From: Rhodohalobacter sp. 614A
GTDB taxonomy: Bacteria; Bacteroidota; Rhodothermia; Balneolales; Balneolaceae
Length of the DNA: 64,000 nucleotides
Assembly: GCF_021462415.1 (NCBI RefSeq)
Contig: NZ_JAKEDS010000001.1
Span: forward strand, 1-64,000
Direction of reading: 5' to 3'
Shown here one piece after another: positions 1 through 64,000 of the stretch (position 1 is its first letter; each line of letters begins with the position of its first letter). Under the pieces are notes generated by a model. The model was not told where the DNA came from. It worked only from the letters and a program-made list of their open reading frames with translations, and did not search any database. The translations under genes and the position numbers were made by a program.

Positions 1-169
1 TAGTACACTCTGGAAAATCCTCTACCCAGCCCACTCAAACAATCTGTTTATGTCTGTCTTTCAATATTATAAAGAACAAAAACGGACATGAATTTAACCA
101 ACAAATGTTGGCATTTCATATCCGCGAAAGGATTATAAATATAGGGGTAGTCGGTGACCAATGTCAACC

Positions 170-196
170 ATTTTTCGAAAGAAATTTCGAAAAAAT
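170..196. repeat. AT-rich inverted repeat downstream of the transporter gene
   Basis: The arms ATTTTTCGAAA (170-180) and TTTCGAAAAA (from 185) are complementary with a GAAA loop. The repeat lies about 60 bases past the stop of the minus-strand transporter gene. It could be a weak terminator or processing hairpin, but no clear T run follows it on the minus strand. The rest of 1-257 shows no gene. Confidence 0.35.
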
Positions 197-257
197 CTCT
201 CTACTTATAGGGGGCAGAAGCTAAGTGAATAATATTCGTAGTGATACCTCTTAACCC

Positions 258-1031
258 CTATGATTGATAGAGTTTATACCCCTCCGGATCCTCATCATAC
301 TCTTTAAAGAGCCATACAGCTGCATATATTATGGGAGTATCGAGCAGAGCAAATAAAAATTTAAAGATGTAGGAGTTAATGATGAGTATACCTAATAAGG
401 AAAGAGAGGTAATATTGTCGCCCAGATTTCCCGAGAAGTAAAGAATGCTGAGAATTGCTGTGCTATCAACAAGTTGACTGAACATGGTGGAACCATTATT
501 TCTCAACCACAAATGATTGCCTTTGGAAAATCTTTTCCAAAAATGGAAAAGCCGGACATCCACGGTTTGAGCAATCAGATAGGCAATCATACTTGAAATG
601 GTATTGGCAATCACAAATTCATAAACACCTTCAAACAGATTCAGCCCACCGCTTACTCCATATGTATTGGGAAACCAATGACCCACGCTTATCAAAAAAA
701 GCATATACATATTCATAAAAAAACCAATCCACACCACAGTCTGAGCTTTTTTTCTTCCGAACAATTCAGAAATAAGGTCGGTAACCAAAAAAGTAAAGGG
801 ATAAGCAAGTAACCCAACCGGAACACTCATCGTATATGTTTTTCCATCCCTTACAAGTGATGGGGTTACGGACTGTAACCAACCGGGCATCTCAAAAGAA
901 AAAATTGTAACGAACTTGGTTGTACCCACAATATTGCCCAACACCAAGGCCGTTAGAAAAATACCTGTGAGGCTTAAAAATAAAATATCCCGCTTGTGAG
1001 GTGTGGGAGTGCGAATAGATTTTAATAACAT
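258..1031 (-). CDS. Queuosine precursor transporter, YhhQ/VUT family
   Basis: This is a 257-residue integral membrane protein with about six hydrophobic segments. The family hallmark is seen at residues 85-92, where D85, E89 and G92 sit in TDLISELFG, followed by basic residues at a cytoplasmic loop. The length matches the YhhQ (VUT, formerly DUF165) family, whose members import queuine or preQ0/preQ1 for tRNA modification. The start is the ATG at 1031, and the N-terminus is basic before the first membrane segment. The gene is divergent from the TetR gene, with only about 80 bases between them. No preQ1 riboswitch is obvious in that gap. Family assignment is firm; the exact substrate is inferred from the family. 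Confidence 0.85.
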   Translation of the reverse strand: MLLKSIRTPTPHKRDILFLSLTGIFLTALVLGNIVGTTKFVTIFSFEMPGWLQSVTPSLVRDGKTYTMSVPVGLLAYPFTFLVTDLISELFGRKKAQTVVWIGFFMNMYMLFLISVGHWFPNTYGVSGGLNLFEGVYEFVIANTISSMIAYLIAQTVDVRLFHFWKRFSKGNHLWLRNNGSTMFSQLVDSTAILSILYFSGNLGDNITSLSLLGILIINSYIFKFLFALLDTPIIYAAVWLFKEYDEDPEGYKLYQS

Positions 1032-1111
1032 TTGAACCTTTGCGTAGTATAATTTGGTTATAAGCTACAAAACTAAGAGCCCTGTAATGTCGTTCAAATT
1101 TGTTTAGAATT

Positions 1112-1777
1112 ATGGATAAACAAACAAAAAAGAAAGCAAAAATTGCGGAAACTGCCGCAAAAAGATATATAGAAAATTCCCGGTTTACTATCCAATCACT
1201 TACAAAGGAACTGGACATGAAATCCGCCGAGATATTTGAACTGTTCCCAAACCGGAAATCAATCCTTCTCTTTTTTTATGAATCCAGGCTTTTGGCTTAT
1301 CGGGAGCAAACCAAATCCATTCAAGAATATTCAGAATTTACCCTGAGTGAAAAACTGAGCAATCTTTTTCTCACTCTTCTGGATCAGTTTATGGAGTACA
1401 GGGAGTTTGTTCTCAACTCTTATAATCAGTTTATTTCAAAAAACCCTTCCTGTACTTCTTTTGAAAGGGAGTTTAAAGCGGAACTACAATCGATTTTCCA
1501 ATCTGATCAGAATCTCTCCGGTTCTTCCAGGTTCTTTGTAAATCGGCTTTTATACACAACCATTTATTATCATTTTCATGCGCTTCTTCTTTTTTGGGAG
1601 AATGATGACAGTGAAAAATATGAACAAAGTTTTGCACTGGTTGATAAATGGTGTTCTCTCATTGAAGAGCTTTTCTACAGCAAAGTTGTGGATAAAGGAT
1701 TTGATTTCGGAAAATTTCTCTTTTACAACTCCCCTTTTAAACATGCAACTTCAAGTTTTAAAAGTAACGGAGATTAA
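1112..1777 (+). CDS. TetR-like transcriptional regulator
   Basis: The product is 221 residues from the ATG at 1112; a TTG four codons upstream is a less likely start. The N-terminal ~60 residues have the size and pattern of a TetR helix-turn-helix: a basic first helix, then TIQSLTKELDM and a recognition-type segment ending in FPNRKSILLFFYE. The C-terminal part is helical and aromatic-rich, as in TetR ligand domains. It is followed five bases later by the ABC1-kinase gene, so the two are probably co-transcribed. The ligand and targets are unknown. The HTH is more divergent than usual, with no classical T-x-x-x-I-A motif. Confidence 0.7.
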   Translation: MDKQTKKKAKIAETAAKRYIENSRFTIQSLTKELDMKSAEIFELFPNRKSILLFFYESRLLAYREQTKSIQEYSEFTLSEKLSNLFLTLLDQFMEYREFVLNSYNQFISKNPSCTSFEREFKAELQSIFQSDQNLSGSSRFFVNRLLYTTIYYHFHALLLFWENDDSEKYEQSFALVDKWCSLIEELFYSKVVDKGFDFGKFLFYNSPFKHATSSFKSNGD

Positions 1778-1782
1778 TCTTA

Positions 1783-3087
1783 ATGGATGAGTTTCCTTCC
1801 TCAAAATACCAGCGGGGAAAAATCTTCGCCAAAACAGGTTTGAAAGTTGGCAAAAACTATGCCGCTCACTATTTAAAAACATTAACCGGCCGAAAATCGG
1901 AAAAAGCTGACGTAGACAGACGAACGGCTGAACAAGTGTTTGGCGAATTTACCAATCTGCGGGGAACAGCTCTTAAAATGGCCCAAACACTCAGCATTGA
2001 TCAGGGTTTTCTACCGGAAGAGTTCTCTGAAGTAATGACCCAGGCTCAATACAAAGTCCCACCCATCAACCGATCTTTGGTTCGATCGATCATTCGAAGA
2101 GAACTGGGAAAATATCCTGAACAGATTTTTGATGAGTTTGATGCCCAGGCGATGGCGGCCGCATCTATTGGCCAGGTTCATAAAGGACGACTGAAAAACG
2201 GTCAGCCGGTTGCCGTTAAAATTCAATATCCGGGCGTTCGGGATACAATCTCTACTGATATCGCGCTGGCGGGTTCTCTTTTCAAAAAATTCGTATCGAA
2301 CGGTGCTCATCTGGATGATTATATCGAAGAGATAAAATCGACCTTGCTGAAAGAGACAGACTACATTGCTGAAGGACAATCCATCAACCGGTTTCATGAG
2401 CGGTTTGCTTCCGGTGATATCATTACCCCTGAATGGATTCCTGGGTTATCTACAGAAAGGGTTCTCACCATGACCTTTATTGAGGGAGTTCACCTGTCGG
2501 ATTTTCTTGACAAAACTCCCTCTCAAGAAGAACGAAACCATTATGGGCAGATTTTATGGAATTTCTTCCACCATCAAATCAAAGACCGCAAAGAAATCCA
2601 TGCGGACACCCACCCCGGCAATTTTATTTTCACACCGGAGGGTAAACTCGGAGTGGTTGATTTCGGTTGTGTAAAATCATTCCCACAGGAGTTCTTTATC
2701 AACTACCTGAGATTATTGCCCACACATCTGCAACAAGATGAAGAGGAAATCATCAGGCTTTACAAAGAACTTGATGTGTTAAAGGATGAGCCGGATAGCA
2801 ACAAATCTGAAAAAGCTATTTATGAATTCTGCAAAAACTATGGGTATACATTTGCACTCCCCTATATCGAAGATGAGTTTAACTTTGGAGATGAAGAGTA
2901 CAAGCAAATACTGGCAGGCTACACAAAGAGTGCGCCAATTTTTAACGGTCCGAGAGGCAGTAAACATTTCATTTTCACAACCCGTGTTCATCTTGGCCTT
3001 TATCATTTTTTGATGAAGTTGAAAGCCACTGTTCAAACAAAACAGTCGAGGGAGATTGTGGAAGACATCCTTTCCATGTTTCCCTGA
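1783..3087 (+). CDS. ABC1/AarF/UbiB-family atypical kinase
   Basis: This 434-residue protein belongs to the UbiB/ADCK atypical kinase family. Visible motifs in order are RGTALKMAQ (60-68, the family KxGQ motif), the Ala-rich loop AAASIGQVH (125-133), the ATP-binding lysine in AVKIQYP (144-150), the catalytic loop HADTHPGN (273-280) and DFG (293-295). Family members act on isoprenoid quinone biosynthesis or lipid homeostasis at membranes. The KxGQ motif reads KMAQ here, with alanine replacing the glycine known to restrain activity in human ADCK3. The paired TetR gene ends just upstream, so the regulator may control this gene. The substrate is unknown. Confidence 0.88.
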   Translation: MDEFPSSKYQRGKIFAKTGLKVGKNYAAHYLKTLTGRKSEKADVDRRTAEQVFGEFTNLRGTALKMAQTLSIDQGFLPEEFSEVMTQAQYKVPPINRSLVRSIIRRELGKYPEQIFDEFDAQAMAAASIGQVHKGRLKNGQPVAVKIQYPGVRDTISTDIALAGSLFKKFVSNGAHLDDYIEEIKSTLLKETDYIAEGQSINRFHERFASGDIITPEWIPGLSTERVLTMTFIEGVHLSDFLDKTPSQEERNHYGQILWNFFHHQIKDRKEIHADTHPGNFIFTPEGKLGVVDFGCVKSFPQEFFINYLRLLPTHLQQDEEEIIRLYKELDVLKDEPDSNKSEKAIYEFCKNYGYTFALPYIEDEFNFGDEEYKQILAGYTKSAPIFNGPRGSKHFIFTTRVHLGLYHFLMKLKATVQTKQSREIVEDILSMFP

Positions 3088-3132
3088 AACTACAGGGTAT
3101 TACATTTCTCCACCTTGCAGCCCTCAACTCAT

Positions 3133-3164
3133 AAAAAAAGCCACTGACTCAACATCAGTGGCTT
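3133..3164 (-). terminator. Rho-independent terminator of the SusC1/SusD1 operon
   Basis: A perfect 10-bp stem, AAGCCACTGA/TCAGTGGCTT, has a 7-base loop. Read on the minus strand it is followed by seven T residues. It lies about 45 bases past the SusD1 stop codon. It also sits about 45 bases past the plus-strand kinase gene, but the T run points to minus-strand use. Confidence 0.85.
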
Positions 3165-3209
3165 CTCAATAAATTTACAGATAAGAGATAAAACTCAAAC
3201 TGCAGGTGG

Positions 3210-4685
3210 TTAGTTTTGTGAATCCCACCAAACATTTATATCCAAAGATCCATATCCAACAGGTATTCCCGTACTTGATACGCTCTCAGCATTATTCTGA
3301 AGCTCAGAAGTTGGATAAGGATATCTCACGGGAATTTCACCAGAAGGTGTATACGGATCAACAGCCGGTTCCAATTCCGGATATCCAGTTCTTCGCCAAT
3401 CATTGTAATTCTCGAGGCTCAGGAAATTCGCTATGTATTTCTGAACAATGATATCTTCCAATGGATTTGCTGAAGCAGCGAGTGGACCCAGTGATGCAAT
3501 GTAACTATCCGCTGCTTCCTGAGAGACACCTAATTTGCTCATTGAAGCACGAATTGCTTCTTCATAAACATCTTGAGCACTGGCAGCTCCTTGAGCAATA
3601 TAGGTTGCTTCCGCTTCAATAAATTTAGCTTCAGCATAGCTCGCCCATGTAAGAGGAGAGTCTGCATCGCTGTAAAAAGCACCGATTGAAGAATAACTAC
3701 CGGCTCCATCTCCTTCTGAACCGTTAACATTACCAGCATACTCAACAGTATCCGGATCAAAACCTGGAACCAATCCGCTATTGTTAACGGCTCCCACAGG
3801 TCGGGCCTGAATGGGTAATCTCGGGTCATCAAGATCTTTCAGCAGGTTGATGTAATGATCGCTCAGCTGGTCTCTAGTGTCCCACTTTCCATCAATAGCA
3901 AATTGATACCATGGGTTTTCTTCTCCAGCATTATCGTAATACTCAAAGTCGGCATCATCACTATTGCTGTCGAAACCGTTAGATAGAGCTTGAAGGGCTA
4001 AATTTGCCTGTTCGGAAGCACTATGCCCCGGTGCATTTGTGAGACGAAGTTGATAACGAGCAATAAGCGTATTTGCTAATTTCTGCCATTTTACCAGATC
4101 GCCTCCATAGAGTAAATCATCGGAACCCGGAGCTTCAGGACTTTCCGAAGAAAGGTCGACCAAAGCTGCTTCAAGCAGACTTATAACTTCTGAATACACC
4201 AGTTCCTGGCTGTCATAAGCTGGGGTTGTATTTGCCGGATCAAATGCTTCGGTATACGGAATTTCGTTCCAAAGATCTGTTAGGATAGCAAAAGACCAAG
4301 CCTGTATGACTTTAGCAATTCCACTATATGCAAGATTACCGTTTTCTTCAGCCAGGTTTTCCAGTTCTCTGGCATTATTAAGAACAACTGTGTAACTGGA
4401 GTTCCAAAAGTTATTAGGACCTGACTCATCAAAATCATAATTATCTGATGAGGGAGGGAATCCACTCCAGGCGAGTTGTTGCACCCAGCGGTTGGTTGTT
4501 CGGGCTGGTTCATTGCCAATTGTCTGGTAACTAAATACCCCTAACAATGCTGAGAGCTGAAGATCTTCAGGCACCTCCGAAGGAGCCGTCGGATCGGTAT
4601 TAACATCCAGAAAACCCTCGCATGCAGCAGAGAAAAAAAGTAATCCAGACAATAAAATTGTGATTTTTAGTTTAGATAATTTCAT
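3210..4685 (-). CDS. SusD-like outer-membrane lipoprotein (SusD1)
   Basis: This is a lipoprotein of about 491 residues of the SusD/RagB superfamily, closest in style to the SusD-like_2 group. A signal peptide ends at FSAAC, followed by the typical FLDVNTDP opening. The body is alpha-helical and TPR-like, with the usual AKFIEAEA and NWRRTGYPEL segments near the C-terminus. The start is ATG 4685; an in-frame TTG two codons upstream is a false extension. SusD proteins cap the SusC channel and bind the substrate at the cell surface. The gene follows SusC1 by 20 bases and is closed by a terminator. The substrate is unknown: no enzyme gene sits alongside. Confidence 0.9.
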   Translation of the reverse strand: MKLSKLKITILLSGLLFFSAACEGFLDVNTDPTAPSEVPEDLQLSALLGVFSYQTIGNEPARTTNRWVQQLAWSGFPPSSDNYDFDESGPNNFWNSSYTVVLNNARELENLAEENGNLAYSGIAKVIQAWSFAILTDLWNEIPYTEAFDPANTTPAYDSQELVYSEVISLLEAALVDLSSESPEAPGSDDLLYGGDLVKWQKLANTLIARYQLRLTNAPGHSASEQANLALQALSNGFDSNSDDADFEYYDNAGEENPWYQFAIDGKWDTRDQLSDHYINLLKDLDDPRLPIQARPVGAVNNSGLVPGFDPDTVEYAGNVNGSEGDGAGSYSSIGAFYSDADSPLTWASYAEAKFIEAEATYIAQGAASAQDVYEEAIRASMSKLGVSQEAADSYIASLGPLAASANPLEDIIVQKYIANFLSLENYNDWRRTGYPELEPAVDPYTPSGEIPVRYPYPTSELQNNAESVSSTGIPVGYGSLDINVWWDSQN

Positions 4686-4705
4686 AATCAAAATCCTTAA
4701 AATGG

Positions 4706-7700
4706 TTAAAATGAAACATTGAGACTCAATACAAAGCTTTTTGAAGCTGGTGTAACCATGTGATAAAAGCCTTGTGCATTTCCTGCTCCAAGCAAACTAC
4801 CTTCGGGATCTTTGTAAGAGAAATCACTGTCAATCCATAAATTTCTTCCTGTACCCGTTACGGTTAATGAACGTACAGGCAATTGGTCTATAATTGACTG
4901 TGGCAGAGTATATGAAAGGCTGACTTCCCGCAGTTTCAGGAAACTGCCGTCTTCAACAAAATTCTCAAATACACTGCCGTAATGTCCCTGATAGAAAGCT
5001 TGATCGCGAACTATCTCTACATCATTTGGTGCCCCAGTATTTGCATTCACTCCATCAAATACATAGGAAGTACCACGATCTGCTGTGGATATATGGGTGC
5101 CGTAAAAAACTGCATAATATTGATCCATGTTTAGGATATCTCCACCCTGACGCTTGTCTAAGAGAGCAGAAACATTAATCCCTTTGTAACTCACACTGGT
5201 TCTTAAGTTACCTGTCCAATCCGGCATCACATTACCAATCGCGCCAAGGTCCGCAGCTACCAAAGGCAGCCCATCATCACCAATGAGGAGTTCTCCATTA
5301 TCATTACGCTGATAACGATTACTCCAAATCACTCCGTAACCATTTTTCGAATCTTCTATACGAATCTGGGGATCAGTGAAGCCACCGAGGAAAATATTTT
5401 CCACACCTGGAGCAAATTCAACAATTTCTGTGGTATTCTTAGCAAAATTCACATTAACATCCCACTGAAACTCACTGGTTTGTACAGGTGTAACACCAAC
5501 GGAGAGTTCCACCCCATAATTTTTAATTTCTCCTGCATTTGCCAGGCGGCTTGTATAACCCGTACCTGCTGAAGTTGGAATATTGAAGATTTGGTCATTC
5601 GTACTTCGGTCATAATATGCCGCATCAATTCTGGCGCGTCCTTCAAACAAACGCAAATCCAATCCAATTTCATATTCAGTTGAAATCTCGGGTTTTAAGT
5701 CAGGATTTCCGATCGCTGTTTCCAGTCGATAACCATTTACACCTGCGTAAGGATAAACAATCTCACCTCTAACACCATCACCTGGATCAGCCTGAGTAAA
5801 GTAAGTTGCCAGGGAATATACCGGAGCATCGTTACCAATTTGGGAGATAGAAGCCCTCAATTTACCATATGAGAAGAAAGTATCTTCAAATACATCTATG
5901 GCGTCAGTGAAAACAAATCCAAGACTGGCAGAACCGTAAAAGTAGGAATTATTGTCACTAGGCAAAGTAGATGACCAATCATTTCTACCTGTTAATGTCA
6001 AATAAACGATATCCTGATAATCGAGAGTTGCATTTGCAAAAACACTCACCAATCTTCTTTCGCTAATACTTTCACCAGGAACTGTAGAGTTGGCATTCGA
6101 AACATGGAAATATCCGGGAATGTTCAACCCAGTACCAATCACTGATTTAGAATTATAATCTCGAACGTTAATATTATTCCCTACCAGCATATCGAGGGTA
6201 AAATCTTCCGTTACATCCAGATTGGCATTGACCAACAGATCAGAATTTATTTCTGAACGATTAATAACCTGATCGAACATACTTCCGTCTGGAGTTCCCC
6301 TGGTTCCAATGTTACGCATACCTTTTCGGGTATCTGTATAAGTATCAATACCGACCCGTTCTGAAATGTTTAACCAAGGCAAAAGATTGTAAGAAACTCT
6401 ACCATTTGCGATAAAACGGTCAACATCACTTGTATAACCATTATTTTCAGAAAGCCAAAAAGGATTATTGAAAGAAGTGGTGAAGTTTCTTTGTGTACCA
6501 TCTTCATAAGTCGAAGGTTGAGAAAGGTCGAAATTAATGGGTGTAAAATTTAAACCAAACAAATATGCCTGTGCCCCATTACCTTCAGCCAGCCACTCAT
6601 TCGAAGTATTGACATAATTCACGCTGGTCTCAACATCCAGATTTTCACTTAGAGAAGCACCAAAACGTGCCATAAGATTTGTTCTGGTAAGCTCAGTTCC
6701 AGGCACGGTTCCTTCCTGATTCGTATTACTTACAGAAGTAAAATACGTTGTGTTTTCGGAACCACCGCTGAGGCTTAAAGAATTGTTAAAAGTTAAGCCG
6801 GTTTGATAAAAATCATCCCGGGGATCGAACGTTTCAATACGATCTACTCCAAGATCATTCAGCACTTCTTGCGGCACTTCATCTTTGTGTGGTCCCCAGC
6901 TACGTGTAGTTTGCGGGTTAGTGGATGGAGCACCAGGTTGAACATATCCGCCACGATCAAGGGGCAGTCCATTGTAGTAATACCCATCTACACCACCTAA
7001 ATAATCAGTTTGGAATCCATCTGTATAGGTATCGGCCCAGCCTACTGATGTATTAAAATCTACAGTGGCGGCCTGTCCTTTCGTACCACTTTTGGTCGTA
7101 ATAATAATAGCTCCATTCGCAGCTCGCGATCCATAAAGAGCTGTGGCACTAGCACCTTTAAGAACAGACATTGATTCAATATTATTTGGGTTCAAATCAA
7201 GTCCACGGTTTGAAGTTCCACCGGTAAACAATGTGGATCCTTCAACATTTCCATCAGAATCGTTACTGATTGGAACACCATCAACCACAAATAATGGCTG
7301 ATTATTTCCCAACATGGATGCATTACCCCGAATAATAATTCGAGATGAAGCTCCCGGCTGTCCGCTTGAACTATTGATCTGAACACCAGCTGTTCTACCT
7401 GCAAGTGCATTAACAACATTCGCTTCCTGAGATGATGCTAACACGGAGCCTTCGACTTCCTGGGCAGCATAACCTAAAGATCGCTCTCGCCGCTCTACAC
7501 CCAATGCGGTAACGACAAGTTCCTCAAGCCCGATCAAATCCGCTTCAAGTGAAACATCCAGTTGGTTTTCACCAGATGCAATTTGAACAGTTATATTTTG
7601 AGATATGTATCCAATGAAAGAAAAAGTAACATTGTATTCTCCTACCGGTATTGAGCTAATAGAATATGTACCATCAGCACCGGTAACAGTGCCTCTTTCT

Positions 7701-7849
7701 GCATCTTGAATAAATATATTAACACCTGGCAATTCATCACCGGAGCTTGACTCTGTTACCGTACCTGTTAGTGTACCTGTCTGAGCAAATACAGAAGATA
7801 CAATAGAGATACTCAGTAACACTATAAGAAGTGGTAACTTATACTTCAT
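4706..7849 (-). CDS. SusC/RagA-type TonB-dependent outer-membrane transporter (SusC1)
   Basis: The product is about 1047 residues. A signal peptide ends near residue 22 (SVFAQ). A carboxypeptidase-regulatory-like beta-sandwich covers about 25-105, a plug with a VVTALGV segment and FVVDGVPI covers about 110-250, and a long barrel ends in aromatic-terminal LSLNVSF. It imports an oligomeric nutrient with SusD1, driven by TonB. The start is taken at 7849 because GAGGTCT just upstream is then the ribosome binding site; the ATG at 7861 overlaps that site. SusC3 keeps the same arrangement without the upstream ATG. Transcription probably starts about 160 bases upstream. The substrate cannot be told from the sequence. 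Confidence 0.92.
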   Translation of the reverse strand: MKYKLPLLIVLLSISIVSSVFAQTGTLTGTVTESSSGDELPGVNIFIQDAERGTVTGADGTYSISSIPVGEYNVTFSFIGYISQNITVQIASGENQLDVSLEADLIGLEELVVTALGVERRERSLGYAAQEVEGSVLASSQEANVVNALAGRTAGVQINSSSGQPGASSRIIIRGNASMLGNNQPLFVVDGVPISNDSDGNVEGSTLFTGGTSNRGLDLNPNNIESMSVLKGASATALYGSRAANGAIIITTKSGTKGQAATVDFNTSVGWADTYTDGFQTDYLGGVDGYYYNGLPLDRGGYVQPGAPSTNPQTTRSWGPHKDEVPQEVLNDLGVDRIETFDPRDDFYQTGLTFNNSLSLSGGSENTTYFTSVSNTNQEGTVPGTELTRTNLMARFGASLSENLDVETSVNYVNTSNEWLAEGNGAQAYLFGLNFTPINFDLSQPSTYEDGTQRNFTTSFNNPFWLSENNGYTSDVDRFIANGRVSYNLLPWLNISERVGIDTYTDTRKGMRNIGTRGTPDGSMFDQVINRSEINSDLLVNANLDVTEDFTLDMLVGNNINVRDYNSKSVIGTGLNIPGYFHVSNANSTVPGESISERRLVSVFANATLDYQDIVYLTLTGRNDWSSTLPSDNNSYFYGSASLGFVFTDAIDVFEDTFFSYGKLRASISQIGNDAPVYSLATYFTQADPGDGVRGEIVYPYAGVNGYRLETAIGNPDLKPEISTEYEIGLDLRLFEGRARIDAAYYDRSTNDQIFNIPTSAGTGYTSRLANAGEIKNYGVELSVGVTPVQTSEFQWDVNVNFAKNTTEIVEFAPGVENIFLGGFTDPQIRIEDSKNGYGVIWSNRYQRNDNGELLIGDDGLPLVAADLGAIGNVMPDWTGNLRTSVSYKGINVSALLDKRQGGDILNMDQYYAVFYGTHISTADRGTSYVFDGVNANTGAPNDVEIVRDQAFYQGHYGSVFENFVEDGSFLKLREVSLSYTLPQSIIDQLPVRSLTVTGTGRNLWIDSDFSYKDPEGSLLGAGNAQGFYHMVTPASKSFVLSLNVSF

Positions 7850-7936
7850 ATAAGACCTCATTTATTATTGTTGTGATTTAAATAAAAATATGTGCAGCAA
7901 GAATATTCAATGTTTCTATCTAAGAAGAATAACTCA

Positions 7937-7966
7937 CAAAAGATGCTTAGAATGTCTTGGTTACTC
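7937..7966 (-). promoter_or_regulatory. Conserved leader element of SusC1
   Basis: On the minus strand this segment reads GTAACCAAGACATT, a four-base gap, then GCATCTTTTG. The same order of blocks, ACC-A-ACATT-N4-GCATCTT, occurs in the leaders of SusC2 and SusC3. It lies between the predicted transcription start and the start codon, so it would be in the 5' untranslated RNA. A role in post-transcriptional control or regulator binding is inferred. Confidence 0.5.
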
Positions 7967-8017
7967 TCCTCTATAACTTTGGTAGATTTTAAAAAGTCTC
8001 TATTCGCACACGAACTA

Positions 8018-8048
8018 TTAAATTAGCGTTTGATGGAACTGATTTCAA
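8018..8048 (-). promoter_or_regulatory. Bacteroidota-type promoter of SusC1/SusD1
   Basis: On the minus strand the -33 element TTG (8046-8048, in AGTTGAAAT) is followed after exactly 20 bases by TAATTTAA (8018-8025), a match to the TAnnTTTG -7 consensus. Identical spacing is found upstream of SusC2 and SusC3, and an A/T tract precedes each. Transcription would begin near 8010, giving a leader of about 160 bases. Confidence 0.65.
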
Positions 8049-8448
8049 CTAATTTGCATTTTTTTTAATTGTTTTAAGGCCAACCATACGAACTTTATAC
8101 CCCAAGGTGCCTATTTATTCAGAGCTTAGGAAGCGCACCTAACTACTTTATTGGTAGTGAGCAACATTGTTCAGAGATGAGAAAAAAGTATACAAAAAAA
8201 TATATCCAGACATGCAGAGAAAACCGCTTTTTAACTAACCTTGGAATATAAAATTCATTTTACAACAACATGTATTCATTCAAAAGTTTGTTTTTTTGAT
8301 GAAATTGGAAACCATTTTTCAGATGAGGGTTACACCAAGTTGTGAAACCAATCGTTGTTAAAATCAACGCATATAAATGTTACGCACTTCTTTTTTTGAC
8401 AGCCAGGCATAGTTTGGTTCATCATTGCGAAAATGAATAGAAACTTAT
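8049..8448. other. Intergenic stretch without a recognised gene
   Basis: This AT-rich stretch lies between the SusC1 promoter and the end of the SGNH-lipoprotein gene. Only a small imperfect hairpin (CGTTG/CAACG near 8353-8369) stands out. No reading frame with coding character is seen on either strand. Confidence 0.5.
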
Positions 8449-9951
8449 TCAAAAATTATTAATGTATGTATTTCCCAGACGGTTGTTTACATCAATAAGC
8501 GGAATGGCAGATGAAAAATTACGATTGAGTGATTCGATAAATAGATTAGCTAAAAGCGCCTGCCCTTTTGAATTCAGACTATATCCATCCGCAGAAATAA
8601 TTCCCCGGGAATCAAAATTCAAAGAGTAGAAAACGCCATCATAACTAATTAAGCCTTCACCCACATCATCAATCAGTTTCTCGAAATCGATCAAATGAAC
8701 ACGAGAATTTGAATCCACCAATCCACGAATAATACTATTAAATTCATTTCGGCGATTCGATATAATCTGAGCTTCTGTCTCAGTAATTACATATTGATCC
8801 GAGATAGGAGTTATAGTCCCGAAAAAAGTATCTGTCTCCATAGATTCCTGATGAGCAATTTCAGCATTGTACAAAAAGTAATCATTAACACGCATTTGGC
8901 GATATTTGGGGATTACCACTCCATCCGGAGTTTGGGCATCCGGAAGGTATTCATCAATAATAACCTTTGCCCGGAACGTATTCCCACCATCTATATCAAA
9001 CACAATCAGGCTCCTCGCTTCGGTATAATCTACAGTTTGATTATATGACCTGACATCTACATTAAACTGCCAATAATAACCCCAATAGGGATTAGTGTTA
9101 TCTTCATCCGTAATTACCAACTTACCAAGTTCTTGCTCTGTGAAATGCCACGGGAGTGTATTAAAGTAGGGAAGCTTGAAGGGATCGGGAATGGTAAACA
9201 AAAACAATTCCGCTTCTGATTCTGATAATATTCTTTCCACAGCATTAGAAAGAGATTGTTCTGCAATGGAAAGAGGGGTTAAATCACTATGTTGAATATG
9301 ATTGGCCGAAGGGTTTTCCTCTCCGCTTGCTCCGGAAAAAGCATAATTAAAAATATCTGCAAAGCCGGATTCCAACATAAAAATAGTGGGATTCTTTGAT
9401 AGAGCAACATCAAGCAGGCTTTGATTGCTGGGCCATTCAGTAAATCTTTGGAAATAGATATTTTCTGAAACAGCACTTGCATTATCTATTTGAAAGGATT
9501 TAATACCGGGCAAACTAAAATTGTTTTCGCCGGATACACTCCCGGAAAATGGATGAATCTCTTCTCCCTCGGTTGGCATACGAGCGGGCCATTGAATTTC
9601 GGGGGAATGGTACTGCAATTGATATTTGCCGGGTACACCAGAAAATTGGCCAGATGCTTCGATATTATAACCATTTTCACTTTCGATGGATGCATTGGAA
9701 TAGATATCTATATTTAATTCTTCTCTAAAAAGCTGACCAATCTGGGCAGGATAAGCATTCATCTGCGAGACATTATAAAGTGCCCCATCCATAAATCCTG
9801 CTGAAGCAGATCCGCCTACAATTGTAAAACTATCAATATTTATATTTCCCAGCTGTGCCTCAGGTTCTTCGGGTGCATTTGGAAATTCATAGGAACAACC
9901 AAAAAGAATCAACAAAAAGACAAATACTATACTCTTTTTTGAGCCATTCAT
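8449..9951 (-). CDS. SGNH/GDSL-fold lipoprotein with degenerate catalytic blocks
   Basis: This is a lipoprotein of 500 residues, with a signal peptide ending LILFGC and the lipidated Cys at 19. Block I reads VGGSASAGFMDGALY (45-59), like the GGS-x-x-AG-x-DGALY block of Bacteroidota SGNH lipoproteins. Block III, normally GNND, reads GFAD (196-199). Block V, normally DGxH, reads DGYS (455-458). The Ser is kept, but the block III Asn and the catalytic His seem lost, so esterase activity is doubtful. The start is ATG 9951, two bases after the TonB-receptor stop; a GTG at 9957 would overlap it. The tight coupling suggests it works with that receptor, perhaps as a substrate-binding cap. That role is inferred. 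Confidence 0.75.
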   Translation of the reverse strand: MNGSKKSIVFVFLLILFGCSYEFPNAPEEPEAQLGNINIDSFTIVGGSASAGFMDGALYNVSQMNAYPAQIGQLFREELNIDIYSNASIESENGYNIEASGQFSGVPGKYQLQYHSPEIQWPARMPTEGEEIHPFSGSVSGENNFSLPGIKSFQIDNASAVSENIYFQRFTEWPSNQSLLDVALSKNPTIFMLESGFADIFNYAFSGASGEENPSANHIQHSDLTPLSIAEQSLSNAVERILSESEAELFLFTIPDPFKLPYFNTLPWHFTEQELGKLVITDEDNTNPYWGYYWQFNVDVRSYNQTVDYTEARSLIVFDIDGGNTFRAKVIIDEYLPDAQTPDGVVIPKYRQMRVNDYFLYNAEIAHQESMETDTFFGTITPISDQYVITETEAQIISNRRNEFNSIIRGLVDSNSRVHLIDFEKLIDDVGEGLISYDGVFYSLNFDSRGIISADGYSLNSKGQALLANLFIESLNRNFSSAIPLIDVNNRLGNTYINNF

Positions 9952-9953
9952 AA

Positions 9954-12863
9954 TCACAAACTTTTTGGATTAAATGTAAACGTGGCAAATAAAATACTGC
10001 CGATTGATGGCCCACCATACATATTATAGTACTCTCCCACACCAAAATTAGTAATACCTACCTTCAGAGAGCTTTTAAGGGAAGGGATACGCGCATTAAC
10101 CTGAAAATCAAAATGACCATAGTTATCTATTGGTCCGTCCATAAACGAGCTTTCCCAGAAAAATTTTGTTCGGTATCGGTAAACCATTTTAAAACCAACA
10201 TTGGGGGTAATTGATCTGTGCCCCCATTCGAAATTCATCTTGAACGGTGGTGTATTGAAACCGGGGGTAATGGGATCATTCGAGCTCTGGATAAGTTTCG
10301 CATATGATGCATTTAAGCCCGCCATAAATCCACCGGATGAATAATCGATATTGAACGATGCACCCTGCACAATTAATTGATCCTCTGCATTACTGTATAC
10401 ATAATACCGATCATTTTCGAGGCTGTTATTTATTTGCCCTGCGGCTACAAATAAGTCCTCAGAGGGACTCGTCCGCGTTTTCATGACACGTGTAACACCG
10501 ATAAAATTATTGTAGAAACTGACATAATAGTTAAGATCAAAATAGAACTGTGGTGTAAACAGATGTCTGTAGCCAGCTTCTAATGTATTTACTACTTCGG
10601 GCTTTATTTCCGTTAGTTGATTCTCCCCAATAATTCCATCTTCCAATATGGAAAGATGCTTCAATTCTGCCTGGTTCCTGTTGTAGTATTCAGGACTGGT
10701 AGCTGTACTGTTTAAATCTGCATTTACTGCTTCTCTAAAATTTTGGATTGCATCCAGGCTTATTGAATTTCCCTGAAGATCATATTGATCAACATTTTCA
10801 GATAATCCGCCGATCAGGCGAACATCTCCCAAATCGTTATTAATAAATTGTTCTCTTACCCCCGGATAGCGGAATCCATGCTGATAGGATAGATTAAAAT
10901 AATGCTTGTCATTTAAATTATAATTGAAAGCAACTTGTGGACTGACTCTCGGTTTAAAATTCTCATTCTTATCAATCCGTAGCGAGGAGCTTACTGTTAG
11001 ATGGTTATCAAGAAATTTATTTTCTGCGGTTATAAAACCTCCAAATTCATAATTGGTGATTTTGTTGGAGCTTGTGTCTGGAAAAATAGTGCCGTACGAT
11101 TCAAGATCGTAAAACCGAAAATTCCCCCCGATTTGCATCGCTGTTTCCGGTATCAGGTTCTCTACATCATAGGTAGATTCTACATAATAAAGGCTTGAAT
11201 TGTCCTGAAAAGCCACGCCGTCTTCCCCAACCGTTTCAATCAGTTGGTCTACTTTTTCCTCAAATTCAGGTGTTCCCGGCTCAAACCGCGCCTGTATATT
11301 TTTATCTAATGACAATGTGACGCCACTATCTGCAAATCCCCTCGCTATAGCCAAATCTCCTTTACGGACTCCAAAAACAGGGACTCCACTTTCAAAAGCA
11401 ATTCGAAAATCTCTGTACCAATCCTCATCCGCTTTAGCATCTTGCAAAAGTCTTTGGGCCAGGTAGGAAACATCGAACGAATTCCCCGAATTTTGCCAGG
11501 TTGAGTACGCTTTTACATTCAGTTTATCCAGCTCAAATTGGGCAATGGCTTGATACATACTGAACCCATCCAGCCGAATCCTGCTGTCTCCAGTATAGAG
11601 TGAATGTGTGTATCCATACTTTCCATCCAATTTTATTTGATAAGAAGGGTTAATTTTATACTGAAGGGATGTTGCAAGTTTTGTGGTGGAGATGTCATAA
11701 TCCACAAGGTTATTTTCTTGATAGCCTGTACGGGTTACGGGTCCATAATCGGCCTCCGGAAGAATAACAACCCCCGACCTTACCTCAATCAAATCTTCAT
11801 CAATATAAACCTCCTCATAAACAAAGTTTTCATCCCCATACGTGTTTACACCATTATAACCCGGCTGATCTACTCGCCGGTCATGGATTCCCCCGGTTCC
11901 AATATTATCATAATTTTTTGCCTGCCAGTCTGTTCCGCTTGTTATAGAACCTGTAACTTTAAAAGCAAATTTATCCGAAAATGCTTTTGCATAGCGGGCC
12001 TGAACATCCAACATTCCATTTCCTTCAGCGGCATAAAAAGTATCCCCGCCTACATCCAAATTATTTACACCGGCTTTTGTCTCTACAGAAAATCCCTCGG
12101 TATAAAACGGATCACGGCTTGTCATTAGCATCACTCCGTTCAGTGCACTTGATCCATATTGAGTAGACGCCGGACCCGGCATGATTTCTACAGAAGCCAC
12201 ATCCAGATCAATGAGTCCCATTAAATTTCCGACCGGGAAATTCAAACCGGGTGCACGGTTGTCAACTCCATCGGTTAACTGAAGAAATCGTTTGTTTGCA
12301 CTGGAATTAAAACCTCTGGTATTTACGGACTGCATTGTCATACTTTGTGTTGCAACGTCTACTTCACGAACTGTAGAAACCAGATCAAAAACATCAAAAG
12401 AGGCTAATTGCTGTACGTCTACCGTACTTATTTTGTAAATCGTCTCGGTTTCTTCCAACTCCTCTTCAGACACCAGTTCGGCCGTTACGACAATATCTTC
12501 GCCAGAAATACTTGTAGGATTCAATTCCACATTCATATTCTGTCCTTCTTCACGGTTGTTAATAATAATATCTCTGTTTTCATACGAAATATGGCTAAAG
12601 CGCAGACGAAAAGGATATGAATAGTTAAACGTGAATCTGAATGAACCGTCTCTATTTGTAGAGGTACCGATATTTCGGTTATCAAGATGAGGGTTCTCCA
12701 CCGGCAATACCTGGATGGCTACATCTCCTATTTCTTTTCCATTCAATTCATTAACAACCGTTCCAGAAATATGAACAGACATATTCTGAGCAAAGGCAGC
12801 AGTCATACTGAAACTAAATAAAAGGAGTAGAGTAATTTTTTTCACAAATTGGTTAACTGCCAT
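9954..12863 (-). CDS. TonB-dependent outer-membrane receptor (not SusC type)
   Basis: The product is 969 residues. A signal peptide ends TAAFAQ near 26, a carboxypeptidase-regulatory-like domain covers about 30-120, and a plug follows with NTRGFNSS, RFLQLTDGVDNR and STQYGSSALNGV. The rest is a 22-strand-type barrel. It differs from the neighbouring SusC proteins by its shorter length and the absence of a SusD partner. Instead it is flanked by a small lipoprotein upstream (60-base gap, same strand) and a degenerate SGNH lipoprotein downstream (2-base gap). The three genes probably form one operon. The ligand is unknown; siderophore, metal complex and organic nutrient are all possible. Confidence 0.88.
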   Translation of the reverse strand: MAVNQFVKKITLLLLFSFSMTAAFAQNMSVHISGTVVNELNGKEIGDVAIQVLPVENPHLDNRNIGTSTNRDGSFRFTFNYSYPFRLRFSHISYENRDIIINNREEGQNMNVELNPTSISGEDIVVTAELVSEEELEETETIYKISTVDVQQLASFDVFDLVSTVREVDVATQSMTMQSVNTRGFNSSANKRFLQLTDGVDNRAPGLNFPVGNLMGLIDLDVASVEIMPGPASTQYGSSALNGVMLMTSRDPFYTEGFSVETKAGVNNLDVGGDTFYAAEGNGMLDVQARYAKAFSDKFAFKVTGSITSGTDWQAKNYDNIGTGGIHDRRVDQPGYNGVNTYGDENFVYEEVYIDEDLIEVRSGVVILPEADYGPVTRTGYQENNLVDYDISTTKLATSLQYKINPSYQIKLDGKYGYTHSLYTGDSRIRLDGFSMYQAIAQFELDKLNVKAYSTWQNSGNSFDVSYLAQRLLQDAKADEDWYRDFRIAFESGVPVFGVRKGDLAIARGFADSGVTLSLDKNIQARFEPGTPEFEEKVDQLIETVGEDGVAFQDNSSLYYVESTYDVENLIPETAMQIGGNFRFYDLESYGTIFPDTSSNKITNYEFGGFITAENKFLDNHLTVSSSLRIDKNENFKPRVSPQVAFNYNLNDKHYFNLSYQHGFRYPGVREQFINNDLGDVRLIGGLSENVDQYDLQGNSISLDAIQNFREAVNADLNSTATSPEYYNRNQAELKHLSILEDGIIGENQLTEIKPEVVNTLEAGYRHLFTPQFYFDLNYYVSFYNNFIGVTRVMKTRTSPSEDLFVAAGQINNSLENDRYYVYSNAEDQLIVQGASFNIDYSSGGFMAGLNASYAKLIQSSNDPITPGFNTPPFKMNFEWGHRSITPNVGFKMVYRYRTKFFWESSFMDGPIDNYGHFDFQVNARIPSLKSSLKVGITNFGVGEYYNMYGGPSIGSILFATFTFNPKSL

Positions 12864-12922
12864 TAAAGTACTGTTAAACTCAGTTCAAGTAATCATTTGC
12901 ACTGATTGCTAAAATGAGATAT

Positions 12923-13411
12923 TTACAATGGAATAGGCCTAATTTTAGCCGGGTAATTTGAAGAAGTTTTTATATGAACTTTCGTTGAGTCTACTCGCAT
13001 AAATTGAAGTTTGCCTAAAGCGTACACTAAATCCGGATTTAAGATTTTATAGGTATGGTCATGCTCCATCATCAACTGTTCCTCTTTGTTAATGTCATGC
13101 AGATACGTAGCGAGTAAATAGCCGATATTTAATGAAGGAAATGGGTTTGTGTTGTCCCTTTGGCTTTGTTGAGCACCTCTTGTAATTCTTGATGCGGGTA
13201 GCGTAAGCTTCTGCTCATTTACTTCTTCAAAAGCTTTTACATGACTGAATCTCACCCCGTCAATTTCTATCCAGTCCCCCTCTTTCAGATTTTTTACATT
13301 TAAAAAGTCAATTTCAACAGCAGCATAATCTTGGCCCTGCTGAATACAACTTGCTGTAACGACAAAAAAAATGATTGCAATACAGATATGTGGAATATTT
13401 TTTCTAAGCAT
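12923..13411 (-). CDS. Small putative lipoprotein of unknown function
   Basis: The frame is open from 13474, but ATG 13411 fits best. It gives about 162 residues beginning MLRKNIPH, with a hydrophobic segment ending VVTASC, a plausible lipobox. The mature part shows a beta-rich segment (EGDWIEIDGVRFSHV) and no family I recognise. It is first in a probable operon with the TonB receptor and the SGNH-type lipoprotein. A candidate promoter, TTG (13472-13474), 21 bases, then TATTTGTT (13443-13450), lies just upstream, which also favours the shorter protein. Function unknown; surface or periplasmic location inferred. Confidence 0.6.
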   Translation of the reverse strand: MLRKNIPHICIAIIFFVVTASCIQQGQDYAAVEIDFLNVKNLKEGDWIEIDGVRFSHVKAFEEVNEQKLTLPASRITRGAQQSQRDNTNPFPSLNIGYLLATYLHDINKEEQLMMEHDHTYKILNPDLVYALGKLQFMRVDSTKVHIKTSSNYPAKIRPIPL

Positions 13412-13671
13412 AGTCTTCTCGCATTCCATAGAAAACAAATTTAACAAATAGTCGATAGCACCGTTCACGGTCAATTAAGATGATAGAAAAGATTTAGCGG
13501 ACTGATGATTTGAGTGTTTGCAAGACATTATCGTGCAAGAGAATGATGTATTAGTTTCTTATACCTTAATATGATATGTATGACCTAACCCAGAAGACTT
13601 CATACATCAAACAAATACTAAGATTATCAGCTGAAGTATTTTTCCTGTAATCACTTAACTAAGGAAAAAGG

Positions 13672-13707
13672 AAAGCCCGGTATCTTTTCAATAGATGCCG
13701 GGCCTTT
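13672..13707 (-). terminator. Terminator of the SusC2/SusD2 operon
   Basis: The arms AAAGCCCGGTATC and GATGCCGGGCCTTT pair with one bulge around a 9-base loop. Read on the minus strand the stem is followed by a T-rich tract (CTTTCCTTTTTCC). It lies about 40 bases past the SusD2 stop. The rest of the gap 13475-13743 holds no gene. Confidence 0.7.
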
Positions 13708-13743
13708 TATAACTCTCAGAGCTAATTTTTAGAAAATATACTC

Positions 13744-15489
13744 TTAATTATTGAGTGCTTTTTTGCCAAGTGATACAGGTGAAGGAATTCCCCCGTTTTT
13801 AACAGGCAGTAAATAGTCTCCCTGTTTTTTAGCTTTGGAATTTGCGACTCGCAAATTAACAGCGCTCGATCCAAACGCAGTTTCAGCTAAGTTTTTCCAG
13901 CTGTTGTCGCCGGAAGCCGATCCTGTCTGGCCGGCAAAATTTGGACCTCCAAATGTATAATTATCCAGCCCAAGAATTTCCAGCTCACTTCCGGGAACCG
14001 GGAACATCGTTGCGGTTCCTTCCTGGAGCATATCGTGACGTCTCATAAAAAACCACTGAATTCCAACACCACCTAACATATCCAATTCAACAGAGTATTC
14101 TCTTAACAAAGCCCACTGGAATTCGGCAAGACTTTCACTTCCGTCCATAAAATGGCCGCCGGAAAGACTATTTTGTCCAATATATCCAAGCTGTACAGCC
14201 GGTAACTGGAATCCATCAAGATCTGTCAAACCTGTACCAGCAGGTGAATCATTCAATGTCTGAGCTGCTGCACTTGCACTTCCACTCATAAGCTGAGCTT
14301 CTGCTCGCAGGTAATCCACCTCACTGGATGTCATAAATATGATTTTATATTGTGAGGGCCACCAGTCACTATTAGCGAACATTCGAGCACTAAAGTAATT
14401 CGTGAACAGGTTAGCATTCCTTGTTGGATTAAGATACCCGGGATTAGTCGTGTATTTGAAGTAGTCAATACGCGGATCATCTGTAACTGCAGGAGGATAT
14501 GACGCCTCACTTGCACTTGCATTTTCAGCAGGGTAAATGACCGGATAGGATGGATCCAGCATATGAGGAATTTTAACATCAGTCGGATTATATCCCGCCC
14601 CTGTATCAAAAGTACCCGTTACTACAAAGTTCAACCAGTCAACAAAATCGTTAGTATACTCGCCAGATGAACCAATGTTTGACGCAGAAAACGTGTTGAT
14701 GGAGGACTGAGAATTTGGCCCGCCCAATCCGGCTTCGGCATAAGCAAGAATACGGCCCCAATCGAGAGATGCAGCTTCGCTGGCTGTTCTGGCCTCGCCG
14801 GCAGCAATTCTTGCTGCTATGGAATTTGCGATATCCAGAAACTCAGCTTGTGTCCATGAATCTGCCGGGTTCGGCATTGAGTTGAAAACAAATGTTGATG
14901 ATCCACTTGCCAAACTGATCGCTTGATCAATATCGCTCAGAGCGCCGTCAATTAATACAGTGTAAGGCTGGAATTCAGCTTCATCTGTAGTAGCGTCGAA
15001 GTTCTCATCCAAAAAATATGACTGATCATAAATCATACCCAGATATCCTCTTGAAAGGCCACGAAGGAAATAAGCCTGGGCACGGATGTCATCCGACAAC
15101 TCTTCATTTGCAATGAACAAATTTGCAGTTGCTATTGCTGAGTTAAATCCACCAAAGTAAACAGAAATAGCCGTACTTGCGGAGTACGATGTGGTATTAT
15201 CCAACCTTAATCTGGGCTCTTCGGAAAAGTCCCAATAATTGTTAAAGGCATTCGTGCCAGTTGACTGATCAGCAAGATTGTGAATGTGTACTCCCCAGTC
15301 GCTCACCATTGCCGTGCTTGCATCGAAAAACCCACCGGCCAAAAGTTTAACCTGGTTTGCTTCATCACTTTCCACAGCTTCTGTGGTGGGGTTATTTAAG
15401 TTATCTACCGATAGATCAGCACAACTCGAGAGTGCGAGTAACCCCGAGACCATCAGAACGAATAAATACTTGAGTTTTGAATTATTCAT
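13744..15489 (-). CDS. SusD/RagB-family outer-membrane lipoprotein (SusD2)
   Basis: This lipoprotein has about 581 residues, with a signal peptide ending LALSSC and an ADLSVDNLNNPTTEAV opening typical of SusD. It has a helical TPR-like N-terminal half and a long variable domain rich in Ala and Ser. It is larger than SusD1 and SusD3 and belongs to a different SusD subgroup. The start is placed at ATG 15489, 21 bases after the SusC2 stop, by analogy with the other two pairs. ATG 15501 (four residues longer) is also possible. It presumably forms a lidded complex with SusC2; the ligand is unknown. Confidence 0.88.
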   Translation of the reverse strand: MNNSKLKYLFVLMVSGLLALSSCADLSVDNLNNPTTEAVESDEANQVKLLAGGFFDASTAMVSDWGVHIHNLADQSTGTNAFNNYWDFSEEPRLRLDNTTSYSASTAISVYFGGFNSAIATANLFIANEELSDDIRAQAYFLRGLSRGYLGMIYDQSYFLDENFDATTDEAEFQPYTVLIDGALSDIDQAISLASGSSTFVFNSMPNPADSWTQAEFLDIANSIAARIAAGEARTASEAASLDWGRILAYAEAGLGGPNSQSSINTFSASNIGSSGEYTNDFVDWLNFVVTGTFDTGAGYNPTDVKIPHMLDPSYPVIYPAENASASEASYPPAVTDDPRIDYFKYTTNPGYLNPTRNANLFTNYFSARMFANSDWWPSQYKIIFMTSSEVDYLRAEAQLMSGSASAAAQTLNDSPAGTGLTDLDGFQLPAVQLGYIGQNSLSGGHFMDGSESLAEFQWALLREYSVELDMLGGVGIQWFFMRRHDMLQEGTATMFPVPGSELEILGLDNYTFGGPNFAGQTGSASGDNSWKNLAETAFGSSAVNLRVANSKAKKQGDYLLPVKNGGIPSPVSLGKKALNN

Positions 15490-15510
15490 AGTGTTATACA
15501 TTTAATTTGT

Positions 15511-18500
15511 TTAGAATCTTACTTGTACAGAAGCACTGTATGTTCTGAAGTTTGGATATGCAAACTCATCTATCCTGAAGTTTGTAGAGTTTGATCTCAG
15601 AGCAACTTCAGGATCGTAACCTGTGTATTCCGTGAATGTGAGCAAGTTTCTTCCTACAACGGATACTTTAATATCACGCAAATACTCTCCTAATGATCCC
15701 AGTGTTTGGTTTGTGAAAGTATAAGAGAGTGACAGTTCCCGAAGCTTCACAAATGAACCATCTTCTACGAAATGGCTTACCGCTTCGGATCCATTATACA
15801 GACCATCTATGGCAAGCAGATATTGCGGATCGTAACCTTCCTTTGTATAGTCTTCAAGGTCTTGGTGGGTGTTACGATTATACAGCAGTTCACGTGTATA
15901 ATTATAAACTTTGCCCCCCTCGGACCAATCCCAAACCATAAATAATCCCAAATTCTTGTAGTTAAAATTACCGGACAGTCCAAGCTGGAAGTCAGGTTGG
16001 GTTGAGCCAATATTAACCACTTGAGGATCACCATTTTCGTCAACCAGATACATAGGACGTTCGAGTTCAGTTCCCTGATTCTCAGTAAGAACAACGTGGC
16101 CAAGACTATTCACTGTAAAATCAGCCGGGCTATAACCACCAGGAATGTTTACAACCGTTCCGTCTACTACTGTCAGTTCATCAAGGGACGAGATGAATTT
16201 GTTTCCATACATCGCACCGTATTCCACACCTTCTTCAAATCGGAACAGATCGATAGCAGCGCCTTCGTCGCCTCCAACCCCTCTGGTAAATGGAGCTATA
16301 CCACCCAGATCTGTTACAACTTGTGAAGTTGTTGAGAATGACAAGTTAAAACCGGCCTGTAAGTCCCGGGTATTAACCAGATTTCCCGATAAGCCAAGTT
16401 CAAGGGTTTTATTCTCAATCTCACCAACATTCTGCCATTGATGTGAAAATGGAGATGTACCCGTAAGTGGTGCCAGTAAATAATCATTGGTAATGTTTGC
16501 AAGTGCGTAATTAGCTACGAAATTGTACTTACCAAGGAAAGCAACATCAACACCCAACTCGAGTTCAGCCACTACAGATGGCTTAATCTCTGCATTTCCA
16601 AGAACATCTGGCAGAAGTACAGTACTTCCGGCCTCGTACGTTTCATACTGAGCTTCAAATGGAGGTCGGTTCCCCGAGGTACCATAGGAAGCCCTGAGCT
16701 TTAACTCATCAATATTGTCAATCTCAATGTCTTCTGAGACACGATAAGCAAGTGACCCCCGGTAGTAGACATTGTATCTCTCATCTTCACCAAATGCAGA
16801 TGACCCATCGCTTCTGACCATCCCACCTACAATAATTTTGTCTCGATAATCAAATGTAGCATCAAGAATAAGATTTTCTACCCTTTCTTCCTCAACGAGA
16901 TTGCCAATATTAAATGTGGATGCATCAAGAGCTCCAAAGCTTCGAATTCCACTTACAGAATAGTTATATCCTGAAAAATTATATCGCTCATACTCTCTGT
17001 CTTCGTAGAGATATTTACCGATAAGGTTGATATTGAAATCGTCAAGTTGAAAGTTACTCGCAGCCCACAACTCCGTAATGGCAGTTCTTTGGTTAATATC
17101 TGTTCTTCCCTCATAACCATTGTTATATGCCTGACTCGGGGTCGGTGTTTGATAACCTACAGGAGTTGATACTGTATTCAACTGATAACGCTGATCAATT
17201 GACTGCCGGGCATTTAATGATAGCCAATCTGCTACCTGGTAAGAAAGGTTCAGCCCAACAATATATCGCTCACGATTGATGTCATCCTGGAAGTTCTCTG
17301 CCACGTAAAGTGGATTTTGTTCATTACTTCCCAGACTATAACCTGTCGGATCGTTTGTGTAGGTTCCATCAGCATTTCGTTCTGTAAAATCGATGGCTGG
17401 CGGTGCAGAAAGTGCAGAGTAGAAAAAGTTCGATCCCTGCCCCTGTTCGCTAATATCAGGATATTCTGTATTTACATACGAACCACTGAAAGCGAGCTTG
17501 AATTTCTCATCATATAAATAATCAGCATTGAGCCTTACTGACTGCCTGTTGTAATCATTAAGGTTTTTAACGATACCACTTTGTGTCATGTCCTCAAATG
17601 ATAAGAAATAGTTAAAATTACCTGAGGAGTTGGCAACATTTATATAGTTTGTATTGTAAGGCTGCCCAGTGTATATGGCATCCGTGTTATTGTAAGTTAC
17701 AGGGTAGTCGTTGTCGAAAACTCTGTCCTCGTCAAACGTACCATAACCAGGCCACGATTCAACATATTTCCCATCAGACGTCAAGACAGCATCATTAACC
17801 CAGGGATGTTTATCAGTAGTTGGAAAATCTTTCGCAATTTCAGAAAATCCATATTCAGTGCGAACCGTAAAAGTTGGCTTATCGATACTTCTGCTGGCTC
17901 TTTTTGTAATAATCTGAATTACACCATTTCCTGCAAGTGATCCATACAGGGATGATCCGGCCGCGCCTTTTACAATCTCAATGCTTTCAACGTCCTGCAT
18001 ATTAATATCTGAAAGGCTTCCATCTGTAATTACACCATCAACAATAATCAGGGGACTCTGGTCACCGTTTATTGATGTTGATCCTCTCAACCGAATAGAG
18101 GCAGCAACAGAAGGGTCACCCGAGGCCTTAACGATTGTTACTCCAGGTACTTTAGCCTGAAGTGCCGACCCTACATCGGGGGCTGGAACCTCTTGCAGGC
18201 TTCTTTCACCAACTTTGGAAACTGAAAAACCGAGCTTGGTTGTTTGAGTTCCTGAACCCACACCAGTTACGACCACTTCTTCAAGACCAAGAACATCTTG
18301 TTCAAGAGAAACGTCATGCGTGATGGAAGAGTTACCCACCTGAATTTGAGAAGAATAGCTTTTGTACCCAATATAAGTGACGGTAATATTATATGTACCT
18401 TCTGGTACATTTGGGATTTCGTATTCACCATCGATATCAGTAGAGGCACCCAGTTGCAAGTCCTCTATTATAACATTAACACCAGGGAGTTCTTCACCGG

Positions 18501-18600
18501 TCCTGGAGTCTGTTACAGTACCCGATACACTACCCTGAGCAAACGCAGAAGTTGAGTATATAAAGGCACATATTACTAATGTAAGTAGCTTATAGTTCAT
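15511..18600 (-). CDS. SusC/RagA-type TonB-dependent outer-membrane transporter (SusC2)
   Basis: The product is about 1029 residues. A signal peptide ends TSAFAQ (about 21), a carboxypeptidase-regulatory-like domain covers about 24-105, and a plug contains EEVVVTGVGS, LIIVDGVITDG and GSSLYGSLAGNGVI. The barrel ends in SVQVRF. The start ATG at 18600 is preceded by GAGGTCT; the ATG at 18612 overlaps this ribosome binding site and is rejected. Its promoter and leader element match those of SusC1 and SusC3, so the three are probably controlled together. Plug and barrel sequences differ clearly from SusC1, suggesting a different substrate. Confidence 0.92.
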   Translation of the reverse strand: MNYKLLTLVICAFIYSTSAFAQGSVSGTVTDSRTGEELPGVNVIIEDLQLGASTDIDGEYEIPNVPEGTYNITVTYIGYKSYSSQIQVGNSSITHDVSLEQDVLGLEEVVVTGVGSGTQTTKLGFSVSKVGERSLQEVPAPDVGSALQAKVPGVTIVKASGDPSVAASIRLRGSTSINGDQSPLIIVDGVITDGSLSDINMQDVESIEIVKGAAGSSLYGSLAGNGVIQIITKRASRSIDKPTFTVRTEYGFSEIAKDFPTTDKHPWVNDAVLTSDGKYVESWPGYGTFDEDRVFDNDYPVTYNNTDAIYTGQPYNTNYINVANSSGNFNYFLSFEDMTQSGIVKNLNDYNRQSVRLNADYLYDEKFKLAFSGSYVNTEYPDISEQGQGSNFFYSALSAPPAIDFTERNADGTYTNDPTGYSLGSNEQNPLYVAENFQDDINRERYIVGLNLSYQVADWLSLNARQSIDQRYQLNTVSTPVGYQTPTPSQAYNNGYEGRTDINQRTAITELWAASNFQLDDFNINLIGKYLYEDREYERYNFSGYNYSVSGIRSFGALDASTFNIGNLVEEERVENLILDATFDYRDKIIVGGMVRSDGSSAFGEDERYNVYYRGSLAYRVSEDIEIDNIDELKLRASYGTSGNRPPFEAQYETYEAGSTVLLPDVLGNAEIKPSVVAELELGVDVAFLGKYNFVANYALANITNDYLLAPLTGTSPFSHQWQNVGEIENKTLELGLSGNLVNTRDLQAGFNLSFSTTSQVVTDLGGIAPFTRGVGGDEGAAIDLFRFEEGVEYGAMYGNKFISSLDELTVVDGTVVNIPGGYSPADFTVNSLGHVVLTENQGTELERPMYLVDENGDPQVVNIGSTQPDFQLGLSGNFNYKNLGLFMVWDWSEGGKVYNYTRELLYNRNTHQDLEDYTKEGYDPQYLLAIDGLYNGSEAVSHFVEDGSFVKLRELSLSYTFTNQTLGSLGEYLRDIKVSVVGRNLLTFTEYTGYDPEVALRSNSTNFRIDEFAYPNFRTYSASVQVRF

Positions 18601-18691
18601 ATAAGACCTCATTTGTTGTTGTTTTGGTTAAGTGATAAGTAAGTAGCTGTACTTAAGATGATTAATCTCAATTCTTAGAGAGTTGTCAAAC

Positions 18692-18758
18692 CACAAAGAT
18701 GCCTCTGAGAAGAGTTCCTGAGATTACAAAGATGCCAATAATGTTTTGGTTAATGTCC
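18692..18758 (-). promoter_or_regulatory. Conserved leader element of SusC2, with a repeated GCATCTTTGT block
   Basis: On the minus strand, CATTAACCAAAACATT is followed by GGCATCTTTGTAAT. A second copy of GGCATCTTTGTG follows about 35 bases downstream. The block TTAACCAAAACA also recurs immediately before the ribosome binding site. The first part matches the leaders of SusC1 and SusC3 in sequence and order. Confidence 0.5.
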
Positions 18759-18807
18759 TAGCTGGCGATACTTGTTGACTTCAAAGCCTTCATTCGTACT
18801 TGTCGGG

Positions 18808-18838
18808 TTAATTTAGTGTTTGAGAGAACCCATTTCAA
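18808..18838 (-). promoter_or_regulatory. Bacteroidota-type promoter of SusC2/SusD2
   Basis: On the minus strand, TTG (18836-18838, in TTAGTTGAAATGGG) is followed 20 bases later by TAAATTAA (18808-18815). It is preceded by AAAAAAATTTTCAAA. The stretch from TTAGTTGAAAT to the -7 box is nearly the same as at SusC1. The predicted leader is about 200 bases. Confidence 0.65.
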
Positions 18839-18849
18839 CTAATTTGAAA

Positions 18850-19460
18850 ATTTTTTTAAATAAGGGAGTCACATATCACTAAACACTTTAAGAGTAACAG
18901 TATATTTGTTAAAATTTTGGCGAAAAAAACCCTATAAACTTAAAAAAAATAGTTATTTTCAAAACCGCCTCGTTTTAAATTTTTTTACTTGAGTTTAATT
19001 TCAAAACAATTAATAGGCTGCTTATTGGCTAAAATATTTGAATTCCCCTTATCCCATCTTGCGCTAATACGTAAGAAAAAGCTTTTAAAAAAACGCTCCT
19101 TACTCTTGATTTAATAATGCATCTATCATTCTTAGTGAACTGACTACTTCCCTCTTATTTTTTGGCGAATAGTATATCCATTTATGTAAGAATATATTCT
19201 ATAAATGAGGAATACTTGTTCTCGTCCAAATCAGGTGGTAGAGACAACAATGTCGTCTTCATTTCAAAATTGATGATTGGCTTTGTGGTACCCGTAAGCG
19301 ATACTGTGTTATTGAGATAAGGCACATGCACGTCCACAAAGTATAAATAAGAATAGGAGAGCTATCTTCCGGATAAACAAAACTGGAGCTTACCCTTCAT
19401 TTTCAGATCATTAGATTACGGTTATATAAAAAGTATCACATCAGATTAGACCCATCTATA
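18850..19460. other. Long intergenic stretch without a recognised gene
   Basis: This stretch of about 600 AT-rich bases lies between the SusC2 promoter and the SusD3 terminator. I see no coding frame, tRNA or mobile-element end in it. Small palindromes such as AGACAAC/GTCGTCT near 19235-19251 are weak. Confidence 0.5.
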
Positions 19461-19496
19461 AAAAAAGCCTCTCTGAAATATTTTCAAAGAGGCTTT
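19461..19496 (-). terminator. Terminator of the SusC3/SusD3 operon
   Basis: The arms AAAGCCTCTCTGAAA and TTTCAAAGAGGCTTT pair with one mismatch around a short loop. On the minus strand the stem is followed by a run of T. It lies about 30 bases past the SusD3 stop. Confidence 0.82.
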
Positions 19497-19527
19497 ATCA
19501 GTTTAACTATTTGTAATAGCTGGTAAA

Positions 19528-21015
19528 TCAGTTTACATCCCACCATAAATGTCTGGAAGGAGTATCAGCTCCATTTGCAGAAATAGCCGCCTCATAATTT
19601 TCGGTGTTTATCTCCTCTTCTGAACTGGGATACATATGACGAACAGGTATTTCATTATCTGGACTAAGAGCACGATCATGTGGTTCTAATTCCGGATAAT
19701 CCAATCGTCTCCATTCTGCCCAAGCTTGGTATCCATTAGGGTAGAATGCAACCCATTTTTGATTACCAATTTTTTCTTTCCAATCTGCAGAACTGTATGC
19801 AACTTCAGGTTGTGAAATAAAGGCAGTGAAATTAGTTTCATTGTAAACTTCCCACTGCATCCACGACGCTTCGATAGCCGCGTTGTAATATTCTTCAGCA
19901 CTACCGGATATCCATCCTCGTTCTACAGCTTCAGCTTTTGCAAAATTTAATTCCGCAAGAGTGATAATCGGCAAAGGAGCATTTTGTATCCCAACTCCAG
20001 GACCACCTGCTCCGATTGCTGAACCGGGAAAGGAAATGGATGAGTTTAAGATATCTCCTGGGTTCGGCGAATCATAGTCCATACCAATAATTTCATCGAA
20101 TGTTACCTGACCGTCATTATTGCTTGCAACTGGTGCCGGATTCGCATATTTCAAAACACGATAATCATCCAAATTCAGCATGTAGTTAGCTAAAACATCT
20201 GAAATGGCATAATCAGTACGAGTTCTGAAACGACCATACCAAGGATTTTCGTTATCAGCATCAGCAAGATATGGATACATAACATCTTCGGTGATTAATC
20301 CATCATTCACTGCGTCGGTAAATTCCTGAGCAGCAACATCCGGGTTCACATCAGCCATTCTCAGGGCGATTCTAGCGCGTAAGCTGTTAGCAAACAGTGC
20401 CCATGAAGTCATTTCTCCATCAAAAACAATATCACCAGTTGGCCCAGGACCGCTATCCATCTGGCTCACTGCTTCATTTAATTCTTTCAGAAGATCCATA
20501 TAAATAGATTCTTGGGAATCATATGAGGGAGAAAAATTTTCTCTACCCTGTAACGCCTCAGAATAGGGAATGGCTCCCCATCTGTCTGTCATCATATGAT
20601 AAAAGTATACCTGTAAAATGCGGGCCGCAGCAATTTGATTGGCATTACTGCCTGCTGCTGCTGCTTCCTGCATTGTGTCTTCATTTGAATTTTCTTCAAT
20701 GATGGTTTGCAGGTCTTTAAGAGGACCATAGTACCAGGAGTTAAAATCAAAGGTAGCAGATGAATATCGGGAATCATCCTCGTATTGAGTTTCTGCCATC
20801 AGTTGAGTCCAGATCACCCCGGTTGTTGCTCCAACCACATCACTAATCTCACGTTCAGCATTGGTGAGCAATAAATCTGTCCTGACTTCTGAAGGGTTGT
20901 TAGAATCCACATTAAGGTTTCCGAAATCGTCGCATCCCATTACCAGGCCAAATACAGCCAGCATGAGTGCTGCTTTTTTTAGTAAAGTCATAACTTTATT
21001 TCTTTTAAATTTCAT
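19528..21015 (-). CDS. SusD-like outer-membrane lipoprotein (SusD3)
   Basis: This is a 495-residue lipoprotein of the SusD-like_2 type. The signal sequence ends LVMGC and is followed by the NLNVDSNNPSEV opening. Conserved segments include LNFAKAEAVERGW, WVAFYPNGYQAWAEWRRL (in parts) and the C-terminal NEIPVRHMYPSSEE, all shared in style with SusD1. ATG 21015 lies 17 bases after the SusC3 stop. The gene is intact even though its SusC partner carries a frameshift. If that shift is real, this lipoprotein would lack a full-length channel. Confidence 0.9.
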   Translation of the reverse strand: MKFKRNKVMTLLKKAALMLAVFGLVMGCDDFGNLNVDSNNPSEVRTDLLLTNAEREISDVVGATTGVIWTQLMAETQYEDDSRYSSATFDFNSWYYGPLKDLQTIIEENSNEDTMQEAAAAGSNANQIAAARILQVYFYHMMTDRWGAIPYSEALQGRENFSPSYDSQESIYMDLLKELNEAVSQMDSGPGPTGDIVFDGEMTSWALFANSLRARIALRMADVNPDVAAQEFTDAVNDGLITEDVMYPYLADADNENPWYGRFRTRTDYAISDVLANYMLNLDDYRVLKYANPAPVASNNDGQVTFDEIIGMDYDSPNPGDILNSSISFPGSAIGAGGPGVGIQNAPLPIITLAELNFAKAEAVERGWISGSAEEYYNAAIEASWMQWEVYNETNFTAFISQPEVAYSSADWKEKIGNQKWVAFYPNGYQAWAEWRRLDYPELEPHDRALSPDNEIPVRHMYPSSEEEINTENYEAAISANGADTPSRHLWWDVN

Positions 21016-21032
21016 AAGTATGCCAAATTGTT

Positions 21033-24000
21033 TTAGAAACCGACATTAACATTAAAACCTATCGACCGTGTGGCTGGCAGGCCTCCTCCAGTCCACCATC
21101 CGAATCCATTCCCATTGTTCTGAACAATAGACGGGTCATAGCCATCTTCACTTGCATAAAGCATAAGTGCATTCTGAATATCCAAAGCGATGCTGGCATT
21201 TATAATCGGAAGTGATTCAAGAACCTGCGAAGGAATATTATAGGTCAATTTCACCTCTCGAAGCTTTATAAAGCTCGCGTCCTTAAGCCACACTTCCTTA
21301 TTCTGATACTGTTCGTAGAAGAAGTCAGAGGCGTTTCTCAAATAAGCAACGTCATTTCCGTTTTCATCTACACCTTCCGTCAAAGCACCTCCTGAGTTAG
21401 ATGCTGCTTCATTTAGAGGAACAGAAGTAACCTGTTCTCCACTTGAATTCAACACAGGATCACGTACAGGATTTCCAAGTGTATTGTCTCCCACAGTACC
21501 TTGAGCTAAACCTGTTGATGTGGCCCACATCTGGTCTGCGGAATAAAATTTCCCGCCTTTCTGGAATTCAACAAATGTATTGAGAGAGAAGTTTTTATAG
21601 GTTACTCCTAAATTAAATCCACCTGTCCAGTCCGGAAGGATGTTGCCAATATCTTTATTAGATTCGAGAGCATAGGATCCGTCTTCATTCACAATTCGCT
21701 TTCCGGTTCCCTCATGAATGGAATATCCGCCATAGCCACCTGTGGTAACAACATTCCCCCACTCTTCATCTTCTGTAGCATATAATGCGGCACCAAAAGA
21801 CGCGCTCTCTAATATTCGGGTTGTAATTCCCTCAGCCAATTCATTCACTTCAGAATAACTTGATGCCCAGTTCAGGTCCAGCTCTACAACAAAATCCTGT
21901 GTTTGAACAGCTGTAGCGCCAAGAGCTACTTCCAATCCGGTAGTAGTAAATTTGCCTGCATTAACTATAGACTCATTAAATCCACTTGATCCGGGTACTG
22001 TTAACTCAAGAATTTCGTTCTTTCGAACAGAGTTATAGTAATTAACATCTGTTCTCAGACGTCCTCCTAAAAACCTCAAATCAATCCCAAATTCATAGTC
22101 TGAAGAAACAGAAGGTTCAATATTAGGATTATTCAAAGTGTTCGGAATAGATTGAGTCGGCTGACTGCCGTAAGGAGTCGAAGAGTCGTATGTTGTAAAC
22201 ACCTGATATGGATTCAGATCATTTCCAACCTGAGCAATAGAAGCACGTAATTTACCAAAGGTTAGAATATTTTGATTTCTGAAGACATCAAATTCAGTAA
22301 ACACCAAACTTCCAGACAAACCGTAATAAAGGTTTGAATTATCATCTGCGGGTAATGCTGAAGACCAGTCGTTCCGCAAAGATCCATCAATGTAAATTAA
22401 ATCTCTGAAACCAAATGTAGCAGTTCCGAAGAGACTATTCACCTGCTTCTCTTCATTATAGTTTGATACATCTGGTCGGTTTACAGACGCATCAATATTG
22501 AAGAAGTTTGGAGTTGAGAGCCCTCCAACAGTTTGCTGAATCAGCGCACTGTATTTCTCAGTACGAATATTACCTCCCAGATACCCGCTCAATGAAATAT
22601 CACCGAAGTCTTCTTCATAGCGTGCACCGGCCTCGTAATTTATTTCTCGCCGCGAACGTTGAGCTACGTAGTACCAATCCTCTTCCAGCCCTCCGGTTGC
22701 AATACGGTCTTCTGCGGTAAAGCTATATGTATCGAGATGCAATTTACCAGTCACCTCTATGTTGGAGCTGACATTATAGCTCATAGAATAATTCCCATAT
22801 ATGCGATCCCGATCATCATTCGAAACGTTTTCATTTGCTGCAAAAAACGGACTATCCCAATAAAGAGGAGTCGGATCACTTGGCGAACGAATATTCCAGG
22901 TCATTGGCAGGCCTTCACTTGTTCGGTAATCCCGAAGCTTATCTATATCTAATTGGCGCTGGAACCACTGATTGAAAGATTGCACCCCATTTCCCTGGAC
23001 AGCAGAATAACCAAGTGCCGGTCGGCCATCTGCACTCGTATTGACATAATTAAAGGAAATTCTTGAGGTGAATTTGTCGGAATGACTTAATGCTCCACTG
23101 AAATTAACACCATTTTTATCGAGCGTCGAATTCGGAAGCACACCACTTCGGTTTGTATTTAATAACCCTACACGATAAGAAGCATTGCTTGATCCCCCGG
23201 AAATTGAGAGGTTATTCGTCATTCTGACCCCTGTTTCAAAATAGTCTCGAACATTATCCGGATTGGCTTCTAGAGGAATTTCTGTCCCGTAATCATCCTG
23301 TCCATCACCAGTAAAGTCATGATGATACCATGACCACCAAGGACGATACATTTGCCCATCCATTCGGGGCCCCCCAGCTTTCATCAGCTGCGTAGTTTAA
23401 CCCTTTAACCATTTCACCGGTTTCAGGATCTTCCCAATCTACCAAGCTCTGAGAATATCCACCTGCATACTCATCCTGATAATCGGGGAGTATAGAAACA
23501 TTTTCAAAATATGTACTATTTGAAAAGTTTACCCGTATGGGTTGATTCTCGCCCATTTGCCCCTTTTTCGTTTCAATCAAAATAACACCGTCTGATGCAC
23601 GGTTTCCATACAATGCTGCTGCAGCGGCACCTTTCAGAACAGATACTGATTCAACATTATTCAAATTTAAATCTGATGCCAAGTTCCCTAGATCACGACC
23701 TGTAGTAGACCCACTTTGATTTACGACAAAAGAACTATTATCAATAGGAGTACCATCTACAACAAAAAGAGGTTGTCCGTCTGAAAGACCATTCGTACCA
23801 CGAATTCTAATTCGTTCTGAACCGCCAAGATTAGCGCCTGAACTACCCACAACCTGAATGCCGGCAACTTTCCCGGCAAGTGCACCAATAATGTTATCCT
23901 GGCTTACCTGAGCAATTCGGTCACCGTTAACTTCCTGGATAGAATATCCAAGCGAGCGTTCTTCCCGGTCCAAACCAAAAGCTGTTACAACAACATCATC

Positions 24001-24318
24001 CAATGCCGTAATGCTGGATGTTAGTTGGATATCAGCGGTTACATCTGTAGAGCCAACCTCAATTGTGGTTTCATACTGATTGTACCCTACAAAGGTAGCC
24101 ATCAGTGTATAGGTACCGGGTTCAACATCCGAAATTTCGAATTCACCATCGATATCGGTTGCATCCCCTTGTTGGGTTTGTTCAATAAATACATTTACAC
24201 CGGGAAGTGAATCTCCGGTATTTGCATCAGTAACTGTTCCTCGTACTGTCACCTGACCATATGCATCAAATGAAAAGAGAAAGGCAAATACTAATACAGA
24301 GAGTAGCTTATAATTCAT
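21033..24318 (-). pseudogene. SusC/RagA-type transporter (SusC3) interrupted by a single-base frameshift
   Basis: Read from ATG 24318, a signal peptide (ending DAYGQ), carboxypeptidase-regulatory-like domain and plug run in frame to about 23374, then go out of frame and stop at 23317. The rest of the plug and the whole barrel continue in the next frame down to 21033, ending VNVGF. The break is in the run GGGGGGCCCC (minus strand, 23366-23375). Removing one base restores the plug motif SWGPRMDG, which is standard for SusC proteins. The joined product would be about 1094 residues, normal for the family. All other parts look intact and unmutated, so either a sequencing error or a recent or phase-variable mutation is likely. 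Start: GAGGTCT precedes ATG 24318. Confidence 0.85.
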
Positions 24319-24411
24319 ACAAGACCTCGTTTGATGTTTTAGTTAAAGGAAATAGAAGGGCAACTCCTTAATAGAATGGAAATATTAAACTATGCAGAAT
24401 AGTCACTCTTT

Positions 24412-24442
24412 TAAGATGCCTAAAAATGTTTAGGTTAATGCC
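24412..24442 (-). promoter_or_regulatory. Conserved leader element of SusC3
   Basis: On the minus strand, GGCATTAACCTAAACATT is followed by a four-base gap and AGGCATCTTA. It has the same blocks in the same order as the SusC1 and SusC2 leaders, although the surrounding leader sequence has diverged. Confidence 0.5.
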
Positions 24443-24492
24443 CTCGAGAATTAATCCTTTTTTTTGGATAATCCTCTAATGTCCTGGTTGAA

Positions 24493-24523
24493 AGAAGGTA
24501 TGCTTTGATTAAATCCATTTCAA
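24493..24523 (-). promoter_or_regulatory. Bacteroidota-type promoter of SusC3/SusD3
   Basis: On the minus strand, TTG (24521-24523, in CAGTTGAAATGG) is followed 20 bases later by TACCTTCT (24493-24500). The -7 box is a weaker match than at SusC1 and SusC2, but the spacing and upstream A/T tract are the same. The remainder of 24524-24812 shows no gene. Confidence 0.55.
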
Positions 24524-24812
24524 CTGTTTTATATTTTTTTTAACAAATACATCAAAAATGCATAACATTTTTTTAACGTTGACAACAATCACTAAATAAA
24601 CTTTAAGAAAAAATCATAAACCAAATAAAATCAATTGTTTAATTGCTTTTTTTATTTTTTTGGAAATAGCTTTCAAAAAATGAAATTAGCCAAACACCTC
24701 GCTACTTAGCTAAAAATAAATCTTCATGATTCTTCACAACTGTGCTTGGATTTAAAAAAATCGGGTTCATTTCCCGATACTTCTAAATTTTTTACCTGGA
24801 AGAGATTGAAAA

Positions 24813-25988
24813 TCAATTAGTTTTAGTAATTCGGGGAATCGTGGTAGGCAACCTCACAAGTACTTCATAGTTTAAATTGTTGGTCATCTCTCCAAAAGAA
24901 GCCACCGTTATTTCATCATTCCCCTGTTTTCCAATTAAAACAACTTCATCTCCTTTTCGGGCTTCTTCTATGTGGGTTACATTGATGGTAATCATATTCA
25001 TATTTACAAGTCCAACCACACCCGCACGCGTTCCTCTTGTCAATACATAACCGGCATTTGTCAGGTTTCTTCCAAACCCGTGGGTATACCCGATTGGAAC
25101 GGTTGCTATTTTCATTTTTTTCCCGGCGAGATATACATTTCCGTACCCGATAAAATCTCCGCTGTCAATCCACTTTATATTCATGATTTCGCTTTTCCAG
25201 GTAAGTACTCTTTTCAGCGGATCCTCTCCCTGTTTCAGATCTAAAGACTTCATATTATGCATGTATATTTCCCGGCTTGGCCAAAATCCATATTGGGCAA
25301 TTCCTACTCTTGCCATGTCGTAATGCATATGGGGTTGAGATAAATAGGCGGCCGAACTGGATGCATGAATCACAGGCAAAAAACCAAGAATTTCCTGCGC
25401 AAGCTTGATAGCTTTTTTTAATTGCTTATCCTGGTTTTCAATTCGGTAATAATTGGCTACACTTTCTGCGCCGGCGTAATGCGTACAGATTCCTTCCAGG
25501 TTAATTTCTTTCGGGTGTTTTTTGACGCTTTCGAACACATGTTTCCATTTCGACTCTTCAAACCCGGTGCGGTTCATCCCCGTTTCTATCTGAAGATGAA
25601 CTCTGGCTTTTTTTCCAACCTTCCCGGCACTTTTTATAGCAGAATCAAGACGGTCTAATTCAAACAGATAAAACTCAATATCATTCTCGATGGCCCATTC
25701 CAGTTCATCATCCCGAATCATTCCCATAATCATAATGTCGGTGTCGGGACGCGTTTTTCTTTTGTGTGCCAAACGTGCTTCATTCGCACTGAATACCGAA
25801 AAGTGATTCATTCCACATTCTTCTGCCATGGGCAAAAACTGGCTGATGCCGTGGCCATAGGCATTCCCTTTAATAACTGATGAAAGTTTTACGGAATTAT
25901 TCGCCCTGTTTTTAAGGAACTGAATATTATTTTGAAGTGCGCCTTTGTCGAGTTCGATGACCGACGGCTGTAGAAATGATTCTTTCAT
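24813..25988 (-). CDS. alr: Alanine racemase
   Basis: This 391-residue fold-type III PLP enzyme interconverts L- and D-alanine. The PLP lysine is K40 in IKGNAYGHG, the family signature. The second catalytic Tyr is in IGYTHGFGR (about 301), where most Alr proteins have GYADG. The segment MARVGIAQYGFWPS matches the R-x-GI-x-x-YG motif. The start is ATG 25988; the earlier TTG two codons upstream is rejected. It is the last gene of a minus-strand run with M20, DinB, M23 and a second racemase. The function may be peptidoglycan supply or D-alanine use. Alanine is the default substrate by family; a broader specificity cannot be excluded. Confidence 0.88.
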   Translation of the reverse strand: MKESFLQPSVIELDKGALQNNIQFLKNRANNSVKLSSVIKGNAYGHGISQFLPMAEECGMNHFSVFSANEARLAHKRKTRPDTDIMIMGMIRDDELEWAIENDIEFYLFELDRLDSAIKSAGKVGKKARVHLQIETGMNRTGFEESKWKHVFESVKKHPKEINLEGICTHYAGAESVANYYRIENQDKQLKKAIKLAQEILGFLPVIHASSSAAYLSQPHMHYDMARVGIAQYGFWPSREIYMHNMKSLDLKQGEDPLKRVLTWKSEIMNIKWIDSGDFIGYGNVYLAGKKMKIATVPIGYTHGFGRNLTNAGYVLTRGTRAGVVGLVNMNMITINVTHIEEARKGDEVVLIGKQGNDEITVASFGEMTNNLNYEVLVRLPTTIPRITKTN

Positions 25989-26078
25989 AAACAATCTTAG
26001 AACTTATTTGTGACACAAATCACCTTGGCGAGCTGAGCGCTGAATACAATGGCAATTCCTGATTCGGCCTCCAAAAAA

Positions 26079-27218
26079 CTACAATGATGAATAATAATCA
26101 ACTATTCCTCGAAACATTCCGGTTCCCACCCCGATCAACCCGTCATTAAAATCATACTTTTCAGAATGCAGTGGAGGCCTGTATTCTCCGGCTCCCAAAC
26201 CAAAAATCGTAATTGGAAACTGCCGGCGGAACTCTCCAAAATCCTCACTCCAGGGAAATGGCTGTTCCAGGTTTTGATATTTAAATCCTTTTTTTTCGCT
26301 AACCCATTTAACGATTTCAACTCCATCACGGCTGTTTACCGTAGCCCGAAAGGGTTCAACTTCTTCCAAAGAAATCTCCCCTTCAAAAGATTCTCGAAGG
26401 CCATCAATCATTTCCTTGATTCGATTTACTCCCTTCTCTAGAATCTTGTCTGATTCCGAACGGATTGTGAACCCAATGCTGGCACTGCCCGGACTAATGC
26501 CAAACGCCCTTTCTCCCATTTTCATGAATGTACAAACCAGCTTATTTCCCTTACGATCTGACCGAAACCACTCCATTTCCTGCTCCATTTTCTGAACCAA
26601 GTTGGCTACCGTTCCCGACGGATTCACCCCCTTTTCCGGGTAAGCTGCGTGACTAAATGAACCTTTGATGATAACCTCAATTCCAACGGAACCGGCAGCA
26701 AATGTATCCTCTTTGCAAATAATGGTTTTTTCGGGGAATCCCGGCAAATTGTGAAGCGCAAAACCATGATCGATTTCAAGGTTTTGAAATCTGGAATCCT
26801 CTAAAACTCTTGCCGCTCCCTCCCCGGTTTCTTCTGCAGGTTGAAAAAGGAGGTAGACATCAACATTCTCGGGACGATTTTCGCTCAACATTTTTGCCAG
26901 CCCGATTAAAATTGTCATATGTCCGTCATGACCGCAGCCATGCATGACATTTTCATTTTTAGACTGATAGGGCAATCCCGTCTCTTCCCGAACTGAAATG
27001 GCATCCAATTCAGCCCGAAATAAAATAGTTTTTTGGGGCTGACCGCTTTTACATCTAAAATGAGCCAAAACACCAAAACCACCAAGGTCCGTAAATATTT
27101 CATCTGGATAGAGCTTCTGAAGTTCTTCCTGGATTCGGGCTGCGGTTTTCTCCTCTTTCCCAGAAATTTCCGGATGTTGATGAATTTCTTTTCTGAAGTC
27201 AATCAGATCAGGGTTCAT
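26079..27218 (-). CDS. M20 family amidohydrolase/peptidase
   Basis: This 379-residue metal-dependent hydrolase belongs to the M20D (amidohydrolase/IAA-amino acid hydrolase) group. Seen motifs are RAELDA (69-73), HGCGHDGH (93-100, with metal-ligand Cys and His), QPAEETGEGA (126-135) and a dimerisation domain with HAAYPEKGVNP in the middle. These enzymes cleave N-acyl or N-aminoacyl bonds of amino acids in the cytoplasm. No signal peptide is present. It lies between the DinB gene and alr on the same strand, which suggests it releases amino acids that the racemases or transaminases then use. The substrate is inferred only at this level. Confidence 0.87.
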   Translation of the reverse strand: MNPDLIDFRKEIHQHPEISGKEEKTAARIQEELQKLYPDEIFTDLGGFGVLAHFRCKSGQPQKTILFRAELDAISVREETGLPYQSKNENVMHGCGHDGHMTILIGLAKMLSENRPENVDVYLLFQPAEETGEGAARVLEDSRFQNLEIDHGFALHNLPGFPEKTIICKEDTFAAGSVGIEVIIKGSFSHAAYPEKGVNPSGTVANLVQKMEQEMEWFRSDRKGNKLVCTFMKMGERAFGISPGSASIGFTIRSESDKILEKGVNRIKEMIDGLRESFEGEISLEEVEPFRATVNSRDGVEIVKWVSEKKGFKYQNLEQPFPWSEDFGEFRRQFPITIFGLGAGEYRPPLHSEKYDFNDGLIGVGTGMFRGIVDYYSSL

Positions 27219-27259
27219 AAAAACGATATCTGTTCTTAAGTGATAAGATTGTTAGCAAT

Positions 27260-27760
27260 TTAATTGCCGTTCATTTCGGCAAACAACTTTTTCAACACCT
27301 GTATTTGCCCGATGTGATACGTATCATGAGCAGCGATGCCGGTAATCAATTGTGAATATGTCCACTCTTTCTTAGACGGACAGGTATCATCCAGTTTTTG
27401 GGGCGGAAATTTTATAATCTCTTCCACCAGTATTTGATGTGTTTTTTTGAGCAGATCTTTGTCTTTCTGCCAGCTTTTTTGGGTAAGCTTTTCAGGAACC
27501 TCTGGGAAATTGGAAGGACTCCGGTCAAATCCCTTAGGAAAATCCGGATTCAACTTTCGAATGATGGAATATTTCCAGTAAGCCATGTGCAAAACCAGGT
27601 TCCAGATCGAATTGCGATCAAGCGTTGGTTTCCAGGCGGCCTGGTTCGCATCCACCCCTCTTAAGCATCCCATTAATGTAGGGCCGCCGTGCCAGGGCTG
27701 AAACCCTTTCGGCGGATCTAATAAATCGAGTACATCTTTTATGCGTGGATGAAGTTCCAT
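27260..27760 (-). CDS. DinB-family putative metal-dependent protein
   Basis: This 166-residue four-helix-bundle protein of the DinB/YfiT type has metal-ligand histidines in LHMAYWKY and in HDTYHIGQIQ, as in DinB_2 members. The family includes thiol-dependent S-transferases (bacillithiol or mycothiol type) and uncharacterised enzymes. It sits within the racemase/peptidase gene run, 41 bases upstream of the M20 gene. The role is unknown. Confidence 0.8.
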   Translation of the reverse strand: MELHPRIKDVLDLLDPPKGFQPWHGGPTLMGCLRGVDANQAAWKPTLDRNSIWNLVLHMAYWKYSIIRKLNPDFPKGFDRSPSNFPEVPEKLTQKSWQKDKDLLKKTHQILVEEIIKFPPQKLDDTCPSKKEWTYSQLITGIAAHDTYHIGQIQVLKKLFAEMNGN

Positions 27761-27807
27761 GTACGAAAATAATGAATGGGTTTAGTTCAACCAATAGCGA
27801 CAAAATC

Positions 27808-28452
27808 TCAATAAATATCTCCAAGTAAGATTCGTGGATCCGGATACTTTTCTCTCCCTTCGATCAAATCCTTTTTGGCAACAACTCCGGGCATATCGGC
27901 TTTACCGGGATCTTCAATACATAATTGATAATGAAGATGAGGCGGCCAGTTTCCATTTTCTGATTCATCACCAATCCAGCCAACTTGTTCGCCGGTTTTT
28001 CGTTTTTGGCCTACTTTAAACGTTTCAAGACTTTTTTTGGAAAGATGACCGTAAAGCGCGAATAATTCCTGTCCTTCAATGACATGTTTAAGGATGAGAG
28101 TTCCGCCGTAATTTCCTTCTTCACCAAGATATTCGGAGTAAACAATTTCTCCATTCATGACCGAATAAACCGGTTCACCCGCCTGTGCCCAAATATCAAT
28201 TCCCATATGAATATTTCTCTGGTTTTGATAAAGAGGTGCCTCGTACATTATTTGCCGGGTTTCCAGGTAACCACCTACCCCCCAACCACCGGATTTAATA
28301 AAAGCGGTAAGCGAATCCCTGTCAAACCCTGAGGAGAGATCCATAATCCTGAAATCATCCGGCAAGTCCATGACCGGGTGAGTGTTCATCTTTTTAACTG
28401 CCGATTTTATAATGCTTTCGAAACCAAATGATGGCAGTTCAGACAGCTCCAT
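27808..28452 (-). CDS. M23-type metallopeptidase without a signal peptide
   Basis: The protein has 214 residues. The LytM-type peptidase domain occupies about 75-200, with metal and catalytic residues H82 and D86 in HMGID, H136 in YGHL and the HLHYQ motif at 172-176. All zinc ligands of an active M23 enzyme are present. Such enzymes usually cleave peptidoglycan cross-links outside the membrane, but no signal peptide or membrane segment is seen in the first 70 residues. Either the protein works in the cytoplasm on imported peptides or it leaves by another route. It starts six bases after the ornithine-type racemase gene, so they are probably co-transcribed. Confidence 0.85.
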   Translation of the reverse strand: MELSELPSFGFESIIKSAVKKMNTHPVMDLPDDFRIMDLSSGFDRDSLTAFIKSGGWGVGGYLETRQIMYEAPLYQNQRNIHMGIDIWAQAGEPVYSVMNGEIVYSEYLGEEGNYGGTLILKHVIEGQELFALYGHLSKKSLETFKVGQKRKTGEQVGWIGDESENGNWPPHLHYQLCIEDPGKADMPGVVAKKDLIEGREKYPDPRILLGDIY

Positions 28453-28458
28453 AGTTCG

Positions 28459-29532
28459 TTAATCTTCTACTTTTTTTTCGATATAGTCGGAGCTCATCAA
28501 CCCAAGCGCGCCCATATATTTAAGTTTAAACCGAATGGTGTCGCCAACTTTATACCCGTTCGGATTTGATCCTACATCCAATATAAGCATATCTGAACTG
28601 GCATCAGAGATGGTAATGTTGTCGTCTACCGGAACCAGATAATTCGGTTGGATATCGAGGACACCAATATCGATAATGGCTCTGTAAGACGTTTTACCAA
28701 CATCTTCTTCAACTACTTTTGTGGTCCGTCCCTGCGGATTAACACCTAATTCGCCCATCGGCACTTTTGGTTTTTCTGACAATTCAATGATTTGGGTATA
28801 AAGTTCAAGAACCCTGTCACTCATCCCTTCAATAACGCCGTCAGTAAATAAATTCTTCCCAAAGAAAAGAGCTTCTCCAACTCTAAAGTGATTGATTCCA
28901 CTCGGAAGCTGATTTCTTAACAGCAATGGAATGGTAACCGTAGTGCCGCCTGAAACCAGTGGAATTTCTTTTTTAAATCTCAGTTCGATGATCTGTTTAT
29001 AAAGTGCCAGCTGAATCAATTTGTCGCCGTCGGGCATTACACCGTGCAGGCAATTCAGGTTTGTACCCAGCCCAACTACTTCAATTCCCGGCAGGCGAAA
29101 AACTTTCTCATAAAAGTTGATCAGATCCTCACGCATCACTCCTTCCCGAAGATCCCCCATTTCAATCATGATGATCACTTTATGGACTTTATCTTGCTTT
29201 TCTGCTTCTTCTGATAATTCATGAAGAGTCGCAAGTTCGGTATTCAGGCTAATGTCGGCATACTTCACCACATCTCTGACAATATCTTTTGGAGGCGGTT
29301 TGATGTAGATCGTTACCGTCTCAGGATCAATCCCTTTTATAACTTTCAGGTTACTGATCCTGGAGTCGTGCATTTCACCAATTCCCAAATCAATCACCTC
29401 ATTCAGAAAAGCACGATTACCACAAAATAGCTTGGTGGTAATTCCCCATTTAATGTCATTTTCCTTAAATAGCTGATCCAGGAATTTAAAATTATGCTTT
29501 AGTTCCTCTCTGTAGAGTTTTAAATAGGCCAT
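28459..29532 (-). CDS. Alanine/ornithine-racemase-family PLP enzyme
   Basis: This 357-residue fold-type III PLP enzyme is distinct from the Alr at 24813. The PLP lysine is K34 in TTKLFCGN, the pattern of the ornithine racemase (Orr)/YhfX group. Other conserved segments are MIEMGDLREGV, GLGTNLNCLHG and VSGGTTVTIPLL. Ornithine racemase makes D-ornithine, and other members act on other amino acids. It is followed six bases later by the M23 peptidase gene. Ornithine and lysine aminotransferases are encoded a few kb away on the other strand, so a basic amino acid is a reasonable guess for the substrate. That is inference. Confidence 0.8.
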   Translation of the reverse strand: MAYLKLYREELKHNFKFLDQLFKENDIKWGITTKLFCGNRAFLNEVIDLGIGEMHDSRISNLKVIKGIDPETVTIYIKPPPKDIVRDVVKYADISLNTELATLHELSEEAEKQDKVHKVIIMIEMGDLREGVMREDLINFYEKVFRLPGIEVVGLGTNLNCLHGVMPDGDKLIQLALYKQIIELRFKKEIPLVSGGTTVTIPLLLRNQLPSGINHFRVGEALFFGKNLFTDGVIEGMSDRVLELYTQIIELSEKPKVPMGELGVNPQGRTTKVVEEDVGKTSYRAIIDIGVLDIQPNYLVPVDDNITISDASSDMLILDVGSNPNGYKVGDTIRFKLKYMGALGLMSSDYIEKKVED

Positions 29533-29543
29533 ATTGCTTCGTC

Positions 29544-29626
29544 ATTCAGGATGCAAGAAACAAGAGTACGGATTCAGGATGCAAGCTTTTGAATGTTCTG
29601 AAACTTGTATCCTGTAGCTTGTATCT
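29544..29626. repeat. Intergenic direct and inverted repeat cluster (CAGGATGCAAG type)
   Basis: The 14-mer ATTCAGGATGCAAG occurs at 29544-29557 and again at 29572-29585. Near-complementary CTTGTATCCTG (29604-29614) and CTTGTATCT follow. The unit can fold into a hairpin. It fills most of the 148-base gap between the GNAT gene and the racemase gene, and looks like a short dispersed intergenic repeat. Confidence 0.5.
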
Positions 29627-29680
29627 CATACCACATGAATTGATCATTCGATTCTCATTTTTGGGTTTGTGATCGGTCCT

Positions 29681-30130
29681 TTATTTGCTGCTTGAATACC
29701 GCATTTCCTGGTACTTGTTGATAAAACCAAATTTTTCGTATAAAAATTTAGCCGGATTGTCCGGCTCCACGTGCAAAGCAATGTCCCCTTTCGCTGCATC
29801 AATGGTTCGTTGCATCAACTCTTTCCCTACCCCTCTTCCCCGGGTTTTCTTATGTACGGCTATGTAAACAAGAATATTTTCGGGGATATACTCGCTCATA
29901 TTGGTTTTGTTGATAATGACAGCTCCCAAAATCTCGCCCTCATCATGGGCCATCAGGATAAAACCATCCTGGCCGGGATTGTCCCCATAAGCATAGCCGA
30001 TACATTTTAAGATAGCGGATTTTGCATCCCCATACTGATCTAAATGCTTATGTAAAAATTCCGCTATTTCATTTCTGGAAAATGGAGAGGTTCCATCATC
30101 TTTAACTGAAAGTGTATAGTGAATGTTCAT
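29681..30130 (-). CDS. GNAT-family N-acetyltransferase
   Basis: This is a 149-residue single-domain GNAT protein. The acetyl-CoA pyrophosphate-binding motif A is RGRGVGKEL (97-105), after the beta-strand ILVYIAVHKK. The C-terminal part has the usual NPAKFLYEKFGF segment. The substrate is likely a small amine or amino acid, judging from its place between the sodium symporter and the ornithine-type racemase. It starts two bases after the symporter stop, so the two are almost surely co-transcribed. Confidence 0.85.
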   Translation of the reverse strand: MNIHYTLSVKDDGTSPFSRNEIAEFLHKHLDQYGDAKSAILKCIGYAYGDNPGQDGFILMAHDEGEILGAVIINKTNMSEYIPENILVYIAVHKKTRGRGVGKELMQRTIDAAKGDIALHVEPDNPAKFLYEKFGFINKYQEMRYSSSK

Positions 30131-30132
30131 AA

Positions 30133-31569
30133 TTATTTTTGATTTTTTTGAGTCAGCAAACTCACTGTTATAAAAAAGATTGCGGATGTAGTAATACCAA
30201 ATACATTGGGATCCAGATTAAAAGGTAACCCTATCTCCAGATAGCGCAAAAAAAGCGTAGTTGTACCCCCGGAAATCATGGCGCTCATTGCCCCTGCTGA
30301 TGTACTTTTCCTCCAAAACAGCGCTCCGATAACAGGTACAAACAAACCTGAGACCATGAATGAATAGGAATCAAGCATCAGTGACAACACGTTTTCCATT
30401 GCGGCAGCCAACAATAGTGCAAGCACCCCGATAATGAGCGTGACAATTTGCGACAGACCAAGAAACATACTGCTATTTGGATTGAATTTTTTAAACCGGC
30501 CAATGATATCGGTTACAACATTACCTGAGGATGCCATCAGACAACTATCGGCGGTTGAAAGAATTGCCGAGAAATAGGCGGCCATCATAGCACCTAAAAA
30601 ACCTACCGGTAAAACCGTTCGCAGCAGCATCGGCAAACCCGTTTCAGGATCGGTCTGGGCAATATTTTGAGCTCCGAGGTAATCAAACATTCCCTGATCG
30701 GCAGCCACCCGTGCAAATAAACCTAACAAAACTCCAAGAAATGCCATTACCGGCCATTCAAACAAGCCGGCAATGTACCATGCTTTTTTTGCGGTTTTTT
30801 CATCTTTGCAGGCATAGACTCTCTGATAAAGGGTCATTCCCACAAACCATATTGGGATAATCGTCACCGTCCAATAAACGGCATCCTGCCAGGTAAGATT
30901 AAACAACGAAAGCATTTCGGGCGAGACCGTGCTGCGAACGGCCTCTATTCCTCCAATTTCTACGTACGCGAAAGGAACGCCAATAAAAATCAGTCCTGTC
31001 ATGAGGATGCTCCATTGAATGGTATCGGTATAAATCACCGCTTTTAATCCGCCCATTACTGTGTAAATGACGGCCACAGCTCCCATAATATACAGCGCTG
31101 TGTCCAGCCCCAAGTTCGAAAACGTACCGCTCGCCAGCTTGGCGCCGGCAAGCATTTGAGAGCTTGTGAATCCCGCATAACCAACGGCAGAAATAATTGC
31201 GGCAATTAACGCAACGTTTGGACTGTAGTAATGCTCAAATAGTTGAGGAAATGTATAGGCTTTATCAAAAAACGGGTTCTGTTTTATCTTGGGGATTAAA
31301 AAAACGGCGGCAAGCCATGCGCCTATTAACCCTGTAAAAAGCATCCAGGAACCGGAAATCCCCATTGTAAAACCGAGTCCCCCTAACCCTATGGAAAAAC
31401 CGCCACCCACATCTGTAGCAACCACCGAAAGGCCGATGTGATAACTACTCATATTTCTGCCCCCTACATAGTAGTCATCGCCTCCCTTGTTCTTTTTAAA
31501 AAAGAAGTACCCAAATCCGAGCAGTCCTACGATATATACTAAGAATAATCCTAGATCAATGACGTGCAT
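30133..31569 (-). CDS. Sodium:solute symporter (SSS family)
   Basis: This 478-residue membrane protein has about 12-13 transmembrane helices. The N-terminal GGDDYYVGGRNM followed by VVATDVGGGFSIG is the classic opening of SSS-family Na+ symporters. Further along, YFSAILSTADSCLMASSGN is the conserved helix-8 sodium-site region. SSS members carry amino acids, sugars, organic acids or short peptides. The gene is first in a minus-strand run ending in alr, so an amino acid or related compound is the likely cargo. This is inferred from context. Confidence 0.88.
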   Translation of the reverse strand: MHVIDLGLFLVYIVGLLGFGYFFFKKNKGGDDYYVGGRNMSSYHIGLSVVATDVGGGFSIGLGGLGFTMGISGSWMLFTGLIGAWLAAVFLIPKIKQNPFFDKAYTFPQLFEHYYSPNVALIAAIISAVGYAGFTSSQMLAGAKLASGTFSNLGLDTALYIMGAVAVIYTVMGGLKAVIYTDTIQWSILMTGLIFIGVPFAYVEIGGIEAVRSTVSPEMLSLFNLTWQDAVYWTVTIIPIWFVGMTLYQRVYACKDEKTAKKAWYIAGLFEWPVMAFLGVLLGLFARVAADQGMFDYLGAQNIAQTDPETGLPMLLRTVLPVGFLGAMMAAYFSAILSTADSCLMASSGNVVTDIIGRFKKFNPNSSMFLGLSQIVTLIIGVLALLLAAAMENVLSLMLDSYSFMVSGLFVPVIGALFWRKSTSAGAMSAMISGGTTTLFLRYLEIGLPFNLDPNVFGITTSAIFFITVSLLTQKNQK

Positions 31570-31687
31570 GAATTAGCCGTGGCTGGATGAAGTGTTCTCG
31601 CAGGTTGTTCTTTTTGATTGATTTAGCATTTTTCAGCAGATAGTAAAGGTACAAGCTTAACTAACCAGCTTCAAACCAGATTTGGTT

Positions 31688-31817
31688 TTAAAACCATACA
31701 AAGGCTGTAGTTTCATGAGAGTCTTCAAATCCATTGGCGTCCTTGAGCAAATCGTATAGCTGGCGTTCATTATCGTAAACGCGCAGCAAACCTCTTTTTT
31801 GATTCTTCTAAAAACAT
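31688..31817 (-). pseudogene. Possible small frameshifted gene or gene remnant
   Basis: A frame ending at 31688 encodes a protein-like tail (VYDNERQLYDLLKDANGF, then EDSHETTAFVWF). A second frame beginning ATG 31817 gives MFLEESKK and joins this tail if one A is dropped from the A6 run at 31795-31800. Together they would make about 42 residues. No family is recognised. An overlapping longer open frame (31657-32019) has poor, Cys- and Ser-rich composition and is not favoured. The remaining bases of 31570-32059 are AT-rich without other features. Confidence 0.25.
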
Positions 31818-32059
31818 CTGTGCATGGACTTTTGTTAAATTTTTTTAAAATTAATTGATCAAAAATCCATAGATTATTTGTATTCTTAAATATTAAGAAT
31901 TTGTAATTATTATAAGATAACCTTGTTTGGACCAGTATAAATTTAGTTGGCGACCCTGACATCTTATTGATTACGATTGACTCAAATATCTTTGTGAAAA
32001 TTTCGGGGGCTGAATTCACAATCCCATTTAACTATGTTAACACTTATATCTGGTAAGGT

Positions 32060-33667
32060 ATGAGCATAAGTAATAGAAACTACTCGTGGCGGCCTGTATC
32101 GTTGGACTTTTTAACATCCAACTACAAGATCAACGATGCAAAGTTATTCGCTCCATTAATTGTCTGGCTTATTGTAATAGCCGGTTCTCTCTTTCTTACA
32201 GCCGATCTGATGAATCGGGAATGGCTTACACTTACAACGGACAGAGTTGAAATTATAAATTTCTTTATCCTGAATCCGGCTCTTATCCTTGGGATGCTTT
32301 TACTTTTTTGGTTTGGGTTTGAGTGGGGTTTTATTCCGGTTTATCTCTGTACGTTTATAGTAGCCTATATGTCTGAAATTACCGTGCTGTGGGCTTCCCT
32401 CATTGGAATGTCTTTCATTTTTGGGATGGGATTTTTTGCACTTGCATATCACAGTATTCGCATCCCTTACACTCTTCGCAGCTTTAAGAGTATTGCCGCA
32501 TTTATTGTGATATCGTTCATCGCTGCACTTGCAAGCTCTATGGGATCGTTTATCTGGAGTTTCTTTTTACAGCTTTCTGCACAAGATACGCTCATTGTAT
32601 GGAAAAGCTGGTGGACGGGTATCTTTTTCCAATCCATTCTGGTATTAGGACCTCTTCTATTCATTCTATCCCCTTGGGTGGAAAGAAAGAAAAGGTCAAC
32701 CCTCAGTCTGCCTCCACAAAAAGAAGTATCGCCAAAATGGATCTATGGCTCTGTAGTCAGTGTGGCTTTAACACTGGCTCTTTTTATTTTCTCCGGGTAT
32801 TTATTGGGAAGGCTGAATGTTCGTGAAACTGTTGGCAACAACAATATGGTATTGGTTTCTGATATCATGGGCTCTCTGGAAGCCTTTCAAATCATTACAT
32901 GGACATCAATCGGCCTGATACTGGTTACTGGTTATGCGGCAATATATTTACTCCACAGTTGGAATAATAACCTTCGGGAACAGGTTGAAACCAGGACGTC
33001 TGACCTGGTTAAAAGTCGTGAGGAATTGAAGGTTTCTCTCAAAGAAAAAGATATTCTTTTTAAAGAAATTCAACATCGTGTAAAAAATAACCTTGCACAG
33101 GTTCACGGCCTCCTCGAACTCCAGGAAACAATGAGTGAAGACGAACAGGTGGCGGAATTGCTGAAGATTTCTAAATCAAGGATTCGCACGATGTCTCTGG
33201 CGCATGAGGCGCTTTACAACAACGAGAATTTCTCAAAAATCAGTCTTAAAGATTATATCGAGAATATTGCGGAGGTCACACACCGGTCCTTCAGAGACAG
33301 CAATAAAATCATCAATCTTTCCTATGAAATTGAAGACATTCATCTGGATATGGCCAAAGCCATTCCCCTGGGATTGATGATAAGTGAGATTCTGATCAAC
33401 GCACACAAACATGCATTCAATAAGGCGAAGGATGGCGAAATAAAGATTTTCACATCTATTCAGGACGATAGAATGTATATGGATATCAGTGATAACGGAT
33501 CGGGCCTTCCAAAAGATGTAGATCTTCGAAGAAGCAATTCACTGGGTATGACACTCGTCAATAATTTTTCAGATCAATTAAAAGCTGAATTGAAGATAGG
33601 AAGCAATAATAAGAACGGTACACGATTCGAATTCTCTATTCCGCTTCATTCCATCATAAGTGATTAG
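32060..33667 (+). CDS. Membrane sensor histidine kinase, MASE1-like with HisKA_2
   Basis: The protein has 535 residues. The N-terminal ~205 residues form a hydrophobic region of about seven to eight helices resembling MASE1. A further helix lies near 230-250 and another at 277-298. A short coiled linker leads to the HisKA_2-type phosphoacceptor FKEIQHRVKNNL, with H339. The HATPase domain follows, with ILINAHKHAF (N box), DNGSGLP (G1) and NGTRFEF (G2). No response regulator gene is adjacent, so it is an orphan kinase. The signal is unknown; MASE1 domains are associated with membrane-linked sensing. Confidence 0.85.
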   Translation: MSISNRNYSWRPVSLDFLTSNYKINDAKLFAPLIVWLIVIAGSLFLTADLMNREWLTLTTDRVEIINFFILNPALILGMLLLFWFGFEWGFIPVYLCTFIVAYMSEITVLWASLIGMSFIFGMGFFALAYHSIRIPYTLRSFKSIAAFIVISFIAALASSMGSFIWSFFLQLSAQDTLIVWKSWWTGIFFQSILVLGPLLFILSPWVERKKRSTLSLPPQKEVSPKWIYGSVVSVALTLALFIFSGYLLGRLNVRETVGNNNMVLVSDIMGSLEAFQIITWTSIGLILVTGYAAIYLLHSWNNNLREQVETRTSDLVKSREELKVSLKEKDILFKEIQHRVKNNLAQVHGLLELQETMSEDEQVAELLKISKSRIRTMSLAHEALYNNENFSKISLKDYIENIAEVTHRSFRDSNKIINLSYEIEDIHLDMAKAIPLGLMISEILINAHKHAFNKAKDGEIKIFTSIQDDRMYMDISDNGSGLPKDVDLRRSNSLGMTLVNNFSDQLKAELKIGSNNKNGTRFEFSIPLHSIISD

Positions 33668-33685
33668 AAGAATTGTACTTCTGAT

Positions 33686-34393
33686 TTAAGGCAATCTCTT
33701 TTTCAATTCCTCTTCCCGGTTTCTCCAATCCGGCATGTGCTTGTCCAGAAAAGACCTGAAGCGATGGTTGTGTAATCGCTCCCTCAGGTGAACCATTTCA
33801 TGCAGCACCACATAGTCTAACAAATCTTCAGACCTTTTTGCCAACTCCAGATTCAGCCAAATGCGCCGGGCTTTTGTGTTACAAGTTCCCCATCGGGTTT
33901 TCATCTTTTTTACGCCCCATTCTTTTACCGCTACATCCAGTTCAGGCTCCCAACGGGCAATCAGTTGAGGAATCTTATCTTTTAACATTTCGCGATACCA
34001 TTCTCTCAAAACTTTTTCTCGTTTTTCCCGGTTGCTGCCCGGCCGCACGTACAATTCCATAAACCCGTTATCCCGAAGCAATACGCCCGGTGTTCTATCT
34101 ACTTCAAATAGATGTAAGCTATACTTCCGGCCTTGCACATAGTGGCTTTCTCCATTTACATATTCAAGCTTCGGCGTTCGGACTTGTGATTGAACCTTCT
34201 TGATTTTTTTCCTGATCCAATCTTCCTTTGAAATGACAAATTGCTGAAGGGATTCCGTAGAAACATTTTTTGGAGACGATAATCTTACCATTCCATCAGG
34301 TGGGCAAACCCGCAAATAAATGTTCTTAATGTTTTTCCTCTCTACCTCAACAGTAAATTCAGCAACTTTTATTTGATCTCTGGCTTTTCTCAT
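33686..34393 (-). CDS. YgjP-like zinc metallopeptidase domain protein (M48/DUF45 family)
   Basis: The protein has 235 residues. The zinc motif HEMVH (198-202) is followed by RLHNHRF with further His residues, and WGTCN (168-172) is the conserved feature of YgjP/DUF45 proteins. The N-terminal part is beta-rich, as in the family. It is a cytoplasmic protein with no signal peptide. The family includes proteins linked to type I restriction systems and stand-alone housekeeping copies; no restriction genes are nearby. It is convergent with the histidine kinase gene. The substrate is unknown. Confidence 0.85.
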   Translation of the reverse strand: MRKARDQIKVAEFTVEVERKNIKNIYLRVCPPDGMVRLSSPKNVSTESLQQFVISKEDWIRKKIKKVQSQVRTPKLEYVNGESHYVQGRKYSLHLFEVDRTPGVLLRDNGFMELYVRPGSNREKREKVLREWYREMLKDKIPQLIARWEPELDVAVKEWGVKKMKTRWGTCNTKARRIWLNLELAKRSEDLLDYVVLHEMVHLRERLHNHRFRSFLDKHMPDWRNREEELKKRLP

Positions 34394-34611
34394 TCACTCA
34401 ACATTATGCAATCCATCACAATGATTCTCTTTCATTCTTTTTGATAACAAGATCATCATTTTTAAAACTGCCGAAATTTCATCTTCTGTACCATTTCGTT
34501 GCAATCTCTCAACTGCTTGAAGAGTATGAATAGATGGATGAAGAGATTTTAAACAGAATCAAATTGAGGGTTACGAACAACAAAGGAGAATTTATTTCAA
34601 CCTGATTTTAC

Positions 34612-34646
34612 AAAAAAAGGCCCAACTGCGAAAACAATTGAGCCTT
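34612..34646 (-). terminator. Terminator of the initiator tRNA gene
   Basis: The arms AAGGCCCAA and TTGAGCCTT pair with one mismatch. Read on the minus strand the stem is followed by seven T residues. It begins 12 bases past the 3' end of tRNA-fMet. Confidence 0.75.
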
Positions 34647-34657
34647 ATTCTAAATAG

Positions 34658-34730
<73 letters not shown>

Positions 34731-34911
34731 ATGTGAATTTCATCAAAAACGAAATCGATTTTCAATGTCTCATTTCGTTTTCTAACGAGATTTATAATAT
34801 ACAACTCTTCACCTCTCCATGTCAAGAAAAAAACTTAAAATTAGTATCGAACACGGTTGGTTAAATTACTATCTTAAAAGCTTGTTTTGATAATTGAATG
34901 CATGTTTACAT

Positions 34912-36147
34912 ATGATTTCTTCTAAAGAAGCTATTGCCCTCGAAGAAAATTACGGAGCTCATAACTACCATCCCCTTCCTGTTGTGCTTGCAAAGGGTCG
35001 AGGTGTGTTCGTTTGGGACCCGGAGGGGAATCGATATTTTGATTTTCTTTCTGCCTATTCTGCCGTAAATCAGGGCCACTGCCATCCGCGTATTATCGGT
35101 GCTTTAAAAGAGCAGGCAGAAACATTAACCCTCACTTCCCGGGCTTTCTACAATGACCAACTCGGCGTTTTTGAAGAGTTTGTAACTGACTATTTTGGAT
35201 TCGAAAACGTACTGCCCATGAATACCGGCGCCGAAGCTGTGGAAACGGCTATAAAGATCTGCCGAAAATGGGGATATGAGATAAAGGGAATCCCTCAAAA
35301 TGAAGCCAAAGTTATTGTCTGTACAAACAACTTTCACGGGCGAACAACAACAATCATTTCGTTTTCAAGTAATCCTGAAGCGCATGACAATTTTGGCCCC
35401 TATACACCCGGCTTTATAAGCATTGAGTATAACAATCTTGATCAACTCGAATCGGCCCTGGATGATGAATCCGTAGCTGGTTTTCTTGTGGAGCCAATGC
35501 AAGGAGAAGCAGGCGTTTTGGTTCCGGACGATGGTTACCTGAAAAAAGCTTCTGAACTTTGTAAAAAGAAGAATGTGCTGTTTATTGCAGACGAAATTCA
35601 AACCGGAATTGCCCGAACCGGAAAACTTCTGGCTTGCCATTACGAGGATGTAAAACCTGATATGTTGATTTTAGGAAAAGCAATTTCCGGCGGTGTGTAT
35701 CCTGTCTCTGCGGTATTGGCGGATAAACAAATTATGAATGTCATTAAACCGGGCCAGCACGGTTCAACCTTTGGGGGAAATCCCATTGCTGCCCGAGTAG
35801 CTATTGAAGCGCTAAAAGTTGTAGAAGAAGAAAACCTGACAGCAAATGCCTTTGAGCTTGGAGAACTTTTCCGGCAGGAAATGAATGAGTTGAAAACGGA
35901 ATGTGCCCTCATCAAAGAGGTGAGAGGGAAAGGATTGTTGAACGCTGTGGAAATCAATGATGGACCGGACAGCTCAACCGCCTGGGATATCTGTGTTCTG
36001 TTAAAAGAGAACGGACTCCTTGCCAAACCGACTCATGGAAATATTATCCGGTTTGCCCCACCGTTGGTTATAAATAAGGAAGAGCTTGGTCAGTGCATCC
36101 AAATCATCCGAAAAACCTTTTTAAACTTTACAGTAAACAAGGAATAA
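34912..36147 (+). CDS. rocD: Ornithine--oxo-acid aminotransferase
   Basis: This 411-residue class III PLP aminotransferase transfers the delta-amino group of ornithine to 2-oxoglutarate, giving glutamate semialdehyde. The family opening is [18 protein letters not shown] contacts include D227 in ADEIQTGI and the Schiff-base lysine K256 in [20 protein letters not shown] (105-113) binds the cofactor phosphate. The start is ATG 34912; a TTG six codons upstream is rejected. It is followed 133 bases later by lysine 6-transaminase on the same strand, so the two may form a basic-amino-acid degradation pair. Confidence 0.92.
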
Positions 36148-36280
36148 CATTCTATTAGAGAAGAATTTACAAGCGCAATTTTCTCTATTCATTTAAGCTA
36201 TTTGCAGCCTAAAAACGTTATAGCCTATTGAGGCAATACCTCTTATTTGGTAGCTTGCAATTGAAGTAGAATAAATTGCT

Positions 36281-37612
36281 ATGATGTCTGATAAAAAAAA
36301 CATTACCCCCACTGATGTACATTCTGTATTAAGAAAGCACCTTCTGATAGATGGATATGATTTAGTTCTTGACCTTGAAGAAAGCAGCGGCGCCTACCTG
36401 CACGATTCTAAATCAGGAAATCAATATCTCGATTTCTTTACTTTTTTTGCCTCCAATCCTCTTGGGATGAACCATGAGCGAATGGCCAGTGACCCTGATT
36501 TTGTTTCCAAGCTTGGCCAGGTTGCCATCAACAAACCTTCCAATTCGGATGTTTACACCGAAGAGATGGCCCATTTTGTTGAGACTTTTTCGAGAGTGGG
36601 AATTCCGGATTATCTGCCCTATGCTTTTTTCGTTTCCGGCGGTGCACTTGCCGTAGAAAATGCACTGAAGGTAGCGTTTGACTGGAAAGTCCAAAAAAAT
36701 TTCGAAAAGGGTTATAAAACTGAAAAAGGCCACAAAGTTCTGCACCTGAACAAGGCCTTTCACGGACGAAGCGGATACACACTTTCTCTCACCAATACAG
36801 ATCCCAATAAAGTAAAATACTTCCCAAAATTCGACTGGCCCAGAATCGACAATCCCACCGTTCAGTTTCCTTTGACAGAAGAGCACCTTCGGGATGCTGA
36901 AGAACGTGAGAAAAAAGCACTCGCACAGGCCCGGAACTATTTTGAAGAATTTAAAGATGACATAGCCTGCATTATTCTGGAACCGATTCAGGGAGAGGGT
37001 GGCGATAATCATTTCCGGAAAGAATTTCATCAGGGGCTTCGTGATTTGGCCGATGAATTTGAAGCTCTCCTGATTTATGATGAAGTACAAACGGGCGTAG
37101 GCTTAACCGGCAAGTTTTGGGCTCATGAGTATTATGTGAAGCCGGATATCATCGCATTTGGGAAAAAAGCTCAGGTCTGTGGTATTCTTGCCGGCGAAAG
37201 AATTGACGATATCGAAACAAACTGCTTTCATGTGTCATCAAGAATCAATTCGACCTGGGGTGGCAACCTCGTGGATATGGTTCGTTTCGACCGAATTCTT
37301 GAAGTCATCGAAGAAGAAAATCTGGTAGAACATGCTGCAAAAACCGGAGCGTATCTGCAGAATCAAATTACTGAGTGGGCAGATGATTATAAAGAATTGA
37401 GTAATCCAAGAGGCAAAGGGTTGTTTTGTTCTATTGATCTTCCGGATACCAAAACCCGTGATGCACTGAAAAAAGAGTGCTTTAAAAATCAGCTCCTGAT
37501 TCTTGGATGCGGAACAAAAACAATCCGGTTCCGCCCCCCACTTACCATCCAAAAAAATCACATTGATGATGGAATGGATATTCTTAAAAAGAGCCTTAAA
37601 ACAATTCTCTGA
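36281..37612 (+). CDS. lat: L-lysine 6-transaminase
   Basis: This 443-residue class III aminotransferase resembles lysine epsilon-aminotransferases. These convert lysine and 2-oxoglutarate to aminoadipate semialdehyde, which cyclises to piperideine-6-carboxylate. Family features are the FTFFASNPLGMNH segment (53-65), KAFHGRSGYTLSLTNT, the DEVQTGVG motif with D267, and the PLP lysine in FGKKAQVCG (293-301). The RINSTWGGNLVDMVR segment is typical of Lat rather than RocD. It lies downstream of rocD, and the product could feed lysine breakdown. No ectoine genes are visible in the window. Confidence 0.9.
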   Translation: MMSDKKNITPTDVHSVLRKHLLIDGYDLVLDLEESSGAYLHDSKSGNQYLDFFTFFASNPLGMNHERMASDPDFVSKLGQVAINKPSNSDVYTEEMAHFVETFSRVGIPDYLPYAFFVSGGALAVENALKVAFDWKVQKNFEKGYKTEKGHKVLHLNKAFHGRSGYTLSLTNTDPNKVKYFPKFDWPRIDNPTVQFPLTEEHLRDAEEREKKALAQARNYFEEFKDDIACIILEPIQGEGGDNHFRKEFHQGLRDLADEFEALLIYDEVQTGVGLTGKFWAHEYYVKPDIIAFGKKAQVCGILAGERIDDIETNCFHVSSRINSTWGGNLVDMVRFDRILEVIEEENLVEHAAKTGAYLQNQITEWADDYKELSNPRGKGLFCSIDLPDTKTRDALKKECFKNQLLILGCGTKTIRFRPPLTIQKNHIDDGMDILKKSLKTIL

Positions 37613-37790
37613 TTAGGGACTTCCTATTCCATCATTGGCATCCAACAACTACCTGTTAATATTGGTTATATAGACTCTCTCTAAATTACAATCCTAACCA
37701 ATCCGGACACTTGTATCTTAAATTTCTTGTTGTTACTATCGTCTGAGTTTTTACTCAATTTTACAGTCAGATTATAGATGGGGTTGGATT

Positions 37791-38690
37791 ATGAAATTAC
37801 TCAAGTGGATTGGGGTAACCTTGGGGACTTTAGTGGCATTACTGCTTCTTTTTGTTGCAGTTACTTTTTTTATCACTGAACAACACTTCAACAAAGTTTA
37901 TGATATTGAGCCTGAAATGGTTGAAGTTTCTACCGACTCTTCAACCATTGCGCATGGAAGGCATGTAGCTACCGTTCGTGGTTGTTTTGAGTGTCATGGA
38001 GATAACCTGGGTGGGGCTGTTTTTATAGATGATCCTGCTCTTGGTAAACTCATAGCAACAAATATTACGACTGGCCAGGGAGGCATTGGCAGCGACTATT
38101 CTGATGGCGACTTAATCCGGTCTATTCGTCACGGTGTAAAAAAAGACGGTAAGCCCGCCATGTTTATGCCGTCTCATGAATATAATCCGATTGACAAAAA
38201 CGATCTGTCAGCACTCATGTCTTATATCAGAAGTGTTGAACCGGTGAATAGCAATTTACCGGAAACAGAAGTCGGGATGCTGGCACGATTCCTATATATG
38301 TACGGCGGTATGCATCTTGTTCCGGCCCGTTTGATTGATCATAACAATCCTGTTCCTGAACCGATTGAAAATCGAACGCCATTACAAGTTGGTGAATACC
38401 TCGCTGTAACCTGTACAGGCTGCCATGGAGCAGGATTTGGCGGCGGCGCTATTCCCGGTGTTCCACCAGACTGGCCGGAAGCCTCAAACCTCACCCCCGG
38501 AGGAAATCTAGCTAATTGGACAGTTGATGACTTCAAATCAACTATGCAAACCGGGGTTACCCCGGAAGGGAAAGAACTCACACAACCTTACATGCCCTGG
38601 CAAATGTTGGGATCCATGACAGACGAAGAACTTGAAGGTCTTTTCACATATTTGCGATCTCTTCCTATAAAGGAAACCGGAACACGATAG
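37791..38690 (+). CDS. Diheme c-type cytochrome
   Basis: The protein has 299 residues, with an N-terminal membrane anchor or uncleaved signal (about 7-29). Two heme-binding motifs are visible: CFECH (65-69) and CTGCH (208-212). Each is followed by a cytochrome c fold with methionine-rich segments (PAMFMPSHE and QPYMPWQML). The layout resembles membrane-bound cytochromes that pass electrons to alcohol/aldehyde dehydrogenases or oxidases. It stands alone between lat and purL, so its partner is unknown; the cbb3 oxidase 5 kb away is a possible acceptor. Confidence 0.87.
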   Translation: MKLLKWIGVTLGTLVALLLLFVAVTFFITEQHFNKVYDIEPEMVEVSTDSSTIAHGRHVATVRGCFECHGDNLGGAVFIDDPALGKLIATNITTGQGGIGSDYSDGDLIRSIRHGVKKDGKPAMFMPSHEYNPIDKNDLSALMSYIRSVEPVNSNLPETEVGMLARFLYMYGGMHLVPARLIDHNNPVPEPIENRTPLQVGEYLAVTCTGCHGAGFGGGAIPGVPPDWPEASNLTPGGNLANWTVDDFKSTMQTGVTPEGKELTQPYMPWQMLGSMTDEELEGLFTYLRSLPIKETGTR

Positions 38691-38790
38691 TTCGTTTTAT
38701 CAACAAGAAATCTTCCCGTTCCAAAACCAACAGCATGGTGATTACAAACAAAGACTGACGGGTTTATCCTTAATGATGTACCAAAGGGAG

Positions 38791-41028
38791 CTACACATTC
38801 ATGGCTTCAGGAATGGCTCCTTCGTACTTCTTGCTCATATCATCAATGTCTAATGAAAGGATATCGTCAATTTTAAGGGCTGAGCCTGTAACAATACCAA
38901 GTTTAGTAACAGGTATGTCTGCACTTTGGAAATGATCGATTACACTCTCAACCTGCGACGCATCACAAGAAACCACAACGCCGGATTGTGCTTCACTAAA
39001 CAGAATTTCATGGATTGATCCCTCAAAAGAACCAAGGGATACTTCTGCTCCTTTCTTTCCAAAAAGAGCCATTTCTGAAAGTGTCACGACCAGGCCGCCA
39101 TCGGATACATCATGAACGGCCGTTACATTTCCGGATTGAATGGCTTCTAAAAGTGCTTCCTGAAGATTTGCTTCGAAATCCAGATCGATATCTGGCGCAT
39201 CCCCTGTTGTAAGATGATGAATGGTGTTCAAATATTCGCTGCCTCCAAGACCTTTTCGTTTAGCGCCGACGTATAAAATCACATCATCATGATTCTTAAA
39301 ACCGGGCGTCATTCTGTGTTTCTCAACGTCTTCCACAATTCCAAGCATTCCGATCACAGGAGTTGGGAAAATGGCACCTTTTGGATTTTCATTATAAAAA
39401 CTCACATTTCCACCTGTGACGGGTGTATTCAATCTCCGACAAGCATCGCCCATTCCGCCCAGAGCTTCCTTAAATGTCCAGTATACTTCGGGTTTGTAGG
39501 GATTTCCAAAATTCAGGCAGTTGGTGATAGCCACCGGTTTACCGCCACTGCAAACTACATTTCGGGCTGCTTCGGCCACGGCAATTTGCCCGCCTTTTCT
39601 GGGATTCAAATATACATATCGTCCATTGCAATCGGTTTTTACTGCCAACCCTTTTTTGCTTCCTTTGATTCGAACCAGTCCCGAATCGGAAGCGCCAGGT
39701 GCATTGACGGTATTTGTCCGAACCGTGGTATCATACTGTTCATGAACCCATCGCTTGGATGCAATATTTGGAGCATTCAGCAAATCCAGAACAATGGTTT
39801 TAAAATCATCGGAATGTTGAAGTGAGTGAGTATCAAACTGCTGAACAGTATCCAGGTATTCAGGCTTTTTCGCTTCACGTATATACTGAGGAGCTCCGCC
39901 ACCCAACACAAGAGAATCTGCGGGCATATCTGCTTTCACTTCCCCGTCTTTCCAGTAAGTTACGCGATCGCCTTCTACCACTTCGCCCACAACAACGGCA
40001 TTCAAATCCCATTTCTCATAGACGTCAATAATTTCTTGTTCGCGGCCTTTTTCAGCAACTATGAGCATGCGCTCCTGGCTTTCACTTAGAAGAAGTTCAT
40101 AAGCGGTCATACCTTCTTCGCGCATAGGTACTTTATCGAGATCCATCTTCATTCCCTGTCCGCCTTTCGCCGTCATTTCTGAGGATGAGCACGCAATTCC
40201 TGCCGCTCCCATATCTTGTATCCCCACAACAGCGCCGGTTTTCAGAGCCTCAAGACTTGCTTCCAGGAGGAGTTTTTCTGTAAACGGATCACCCACCTGA
40301 ACGCTGGGACGCTTGGCTTCACTCTCTTCACTAATATCTTCTGATGCAAACGTTGCCCCGTGAATTCCATCTCTTCCCGTGCTCGATCCCACAATCAATA
40401 CCGGATTTCCAATTCCTTTGGCAATGGCGGATGCTGTTTCGCCTACTCTTACAATCCCAACGCTCATTGCATTTACCAACGGATTTCCTTCGTAGGCCTC
40501 ATCAAAATAGATTTCACCGCCAACAGTTGGAATCCCAAAAGAGTTACCATAATCAGATATTCCGCGAACAACGCCATCCAGAAGATATCGAACGCGTGGG
40601 TTTTTCATATCCCCAAAACGGAGTGAATTCAGAGAAGCCACCGGTCTCGCTCCCATCGTAAAAATGTCCCTGTGGATTCCACCAACACCGGTTGCCGCTC
40701 CTTCGTAAGGCTCAATAGCAGAAGGGTGATTGTGGCTTTCAATTTTAAATGCACACGCCAACCCATCACCGATATCCACAAGACCTGCGTTCTCTTCACC
40801 GGCACCTACCAGAAGCTGATCTCCTTCGCGGGGAAGTTTTTTGATTTCAAGAATGGAGTTTTTGTAGGAACAGTGCTCGCTCCACATCACGGAGTAAACA
40901 CCCAATTCCGTAAAGGTTGGCGTTCGGCCGAGATAATCTTTGATCATCTCAAATTCTTCTTCTGTTAGCCCGTGATCTTTTACTAATTCAAGATTAACTT
41001 CGGGTTCCTGAATGGTTGTATTCGACAT
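38791..41028 (-). CDS. purL: Phosphoribosylformylglycinamidine synthase subunit PurL
   Basis: This 745-residue protein is the small-type PurL (FGAM synthase II), which needs separate PurQ and PurS partners. Seen motifs include [13 protein letters not shown] near the N-terminus, [22 protein letters not shown] for substrate and ATP binding (described in parts), and GDGLACAFK. In the second half GMLGIVEDV and VHDVSDGGL are visible. It catalyses the ATP- and glutamine-dependent fourth step of purine synthesis in the cytoplasm. PurQ and PurS are not in this window. It is transcribed alone and is divergent from the cbb3 cluster. Confidence 0.95.
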
Positions 41029-41250
41029 TCCGATTGGAGTGATGGATTTACATTAATTTCGAAAGTTAAAAGGTACAATTATTTAAGAAAAGGCTCTAAC
41101 CTGATATGACCCTTTTTCACTTTCAAAAAGCATTCGCCTTGTTGTTTAGATCGCATCTAAAATACCGCTTCGTATTGCTTGTGAATTTAAAAGGCAGTAA
41201 AATCTAATGCCAATATTCGAATTTAAATATGTGATTTAAAAATTATCTCC

Positions 41251-41715
41251 ATGCGGCTCATTTCCCAAGGTGCTCAGTACGCCATTTCAGCCATTATTGC
41301 GATATCCAAGCACACCGGAGAGGGAGCTGTTTCAGCTTCTGATTTATCAAAATCTTTAGATTGTCCCGCCGCCTACCTTTCCCAAATATTGGCAAAGCTA
41401 AAAGAACCCGGCATTCTCAATTCCAGAAGAGGTTTGAATGGCGGTGTTTATTTGGCCAGATCCATTGAACAAATCAGCATGATGGATGTCATAGCGGCGA
41501 TAGATGGCACCGAATTTTTCGACAAGTGTTTTATGGGCATTGATGGATGCGGACACATTGAACCCTGCCCTTTCCATGAATTTTGGTCCGTTGAGCGAAA
41601 AAAAATTGAACAGTGGCTACGAAATACAACCTTTGAGTCTATTGATAAAAACATGACTCAAGCCTGGTTTGATCTTCGTTTGCAATTTTCGAATGGAGTA
41701 CCGTCTTTTAAATGA
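41251..41715 (+). CDS. Rrf2-family regulator with Fe-S cysteines
   Basis: This 154-residue winged-helix Rrf2 protein opens with MRLISQGAQYAISAII, followed by the HTH and LNSRRGLNGGVYLAR wing. Three cysteines, C93, C100 and C106 (in KCFMGIDGCGHIEPC), match the cluster-ligand pattern of IscR/NsrR-type members, so it probably senses oxygen, NO or Fe-S status. Its stop overlaps the start of ccoI by four bases. It heads the cbb3 oxidase operon and most likely regulates it. This is an alternative to the FNR/FixK control seen in proteobacteria. Confidence 0.88.
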   Translation: MRLISQGAQYAISAIIAISKHTGEGAVSASDLSKSLDCPAAYLSQILAKLKEPGILNSRRGLNGGVYLARSIEQISMMDVIAAIDGTEFFDKCFMGIDGCGHIEPCPFHEFWSVERKKIEQWLRNTTFESIDKNMTQAWFDLRLQFSNGVPSFK

Positions 41716-44180
41716 TGATGGAAGTGAAAACAGCAATATCAAAGGAGATTTGCTTTCACTGTGGAGAGCAATGCGACGAATCTTCAATTCAGTTGGAGGA
41801 TAAACACTTCTGCTGTACCGGATGCAAGACCGCTTACCAAATTCTTGACCAAAGCGGCCTTTGTAATTATTACGATCTGGAATCGAATCCCGGCATCAAT
41901 TTAAAATCTTCCGTTGCACGAGCCCGATTTGATTACCTGGAGGATGAAGATGTTATTACTCGAATTTCTGACTTCAAAAGCGAAAACCAACTCTCCGTTA
42001 CTCTTAGCATTCCCAATATTCATTGTACTTCTTGTGTTTGGCTGCTTGAGAATCTCCAAAAACTTGATGAGGGCGTACTTAAAACCACAGTCAACTTTCT
42101 GAAACGGGAGCTTTCACTTTTAATCGATACGAAAAAAACGTCCCTCAGAAATGTAGTTGAACAACTCACAACGATCGGATACGAACCTGAAATCCGGTTA
42201 GATAAGCTTGACTCAAAATCACCCAAAACGCATCGAAACCGAAGTTTATGGTTAAAACTGGGGGTTGCCGGATTTGCTTTCGGTAATATTATGCTTTTCA
42301 GTTTCCCGGATTACCTGGACATGGATAATACGGGCTTGGGTTTTCAATTCAGGGTTTTCTTTGGCGCACTGAATATCATCCTGGCTCTGCCTGTTTTAAT
42401 TTACAGCAGCAGCGATTATTTAAAATCGGCATTCGCGGCTTTGAGCCAACGCGGCGTAAATCTTGATGTTCCAATTTCTATTGGCATTGTTGCCTTGTTC
42501 AGCCGAAGCGTCTACGAAATTGTGACCGGTATTGGAACGGGTTACATGGATTCCTTTACCGGGTTAATCTTCTTTCTTTTGATCGGCAAACTGATCCAAC
42601 AAAAAACATTTGACCGCCTTTCCTTTGATCGCGATTACCGCTCTTATCTTCCCATTGCTGTGAACGTAATCAACCCAACGGCTGGTGAAAAATCTATCTC
42701 ACTGGACAAATTAAAGGCCGGAATGGAAATCCGGTTGCGAAACCAGGAATTGGTGCCTTGTGATTCAATCCTGCTCTCCAAAAAAGCGTACATGGATTAC
42801 AGTTTTATTACGGGAGAATCTGAGCCGGTTCAGGTGAACCAGGGAGATTTAATTTATGCCGGGGCAAGACTTACCGGAACATCTGCTTCATTGCGAACCG
42901 AAGAGGAAGTCAAAAATAGTTATCTCACAAAGCTTTGGAATCATGAAGCTTTTACAAATACAAATAAAGAGTTAAAACTCACCAGCTTCGCTGATCGGAT
43001 CAGTCCATATTTTACAGTTTCCGTTCTTGGAATTGCCGCATTTGCAGGAATGTATTGGTTCTCTGCGGCCGGTGCGGAAATTGCGCTATCTGTCTTTACT
43101 GCTGTTTTGATCATTGCATGCCCCTGTGCCCTGGCACTTTCCACACCGTTTACACTTGGCTCCACTCTGAATATTCTTTCGCTGAATGGTCTCTTTGTGA
43201 AAAACTACCTTCTGTTGGAAAACCTCTCCAAGGCAACCGCTTTCGTATTTGATAAAACCGGGACACTTACCAACAAGCACGAAGCCAGTATTGATTTTCA
43301 TGGTACAGATCTATCCGGTGAGCAAAAGGAACTGGTTCTTTCTGCATGCAAACAATCCGTTCACCCGGTCAGCCGTAAAATTGTTCAATCCCTGGAAGAA
43401 GATTCGCTTCAGTTGATGGCGCCGGATAGTTTTTTCGAGGTATCCGGAAAAGGAATTTTCGCGTCTGTTTCAGGGCATCTGATTTGTATCGGTTCGCGCA
43501 ATTTTATTGTTGAACAAACCAATCTAAATCCGGGCGATATCCCTGATGCAAATTTTAGCGGAACCGTTTCACACCTCGCCATTGATAGCAGTTATCTCGG
43601 ATATTTTGGCATCCGGTCCGGTCTCAGACATGGAATGGCCGAACTGCTGGAAACTTTAAAATCATCCTTCCAAACATATTTAATTTCGGGTGACAACGAA
43701 TCTCAGCGGGATGAATTTTCACGCCACTTTACAGATATCGAAAAATCCCTGTATTTCAACAAATCCCCCGAAGACAAACTGCAATTTGTTAAAGAACTTC
43801 AAAGTAACTCCGAGAAAGTAGTGATGGTCGGGGATGGATTAAATGATGCCGGAGCTTTAAAACAGAGTGATTTCGGAATTGCTCTTTCTGATGACATCAG
43901 TTCTTTTTCTCCCGCTTGCGATGCAATTTTAGAAGGAAGTACATTAAAAAGGCTGAACACGTTTGTCCGTTTTTCGCGATCCAGTATGAAGATTATCCTC
44001 GCGAGCTTTGTGCTTTCACTTCTGTATAACACAATCGGTTTGGGATTTGCAATATCCGGGCATTTGTCACCATTGGTTGCCGCAATTTTGATGCCTTTAA
44101 GCTCTATCAGCGTAATGGTTTTTACTTTTTTAGCGACTCGCTATTCAGCAAATAAACTGGGGCTTGTCATATGGAAGTAA
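41712..44180 (+). CDS. ccoI: Copper-transporting P-type ATPase of the CcoI/FixI type
   Basis: The protein has 822 residues. An N-terminal cysteine-rich segment (CFHCGEQC near 14-21, then CCTGC) precedes an HMA-like domain with CTSCVW (105-110). Eight membrane helices are expected. The ion-path motif is CPCALALS (470-477), the phosphorylation site DKTGTLTN starts at 514, and the hinge GDGLNDAGAL is near 708. CcoI delivers copper for CuB of the cbb3 oxidase. The position directly before ccoS and ccoNO, together with the N-terminal Zn/Cu-ribbon-like segment, supports CcoI over a general CopA. Confidence 0.93.
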   Translation: MMMEVKTAISKEICFHCGEQCDESSIQLEDKHFCCTGCKTAYQILDQSGLCNYYDLESNPGINLKSSVARARFDYLEDEDVITRISDFKSENQLSVTLSIPNIHCTSCVWLLENLQKLDEGVLKTTVNFLKRELSLLIDTKKTSLRNVVEQLTTIGYEPEIRLDKLDSKSPKTHRNRSLWLKLGVAGFAFGNIMLFSFPDYLDMDNTGLGFQFRVFFGALNIILALPVLIYSSSDYLKSAFAALSQRGVNLDVPISIGIVALFSRSVYEIVTGIGTGYMDSFTGLIFFLLIGKLIQQKTFDRLSFDRDYRSYLPIAVNVINPTAGEKSISLDKLKAGMEIRLRNQELVPCDSILLSKKAYMDYSFITGESEPVQVNQGDLIYAGARLTGTSASLRTEEEVKNSYLTKLWNHEAFTNTNKELKLTSFADRISPYFTVSVLGIAAFAGMYWFSAAGAEIALSVFTAVLIIACPCALALSTPFTLGSTLNILSLNGLFVKNYLLLENLSKATAFVFDKTGTLTNKHEASIDFHGTDLSGEQKELVLSACKQSVHPVSRKIVQSLEEDSLQLMAPDSFFEVSGKGIFASVSGHLICIGSRNFIVEQTNLNPGDIPDANFSGTVSHLAIDSSYLGYFGIRSGLRHGMAELLETLKSSFQTYLISGDNESQRDEFSRHFTDIEKSLYFNKSPEDKLQFVKELQSNSEKVVMVGDGLNDAGALKQSDFGIALSDDISSFSPACDAILEGSTLKRLNTFVRFSRSSMKIILASFVLSLLYNTIGLGFAISGHLSPLVAAILMPLSSISVMVFTFLATRYSANKLGLVIWK

Positions 44181-44359
44181 TATTTATGCTTATCGGCTTC
44201 AGCTTACTCGTGGCCATCATATTTATTCTGCTATTTATTTGGGCGGTAAAAAGTGGTCAGTTCGATGATCAATACACGCCGTCCATCCGGGTACTTTTTG
44301 ACGAAAAAAAATCAACCAATCAAAATCAAACAACTAACCAAAAAAATCGGGATGAGTAA
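44171..44359 (+). CDS. ccoS: cbb3 oxidase assembly protein CcoS
   Basis: This is a 62-residue single-span membrane protein. The helix is at about 3-24 and is followed by WAVKSGQFDD, the CcoS hallmark (A-x-x-x-GQFDD). It is needed for cofactor insertion into the cbb3 oxidase. The start overlaps the end of ccoI by 10 bases, and the stop overlaps the start of ccoNO by one base, so translation is probably coupled. Confidence 0.93.
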   Translation: MEVIFMLIGFSLLVAIIFILLFIWAVKSGQFDDQYTPSIRVLFDEKKSTNQNQTTNQKNRDE

Positions 44360-46563
44360 TGTCATCATTAGAAACCTTTCATTACGATAACGAAATTGTC
44401 CGAAAATTTGGGATCGCAACCATTGCCTGGGGGCTCATTGGATTCCTGGTCGGACTTACAATCGCTCTGAAGTTAATCTTTCCGGAATTTCTCGGCTTTA
44501 TACCGGAGTTGTCTTACGGACGCCTTCGGCCGCTGCATACCAATGCGGTGATCTTCGCCTTTGCCGGAAATGCAATTTTCTACGGGGTCTACTATTCACT
44601 GCCGCGTTTGTGTAAAACACCGATGTGGAACAAAACACTCAGCCAGATTCATTTCTGGGGCTGGCAGGCTATTATTACTTCTGCGGTGTTAACCCTTCCG
44701 TTCGGGATTAACACAAGTAAGGAGTATGCCGAGCTTGAATGGCCAATTGATATTGCGATTGCACTGATCTGGGTGGCATTTGGCGTCAATATGATCATGA
44801 CGATTATGAAGCGTCGTGAAAAGCATATTTATGTAGCCATTTGGTTCTATATCGCAACATTTGTAACCGTGGCCGTGCTTCACATCGTTAATTCCTTTGA
44901 AATGCCGGCTACTCTTCTGAAGAGTTATCCGCTTTATGCCGGAGTTCAGGATGCCCTTGTACAATGGTGGTACGGACACAATGCCGTGGCCTTCTTCCTG
45001 ACAACTCCCTTCCTGGGAATTATGTATTATTTCATCCCGAAAGCGGCAAACCGACCGATTTTCTCATACCGATTATCTATCGTCCACTTTTGGTCGCTGA
45101 TTTTCATCTATATCTGGGCTGGCCCTCACCACTTGCTGTATACATCTTTACCGGGATGGGCCCAGGCATTGGGTACCGTATTCAGTGTGATGCTTATCGC
45201 ACCAAGCTGGGGGGGTATGTTAAACGGTTTGTTAACCCTTCGCGGAGCTTGGGACCGTGTGCGGGAAGATCCTGTACTGAAATTTCTGGTCGTGGGTGTT
45301 ACCGCGTACGGTATGGTGACCTTCGAAGGTCCGATGCTTTCCATTGCAAACGTAAACGCCGTGGCACACTATTCTGATTATATCATCGGCCACGTGCATA
45401 ATGGTGCACTTCTGTGGAATGGCGGTCTGACTTTTGCAATGCTCTATTACATCACACCAAAAATTTACAGAACCAAGCTGCACTCGGTTAAGCTGGCCAA
45501 TGTTCATTTTTGGTTCGCTACGCTTGGCGCGATTTTTTATGTGATCCCCATGTACTGGGGCGGCATCACACAAAGCCTGATGTGGAAAGAGTTTACTGCT
45601 CAAGGTCTTCTTCAGTATCCAAACTTCCTTGAAACTGTGAACCAGATTATTCCCATGTATGCACTTCGGGCAGTGGGTGGAACACTGTTTATTATCGGAG
45701 CAGCCGTTGGTACTTTCAACCTGATCAAGACTGCGAAACAAGGCTCTCTGTTGAAGGATGAAGCAGATGAAGCGCAACCAAGAATTGAGCCTGCTGTGGA
45801 ACCCGGCGAACCAGAACCATGGCACAGACGCCTTGAGGCGCGTCCCGTTCAGTTTACAGCTATCGTATTGGTTGTGATTTTGATTGGAGGCATCATCGAG
45901 TATGTACCAACGACATTGGTCGAATCCAATATTCCCACAATTGCAAGCGTGAAGCCTTATACACCGCTCGAAATTGAAGGACGTGATATTTACATCGCTG
46001 AAGGCTGTAATGGCTGCCATTCACAAATGATTCGTCCTTTCCGGTCTGAAACCGAACGATACGGAGAGTATTCAAAAGCCGGTGAGTTTGTGTATGATCA
46101 CCCATTCCTCTGGGGCTCAAAACGAACAGGGCCCGACCTGCATCGTATTGGCGGTAAATATCCGGATTCATGGCATATTCGCCACATGTATGATCCTGCA
46201 TCCACATCCCCCGGTTCTATTATGCCGGCTTATCCGTGGCTGTTTACCCAGGATATCAACAAGGAAACCATTCCGAATCGTATCAATGCCCTGAGAAGTG
46301 TTGGGGTACCGTATGCTGAAGGATATGAAGACGATGCCATTGGTGATCTTGAAGCACAGGCTGAAGAAATCACCCAGGGTCTGAGCCAAAACGGATTCGA
46401 TCAGATTGAAGGAATTCAGATCACTTCCGAGAAAAGAATCATTGCATTAATTGCTTACCTGCAACGATTGGGCATCGACATTAAAGGAGAGGAAAGCCCA
46501 TGGGATGCATTACCGTCAAGCAATCAGATTCAGGCAGACAATCAACTTCAGACAGAAGATTAA
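44359..46563 (+). CDS. ccoNO: cbb3-type cytochrome c oxidase, fused subunits I and II (CcoN-CcoO)
   Basis: The protein has 734 residues. Residues 1 to about 460 are the CcoN core with 12 helices. His residues for the hemes and CuB are visible in RPLHTNAVIF, WWYGHNAVAFF, GPHHLLYT and YIIGHVHNGALLW. A Pro/Glu-rich linker (about 470-490) leads to a membrane helix and the CcoO cytochrome c domain, with CNGCH at 550-554 followed by SQMIRPF. In proteobacteria these are two proteins. Fusion is common in Bacteroidota and relatives. It is the catalytic core for high-affinity oxygen reduction. Confidence 0.95.
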   Translation: MSSLETFHYDNEIVRKFGIATIAWGLIGFLVGLTIALKLIFPEFLGFIPELSYGRLRPLHTNAVIFAFAGNAIFYGVYYSLPRLCKTPMWNKTLSQIHFWGWQAIITSAVLTLPFGINTSKEYAELEWPIDIAIALIWVAFGVNMIMTIMKRREKHIYVAIWFYIATFVTVAVLHIVNSFEMPATLLKSYPLYAGVQDALVQWWYGHNAVAFFLTTPFLGIMYYFIPKAANRPIFSYRLSIVHFWSLIFIYIWAGPHHLLYTSLPGWAQALGTVFSVMLIAPSWGGMLNGLLTLRGAWDRVREDPVLKFLVVGVTAYGMVTFEGPMLSIANVNAVAHYSDYIIGHVHNGALLWNGGLTFAMLYYITPKIYRTKLHSVKLANVHFWFATLGAIFYVIPMYWGGITQSLMWKEFTAQGLLQYPNFLETVNQIIPMYALRAVGGTLFIIGAAVGTFNLIKTAKQGSLLKDEADEAQPRIEPAVEPGEPEPWHRRLEARPVQFTAIVLVVILIGGIIEYVPTTLVESNIPTIASVKPYTPLEIEGRDIYIAEGCNGCHSQMIRPFRSETERYGEYSKAGEFVYDHPFLWGSKRTGPDLHRIGGKYPDSWHIRHMYDPASTSPGSIMPAYPWLFTQDINKETIPNRINALRSVGVPYAEGYEDDAIGDLEAQAEEITQGLSQNGFDQIEGIQITSEKRIIALIAYLQRLGIDIKGEESPWDALPSSNQIQADNQLQTED

Positions 46564-46566
46564 GCC

Positions 46567-46755
46567 ATGTACAAAAACGTATTACGTGCTATTGAGGACA
46601 TAGGGATATACCCAAGTATATCCCTCATCCTGTTTTTTACATTTTTTGTAATTATGGTTTTTTACCTCATAAAAAAAGGAAAACACTATTGGGATGATGC
46701 AGCGAATCTCCCGCTGGAAGACGAAAAAATTAACTCTAACCAATCAGATCAATGA
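46567..46755 (+). CDS. ccoQ: CcoQ-like small subunit of cbb3 oxidase
   Basis: This 62-residue protein has one membrane helix (about 14-37), then a charged tail containing YWDDAANLPLEDE, as in CcoQ/FixQ proteins. It starts three bases after ccoNO and overlaps ccoP by four bases. CcoQ stabilises the association of CcoP with the core. Confidence 0.88.
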   Translation: MYKNVLRAIEDIGIYPSISLILFFTFFVIMVFYLIKKGKHYWDDAANLPLEDEKINSNQSDQ

Positions 46756-47357
46756 AAGTATTAGACGATGAGAAGGATCTGTTACTCGATCATGAGTACG
46801 ATGGAATAAAAGAACTCGACAATCACATGCCGGTTTGGTGGCTCTGGTTGTTTTATTTTACAATTGCCTGGGGAGTCGGTTACCTGGTGTATTATTATAT
46901 GCTGGGCGGACCATCACAGGTAGAATTATATGAAATGGAAATGGCTGCCGCTGAAGAGCAGTATGACCTGAACAGCAGTGGCGGCGCACAACCTGAAGAG
47001 GCCATGAATTTTGATTGGGCATATCTCGACGACGAAGCGCGAATTGCTGAAGGAAGAGAGATATTCATGAGCACTTCCAATCTCTGTTTTACCTGTCACG
47101 GGAATAGCGGGGAAGGACTCGTTGGCCCAAACCTTACCGATAACTTGTGGATTCATGGCTGTACACCGGCAGAGGTTGCAAGCAGTATCATGGCAGGATA
47201 TCCCGAGCAAGGAATGCTTCCCTATGGCAGCGGTACTCCTATGGAACCCGAGAAAGTTCAAAGCCTTGTGAGTTTTATAGCATCTATACAGGGAACCAAT
47301 CCAGCTAATCCCAAGGCTCCGGACCCAAACCGTGCTCAACCATGTACCATCGAGTAG
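46752..47357 (+). CDS. ccoP: cbb3 oxidase subunit III (CcoP) with a single heme site
   Basis: The protein has 201 residues. The N-terminal segment DEYDGIKELDNHMPVWW-type opening (seen as YDGIKELDNHMPVWW) and one membrane helix (about 29-50) are the typical CcoP N-terminus. Only one heme motif is present, CFTCH at 112-116, followed by GPNLTDNLWIHG and SIMAGYPEQGMLPYG with the Met ligand. Classical CcoP has two cytochrome domains and about 300 residues. This version lacks one, so the electron entry route is shorter. The gene is intact and in the normal operon position. Confidence 0.9.
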   Translation: MKVLDDEKDLLLDHEYDGIKELDNHMPVWWLWLFYFTIAWGVGYLVYYYMLGGPSQVELYEMEMAAAEEQYDLNSSGGAQPEEAMNFDWAYLDDEARIAEGREIFMSTSNLCFTCHGNSGEGLVGPNLTDNLWIHGCTPAEVASSIMAGYPEQGMLPYGSGTPMEPEKVQSLVSFIASIQGTNPANPKAPDPNRAQPCTIE

Positions 47358-47436
47358 AGTATTATCGTTACTTAAATAGTTGCAATGATACTCTTTTTGA
47401 ATCGTATTAGTAGGCCTAAAATCAAGAGCTATAACC

Positions 47437-48909
47437 ATGGCAACATTAGAAGAAGACAGAAGAATTGATAAAAACCAGTTTCGTGATCACCTCGCCACAG
47501 TTAATGTAGAAGGGAAGCGAAACTGGATCTATGCCAAAAAACCAAGTGGCCGGTATTATAAAGCCCGTAATATTGTTGCAGTACTATTACTGGCTTTTTT
47601 CTTTTCGGGCCCTTTCATCACCATTAATGGCAATCCTCTTTTATTAATCAATATACTGGAGCGTAAATTTGTCATTTTTGGGGTAGCATTCTGGCCGCAG
47701 GATTTGCACCTGTTGGTTTTTGGAATGCTGTCATTCATTCTTTTTGTCGTTGTATTCACAGCTATTTTTGGAAGGCTTTGGTGCGGCTGGGCATGTCCGC
47801 AGACAATATTTATGGAAATGGTTTTCAGGCGAATTGAGTACTGGATTGAAGGAGATGCATCCGATCAAATCCGCCTCAACAAAAAACCATGGAATTTTGA
47901 GAAGATCTGGAAGAAAACTACAAAACACGGCATCTTCTTCGCACTTGCCTTTATCATTTCCAACCTGTTTCTGGCTTACATAATTGGTAAAGATCAGCTA
48001 TTTCAAATCATTACAGATCCACCCTCTCAACATATGGCGGGTCTTTCTGCGATGGTTGTCTTCAGCGGTGTATTTTATGGCGTATTTGCCTTTATGCGCG
48101 AGCAGGTGTGCCATTTTGTTTGTCCTTATGGGCGAATGCAATCGGTGATGCTGGACAATAACTCCGTAAATGTGATGTACGATTACAAACGCGGAGAAAC
48201 ACGGGCGAGCGTTAAAGACCGTTTTAAACTTGAAAACCGCAAAGCTACACTTGAAGATCTGGGGTTTAGTGCAGATCAATCATTTGGAGATTGTATCGAT
48301 TGCTTCCAGTGTGTGAAAGTGTGTCCGATGGGAATTGATATTCGAAATGGGACACAACTGGAATGCGTGCATTGCACCGCCTGTATTGATGCCTGTGATG
48401 ATGTGATGGAAAAAATTAACAAGCCAAAGGGCTTAATCCGCTATTCATCAGAAAATGCTATCCGTGAAGAAAAGCAAAAAATCTTAACACCCCGTGTTGC
48501 CGGGTATTCCAGTATTCTTGTGGTGTTATTGATTACCTTCATCACCATGCTGACTCTTCGTCCCGATACCGAAACCAGCATTCTCAGGGAACCAGGAACA
48601 CTGTACCAGGAACTGCCCGATAATATGTACAGCAATATCTATAATCTTAAAGTGCTGAATAAAACCTTTGAGGAATTGGATTTTGAAATCAGGCTGGAAC
48701 AACCGGCGGGAGAAATTGTATCGCTTGGAAATGTAGAAAGTGTACAGCCTCAAAATTCTGCTGAGGGCCGGTTCCTTGTTAAACTTTCCGAAGATCAGCT
48801 TACCGGATTGCAAACAGAACTTACTTTTGGTATCTATTCTGGGGGAGAAAGATTAGAAACAGTTTCATCCGGATTTTTAGGTCCGTCAAACAGTAACAGG
48901 AATGAATAG
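47437..48909 (+). CDS. ccoG: cbb3 oxidase accessory protein CcoG (FixG/RdxA)
   Basis: This 490-residue membrane ferredoxin-like protein has several helices. GRLWCGWACPQTIF is a family signature, followed by EQVCHFVCPYGRMQ. Two 4Fe-4S motifs are seen near 286-325: CIDCFQCVKVCP and CVHCTACIDAC. The C-terminal ~110 residues are an Ig-like periplasmic domain. CcoG acts in copper reduction for cbb3 maturation. It follows ccoP by 79 bases and overlaps the start of ccoH. Confidence 0.94.
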   Translation: MATLEEDRRIDKNQFRDHLATVNVEGKRNWIYAKKPSGRYYKARNIVAVLLLAFFFSGPFITINGNPLLLINILERKFVIFGVAFWPQDLHLLVFGMLSFILFVVVFTAIFGRLWCGWACPQTIFMEMVFRRIEYWIEGDASDQIRLNKKPWNFEKIWKKTTKHGIFFALAFIISNLFLAYIIGKDQLFQIITDPPSQHMAGLSAMVVFSGVFYGVFAFMREQVCHFVCPYGRMQSVMLDNNSVNVMYDYKRGETRASVKDRFKLENRKATLEDLGFSADQSFGDCIDCFQCVKVCPMGIDIRNGTQLECVHCTACIDACDDVMEKINKPKGLIRYSSENAIREEKQKILTPRVAGYSSILVVLLITFITMLTLRPDTETSILREPGTLYQELPDNMYSNIYNLKVLNKTFEELDFEIRLEQPAGEIVSLGNVESVQPQNSAEGRFLVKLSEDQLTGLQTELTFGIYSGGERLETVSSGFLGPSNSNRNE

Positions 48910-49360
48910 CATGAAAAAATTTAACTGGGGAACCGGCATCGTTTTGGCCGTCACCATTTTTATTATCGCCACTCTCAGTGTGGTCAGTTATCTCATCTCT
49001 CTCGATTATTACCTGGTTTCCAATAACCATTACGAGGAAGGAGTAAATTACCAGGAAACCATTGACAATAAAACCCGGGCACAGAATCTCGAAAATCCGG
49101 TAGTGGTTCTGTTTGATGAATCATCCACTTCGATTAAAATTATTTTCCCGGATGAAGCGAGACGAGAATTGCTATCCGGAAATATAACTTTCTACCGCCC
49201 CAACAATCCTGAACTGGATAAAAAATACAAACTAAATCTTGATGGGGACGGACTTCAGACAATTCCCGTTGGCGAATTTGAAAAAGGCCGGTGGAAACTA
49301 TCCGTTGAGTGGAAATCTGACTCTCTCACTTATCTCGAAGAAAAGAATATTTTTATCTAA
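48902..49360 (+). CDS. ccoH: FixH/CcoH family protein
   Basis: This 152-residue protein has one N-terminal helix (about 10-33), followed by SLDYYLVSNNHYEEGVNYQ, the family hallmark, and a beta-rich periplasmic domain ending in WKLSVEWKSD. CcoH/FixH assists the stability and assembly of cbb3 oxidase. ATG 48902 overlaps ccoG by eight bases; ATG 48911 would give 149 residues and is equally plausible. Confidence 0.9.
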   Translation: MNSMKKFNWGTGIVLAVTIFIIATLSVVSYLISLDYYLVSNNHYEEGVNYQETIDNKTRAQNLENPVVVLFDESSTSIKIIFPDEARRELLSGNITFYRPNNPELDKKYKLNLDGDGLQTIPVGEFEKGRWKLSVEWKSDSLTYLEEKNIFI

Positions 49361-49480
49361 ACAGCGAGCGTTCAGAATGAAGATGAAATGTATTTTCAAC
49401 TCCATTCCGCCCAAAAAAGGTTGAAGCTGAGCTAAATGAGTACTATCAGCAAAATGACAAATTCACGTTAAACAAATCCC

Positions 49481-50149
49481 ATGGAACTCTGGACCGGTTT
49501 CACATTAGGCTTGCTTGGCAGTTTTCATTGCATTGGCATGTGCGGGCCGATTGCTTTGGCTATTCCGGGGCACAACAGTTCCGCCGCGGCATCTTTCCTG
49601 CGAGGCATTCTATATAATTCGGGACGAATATTAACCTATGCTGCCATTGGCTCCATTTTTGGAATACTTGGGATGGGTGCAACCATCACGGGGTATCAGC
49701 ATATTCTTTCTATCATACTCGGTATTTTGATAATTATCTTCGCACTTTTTCCCCATATCAAGCTTCCCGGGAAGATGAATGATATTTATTCCGGTTTCAC
49801 ACAAAAGCTCACCGCACAGATTTCCAGACTCTACAAAAACAAGTCCGGCTTTTCTGCTTTCTTTATCGGTTTGCTAAACGGTTTTTTACCATGTGGTTTT
49901 GTGGTTACAGCTTTAGCAGCAGCTCTTATCACTCCTTCAGTCTTTCACAGTGCGGCTTACATGACACTCTTTGGCCTTGGAACCCTTCCCGTGATGCTAA
50001 TACTGAATATGGTTCCGAAATTCATTACGCCAAGGCTACGATCCAGATTACGTCCATTCTCCATGTATTTTGCAATCATTATCGGGTTGATACTGATATG
50101 GCGCGGCTACTCTATGATGAGCGGCGGCCATATGATGATGCATGGATAA
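49481..50149 (+). CDS. SafE/UreH-like membrane protein at the cbb3 locus
   Basis: This 222-residue protein has about six helices. The N-terminus GLLGSFHCIGMCGPIALA and the second repeat LLNGFLPCGFVVTAL, each with a Cys motif, are typical of the UreH-like (sulfite exporter TauE/SafE) domain proteins that end many cbb3 operons. The C-terminus is His/Met-rich (SGGHMMMHG), which suggests metal, probably copper, handling. The preceding 120 bases hold no gene. It is convergent with the HAD gene; the stop codons abut. Confidence 0.87.
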   Translation: MELWTGFTLGLLGSFHCIGMCGPIALAIPGHNSSAAASFLRGILYNSGRILTYAAIGSIFGILGMGATITGYQHILSIILGILIIIFALFPHIKLPGKMNDIYSGFTQKLTAQISRLYKNKSGFSAFFIGLLNGFLPCGFVVTALAAALITPSVFHSAAYMTLFGLGTLPVMLILNMVPKFITPRLRSRLRPFSMYFAIIIGLILIWRGYSMMSGGHMMMHG

Positions 50150-50845
50150 TCAGATATGCAGAATCTTCAGCAAGTCATCAAAATTGTCGAATTGAAAATC
50201 GGCTGACTGCCCCTCTTCAATTTCTGAAACCAAAGCTGTAAACCAGGCTGTATTCCAACCTGCATTTCTTCCACCAATAATATCGGATGAATAAGAATCG
50301 CCCACGTACAAGATGGATTCCCGGTCTACCCCGGCCCGTTCAGTCGCCACATCAAACACACGGGGATGTGGCTTCATCACCCCAATTTCTTCCGTAATGA
50401 TAAATAAATCGGTATGCCGGCCAAGGCCCATTTTCTCAATTTTTTTCTGTTGGGTTTCCAGGAACCCATTCGTCACAATTCCTATTGGAAAGGTTTGGCT
50501 CACTTTCTCCAGCGCTTCTTTAGCTCCGTCCACCCATTCCCAGTGATTGCGGTAAAACTGCATATATGCCGAGCCAATCTCATCGCTTCGGCCTGTTGAA
50601 ACTCCCAACTGAACCATGGAATCATGAAACCGCAACCGCTGAAGCCCATGGCGATCAATATCCCCTTCCTGGTAACGAAGCCATAACTGGTGATTAATGG
50701 ATTTATAGGTGTTCAGCCAATCATCCAAGGTAATTTCCTGCAGTTCGGGAGTGGAATGATACAGCTCATTATGGGCGGCTGCTTCTGCAGAATTATGATC
50801 TAAAAGAGTATTATCGAGATCAAAAAAAACAAAGCGGGGATTCAT
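50150..50845 (-). CDS. HAD-family hydrolase, YjjG-like
   Basis: This 231-residue HAD phosphatase carries motif I FFDLDNTLLD (7-16), motif II IVTNG and motif IV YVGDSYSSDIIGG near 175. A helical cap domain lies between motifs I and II. The length and the TNGFLETQQKKIEKMGL segment resemble YjjG pyrimidine 5'-nucleotidases. The enzyme is cytoplasmic and dephosphorylates small metabolites, probably nucleotides. It is transcribed alone, and 50846-51064 upstream contains no other gene. Confidence 0.87.
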   Translation of the reverse strand: MNPRFVFFDLDNTLLDHNSAEAAAHNELYHSTPELQEITLDDWLNTYKSINHQLWLRYQEGDIDRHGLQRLRFHDSMVQLGVSTGRSDEIGSAYMQFYRNHWEWVDGAKEALEKVSQTFPIGIVTNGFLETQQKKIEKMGLGRHTDLFIITEEIGVMKPHPRVFDVATERAGVDRESILYVGDSYSSDIIGGRNAGWNTAWFTALVSEIEEGQSADFQFDNFDDLLKILHI

Positions 50846-51064
50846 CAGTAACTATCTACTTCTTTCTTAAAATTAAACTCTGTAATGATACGTGTTCTGC
50901 CTCGAACAATCACATCAAATACAACCATTAGATACTTTGATTTTAATCCAAACTTAAAACATCTTCCCCCAGGAATAACAAGTTTTCAAAACCTTCGACT
51001 TGAATCCTTCATCGATTTCTTTCGTATATTTGGAGAGTTTTAACATCAAAAAAATTGAATATAT

Positions 51065-51652
51065 ATGAACGCAAAAGTTTGGATTGCAATTATCATTGCC
51101 GTTTTACTGGCCCTATATGGAATTAGCGTTAACAACAGCCTGGTGGAACAGGAAGAGAGCGTAAACCAGGCATGGGCACAAGTTGAAAATCAGTATCAAA
51201 GACGAACTGACCTGATTCCCAACCTGGTAAGTACGGTACAAGGAGCTGCAAATTTCGAGCAGGAAACACTTACCGAAGTGATCGAAGCCAGAAGCCGTGC
51301 AACATCCATCAACGTTAATCCATCTGAGTTGAACAACGAATCCACCATTCGCCAGTTCGAACAGGTACAAAGTCAATTAGGCGGTGCTCTTTCAAGGCTT
51401 CTCGTTAGCGTGGAACGTTATCCTGAATTGACAGCAACCCAAAACTTTCGCGATCTTCAAAACCAGTTGGAAGGAACCGAGAACCGAATTGCCACGGAAC
51501 GGATGCGTTTTAATCAAACCGCACAGGAGTACAATACATCGCTGCGAAGATTTCCAACAAATGTGTTTGCCGGTCTTTTAGGTTTCGAACGCAAGTACTA
51601 TTTCGAAGCCACAGAAGGTGCCGAAACTCCGCCAGAAGTCTCATTTGATTAA
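51065..51652 (+). CDS. lemA: LemA family protein
   Basis: This 195-residue protein has an N-terminal membrane helix (about 5-24), then the signature VNQAWAQVENQYQRRTDLIPNLV (partial) and long coiled helices. The C-terminus has VFAGLLGFERKYYFEA. LemA proteins form membrane-attached helical bundles of unclear role. In many bacteria they pair with TPM-domain proteins, as here, where two TPM genes follow with an 11-base gap. Confidence 0.93.
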   Translation: MNAKVWIAIIIAVLLALYGISVNNSLVEQEESVNQAWAQVENQYQRRTDLIPNLVSTVQGAANFEQETLTEVIEARSRATSINVNPSELNNESTIRQFEQVQSQLGGALSRLLVSVERYPELTATQNFRDLQNQLEGTENRIATERMRFNQTAQEYNTSLRRFPTNVFAGLLGFERKYYFEATEGAETPPEVSFD

Positions 51653-51663
51653 TTATTTAAAAT

Positions 51664-52116
51664 ATGCCAGCAAGAGAATTTTTGACGGAAGAGGAAGAAA
51701 AGCGAATTATCAAATCCATTACCGATGCCGAGGAGTTCACCACCGGTGAAATTCGGGTGCATATCGAATTCAAATGCAAGAAGGATCCCCTGGACCGGGC
51801 AAAGGAAATTTTCCAGGAGCTTAAAATGCATGAAACCGAAGCCCGAAATGGAATCATTCTCTACATCGCAACAGATGATAGAAAAGTAGCCATTTTTGGT
51901 GATGAGGGCATTAGCGAACAAGTGGAAGATGATTTCTGGCAAGACGAAATCGATACACTGATTGGCGAATTCAAACAGGGGAATTTCGAAAAGGGAATTG
52001 AATCGGTTGTGAGTGATATTGGCGAGAAGCTGAAACGGTTTTACCCAAGCGATGGAACCGACCCCAACGAATTGGATAACGAAATTACATTTGAGGATAA
52101 CAGGGATGATGACTAA
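51664..52116 (+). CDS. TPM domain protein, cytoplasmic type
   Basis: This 150-residue protein is a single TPM domain with no signal peptide. Conserved segments are TTGEIRVHIEFKC, ARNGIILYIATDDRKVAIFGD and the acidic C-terminus. It lies between lemA and the secreted TPM protein, overlapping the latter by a few bases. TPM domains have been linked to photosystem repair in plants and to protein quality control, but bacterial roles are unclear. Confidence 0.88.
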   Translation: MPAREFLTEEEEKRIIKSITDAEEFTTGEIRVHIEFKCKKDPLDRAKEIFQELKMHETEARNGIILYIATDDRKVAIFGDEGISEQVEDDFWQDEIDTLIGEFKQGNFEKGIESVVSDIGEKLKRFYPSDGTDPNELDNEITFEDNRDDD

Positions 52117-52876
52117 ACCCATGTTGACCCGGCTAAAAATACTTGTACTTACACTATTAATCGCAACTCCCCTTTCGGCACAGGATTTTCCATCTCCCTC
52201 GGGACATGTAAATGATTTCGCAAACCTGCTGAGCAACCAGGAAGTTTCAAATCTTGAGCAAAAACTCAGAACCTATCGCGATACAACGTCGAACGTGATT
52301 GCGATTGCCATTGTAAAAAGCCTGCAGGGACTGCCCCGCGAAGAAGTTGCCACCACTATTTTTAACGAATGGCGAATGTGGGAAGGCGAACGACAAAACG
52401 GAGTTTTAATCCTGGTTGCGCCCGAAGAACGCCAAATGCAGATTGAAGTTGGCTACGGACTGGAAGGTGCCGTTACCGATTTACAGGCCGGACGAATTGT
52501 AAGTGAAATTCTGAGGCCCAACTTTCAACAAGGCAATTTTTACACAGGACTACAACAGGCCACAACCGTACTGATGCAGCTTGCGGCCGGGGAATACGAT
52601 GCTGTTGATCGTGCCACTGACGGTTCAGGCAACTTCAGTTTCATAGTGCTTATTATCATTTTCGTCATCATTTATACCCTGGTACGTGCCAGCAGTGGTG
52701 GAACAGGACCCGGAGGAAAACGGCGACGGACACTTGGCTCCGGCGGCCCAATCATTTGGGGAGGTGGAGGTTTCAGTGGCGGTTCTGGCGGATTCGGAGG
52801 TGGAGGCGGATTCGGCGGCTTTAGCGGTGGCGGCGGATTTGGATCCGGCGGCGGCGGTGCCGGCGGAGGTTGGTAG
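52106..52876 (+). CDS. TPM domain protein with glycine-rich tail, membrane anchored
   Basis: From ATG 52106 the product is about 256 residues. ATGs at 52109 and 52121 are also possible; 52052 is too far upstream. A signal peptide ends TPLSAQ. The TPM domain (about 30-155) begins SPSGHVNDFANLL and includes NGVLILVAPEERQMQIEVGYGLEG. One membrane helix follows near 190-208, then a Gly/Phe/Ser-rich low-complexity tail typical of the family. It is the last gene of the lemA operon. It probably sits with its TPM domain in the periplasm. Confidence 0.9.
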   Translation: MMTKPMLTRLKILVLTLLIATPLSAQDFPSPSGHVNDFANLLSNQEVSNLEQKLRTYRDTTSNVIAIAIVKSLQGLPREEVATTIFNEWRMWEGERQNGVLILVAPEERQMQIEVGYGLEGAVTDLQAGRIVSEILRPNFQQGNFYTGLQQATTVLMQLAAGEYDAVDRATDGSGNFSFIVLIIIFVIIYTLVRASSGGTGPGGKRRRTLGSGGPIIWGGGGFSGGSGGFGGGGGFGGFSGGGGFGSGGGGAGGGW

Positions 52877-52927
52877 CTTTAAAAATAACTGTATCCCATT
52901 TCAGGTTTTTTTGATAATATTCGTTGA

Positions 52928-52999
52928 TGCGGGAGTAGCTCAGGGGTAGAGCGTCAGCTTCCCAAGCTGAAAGTCGCGGGTTCAAATCCCGTTTCCCGC
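52928..52999 (+). tRNA. tRNA-Gly (CCC)
   Basis: This is a 72-base cloverleaf. The acceptor GCGGGAG pairs with TTCCCGC, the D-arm is GCTC/GAGC, and the anticodon stem TCAGC/GCTGA has loop TTCCCAA, giving anticodon CCC. The T-arm is GCGGG-TTCAAAT-CCCGT. U73 is the glycine discriminator. CCA is not encoded. It lies 51 bases after the TPM gene. Confidence 0.95.
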
Positions 53000-53100
53000 T
53001 CAATCTGTAAGTTATTGGTAAACAATAGATTGACATGACTTTATCATCGATGAAGAATAATATGATCTAATATCAATATCACAGAATCTGTCTTCTATAC

Positions 53101-53334
53101 TTATATCCGGACGTTAATGTTTGTCTTCTCCATAAGTACGGCTTTGTATTTGTAATCAGCCATAACATTTATCACCGTTTTCACATCAACCGAATGGGAT
53201 TCAATTCGTAGAATATTATCGCAATCCTCCAAATCAAAATTGATCTCTGATTCGGGAAACTCCTTTTTTAAGGCTTCAATAAGCTTGTTTGAATCCTTGT
53301 GATTATTAACCGTTGTTTTAAAAACTGCAATCAA
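53101..53334 (-). CDS. Small conserved-looking protein with ferredoxin-like fold
   Basis: This 77-residue protein has a beta-alpha-beta-beta-alpha-beta pattern: IAVFKTTV, LIEALKKEFP, INFDLEDCDNILRIES, VKTVINVMADY and KAVLME. That pattern resembles heavy-metal-associated (HMA-like) folds, but the CxxC metal motif is absent. The family is not recognised with certainty. It stands between tRNA-Gly and the epimerase gene, on the same strand as the latter, 15 bases after its stop. Function unknown. Confidence 0.65.
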   Translation of the reverse strand: MIAVFKTTVNNHKDSNKLIEALKKEFPESEINFDLEDCDNILRIESHSVDVKTVINVMADYKYKAVLMEKTNINVRI

Positions 53335-53349
53335 ATTTATTGAGCCTTA

Positions 53350-53997
53350 TTAATAAGCAATAACCGGTTTCTTGTGTATGAATTGATCAGAATCGATCTG
53401 CTGTACAATGAAATCGGCAAGATCGGCTCGACTGATCTTCGAACCTCCTTTCGGGCAATGCCTTTCCCGGACTCTATATTTACCCGTAAAACCTTTGTCT
53501 GTGAGATACGGCGGACGAACACAAATCCAGTCAATATCTTTGTTCTCTTCAAGAATCGTTTCCCAGCGCACCTGATCGTAATAAATTTTGTTGTAGGTAG
53601 GACGAATGATGCGATGGTAAAAGAAACTATCCGTGCTCGGATCACTCATATCAATGATAGCCGATGTGATGGTGATGAGTTTTTTTAAACCGGCTTTCCG
53701 CATGGCATGCAGAATACTTCTACCTCCTTCAGAATAGATCTCCGTATACTTATTTTGAGTTCCTGTCCCCAGAGCCGAAATGACAACATCACTGTTTTCT
53801 AAATGATGAGAAAGATTATCCACATCAAACAGATCTCCTTCAATGATAGTGATTTGATCATCAGCTATATTCAAACCCTCAAGAGATAATTTTGAGGGAG
53901 TTCGAACCAATGTATTTACATGGTGATTCTCACGGACTAATTGTTTGAGTATTTCAAAACCCGTACCTCCCGTTGCGCCCAATAAGAAAATATTCAT
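53350..53997 (-). CDS. NAD(P)-binding atypical SDR/epimerase-like protein
   Basis: From ATG 53997 the product is 215 residues. The longer open frame upstream (to 54081) lacks fold features and is rejected because FLLGATGGTGFEIL starts the Rossmann fold. The NAD(P) motif is GATGGTG (7-13), then LVRTPSKL and VVISALGTGTQNK. This pattern belongs to the NmrA-like/flavin reductase (BVR-B-type) group, which lacks a classical YxxxK. Members are reductases or redox-sensing regulators. It sits 90 bases downstream of the AraC gene on the same strand. Confidence 0.83.
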   Translation of the reverse strand: MNIFLLGATGGTGFEILKQLVRENHHVNTLVRTPSKLSLEGLNIADDQITIIEGDLFDVDNLSHHLENSDVVISALGTGTQNKYTEIYSEGGRSILHAMRKAGLKKLITITSAIIDMSDPSTDSFFYHRIIRPTYNKIYYDQVRWETILEENKDIDWICVRPPYLTDKGFTGKYRVRERHCPKGGSKISRADLADFIVQQIDSDQFIHKKPVIAY

Positions 53998-54087
53998 TTT
54001 ATCTGTAATGATCTTTTTACCGTCTGTTCCACTGAAAAGAAAGGTATGAAAACAGAGCCCTTTCACATGGTACAAACTCACATGTTG

Positions 54088-54990
54088 TTAGGACAAATCG
54101 TGCATAACCGAGGTTCTGTATTCAGATGGAGTTTGTCCGGTTACCTTTTTAAAAACACGAGAAAAATAGGAAGGATCATCGAAGTTTAGTTCAAAGCCAA
54201 CTTCAGAGACATCCTTCGATAGATCCCAAAGTAAAAGCTGACTCTGGAGAATCCGAATTTCAGTGATCACCTCTTTCGTTGATTTATTAAAGATATTATT
54301 CACACACCGGTTCAGATAATTTTCCGAGATAGCCAATTTCCCGGCATAAAAGGACACACTTTGCTCCTCCTTAAAGTGATTGTAGACGAGCCGCTTAAAA
54401 TCAATAGCCACTTGTTCAGTACGAGTAAGGGCTCTTTTACTGTCAGAGAGGTCCAACACTTTATAAAGCAATGCTTGTAATAATCCATGCGTTACCCTTC
54501 TGTTTGGTTGATTTACTTTGAGTTCTTTTTCCATCAGATGAAGAAGGGAGTGAATCCAGTGACTCTCTGTTTTTTCTAATTTCAAAACGGGATGAATCGT
54601 GAACAGGTTGAGGGAATCTTTTTTCTTATAAATCGTATTTACCGTTTTCTCTTCAACCAATAAAAAATATCCATTAATATTTTTGTGAATGGATTTAATA
54701 GCGGTGATGGTTCCGTTTGAAATCCATAAAATAGCCGGGGCTTCAATCTTGAATGTTTGTGTTCCTATCTGCTGTTCGAACAAACCGGATTGTAAGTAAA
54801 CAAGAAAATTGTAAGAAGGCCGAAATAAAGGAGTGGGTGTAATCAGGTGTTTCGAAACGTTTCGAAGAGGATAAATTTGGATGGGTGTTTTCTGCCAATT
54901 AAACCGTTTTGCATCTGCTTCAATAAAATTGTGAACAAAATCTTTTGATGATATGGAATTTATTTTTTGATCTGATTGGTTGTTTAACAT
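54088..54990 (-). CDS. AraC-family transcriptional regulator
   Basis: The product is about 300 residues from ATG 54990. The C-terminal 90 residues carry two HTH motifs: VSFYAGKLAISENYLNRCVNN and VSEVGFELNFDDPSYFSRVFKKVTGQTPSEYR, given in parts. The N-terminal part is a cupin-like sensing domain with no identifiable ligand. Such regulators often control a neighbouring oxidoreductase, here the downstream epimerase-like gene. The target is inferred only from position. Confidence 0.87.
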   Translation of the reverse strand: MLNNQSDQKINSISSKDFVHNFIEADAKRFNWQKTPIQIYPLRNVSKHLITPTPLFRPSYNFLVYLQSGLFEQQIGTQTFKIEAPAILWISNGTITAIKSIHKNINGYFLLVEEKTVNTIYKKKDSLNLFTIHPVLKLEKTESHWIHSLLHLMEKELKVNQPNRRVTHGLLQALLYKVLDLSDSKRALTRTEQVAIDFKRLVYNHFKEEQSVSFYAGKLAISENYLNRCVNNIFNKSTKEVITEIRILQSQLLLWDLSKDVSEVGFELNFDDPSYFSRVFKKVTGQTPSEYRTSVMHDLS

Positions 54991-55118
54991 TTCCAAAAAT
55001 CTTCCACGGTTTGAGTGTTAAACCTAGTTTTTTAAATATAAAAAAGTGTGGTTCTACGCTTTATAATTGGGATCTTGAAAATCATCCACTTATCCACGAA
55101 CTAAGTTTTGAATGTCAA

Positions 55119-55469
55119 CTATCCCATAATTCGTTCCCGGTGTTCCTGACCCCATTTGCTTAATTCGTTAATGACTCCAGCAAAGGTATACCCATACTCT
55201 GTGATGGAGTATTTAACCGTTATAGGTTTTGTATCCTGCACTTCACGATCTATTAACTTATTGATTTCCAGTTCTTTAAGCTCTTTGGAGAGCATTTTCG
55301 CGGAGATACCCTTTATCTCGTCTTTCATCTCATTAAATTGCCGCGGACCCGTCAGAAGAAGTGTGATAATTGGAATTTTCCATTTGCCATTAAGCAAATC
55401 CATAACATCACGAACGGATCGAAGTCGACGACTACATTCGTCTTTTTTTAAAGGGGATTTATCATTCAT
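55119..55469 (-). CDS. HxlR-family helix-turn-helix regulator
   Basis: This 116-residue winged-helix protein has the family motifs CSRRLRSVRDVMDLLNGKWKIPII (partial), LTGPRQFNEMKDEIKGISAKMLS and ITEYGYTFAGVINELSKWG. HxlR proteins respond to reactive electrophiles, quinones or redox stress. It is divergent from the DoxX gene, with 112 bases between them, so that gene is the likely target. The motif ATAGTTA appears twice in the gap beside the start (55470-55490) and may be part of its operator. Confidence 0.88.
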   Translation of the reverse strand: MNDKSPLKKDECSRRLRSVRDVMDLLNGKWKIPIITLLLTGPRQFNEMKDEIKGISAKMLSKELKELEINKLIDREVQDTKPITVKYSITEYGYTFAGVINELSKWGQEHRERIMG

Positions 55470-55581
55470 ATCTATATAGTTACAAATAGTTATTAGATTA
55501 CATGCAGTTAATTAATTACTATCATTTATTCATTTTAACTTTACAAAACAAAAGTAAAAATGCAATTTAATTAACCTCCAG

Positions 55582-55950
55582 ATGAACAAAACAAAAATAG
55601 CCTACTGGGCATCAACTGTAATATTTAGTGCCATAATGCTCTTATTGGCCATTAATTATTTTATAAGTCCGGATATAGTTCAGGCTTTCGAGCACCTTGG
55701 CTTCCCCGATTACTTCAGAGTTGAGCTTGGGATTGCGAAAATGATGGGAGCTATACTTTTGCTACTACCATTCAAGGGAAGAATTAATGAGTGGATATAT
55801 GCCGGCTTTACGATTAACCTGATTTCCGCTATTATTGCCCATATTGCTTCTGGCGATTCTGTTTCTACAACAATTTTAGCCTGGGTTTTACTTGTACTGT
55901 TAGCTGTTTCTTATGTAACCCATCATAAACTTTCTAGGGATGTCAGCTAA
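55582..55950 (+). CDS. DoxX-like membrane protein
   Basis: This 122-residue protein has four helices. Segments KIAYWASTVIFSAIML, GFPDYFRVELGIAKMMGAILLL and FTINLISAIIAHIASGD match the DoxX-like_2 group. Family members are small membrane proteins implicated in redox or thiosulfate/quinone chemistry. It is divergent from the HxlR regulator and is followed 26 bases later by the pirin-type gene, with which it is probably co-transcribed. Confidence 0.85.
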   Translation: MNKTKIAYWASTVIFSAIMLLLAINYFISPDIVQAFEHLGFPDYFRVELGIAKMMGAILLLLPFKGRINEWIYAGFTINLISAIIAHIASGDSVSTTILAWVLLVLLAVSYVTHHKLSRDVS

Positions 55951-55976
55951 ATTCACCTGATTTAAAAAATTGAACA

Positions 55977-56720
55977 ATGATTTATATAGCCAATCCCACG
56001 GAAAGACGACTTATTGATCAAGGCAAGTTCATCGTTAAATCGAATAAACCCGGCATAAAGCTGGGTAACCCAAAGGATCTCGGAGTCGGTCCGTTGGGAC
56101 AAGTGGATCATGCAACGCTGAAACCCGGTGCTATCATACCTATGCATTCCCATCGGAATGATGAAATACTTTCATATATGCGAAAAGGCACAATGTTTCA
56201 CAGAGATTCCAAGAACAACGAAGTGCCGCTTGATCATACCCACATGATGGTAATGAACGCCGGAAGCGGCATTATGCACGAAGAGGGTGTACCTTATAAA
56301 AGTCAGGAAGAGGTAGAGATGCTGCAAATCTTTATCCGTCCCAAAGCAGATGATTTGGAACCAAATGTCGAGTTTGCCGAATTTGATGCAATGGACAGCG
56401 TAAATGAATGGCGGCTAATCGGTGGACCTGAAAGCAGTTCTGCTCCCCTTATTGTCAGAAGTGAGGTATGGGTATATGATACCCACCTGGACCAATCAAG
56501 TATTGAAACGCCAAACCTGGATGGTCGTACCAGCTATCTATATGTTTTTGATGGATCGGTAACGCTAAAAAATAACCAACCTCTTGAGAAAGGTTCGGCA
56601 GTACTTTTCCAGAATGAAGAGGATCTGTTTGAACTAAAGACAACCGAAGAAGCAGATCTTGTTTTCTTCATTCTGGATGAAAAAAGTACCTATACACGTT
56701 CAGGAGCCTACAGCGGTTAA
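55977..56720 (+). CDS. Pirin-family bicupin protein
   Basis: The protein has 247 residues with two cupin domains. The metal-binding residues are in PMHSHRNDEILSYM (His57, His59, Glu63) and GSGIMHEE (His101). This is the YhhW/pirin pattern, with quercetin 2,3-dioxygenase activity in some members. The second cupin (about 140-240) lacks clear metal ligands, as usual. It probably acts in quinone or flavonoid-like oxidation or as a redox sensor. It lies downstream of the DoxX gene. Confidence 0.88.
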   Translation: MIYIANPTERRLIDQGKFIVKSNKPGIKLGNPKDLGVGPLGQVDHATLKPGAIIPMHSHRNDEILSYMRKGTMFHRDSKNNEVPLDHTHMMVMNAGSGIMHEEGVPYKSQEEVEMLQIFIRPKADDLEPNVEFAEFDAMDSVNEWRLIGGPESSSAPLIVRSEVWVYDTHLDQSSIETPNLDGRTSYLYVFDGSVTLKNNQPLEKGSAVLFQNEEDLFELKTTEEADLVFFILDEKSTYTRSGAYSG

Positions 56721-56854
56721 ATGTGGCCACAGCCCGCCGTTCATTGGAAACTGTTATGTTATAAAAAGACTAGGCTGGCTTAACCAATGTCTTTCGCAAA
56801 GAGAATGGATGATGGTTAAAAGATGTGTAAAAGAGTCTGATATTACTGTCACTC

Positions 56855-56872
56855 ATTGACATATTTGTCAAT
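56855..56872. promoter_or_regulatory. Candidate operator upstream of the TetR gene
   Basis: A perfect inverted repeat, ATTGACA-TATT-TGTCAAT, lies about 95 bases before the TetR start. It may be a binding site for that regulator or another dimeric protein. It differs from the ACTTGCATT sites downstream of the gene, so self-binding by the same regulator is uncertain. The surrounding gap (56721-56967) has no gene. Confidence 0.4.
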
Positions 56873-56967
56873 ATTCGCGAGGTTTATTTATTGAGGTTCT
56901 TTTGTTGTACAGGCTTTATAGCCGTATTAAAAAGAACATCTCATGAGGAACTGATATAAGTTTTACC

Positions 56968-57573
56968 ATGTATGTTTATCCTTTATCAGTGGAGAACTCT
57001 TTAAAAAAATTAAATAAACCAATGGAATACACGGAAACATCTTTAGCTATTTTGGAAGCGTCCAGGAAACTGTTTGCCGCTAAAGGATATAAAGCAGTAA
57101 CAACAAGGGAAATAGCGGCTGAATCATCAGTTAATGAGATTACCATTTTCAGGCATTTTAAAACCAAAGACAATCTTTTTAAGCAGGTATTCGAACACTA
57201 TATATCCAAACCGAGTTTTTCCAAATTCATAAATGAAGATGAAAATGATTTAGAAGTGTTTCTGTATAGTATTGGAAATTTCATCCATACATTATTTAAA
57301 AAAAATTTAGACCTGTTTAAAATTGAGTTAGCTGAGAGAGAGAAAATCGAAAGCATGAATCTGATAAATAGATTTCCGGACGAAATAAAAAACAGAATGA
57401 TTGAGTACTTGGTTGAAAAACATGGCCAACCACGTTCAGCAGCACTGACCTATTCGATTTGTTTTATGACCTCTGTCTATGGTCTCTGCATGAATTTATA
57501 TTTTCTGAAAACATTCACTCCTATACCGGATTTTGAAGAATGCCTCGATTTAATCGTTGATAAATACAAGTAA
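56968..57573 (+). CDS. TetR/AcrR-family regulator
   Basis: The frame gives 201 residues from ATG 56968; ATG 57022 (183 residues, MEYTETSLAIL) also fits a TetR start. The HTH is clear: FAAKGYKAVTTREIAAESSVNEITIFRHFKTKDNLF, seen in order over about 36-71. The C-terminal domain is helical with an unknown ligand. It precedes the FAD oxidoreductase gene on the same strand, separated by 249 bases that hold two near-palindromes built from ACTTGCATT. It is the likely local regulator of the downstream genes. Confidence 0.9.
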   Translation: MYVYPLSVENSLKKLNKPMEYTETSLAILEASRKLFAAKGYKAVTTREIAAESSVNEITIFRHFKTKDNLFKQVFEHYISKPSFSKFINEDENDLEVFLYSIGNFIHTLFKKNLDLFKIELAEREKIESMNLINRFPDEIKNRMIEYLVEKHGQPRSAALTYSICFMTSVYGLCMNLYFLKTFTPIPDFEECLDLIVDKYK

Positions 57574-57585
57574 TTTTTTTAAAAT

Positions 57586-57607
57586 AATGTAAGTAAGCAC
57601 TTGCATT
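57586..57607. promoter_or_regulatory. Candidate TetR operator 1
   Basis: Arms AATGTAAGT (57586-57594) and ACTTGCATT (57599-57607) are inverted with a 4-base AAGC spacer and one mismatch. It lies 13 bases after the TetR stop codon. The AAGTAAGCACTT core resembles operators of several TetR-family proteins. Confidence 0.5.
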
Positions 57608-57744
57608 ATTTTGTATTTAAATGAAACCCGGATATTGATTTTTTTGCAGTCATACACCATGATCTTATAAGTAATCTCACTGATCATAAATCAGACCTTC
57701 TATGAAAATTATTTATTTCGCTAAATAGCCTTGACGAACCATCA

Positions 57745-57770
57745 AATGCAAGTAACTACAAACTTGCACT
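57745..57770. promoter_or_regulatory. Candidate TetR operator 2
   Basis: Arms AATGCAAGT (57745-57753) and ACTTGCACT (57762-57770) are inverted with an 8-base spacer and one mismatch. The half-site is the same as in operator 1. It is about 55 bases before the FAD oxidoreductase start, in the promoter region. Confidence 0.5.
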
Positions 57771-57822
57771 TGCTGATTTTAATGCCCAATTCATTTGTGA
57801 AATAAATAACGGAGGAAAAGAA

Positions 57823-59418
57823 ATGGGAAAACAATATGACGCAATAGTAATCGGAGCTGGTCATAATGGTCTAACGGCTGCTGCATATCTGGCTAAAGCG
57901 GGTTTGAAGGTCGGAGTTCTCGAAAAGAACAACTTTATAGGTGGTGCCACTAATACAATCGAATGTACCTTACCGGGTTTTAAACATGATGTTGGCGGCA
58001 TCATCCACCATATCATTAGAGAGAATCCGATGTTACGGAATGACGAATTAGGGTTGCATAGTAAGTTCGGTCTGAAATATGTACAACCTGAGATTAACAC
58101 GGTTAACTTATTCGATGATGGCACATCAATGGTTTTGCATAAAAGTGTGGAGGAAACCTGTAAACAGATCGCACAATGGTCTGAAGAAGATGCAGAATCA
58201 TATGCAAGGTTTATTGATTATACGATGCCGATGATGCCACTAATCAATCAGGGAATGTTTAATCCTCCGCCTGATTTCGGTGCTATGATGAACCAATTGG
58301 ATAAATCACCTGTCGGACGGGAATTGATCCGGATTATGATGATGAGTATATGGGATATTGCTCATCAATGGTTTAAACATCCAAAAACTTTAATGCATGT
58401 TTTGAAAGCCCCCACTGAGCCAATGGTTGGTATGGAGGAAAAAGGCACCGGGGCATATCTTGTTGTTGTTATAACCGGAAATCATGTAGAGGGAGGAGGA
58501 GCCTCTTTAGCTGTTGGTGGTAGTGGAATGCTGGCCAAAGCATTGACAGACTGTATTGAATCGTATGGCGGGGAAGTATTAACCAACCAGGAAGTGGTGA
58601 AAATCACAACTTCCGGCGGTAGAGCAACGGGTGTCGTTACCGCTGAAGGCGAAGAATACACAGCCAAACATAGTATCATTGCCAATATTGACGCACGTAT
58701 TGTTATAAATAGGTGGTTGGGTGAAGATGCGGTCAGCAGCAATTTGAGGGCCAAAGTAGACAGAATACAAAACGCCAGTTTCTCGGGGATGATGATTGCC
58801 GCAGCCCTTGATGAAGCTCCGCGGTATAAAGCAAGCGATACGGCTCATAAGGCTACTTATGTTGAACCGTTGCCAACCGATATAAATGCATTCCGTTCGA
58901 TGTTTGATGATTTGCGCTATGGCCGTTTGCCGAAGAAAGAAGCCATGGCTCCTATGGTAGTTGTACCCACAGAACACGACCCGTCAAGGGCACCGGAAGG
59001 AAAACATGTTCTCTATCTGTGGTACTACTGTCCTTATGAGTTGGCTGATGGCGGCAAGGAAAAATGGGCAAGCATTAAAGAAGAATTTGCGGACACAGTA
59101 CAGGACCGCTATTTCTCCTTTACTACCAACATGACCAAAGAGAAAGTCCTGAAGCGCACCGTTTTCTCCCCTGTGGATCTGGAAAATTTCAACAACAATT
59201 TGTACCAGGGTAATATTGTAGGAATCGGTGCTTTTATGAATCAGATGTATTCATATCGGCCTATCCCTGAGCTTGGTCATTACAGGACTCCGGTTGAGGG
59301 ACTCTATCTTAGTGGAATGCATACGCACCCCGGAGGCTCTATCATCGGTGCCGGACGTGCTCAGGTTCAAGTAGTTTTGGAAGATCTGGGCATCGATTTT
59401 GATGATGTAATCAGCTAA
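57823..59418 (+). CDS. FAD-dependent oxidoreductase of the phytoene-desaturase/PYROXD2-like type
   Basis: The protein has 531 residues. The dinucleotide-binding motif is VIGAGHNGL (9-17), followed by VLEKNNFIGGATNT for FAD binding. The C-terminal LYLSGMHTHPGGSIIGAGRAQVQ is the conserved FAD-binding end of the COG1233 group. Family members desaturate or oxidise isoprenoids, carotenoids and other lipophilic compounds. The GGAGG before ATG 57823 is a strong ribosome binding site. No crtB or other carotenoid gene is nearby, so a carotenoid substrate is not supported. It heads the group NTF2, membrane protein, SDR and NTF2. Confidence 0.87.
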   Translation: MGKQYDAIVIGAGHNGLTAAAYLAKAGLKVGVLEKNNFIGGATNTIECTLPGFKHDVGGIIHHIIRENPMLRNDELGLHSKFGLKYVQPEINTVNLFDDGTSMVLHKSVEETCKQIAQWSEEDAESYARFIDYTMPMMPLINQGMFNPPPDFGAMMNQLDKSPVGRELIRIMMMSIWDIAHQWFKHPKTLMHVLKAPTEPMVGMEEKGTGAYLVVVITGNHVEGGGASLAVGGSGMLAKALTDCIESYGGEVLTNQEVVKITTSGGRATGVVTAEGEEYTAKHSIIANIDARIVINRWLGEDAVSSNLRAKVDRIQNASFSGMMIAAALDEAPRYKASDTAHKATYVEPLPTDINAFRSMFDDLRYGRLPKKEAMAPMVVVPTEHDPSRAPEGKHVLYLWYYCPYELADGGKEKWASIKEEFADTVQDRYFSFTTNMTKEKVLKRTVFSPVDLENFNNNLYQGNIVGIGAFMNQMYSYRPIPELGHYRTPVEGLYLSGMHTHPGGSIIGAGRAQVQVVLEDLGIDFDDVIS

Positions 59419-59538
59419 TCGAATACAGGTCTCCATGTAAAACATAAGGAAGAACTCATTTGCTTCATCTAAAAATTTATAGGTGAAGTAAATGAAGTTC
59501 TTGCAGTCTATCAATGGAAATCAAAAGGGAAGAGATTT

Positions 59539-60003
59539 ATGAAGCAACAAGGTCAAGAAGATAACATGAGTCGCTCGAAGCCGGGAACCGCTGGCCCTCT
59601 CTCAGCTAACGCAGAGTTTGACGAATCCAAAATGAGAGCGTTTGCAAAGCACTTTTTCGATTCGGCTGAATCGGATGACAAGGACAACTTCCTTGCCTGT
59701 TTCGCCCCTGAGGCAATCATTTGGATCAACACTGGCGAACTGGAACTAACCCCAAGCCAAACGGCGGAAGTACTGATGGTACAATTAAGCGGTGCTATCA
59801 CTGACAAGAAATATGAGCAGCGCCGGGTCAATGTATTTCCCGGAGGCTTTGTGGAGCGGCACCTGTTGTGCGGTACCCGTAAGACAGATGGTTATCGTGT
59901 CGAGATGCCTGCCTGTTTAGTGATCGAGGTAAATGATGAGGGCAAGATCACGAGGATCGATAATTATGAAGATTCCGCAAAAGCGGCGGAATTTTACGAA
60001 TAG
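59539..60003 (+). CDS. NTF2-fold (SnoaL-like) protein 1
   Basis: The product is 154 residues from ATG 59539; MSRSKPGTAG at 59566 is an alternative start giving 145. The fold pattern is a long helix (SKMRAFAKHFFDSAESDDKDNF), then FAPEAIIWINTGELELT, and beta-strands with VFPGGFVERHLLCG and ITRIDNYEDSAKAAEFY. It is a SnoaL/ketosteroid-isomerase-like protein and could act as an enzyme or binding protein for a lipophilic substrate. It lies in the FAD oxidoreductase group. Confidence 0.82.
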   Translation: MKQQGQEDNMSRSKPGTAGPLSANAEFDESKMRAFAKHFFDSAESDDKDNFLACFAPEAIIWINTGELELTPSQTAEVLMVQLSGAITDKKYEQRRVNVFPGGFVERHLLCGTRKTDGYRVEMPACLVIEVNDEGKITRIDNYEDSAKAAEFYE

Positions 60004-60115
60004 TTTTTAACCGTAGCATGCTAAGAGATCAGATAAAATAAATCTACACACGGAAAAATCGGCCATTCAGCCTGTTTTCCTTCAGAACAAAACACCTTAA
60101 TAAGAGAGGAAAAAT

Positions 60116-60682
60116 ATGGTAAACTTATTTTATTGTTTGTTGATGTTATCATCAGTGATTTTAGGGATCCTATCACTTGTATTCAGTAAAGGTGCATCCT
60201 TAAATACTATTATTATGGTTACTGGTTCAATTCTTGTAATCGGTCTGTCGATAATAGGGATGATTAAAAAAACTTCATCTCCGGGCAAAACAATCATTTT
60301 TATAGGCATCTTTCTAACTATTTGGCCAATCATAGGTTTGGCTTCTCAATATATTAGTATGTCGTTAGGTATCTGGGAAATTATCTTAGGTCTTTCAATT
60401 ATACTTACCGCCTTTATTCCTACCCAAATCTTTCGGGCACCTTTTATTTCTGCAATTGACCGAAGCGGCGATACACTAACCACAGTGAGCAATATCAAAT
60501 GCAAGAACGATGATATTGTAGTTAAAGCCGTTTTACTTGGCTCGATGCCCTCTACCATCATTATTAAACCTGAAGAACTATGGAAAATGCTTGGTTTGAT
60601 AGAAAACAATGTCTTATCAAATATAATCAGATTGCTCTTCATTGGCTGGAAACGTACACGAAAAACAACTGATAATAAATAA
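60116..60682 (+). CDS. Membrane protein of unknown function
   Basis: The protein has 188 residues. Four hydrophobic segments lie at about 4-22, 31-50, 57-75 and 83-102, followed by a soluble ~85-residue tail with DDIVVKAVLLGSMPSTI. The start is ATG 60116 after GAGAGGA. No family is recognised. It lies between the NTF2-fold and SDR genes in the same direction. The 163 bases after it hold no further gene. Confidence 0.7.
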   Translation: MVNLFYCLLMLSSVILGILSLVFSKGASLNTIIMVTGSILVIGLSIIGMIKKTSSPGKTIIFIGIFLTIWPIIGLASQYISMSLGIWEIILGLSIILTAFIPTQIFRAPFISAIDRSGDTLTTVSNIKCKNDDIVVKAVLLGSMPSTIIIKPEELWKMLGLIENNVLSNIIRLLFIGWKRTRKTTDNK

Positions 60683-60845
60683 AAACAAGAGGGTGATCCT
60701 TAGGATATAATGTTGCAAAACATTGCTAAACCAACTGCTTATGGAAGCAAAAGGACTTGGGCAAGATTATGAAAGCAGACTTGCTATGAATAGCTGGGTT
60801 ATAAATCAATATGTAGTACAGGTAATTTTTAAAAATTGAAATAAT

Positions 60846-61607
60846 ATGAAACGATTAGAAAACAAAGTAGCCATTATTACGGGAGCAGCCAGTGGTTTTG
60901 GAGCAGCCGATGCCAGATTATTTGCCAAAGAAGGCGCTAAAGTAGTACTTACCGATATCGATGAGGAAAACCTAAATCAGGTAACTGACGGAATAACTCA
61001 AGAGAACGGTGAAGCAATGTGTGTAATCCTGGATGTTACCTCGCCAGACGATTGGCAAAAGGTTGTGAACAAAACAACGGCTGAGTTTGGTGGCATTGAT
61101 ATTTTGGTTAACAACGCAGGGATAGCCTCTCAGGCTCCTTTTTTAGAAAGTAACTATGAGACTTACAAAAAAATAATCGATGTCAACCTTAACAGTCATT
61201 ACCTGGGTATTATGGCGGTAGCGCCTTCAATGATAGAACGTAAAGGTGGTTCTATTATCAATATGTCGTCTACTGTTGGTATGGTTGCCCTCCCTGGTGG
61301 AGATCCGGGGTATACTACTTCAAAAGGAGGAAGCCGTGCACTTACCAAACAAGCAGCGGCAGAGCTGATAGGCTTTAATATCCGTGTTAATTCTATTCAT
61401 CCCGGACTTTTTAAAACGGCAATGACTAAGAACCAGGGCTTGCTTGATAATCCAGAAATATATAGTCAATTAACACAGGCAATTCCCATCAAACGGTTTG
61501 GTGAACCGGAAGAAATAGCCAATGTTGCGTTGTTCTTGGCCAGTGACGAATCTTCATACATGGTTGGTTCAGAACTGGTCGTGGACGGTGGATTAATTGT
61601 CATATAA
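60846..61607 (+). CDS. Short-chain dehydrogenase/reductase
   Basis: This 253-residue classical SDR has the cofactor motif TGAASGFG (12-19), D38 in LTDIDE (favouring NAD over NADP), NNAG (89-92), catalytic Ser141/Ser142, Tyr156 and Lys160 (YTTSK), and the C-terminal SSYMVGSELVVDGGLIV. It oxidises or reduces a hydroxyl/keto group on an unknown substrate. With the FAD oxidoreductase and the NTF2-fold proteins it could form a short oxidation pathway. Confidence 0.92.
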   Translation: MKRLENKVAIITGAASGFGAADARLFAKEGAKVVLTDIDEENLNQVTDGITQENGEAMCVILDVTSPDDWQKVVNKTTAEFGGIDILVNNAGIASQAPFLESNYETYKKIIDVNLNSHYLGIMAVAPSMIERKGGSIINMSSTVGMVALPGGDPGYTTSKGGSRALTKQAAAELIGFNIRVNSIHPGLFKTAMTKNQGLLDNPEIYSQLTQAIPIKRFGEPEEIANVALFLASDESSYMVGSELVVDGGLIVI

Positions 61608-61782
61608 TTGAAGTATGTATATCGGGAGAACAAGAGAAAAGAAAATGCTACCTATAGGTAGGAAAGCTTCGGGCGGATAATCTTACTGCTAAAGGCAAAT
61701 ATATTCGAGTACGCTGAACGGAACATTAACTCATAATAAAGAAAGACAAAAATTACGTTTTTATTAATCTAAATTTAAAATC

Positions 61783-62151
61783 ATGAATAAGATTGAATTA
61801 CTTAAACAAATTTACGAGAACCAGGCACTCGACCCTGCTACTTTGCATCCAGATTTTACACTCCATTCGTATGGGAATAACTTACTGGCTGGTGAGTTTA
61901 GTAACATAGAAGATGTGGTAAAACACCTCAAAGCTATTTATGAATTAACGAACAATACCTTTGAGGAAAAACCATTTAACTTTCTTGCAGATGATAATTT
62001 CGGCATGGTTTCACATCGCATGACCGGCGAAAGAAACGGCAAAAAACTGGATGCCGGGGGCTTTGGCCTCTGGCGATTTAAGGATGGGCTCATTATTGAC
62101 CACTGGGAAATTACTACCGATCCTGACCACTGGGATGATTTCTGGTCATAA
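61783..62151 (+). CDS. NTF2-fold (SnoaL-like) protein 2
   Basis: This 122-residue protein is a single NTF2-like domain. Segments LHPDFTLHSYGNNLLAGEF, GMVSHRMTGERNGKKLDAGGFGLWRF and LIIDHWEITTDPDHW match SnoaL-like polyketide-cyclase-type proteins. His/Asp residues at HWEITTD may be catalytic. It lies 175 bases after the SDR gene on the same strand and is the last gene of the group. Confidence 0.85.
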   Translation: MNKIELLKQIYENQALDPATLHPDFTLHSYGNNLLAGEFSNIEDVVKHLKAIYELTNNTFEEKPFNFLADDNFGMVSHRMTGERNGKKLDAGGFGLWRFKDGLIIDHWEITTDPDHWDDFWS

Positions 62152-62160
62152 AATAATTAA

Positions 62161-62277
62161 TCAATAAGGAACTTTTGCCGGTTTAGCTGTCTCAAAACCT
62201 CCAAAGTGCTGGTTATTCGAATCAGGATAATCAAAAAATGCTCTCGTAGAAAGCTGCGGGGTCAAATTGCGGCTCAT
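62161..62277 (-). pseudogene. Protein-like frame fragment, possible gene remnant
   Basis: On the minus strand a frame from ATG 62277 encodes 38 residues, including TRAFFDYPDSNNQHFGGF and ETAKPAKVPY before a TGA. The composition looks like a real protein C-terminus. A neighbouring frame just upstream (SQADFKMSANQDLTA) is also protein-like, as if a frameshift separates them. No family is recognised. It ends ten bases from the stop of the NTF2-fold gene. Confidence 0.3.
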
Positions 62278-62338
62278 GCTGTCAGATCTTGGTTAGCAGA
62301 CATCTTAAAATCGGCCTGACTCGGTTTTAGTAATTAAA

Positions 62339-62371
62339 AAAGTTCTGGATACCGTCAATATCCAGAACTTT
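62339..62371 (-). terminator. Strong intergenic hairpin, leftward terminator
   Basis: The arms AAAGTTCTGGATA and TATCCAGAACTTT form a perfect 13-bp stem with a 7-base loop. On the minus strand it is followed by a T run. On the plus strand only CTTTC follows. No intact minus-strand gene lies directly upstream, so what it terminates is unclear. The rest of 62372-62842 shows no gene with good coding character. Confidence 0.7.
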
Positions 62372-62842
62372 CAGCCATATTATGAATGGCATGCTTATCT
62401 ATCTATCAATGGTGCAATAGATATAGTATTCCAGCTACGGAATTTTTTTATTTATTGAAAATTTTAAAACCATTGGTCTTCTATTAAGACTCCCTCCTTG
62501 AAAATTTAGGAACATAGGCCTCTTGCTGACGACCAGATTTTATGAACAAAATTTGGAAAAAAAGATAAGCAAGCGAATCGTTTACCTTATAAAAATCTAC
62601 TATTTAATAAAATAGTAAGAAAACAGACGTAAGGCTGGAAAGGTAAAATGAAATGCATAGATATTTACTTTTTAAGGCTCTCAAAAAAGCCCCATCATTA
62701 CCATAAGCAATCCATTGATTTATGTTTCGATCTTGATTTGAAACCTTTGTACCGTCTTGTAACCTTCTTCCAAATTCTTGTGGTTAATTTTTTTCTACAA
62801 TATATTAATATTTGTATGATTTATCATTTAAATATAAAGTCA

Positions 62843-63721
62843 ATGAAAGCACTTATAATCCCTTTTCTTATATCTTTTTTAATAACAAACCATCTTAAAG
62901 TTACTGATGTTGACACTTTAAGCGTCTTTAGTAAATCTATGGATAGGAATATTCCAGTTGCTGTAGTACTCCCTTCACATTATTCAGAGTCTGAAAAAAA
63001 ATATCCTGTTTTGTACTTGTTACATGGTGCTAATGGAAATTTCACGAGCTGGCTCAATTCACCACCCAACAAAAGTACTGTCCACAAATTATCTGATCAA
63101 TATCAGGTAATAATTGTATTACCAGATGGAGGAAAAAGAAGTTTTTATTTTGACAGTCCTAATATTCCCGATAGTCAATATTCCACCTTTATTGCTAAGG
63201 AACTTCAGACTTATATTGATTCAAACTACCGGACTTTTAAAAAAAAAGAGGGCAGACTCATTGCAGGTTTATCTATGGGTGGGCATGGTGCTTTTTATAT
63301 AGCTTCGGAGTATCCTGAACTTTATACCGCAGCAGCAAGCATGAGTGGGGTTATGAACCTTGATACTAAAACCTGGATGGTTCCTGACAGCCTTGCAGAA
63401 GAATACACTTCCTATTTGAAAGTGCTATTAGGGCCAGTAAAAAACACTAACCAACATTTTTTCGAATCCTCTATAATAGGACGAGTAAATAAACTTAAAG
63501 CAGGTGGGATTTATCTATCCTTTGACTGCGGAACCGAAGATTTTCTTATTGAAACCAACAGAAATTTACATGCCAGATTATTGGATCAAAAAGTCCCTCA
63601 TGTGTATATAGAAAAGAATGGGGATCATTCCTGGGAATACTGGCAGAATTCTCTTCCATTTCATATGCTTTATTTTTATGGCATTTTGAAAAAAAATGGA
63701 ACCACAGTAGTAGATGAATAA
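62843..63721 (+). CDS. Esterase-D-type alpha/beta hydrolase, probably exported
   Basis: From ATG 62843 the product is 292 residues; the frame is open from 62648, but that extension is atypical. The N-terminus is a short hydrophobic signal-like segment (KALIIPFLISFLI). The hydrolase core shows LLHGANGN (59-66, oxyanion region), GLSMGGHGAF with the nucleophile Ser144, an Asp near DCGTEDFL and His in GDHSWEYW. This is the putative esterase (S-formylglutathione hydrolase/antigen-85-like) family, acting on ester bonds. Next to it, on the other strand, is a sialate-esterase-like gene. Confidence 0.87.
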   Translation: MKALIIPFLISFLITNHLKVTDVDTLSVFSKSMDRNIPVAVVLPSHYSESEKKYPVLYLLHGANGNFTSWLNSPPNKSTVHKLSDQYQVIIVLPDGGKRSFYFDSPNIPDSQYSTFIAKELQTYIDSNYRTFKKKEGRLIAGLSMGGHGAFYIASEYPELYTAAASMSGVMNLDTKTWMVPDSLAEEYTSYLKVLLGPVKNTNQHFFESSIIGRVNKLKAGGIYLSFDCGTEDFLIETNRNLHARLLDQKVPHVYIEKNGDHSWEYWQNSLPFHMLYFYGILKKNGTTVVDE

Positions 63722-63774
63722 AAAGGATTCAATTCCCTTATTCTATTTTTCATGTTGCCAGATCCACAAGCCTT

Positions 63775-64000
63775 TTAAAACTGATCAGTTCTGAAAGATG
63801 AAGCAGGTAACCCCGCTCTATTATACAACGAGGCATCCGGGCAATTTTCAAATCCATACCTTACAGCTGTAGGTATTCCAATATTATTGGACCATACGGT
63901 AATAGTGCTGTCGTTACTTATCTCAGCTTCTGCAGGATAAAATAGATTGTCTTCCCCTGCAATGCTAAAGCCGGTCAAGGTTTTCCCATAGCTAACCAAC
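63775..64000 (-). CDS. Sialate O-acetylesterase-like protein, C-terminal part (runs off the window)
   Basis: Only the last ~75 residues are present, and the frame continues past the right edge. The ending CPDASLYNRAGLPASSFRTD is the characteristic C-terminus of bacterial sialate O-acetylesterases, which remove acetyl groups from sialic acids or other glycans. The segment ITVWSNNIGIPTAVRYGFE also fits. It is convergent with the esterase gene, 53 bases away. A carbohydrate-degrading locus may continue to the right. Confidence 0.75.
   Translation of the reverse strand, partial: LVSYGKTLTGFSIAGEDNLFYPAEAEISNDSTITVWSNNIGIPTAVRYGFENCPDASLYNRAGLPASSFRTDQF

Follow-up and report, generated by a model that had tools for sequence, protein, structure and literature searches.

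A leader module bound to one susCD locus of Rhodohalobacter sp. 614A and a candidate small RNA that may recognize it

SusC/SusD transporters largely decide which polymers are taken up by Bacteroidota and their relatives, and translational control of SusC by small RNAs (sRNAs) is known from gut Bacteroides. In the surface-protein inversion and shuffling systems of Bacteroides fragilis, one expression signal serves alternative surface proteins. The FopS sRNAs of Bacteroides thetaiotaomicron are multicopy paralogues with a common R1 sequence (12-15 per genome), which target susC mRNAs by base pairing at their start region (PMC11697453). The sRNA GibS of the same species has two seeds and pairs around the start codon, and DonS-type cis-antisense RNAs are divergently encoded to their susC target at its own locus (PMC7366714, PMC11697453).

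In Rhodohalobacter sp. 614A, three susC genes of one array on contig C1 have a common leader module, and an sRNA candidate on contig C2 is complementary to their start regions. As in the FopS sRNAs, an unpaired 5′ part is joined to a terminator hairpin (for the candidate by predicted fold), and pairing with susC start regions is predicted, at ranks 1-3 of 143. Unlike FopS with its 12-15 copies, the candidate was found in one copy; further, its main seed lies in the hairpin loop, its targets have a common locus-bound leader, and its gene is situated beside a LytTR two-component operon (PMC11697453). In an Rfam scan up to E 1 the candidate did not match FopS, in a release which may not include that family. 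GibS, too, has two seeds and pairs around the start codon; of the two predicted seeds of the candidate, the loop seed fits all three targets and the tail seed is strong in susC2 only. The GibS targets described there are not susC genes, and GibS is conserved in its own genus, whereas the candidate is not (PMC7366714, PMC11697453). RNA control of susC homologues, proposed for the candidate, is likewise reported for DonS, which differs in being encoded at its target locus (same sources). If functional, the candidate would act like FopS and GibS, a likeness of working that need not mean family membership. With the B. fragilis systems the locus has in common one kind of expression signal with alternative surface proteins, but here each copy has its own promoter.

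The window, i.e., the whole 64-kb stretch of DNA analysed, contains the following features:

8018..8048, minus strand: susC1 promoter; TTG at 8048-8046, 20 nt, TAATTTAA at 8025-8018
7940..7963, minus strand: susC1 leader block, TAACCAAGACATT-CTAA-GCATCTT
7833..7889, minus strand: susC1 start block, comprising an A-rich stretch, GAGGTCT, the ATG at 7849 and codons 2-5; 52.2 bits
4706..7861, minus strand: susC1, open reading frame counted from the first ATG
18808..18838, minus strand: susC2 promoter; TTG at 18838-18836, 20 nt, TAAATTAA at 18815-18808
18729..18752, minus strand: susC2 leader block, TAACCAAAACATT-ATTG-GCATCTT; extended by the bases that follow, it reads GGCATCTTTGTA, the exact complement of the tail of the sRNA candidate
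18692..18702, minus strand: second GCATCTTTGTG copy in the susC2 leader
18584..18640, minus strand: susC2 start block; ATG at 18600; 61.6 bits
15511..18612, minus strand: susC2, open reading frame counted from the first ATG
24493..24523, minus strand: susC3 promoter; TTG at 24523-24521, 20 nt, TACCTTCT at 24500-24493
24413..24437, minus strand: susC3 leader block, TAACCTAAACATT-TTTAG-GCATCTT
24302..24358, minus strand: susC3 start block; ATG at 24318, ACG where the others have their first ATG; 50.6 bits
21033..24318, minus strand: susC3, split into overlapping open reading frames 23317-24318 and 21033-23384
24813..25994, minus strand: alanine racemase, which in relatives delimits the variable susCD array on one side
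1783..3087, plus strand: ABC1/UbiB-like kinase, which in relatives delimits the array on the other side
1100-1777: TetR-type protein (TetR_C_23), adjoining the susCD array

A preliminary description had pointed to a promoter and leader common to these three genes, and as an observation it held up as a whole: all parts described are present, on the minus strand, and far beyond chance. TTG, exactly 20 bases and a TA box are found in 3/3 leaders, with GTTGAAAT containing the TTG. The blocks ACC-A-ACATT and GCATCTT take the form TAACC-A-ACATT-(4/4/5 nt)-GCATCTT at 7963-7940, 18752-18729 and 24437-24413, which amounts to three matches in the window compared to a mean of 0 in 100 dinucleotide shuffles. 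The same GAGGTCT ribosome site precedes all three susC genes, and GAGGTCTT(A/G)TATG is present at the three starts (three matches; mean 0 in 100 shuffles). Counted from an assumed transcription start 7 nt past the TA box, the leaders of susC1, susC2 and susC3 measure 162, 201 and 168 nt, in keeping with the 160-200 nt given before; the second GCATCTTTGTG copy in the susC2 leader is present at 18702-18692, and the transporters have indeed diverged, with 26% identity between the susC1 and susC2 proteins. The consensus of Bacteroidota housekeeping promoters is TTG, about 20 nt and TAnnTTTG. The leaders carry TTG-N20-T and a TA-rich box, the full TAnnTTTG is not reached, and the promoters are putative. 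The start codon of the susC genes is most likely the second ATG, not the first, because susC3 has ACG at the first and, in the relative G015a, an in-frame TAG separates the two.

Recurrence in front of further SusC-type genes of the genome, whose absence the preliminary description had named as a refutation, was not found: in a weight-matrix scan of upstream regions, the module precedes 3/37 susC genes of this genome, and 0/34 of the others exceeded the reverse-strand controls. Over 89 genomes, models R1 and R2 (the latter from promoter to ACATT) gave no sign of a genome-wide regulon either; the 13 training leaders of R2, from 10 genomes, scored 44-81 bits and nothing else exceeded 22.3 bits. 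Since only three of the 37 genes have the module, a genome-wide susC regulon is unsupported; it was rejected on the scan and both models, and with it a shared regulator in this sense. The 13 copies instead occupy a single locus in the genus (including Rhodohalobacter), in most cases close to an alanine racemase gene. By these searches, the module is confined to one locus in the genus among the genomes covered. Its presence is also independent of transporter lineage, as sequence comparison indicates. A susC1 paralogue elsewhere with 73% identity is without the leader (score 29; the five best of 50 shuffles 38-49), G027a and G026 have a leader score of 198 with proteins only 26% identical, and susC2 and G002c have a leader score of 23, i.e., shuffle level, with proteins 64% identical. 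Module presence on the SusC tree requires seven changes, forced by starred branches. Against this independence counts that the orthologues G026 and G027b group together in the leader tree. Exact GCATCTT occurs in 3/3 window leaders and 0/11 others. Nevertheless, to call it an invention of this genome is too strong and the block is partly ancestral, because susC2 and G010/G021 have ATCTTTGT in common.

The sRNA candidate was first revealed by a weak match to model R1 (E 0.015). It is an intergenic element of about 103 nt with a hairpin and a T-run, at about C2:637419-637521 on the plus strand (L180:7420-7522). Its predicted fold comprises an open 18-nt tail, the hairpin (z −3.2; 0/200 shuffles) and the T-run, with the tail 96% and the loop seed 85% unpaired. 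No plus-strand terminator was reported here by a terminator scan that takes loops of 3-8 nt, the candidate loop being far larger. BLAST in its own genome yielded a single full-length copy, the remaining matches being short. No relatives were detected by BLAST in 28 genomes of the genus or in a search via the neighbouring kinase, and the 13-nt core was, targets aside, found nowhere but here. TTCRTCAC is located upstream of the kinase in 3/5 kinase relatives inspected, and no sRNA was seen there by reading. On these results, the candidate cannot account for conservation of the start block elsewhere.

The suggestion of a small RNA acting on the leaders is strengthened: this one candidate, encoded in the genome itself, is complementary to the start blocks of the three mRNAs and, clearly in susC2 only, to the GCATCTT block. 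The loop (TCATATAAGACCTCA, preceded by AGTAGCTT) matches each susC at the ribosome site/start codon and at codons 4-6. The 5′ tail (TACAAAGATGCC) complements the GCATCTT region, strongly in susC2 only; this predicted seed pairs upstream, in the leader. Predicted loop energies are −29.2, −34.0 and −35.2 kcal/mol for susC1, susC2 and susC3 (ranks 3, 2 and 1 of the 143 own start regions), the next being −21.2. In 286.6 kb of own DNA, both strands, the site stands apart with −34.8/−34.4, the runner-up having −24.5; scored were the 400 longest complements out of 1265 (pre-filter: 8-nt perfect complements). Perfect complements to the sRNA measure 15, 15 and 9 nt in the tagged genes and at most 9 nt in the 34 other susC genes; from the counts of the 286.6-kb scan, chance is estimated to give a genome about two perfect complements of 15 nt. 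A 12-nt match of the tail type arises by chance in 131/2000 shuffled flanks and 11/360 real pieces. By tail pairing susC1 comes at rank 27 and susC3 at rank 4, but the best susC3 site is not GCATCTT. With the whole sRNA against −200..+40, susC3 is first and susC2 second of 37, and susC1 falls outside the first 12. A search for long antisense of the entire start block returned solely the gene itself.

Adjoining the candidate are a kinase-kinase-LytTR operon (Pfam: two His_kinase, Response_reg+LytTR) and a susCD pair that has 73-74% identity with susCD1; the start region of this C2 susC paralogue matches the candidate poorly. LytTR-regulated promoters have two ~9-bp direct repeats with a period of ~20-22 bp. 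TTCRTCACA occurs five times in 16 kb (0.40 expected; 0/200 shuffles), always upstream of the sRNA candidate, the kinase operon or the untagged susC paralogue. TTCATCACA is found at L180 7354/7374 and TTCRTCACA at 7550/7570, both with period 20, and one exact copy at 11001. At the candidate gene, the TTCRTCACA direct repeats adjoin a promoter-like TTG-N20-TA element.

We consider it somewhat better than an even bet that a joint explanation applies, namely a locus-bound expression module which is also the address tag for a trans-acting sRNA from C2. The module would combine a promoter, presumably of Bacteroidota type, with a leader largely devoid of structure and a strong ribosome-binding/start region, and would serve whichever SusC/SusD pair sits at the locus; in this genome, we infer, it doubles as the tag. 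In the three mRNAs, the sRNA loop would pair at the Shine-Dalgarno/start codon and at codons 4-6. The tail would bind GGCATCTTTGTA in susC2 and pair less strongly in the other two, and ribosome loading would be blocked. Upon firing of the two-component system, the untagged SusCD and the sRNA would be made and the three tagged susC genes shut off. That this system swaps the transporter set by RNA, inducing one SusCD together with an sRNA which reads the leader tag and not the protein family, is a tentative proposal, possible rather than probable.

Selection on the untranslated block, as proposed before, is borne out in part: between G010 and G006 the leader shows 78-96% identity per 50-nt bin over 300 nt, as high as the coding sequence (78-96%), and past the promoter identity falls to 48-70%, near the shuffle baseline of 58-61%. 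In the orthologues susC2 and G005b (proteins 82% identical), however, the mid-leader is at baseline (50-58%), so only promoter and start block are kept throughout. Recent copying among array members (duplication or gene conversion) in the absence of selection would fit three genes in one array and the susC2/susC1 leader score of 111, but is quite improbable given that leaders of this genome are not mutual nearest (susC2 scores 165 with G026, 159 with G027a and 66 with susC3), that the spacers between blocks have diverged, and that the G010/G006 leader is as well kept as the coding sequence. Hardly more credible is a DNA-binding regulator acting on the conserved promoter region, e.g., the adjoining TetR-type protein: the promoter with its surroundings is the second best conserved part, but reading the promoters revealed no palindrome shared by them, and the start block, the other conserved part, lies well downstream and reaches into the codons. 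Almost nothing speaks for the RNA element of the preliminary description, a structured switch or attenuator. RNAalifold on 14 leaders gave a weak start-codon hairpin, 0/8 predicted pairs changed on both sides, and the susC3 leader fold has a z of −3.5, but the other 13/14 range from −1.06 to +1.14 (shorter or shifted leaders were folded where the automatic start was misplaced, in G005b, G025, G006 and G021, or doubtful, in G023a), and Rfam matches in the window are two tRNAs only. A short leader peptide, considered in susC2, was dropped as no common frame was seen by reading.

A weightier alternative, though on balance unlikely, is that the module is a strong promoter with a good ribosome site and nothing else, the C2 element having no effect on the three genes and being either a coincidental match or the degenerate remnant of an inverted susC start. 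Relatives with no detectable sRNA also conserve the start block, the minus strand of the C2 element reads GAGGTCTTATATGATAAAGGAAGCTACT and resembles a susC start, and the tail match by itself is not rare. On the other hand, both seeds, predicted unpaired, lie within one hairpin transcript-like unit, a plain leader relic would have the GCATCTT-like stretch on the opposite side of the start, and promoter-like elements with TTCRTCACA repeats stand directly before the element.

If the joint explanation of expression module and address tag is true, the sRNA aims at a leader which keeps its place as the transporters behind it are replaced. Any SusC behind the tag would be silenced, even the induced transporter's own closest paralogue. 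The induced transporter, being untagged, would escape; transporters would be exchangeable at the locus with regulation unchanged. This would be a case from a halophilic member of the Balneolaceae, apparently wired to LytTR, and would show how exchangeable transporters can be coordinated by simple means. With or without the sRNA, the history of the leader is separate from that of the transporters, a clear case of an expression site outliving its cargo.

All motif parts that the preliminary description had claimed in front of the three susC genes are present, namely the promoter (TTG-N20-TA), the ACC-A-ACATT/GCATCTT block and the GAGGTCT ribosome site. They are here termed the leader module, with the start block comprising the GAGGTCT site, ATG and first codons:

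4706-7861, minus strand: susC1, leader (W1) in front
15511-18612, minus strand: susC2, leader (W2) in front
21033-24318, minus strand: susC3, two ORFs, leader (W3) in front

TAACC-A-ACATT-gap-GCATCTT and GAGGTCTT(A/G)TATG each match three times in the 64-kb window, versus a mean of 0 in 100 shuffles. The susC start codon is likely the second ATG, since W3 reads ACG at the first and the leader of a relative (G015a) has ATGAGGTCTTAG ahead of its ATG; GAGG is placed as the Shine-Dalgarno sequence accordingly. The ORFs of susC3 (23317-24318 and 21033-23384, minus) overlap in different frames, pointing to a frameshift, genomic or of the assembly. In the SusD position behind susC2, the gene at 13744-15501 (minus) has no Pfam or NCBIfam match at E 0.001, and its homologues also follow susC2-type genes in relatives. 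Two genes lacking the leader module lie between susCD1 and susCD2 (8449-12863, minus): one, of 969 aa and with a Plug domain, resembles a TonB-dependent receptor, and the other is an ORF of 500 aa that matches no Pfam family. Both have relatives at the same place in genomes G002 and G005. At the array border (1100-3087, plus), a TetR-type regulator gene is followed by an ABC1/UbiB-like kinase gene. Two tRNA genes (34658-34730, minus; 52929-53000, plus) are the window's only Rfam matches at gathering score.

The genome contains 37 susC genes: of 56 TIGR04056 matches, 36 were above cut-off, the two pieces of the split susC3 were counted as one gene, and 18 weaker matches were left out. A weight-matrix scan covering 600 nt ahead of each gene and its first 150 nt gave scores of 28.3, 30.1 and 28.6 for susC1 to susC3; the maximum of the other 34 was 13.2, with reverse-strand controls reaching 14.2. 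The leader module marks no genome-wide susC regulon here: none of the 34 others rises above controls, and the check for further occurrences named in the preliminary description came out negative. The exact string TAACC-A-ACATT-GGCATCTT was found in one of 28 genus genomes, namely this one, with two occurrences.

As a BLAST query (E 0.01), the W2 leader hit 19 of 92 genomes, several matches being short. The start-block pattern matched 14 times in 13 of 89 genomes, and 13 of these matches open a susC-like ORF; 14 leaders, each in front of a susC, were aligned. A model from promoter to ACATT (R2; 119 positions, trained on 13 leaders) recovers its training leaders (10 genomes) at 44-81 bits over the 89 genomes, beyond which no match exceeds 22.3 bits. 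Within the genus, the leader module appears bound to one locus, with the order vitamin/queuosine-precursor transporter, ABC1/UbiB-like kinase, variable susCD operons, alanine racemase and M20 peptidase in relatives. Among the 10 R2 genomes, the fetched piece includes the racemase gene in 8 and lacks it in G010 and G021; leader G023a has the start block without an R2 match.

Judging from these genomes, the start block appears to reach further than the rest of the module. With an E limit of 0.1, its model (R1) has a match in 61 of the 89 genomes. Of the 30 loci returned, 20 were inspected: 19 precede a susC, two of these judged on incomplete evidence where contigs end, the exception being L144 in G022. 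In 19 wider regions of other genomes, a susC ORF is found at the match in 17 and is missing in two (contig C8 of G057, contig C2 of G031). In the start-block alignment, 15 of 16 rows have leucine at codon 5, encoded by CTA or TTA every time; in the 34 other susC, these two make up 23.7% of 2764 leucine codons. Because the rows are related, this bias is taken as a hint that the nucleotide sequence is constrained. An orphan start block, ACCAAAACAACATAAGAGGTCATATATG (G022:C47:7829-7874; piece L104, about 1500 in L144), is followed by a 10-aa ORF, not by a susC. In G047, a susC start (L163 9548-10384) stays open for 279 aa in mid-contig and is possibly another broken array member.

Constraint on the untranslated block, as suggested earlier, is supported in part: leaders G010 and G006 are kept as well as coding sequence, with similarity stopping at the promoter, but W2 and G005b share promoter and start block only. 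A structured RNA element in the leader found no backing, since RNAalifold gave eight pairs, a weak start-codon hairpin, none with both sides changed. Fold z-scores range from −1.06 to +1.14 in 13 of 14 leaders (W3, −3.48), calculated from automatic start points which are misplaced for G005b, G025, G006 and G021 and doubtful for G023a.

Leader and transporter histories appear to differ.

Local-alignment scores of 250-nt leaders, with protein percentages
G027a/G026: leader 198; proteins 26%
W2/G026: leader 165; proteins 28%
W2/G027a: leader 159; proteins 57%
W2/W1: leader 111; proteins 26%
G027b/G026: leader 110; proteins 90%
W2/G005b: leader 47 (20 shuffles: mean 27, best 42); proteins 82%
W2/G002c: leader 23 (shuffles: mean 24, best 32); proteins 64%

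The nearest relative of susC1 in its own genome lies on another contig, C2 (73%; its SusD 74%), and the leader of the C2 paralogue scores 29 against W1, under the five best of 50 shuffles (38-49). On a SusC tree of 20 hand-chosen rows, in which only the C-terminal ORF stands for W3, seven changes are needed to explain leader presence, and starred branches force every one of them (average with shuffled labels, 6.4). Placing all three SusC of the window in a single clade is rejected (p-AU 1e-52); for W2, G027a and G026, whose leaders are closest, p-AU is 0.0076. The leader tree rejects a single clade of W2, G027a, G005b and G025 (p-AU 0.02), and its best topology groups G026 and G027b with weak support. 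As this tree is poorly resolved, the case for discordance is carried chiefly by three pairs (W1/C2 paralogue, W2/G005b, W2/G002c) and by sharing across SusC clades.

R1 has one further, weak match in the own genome (E 0.015; C2:637472-637502, minus). The opposite strand reads TATACAAAGATGCCC...GGCCTGATACCT...GGGGAGTAGCTTCCTTTATCATATAAGACCTCAAGGTATCAGGTCTTTTTTTT, a hairpin with a run of eight T behind it, and no ORF of 80 aa extends across the element. This small RNA candidate (about 103 nt; about C2:637419-637521, plus; L180:7420-7522) has a fold z of −3.2, with 0/200 shuffles as stable; a terminator scan covering loops of 3-8 nt did not list its hairpin. Exact complements of both TGAGGTCTTATATGA and AAGCTACTC lie within the loop. 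Perfect complements reach 15 nt for W1 and W2 and 9 nt for W3; in none of the other 34 susC do they exceed 9 nt. Since about two 15-nt complements per genome are expected by chance, an estimate based on how complement lengths fall off, length does not settle the matter by itself; the two putative seeds together with the predicted pairing energy do. Matches of at least 12 nt to the leaders occurred in 131 of 2000 shuffled flanks and 11 of 360 real 540-nt pieces.

Predicted pairing of the loop with 143 own start regions ranks W3 (−35.2 kcal/mol), W2 (−34.0) and W1 (−29.2) first to third, followed by −21.2; the C2 paralogue is tenth (−16.3). In 286.6 kb of own DNA (both strands), the loop target site stood apart among the 400 longest perfect complements scored, at −34.8/−34.4 versus −24.5 for the next. 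Tail pairing ranks W2 first (−19.4 kcal/mol), W3 fourth (−14.1, at GGGCATTAACC) and W1 27th (−11.1, at GCATCTTTTGTG). The tail is predicted to be 96% unpaired, the loop seed 85% and AGTAGCTT 43%. With the whole candidate against −200..+40 of the 37 susC, W3 ranks first, W2 second, and W1 is not in the first 12. Tail and loop seed do not stand in the order that an antisense copy of the leader would show. A small RNA, one option of the preliminary description, has a candidate on C2 with predicted pairing to three susC starts, but its tail match is strong for W2 only.

A short-chain dehydrogenase gene flanks the element on one side; on the other come two His_kinase genes, a gene for a response regulator with LytTR domain and then the susCD paralogue, which lacks the module. 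By reading, a promoter-like TTG, 20 nt, TAAGTAGA precedes the candidate and would begin the RNA close to its tail. The 16-kb piece L180 contains five TTCRTCACA (expected 0.40; reached in 0/200 shuffles):

7354, 7374: before the small RNA candidate
7550, 7570: before the kinase operon
11001: 97 nt ahead of the susC paralogue

The 64-kb window has one, matching chance expectation. Direct repeats of TTCRTCACA with period 20 lie at L180 7354-7600 and 10980-11009 in the kinase/LytTR/susCD island; such repeats, here putative sites, are bound by LytTR proteins. TTCRTCAC is also found ahead of the kinase in three of five relatives from other genera. Relatives of the first kinase occur in 7 of the 127 other genomes in the order, none of them within the genus, a distribution consistent with an acquired island.

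FopS sRNAs pair with susC mRNAs at the start region and so repress their translation (PMC11697453), GibS has two seeds and DonS is a cis-antisense RNA (both PMC7366714, PMC11697453), and PMC10994844 likewise describes antisense RNAs associated with PULs. Judged by its predicted pairing, the candidate would act like FopS and GibS. However, FopS is multicopy and the candidate lacks this feature, so it was not assigned to FopS. Literature searches found no report on the leader module or the candidate, which does not prove absence.

BLAST detected no homologues of the candidate in 28 genus genomes. Its antisense core CATAYAAGACCTC was found at 13 sites, spread over 10 of these genomes: 12 are targets and one is the candidate itself. 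The small RNA, if real, would therefore be a more recent user of a block that predates it.
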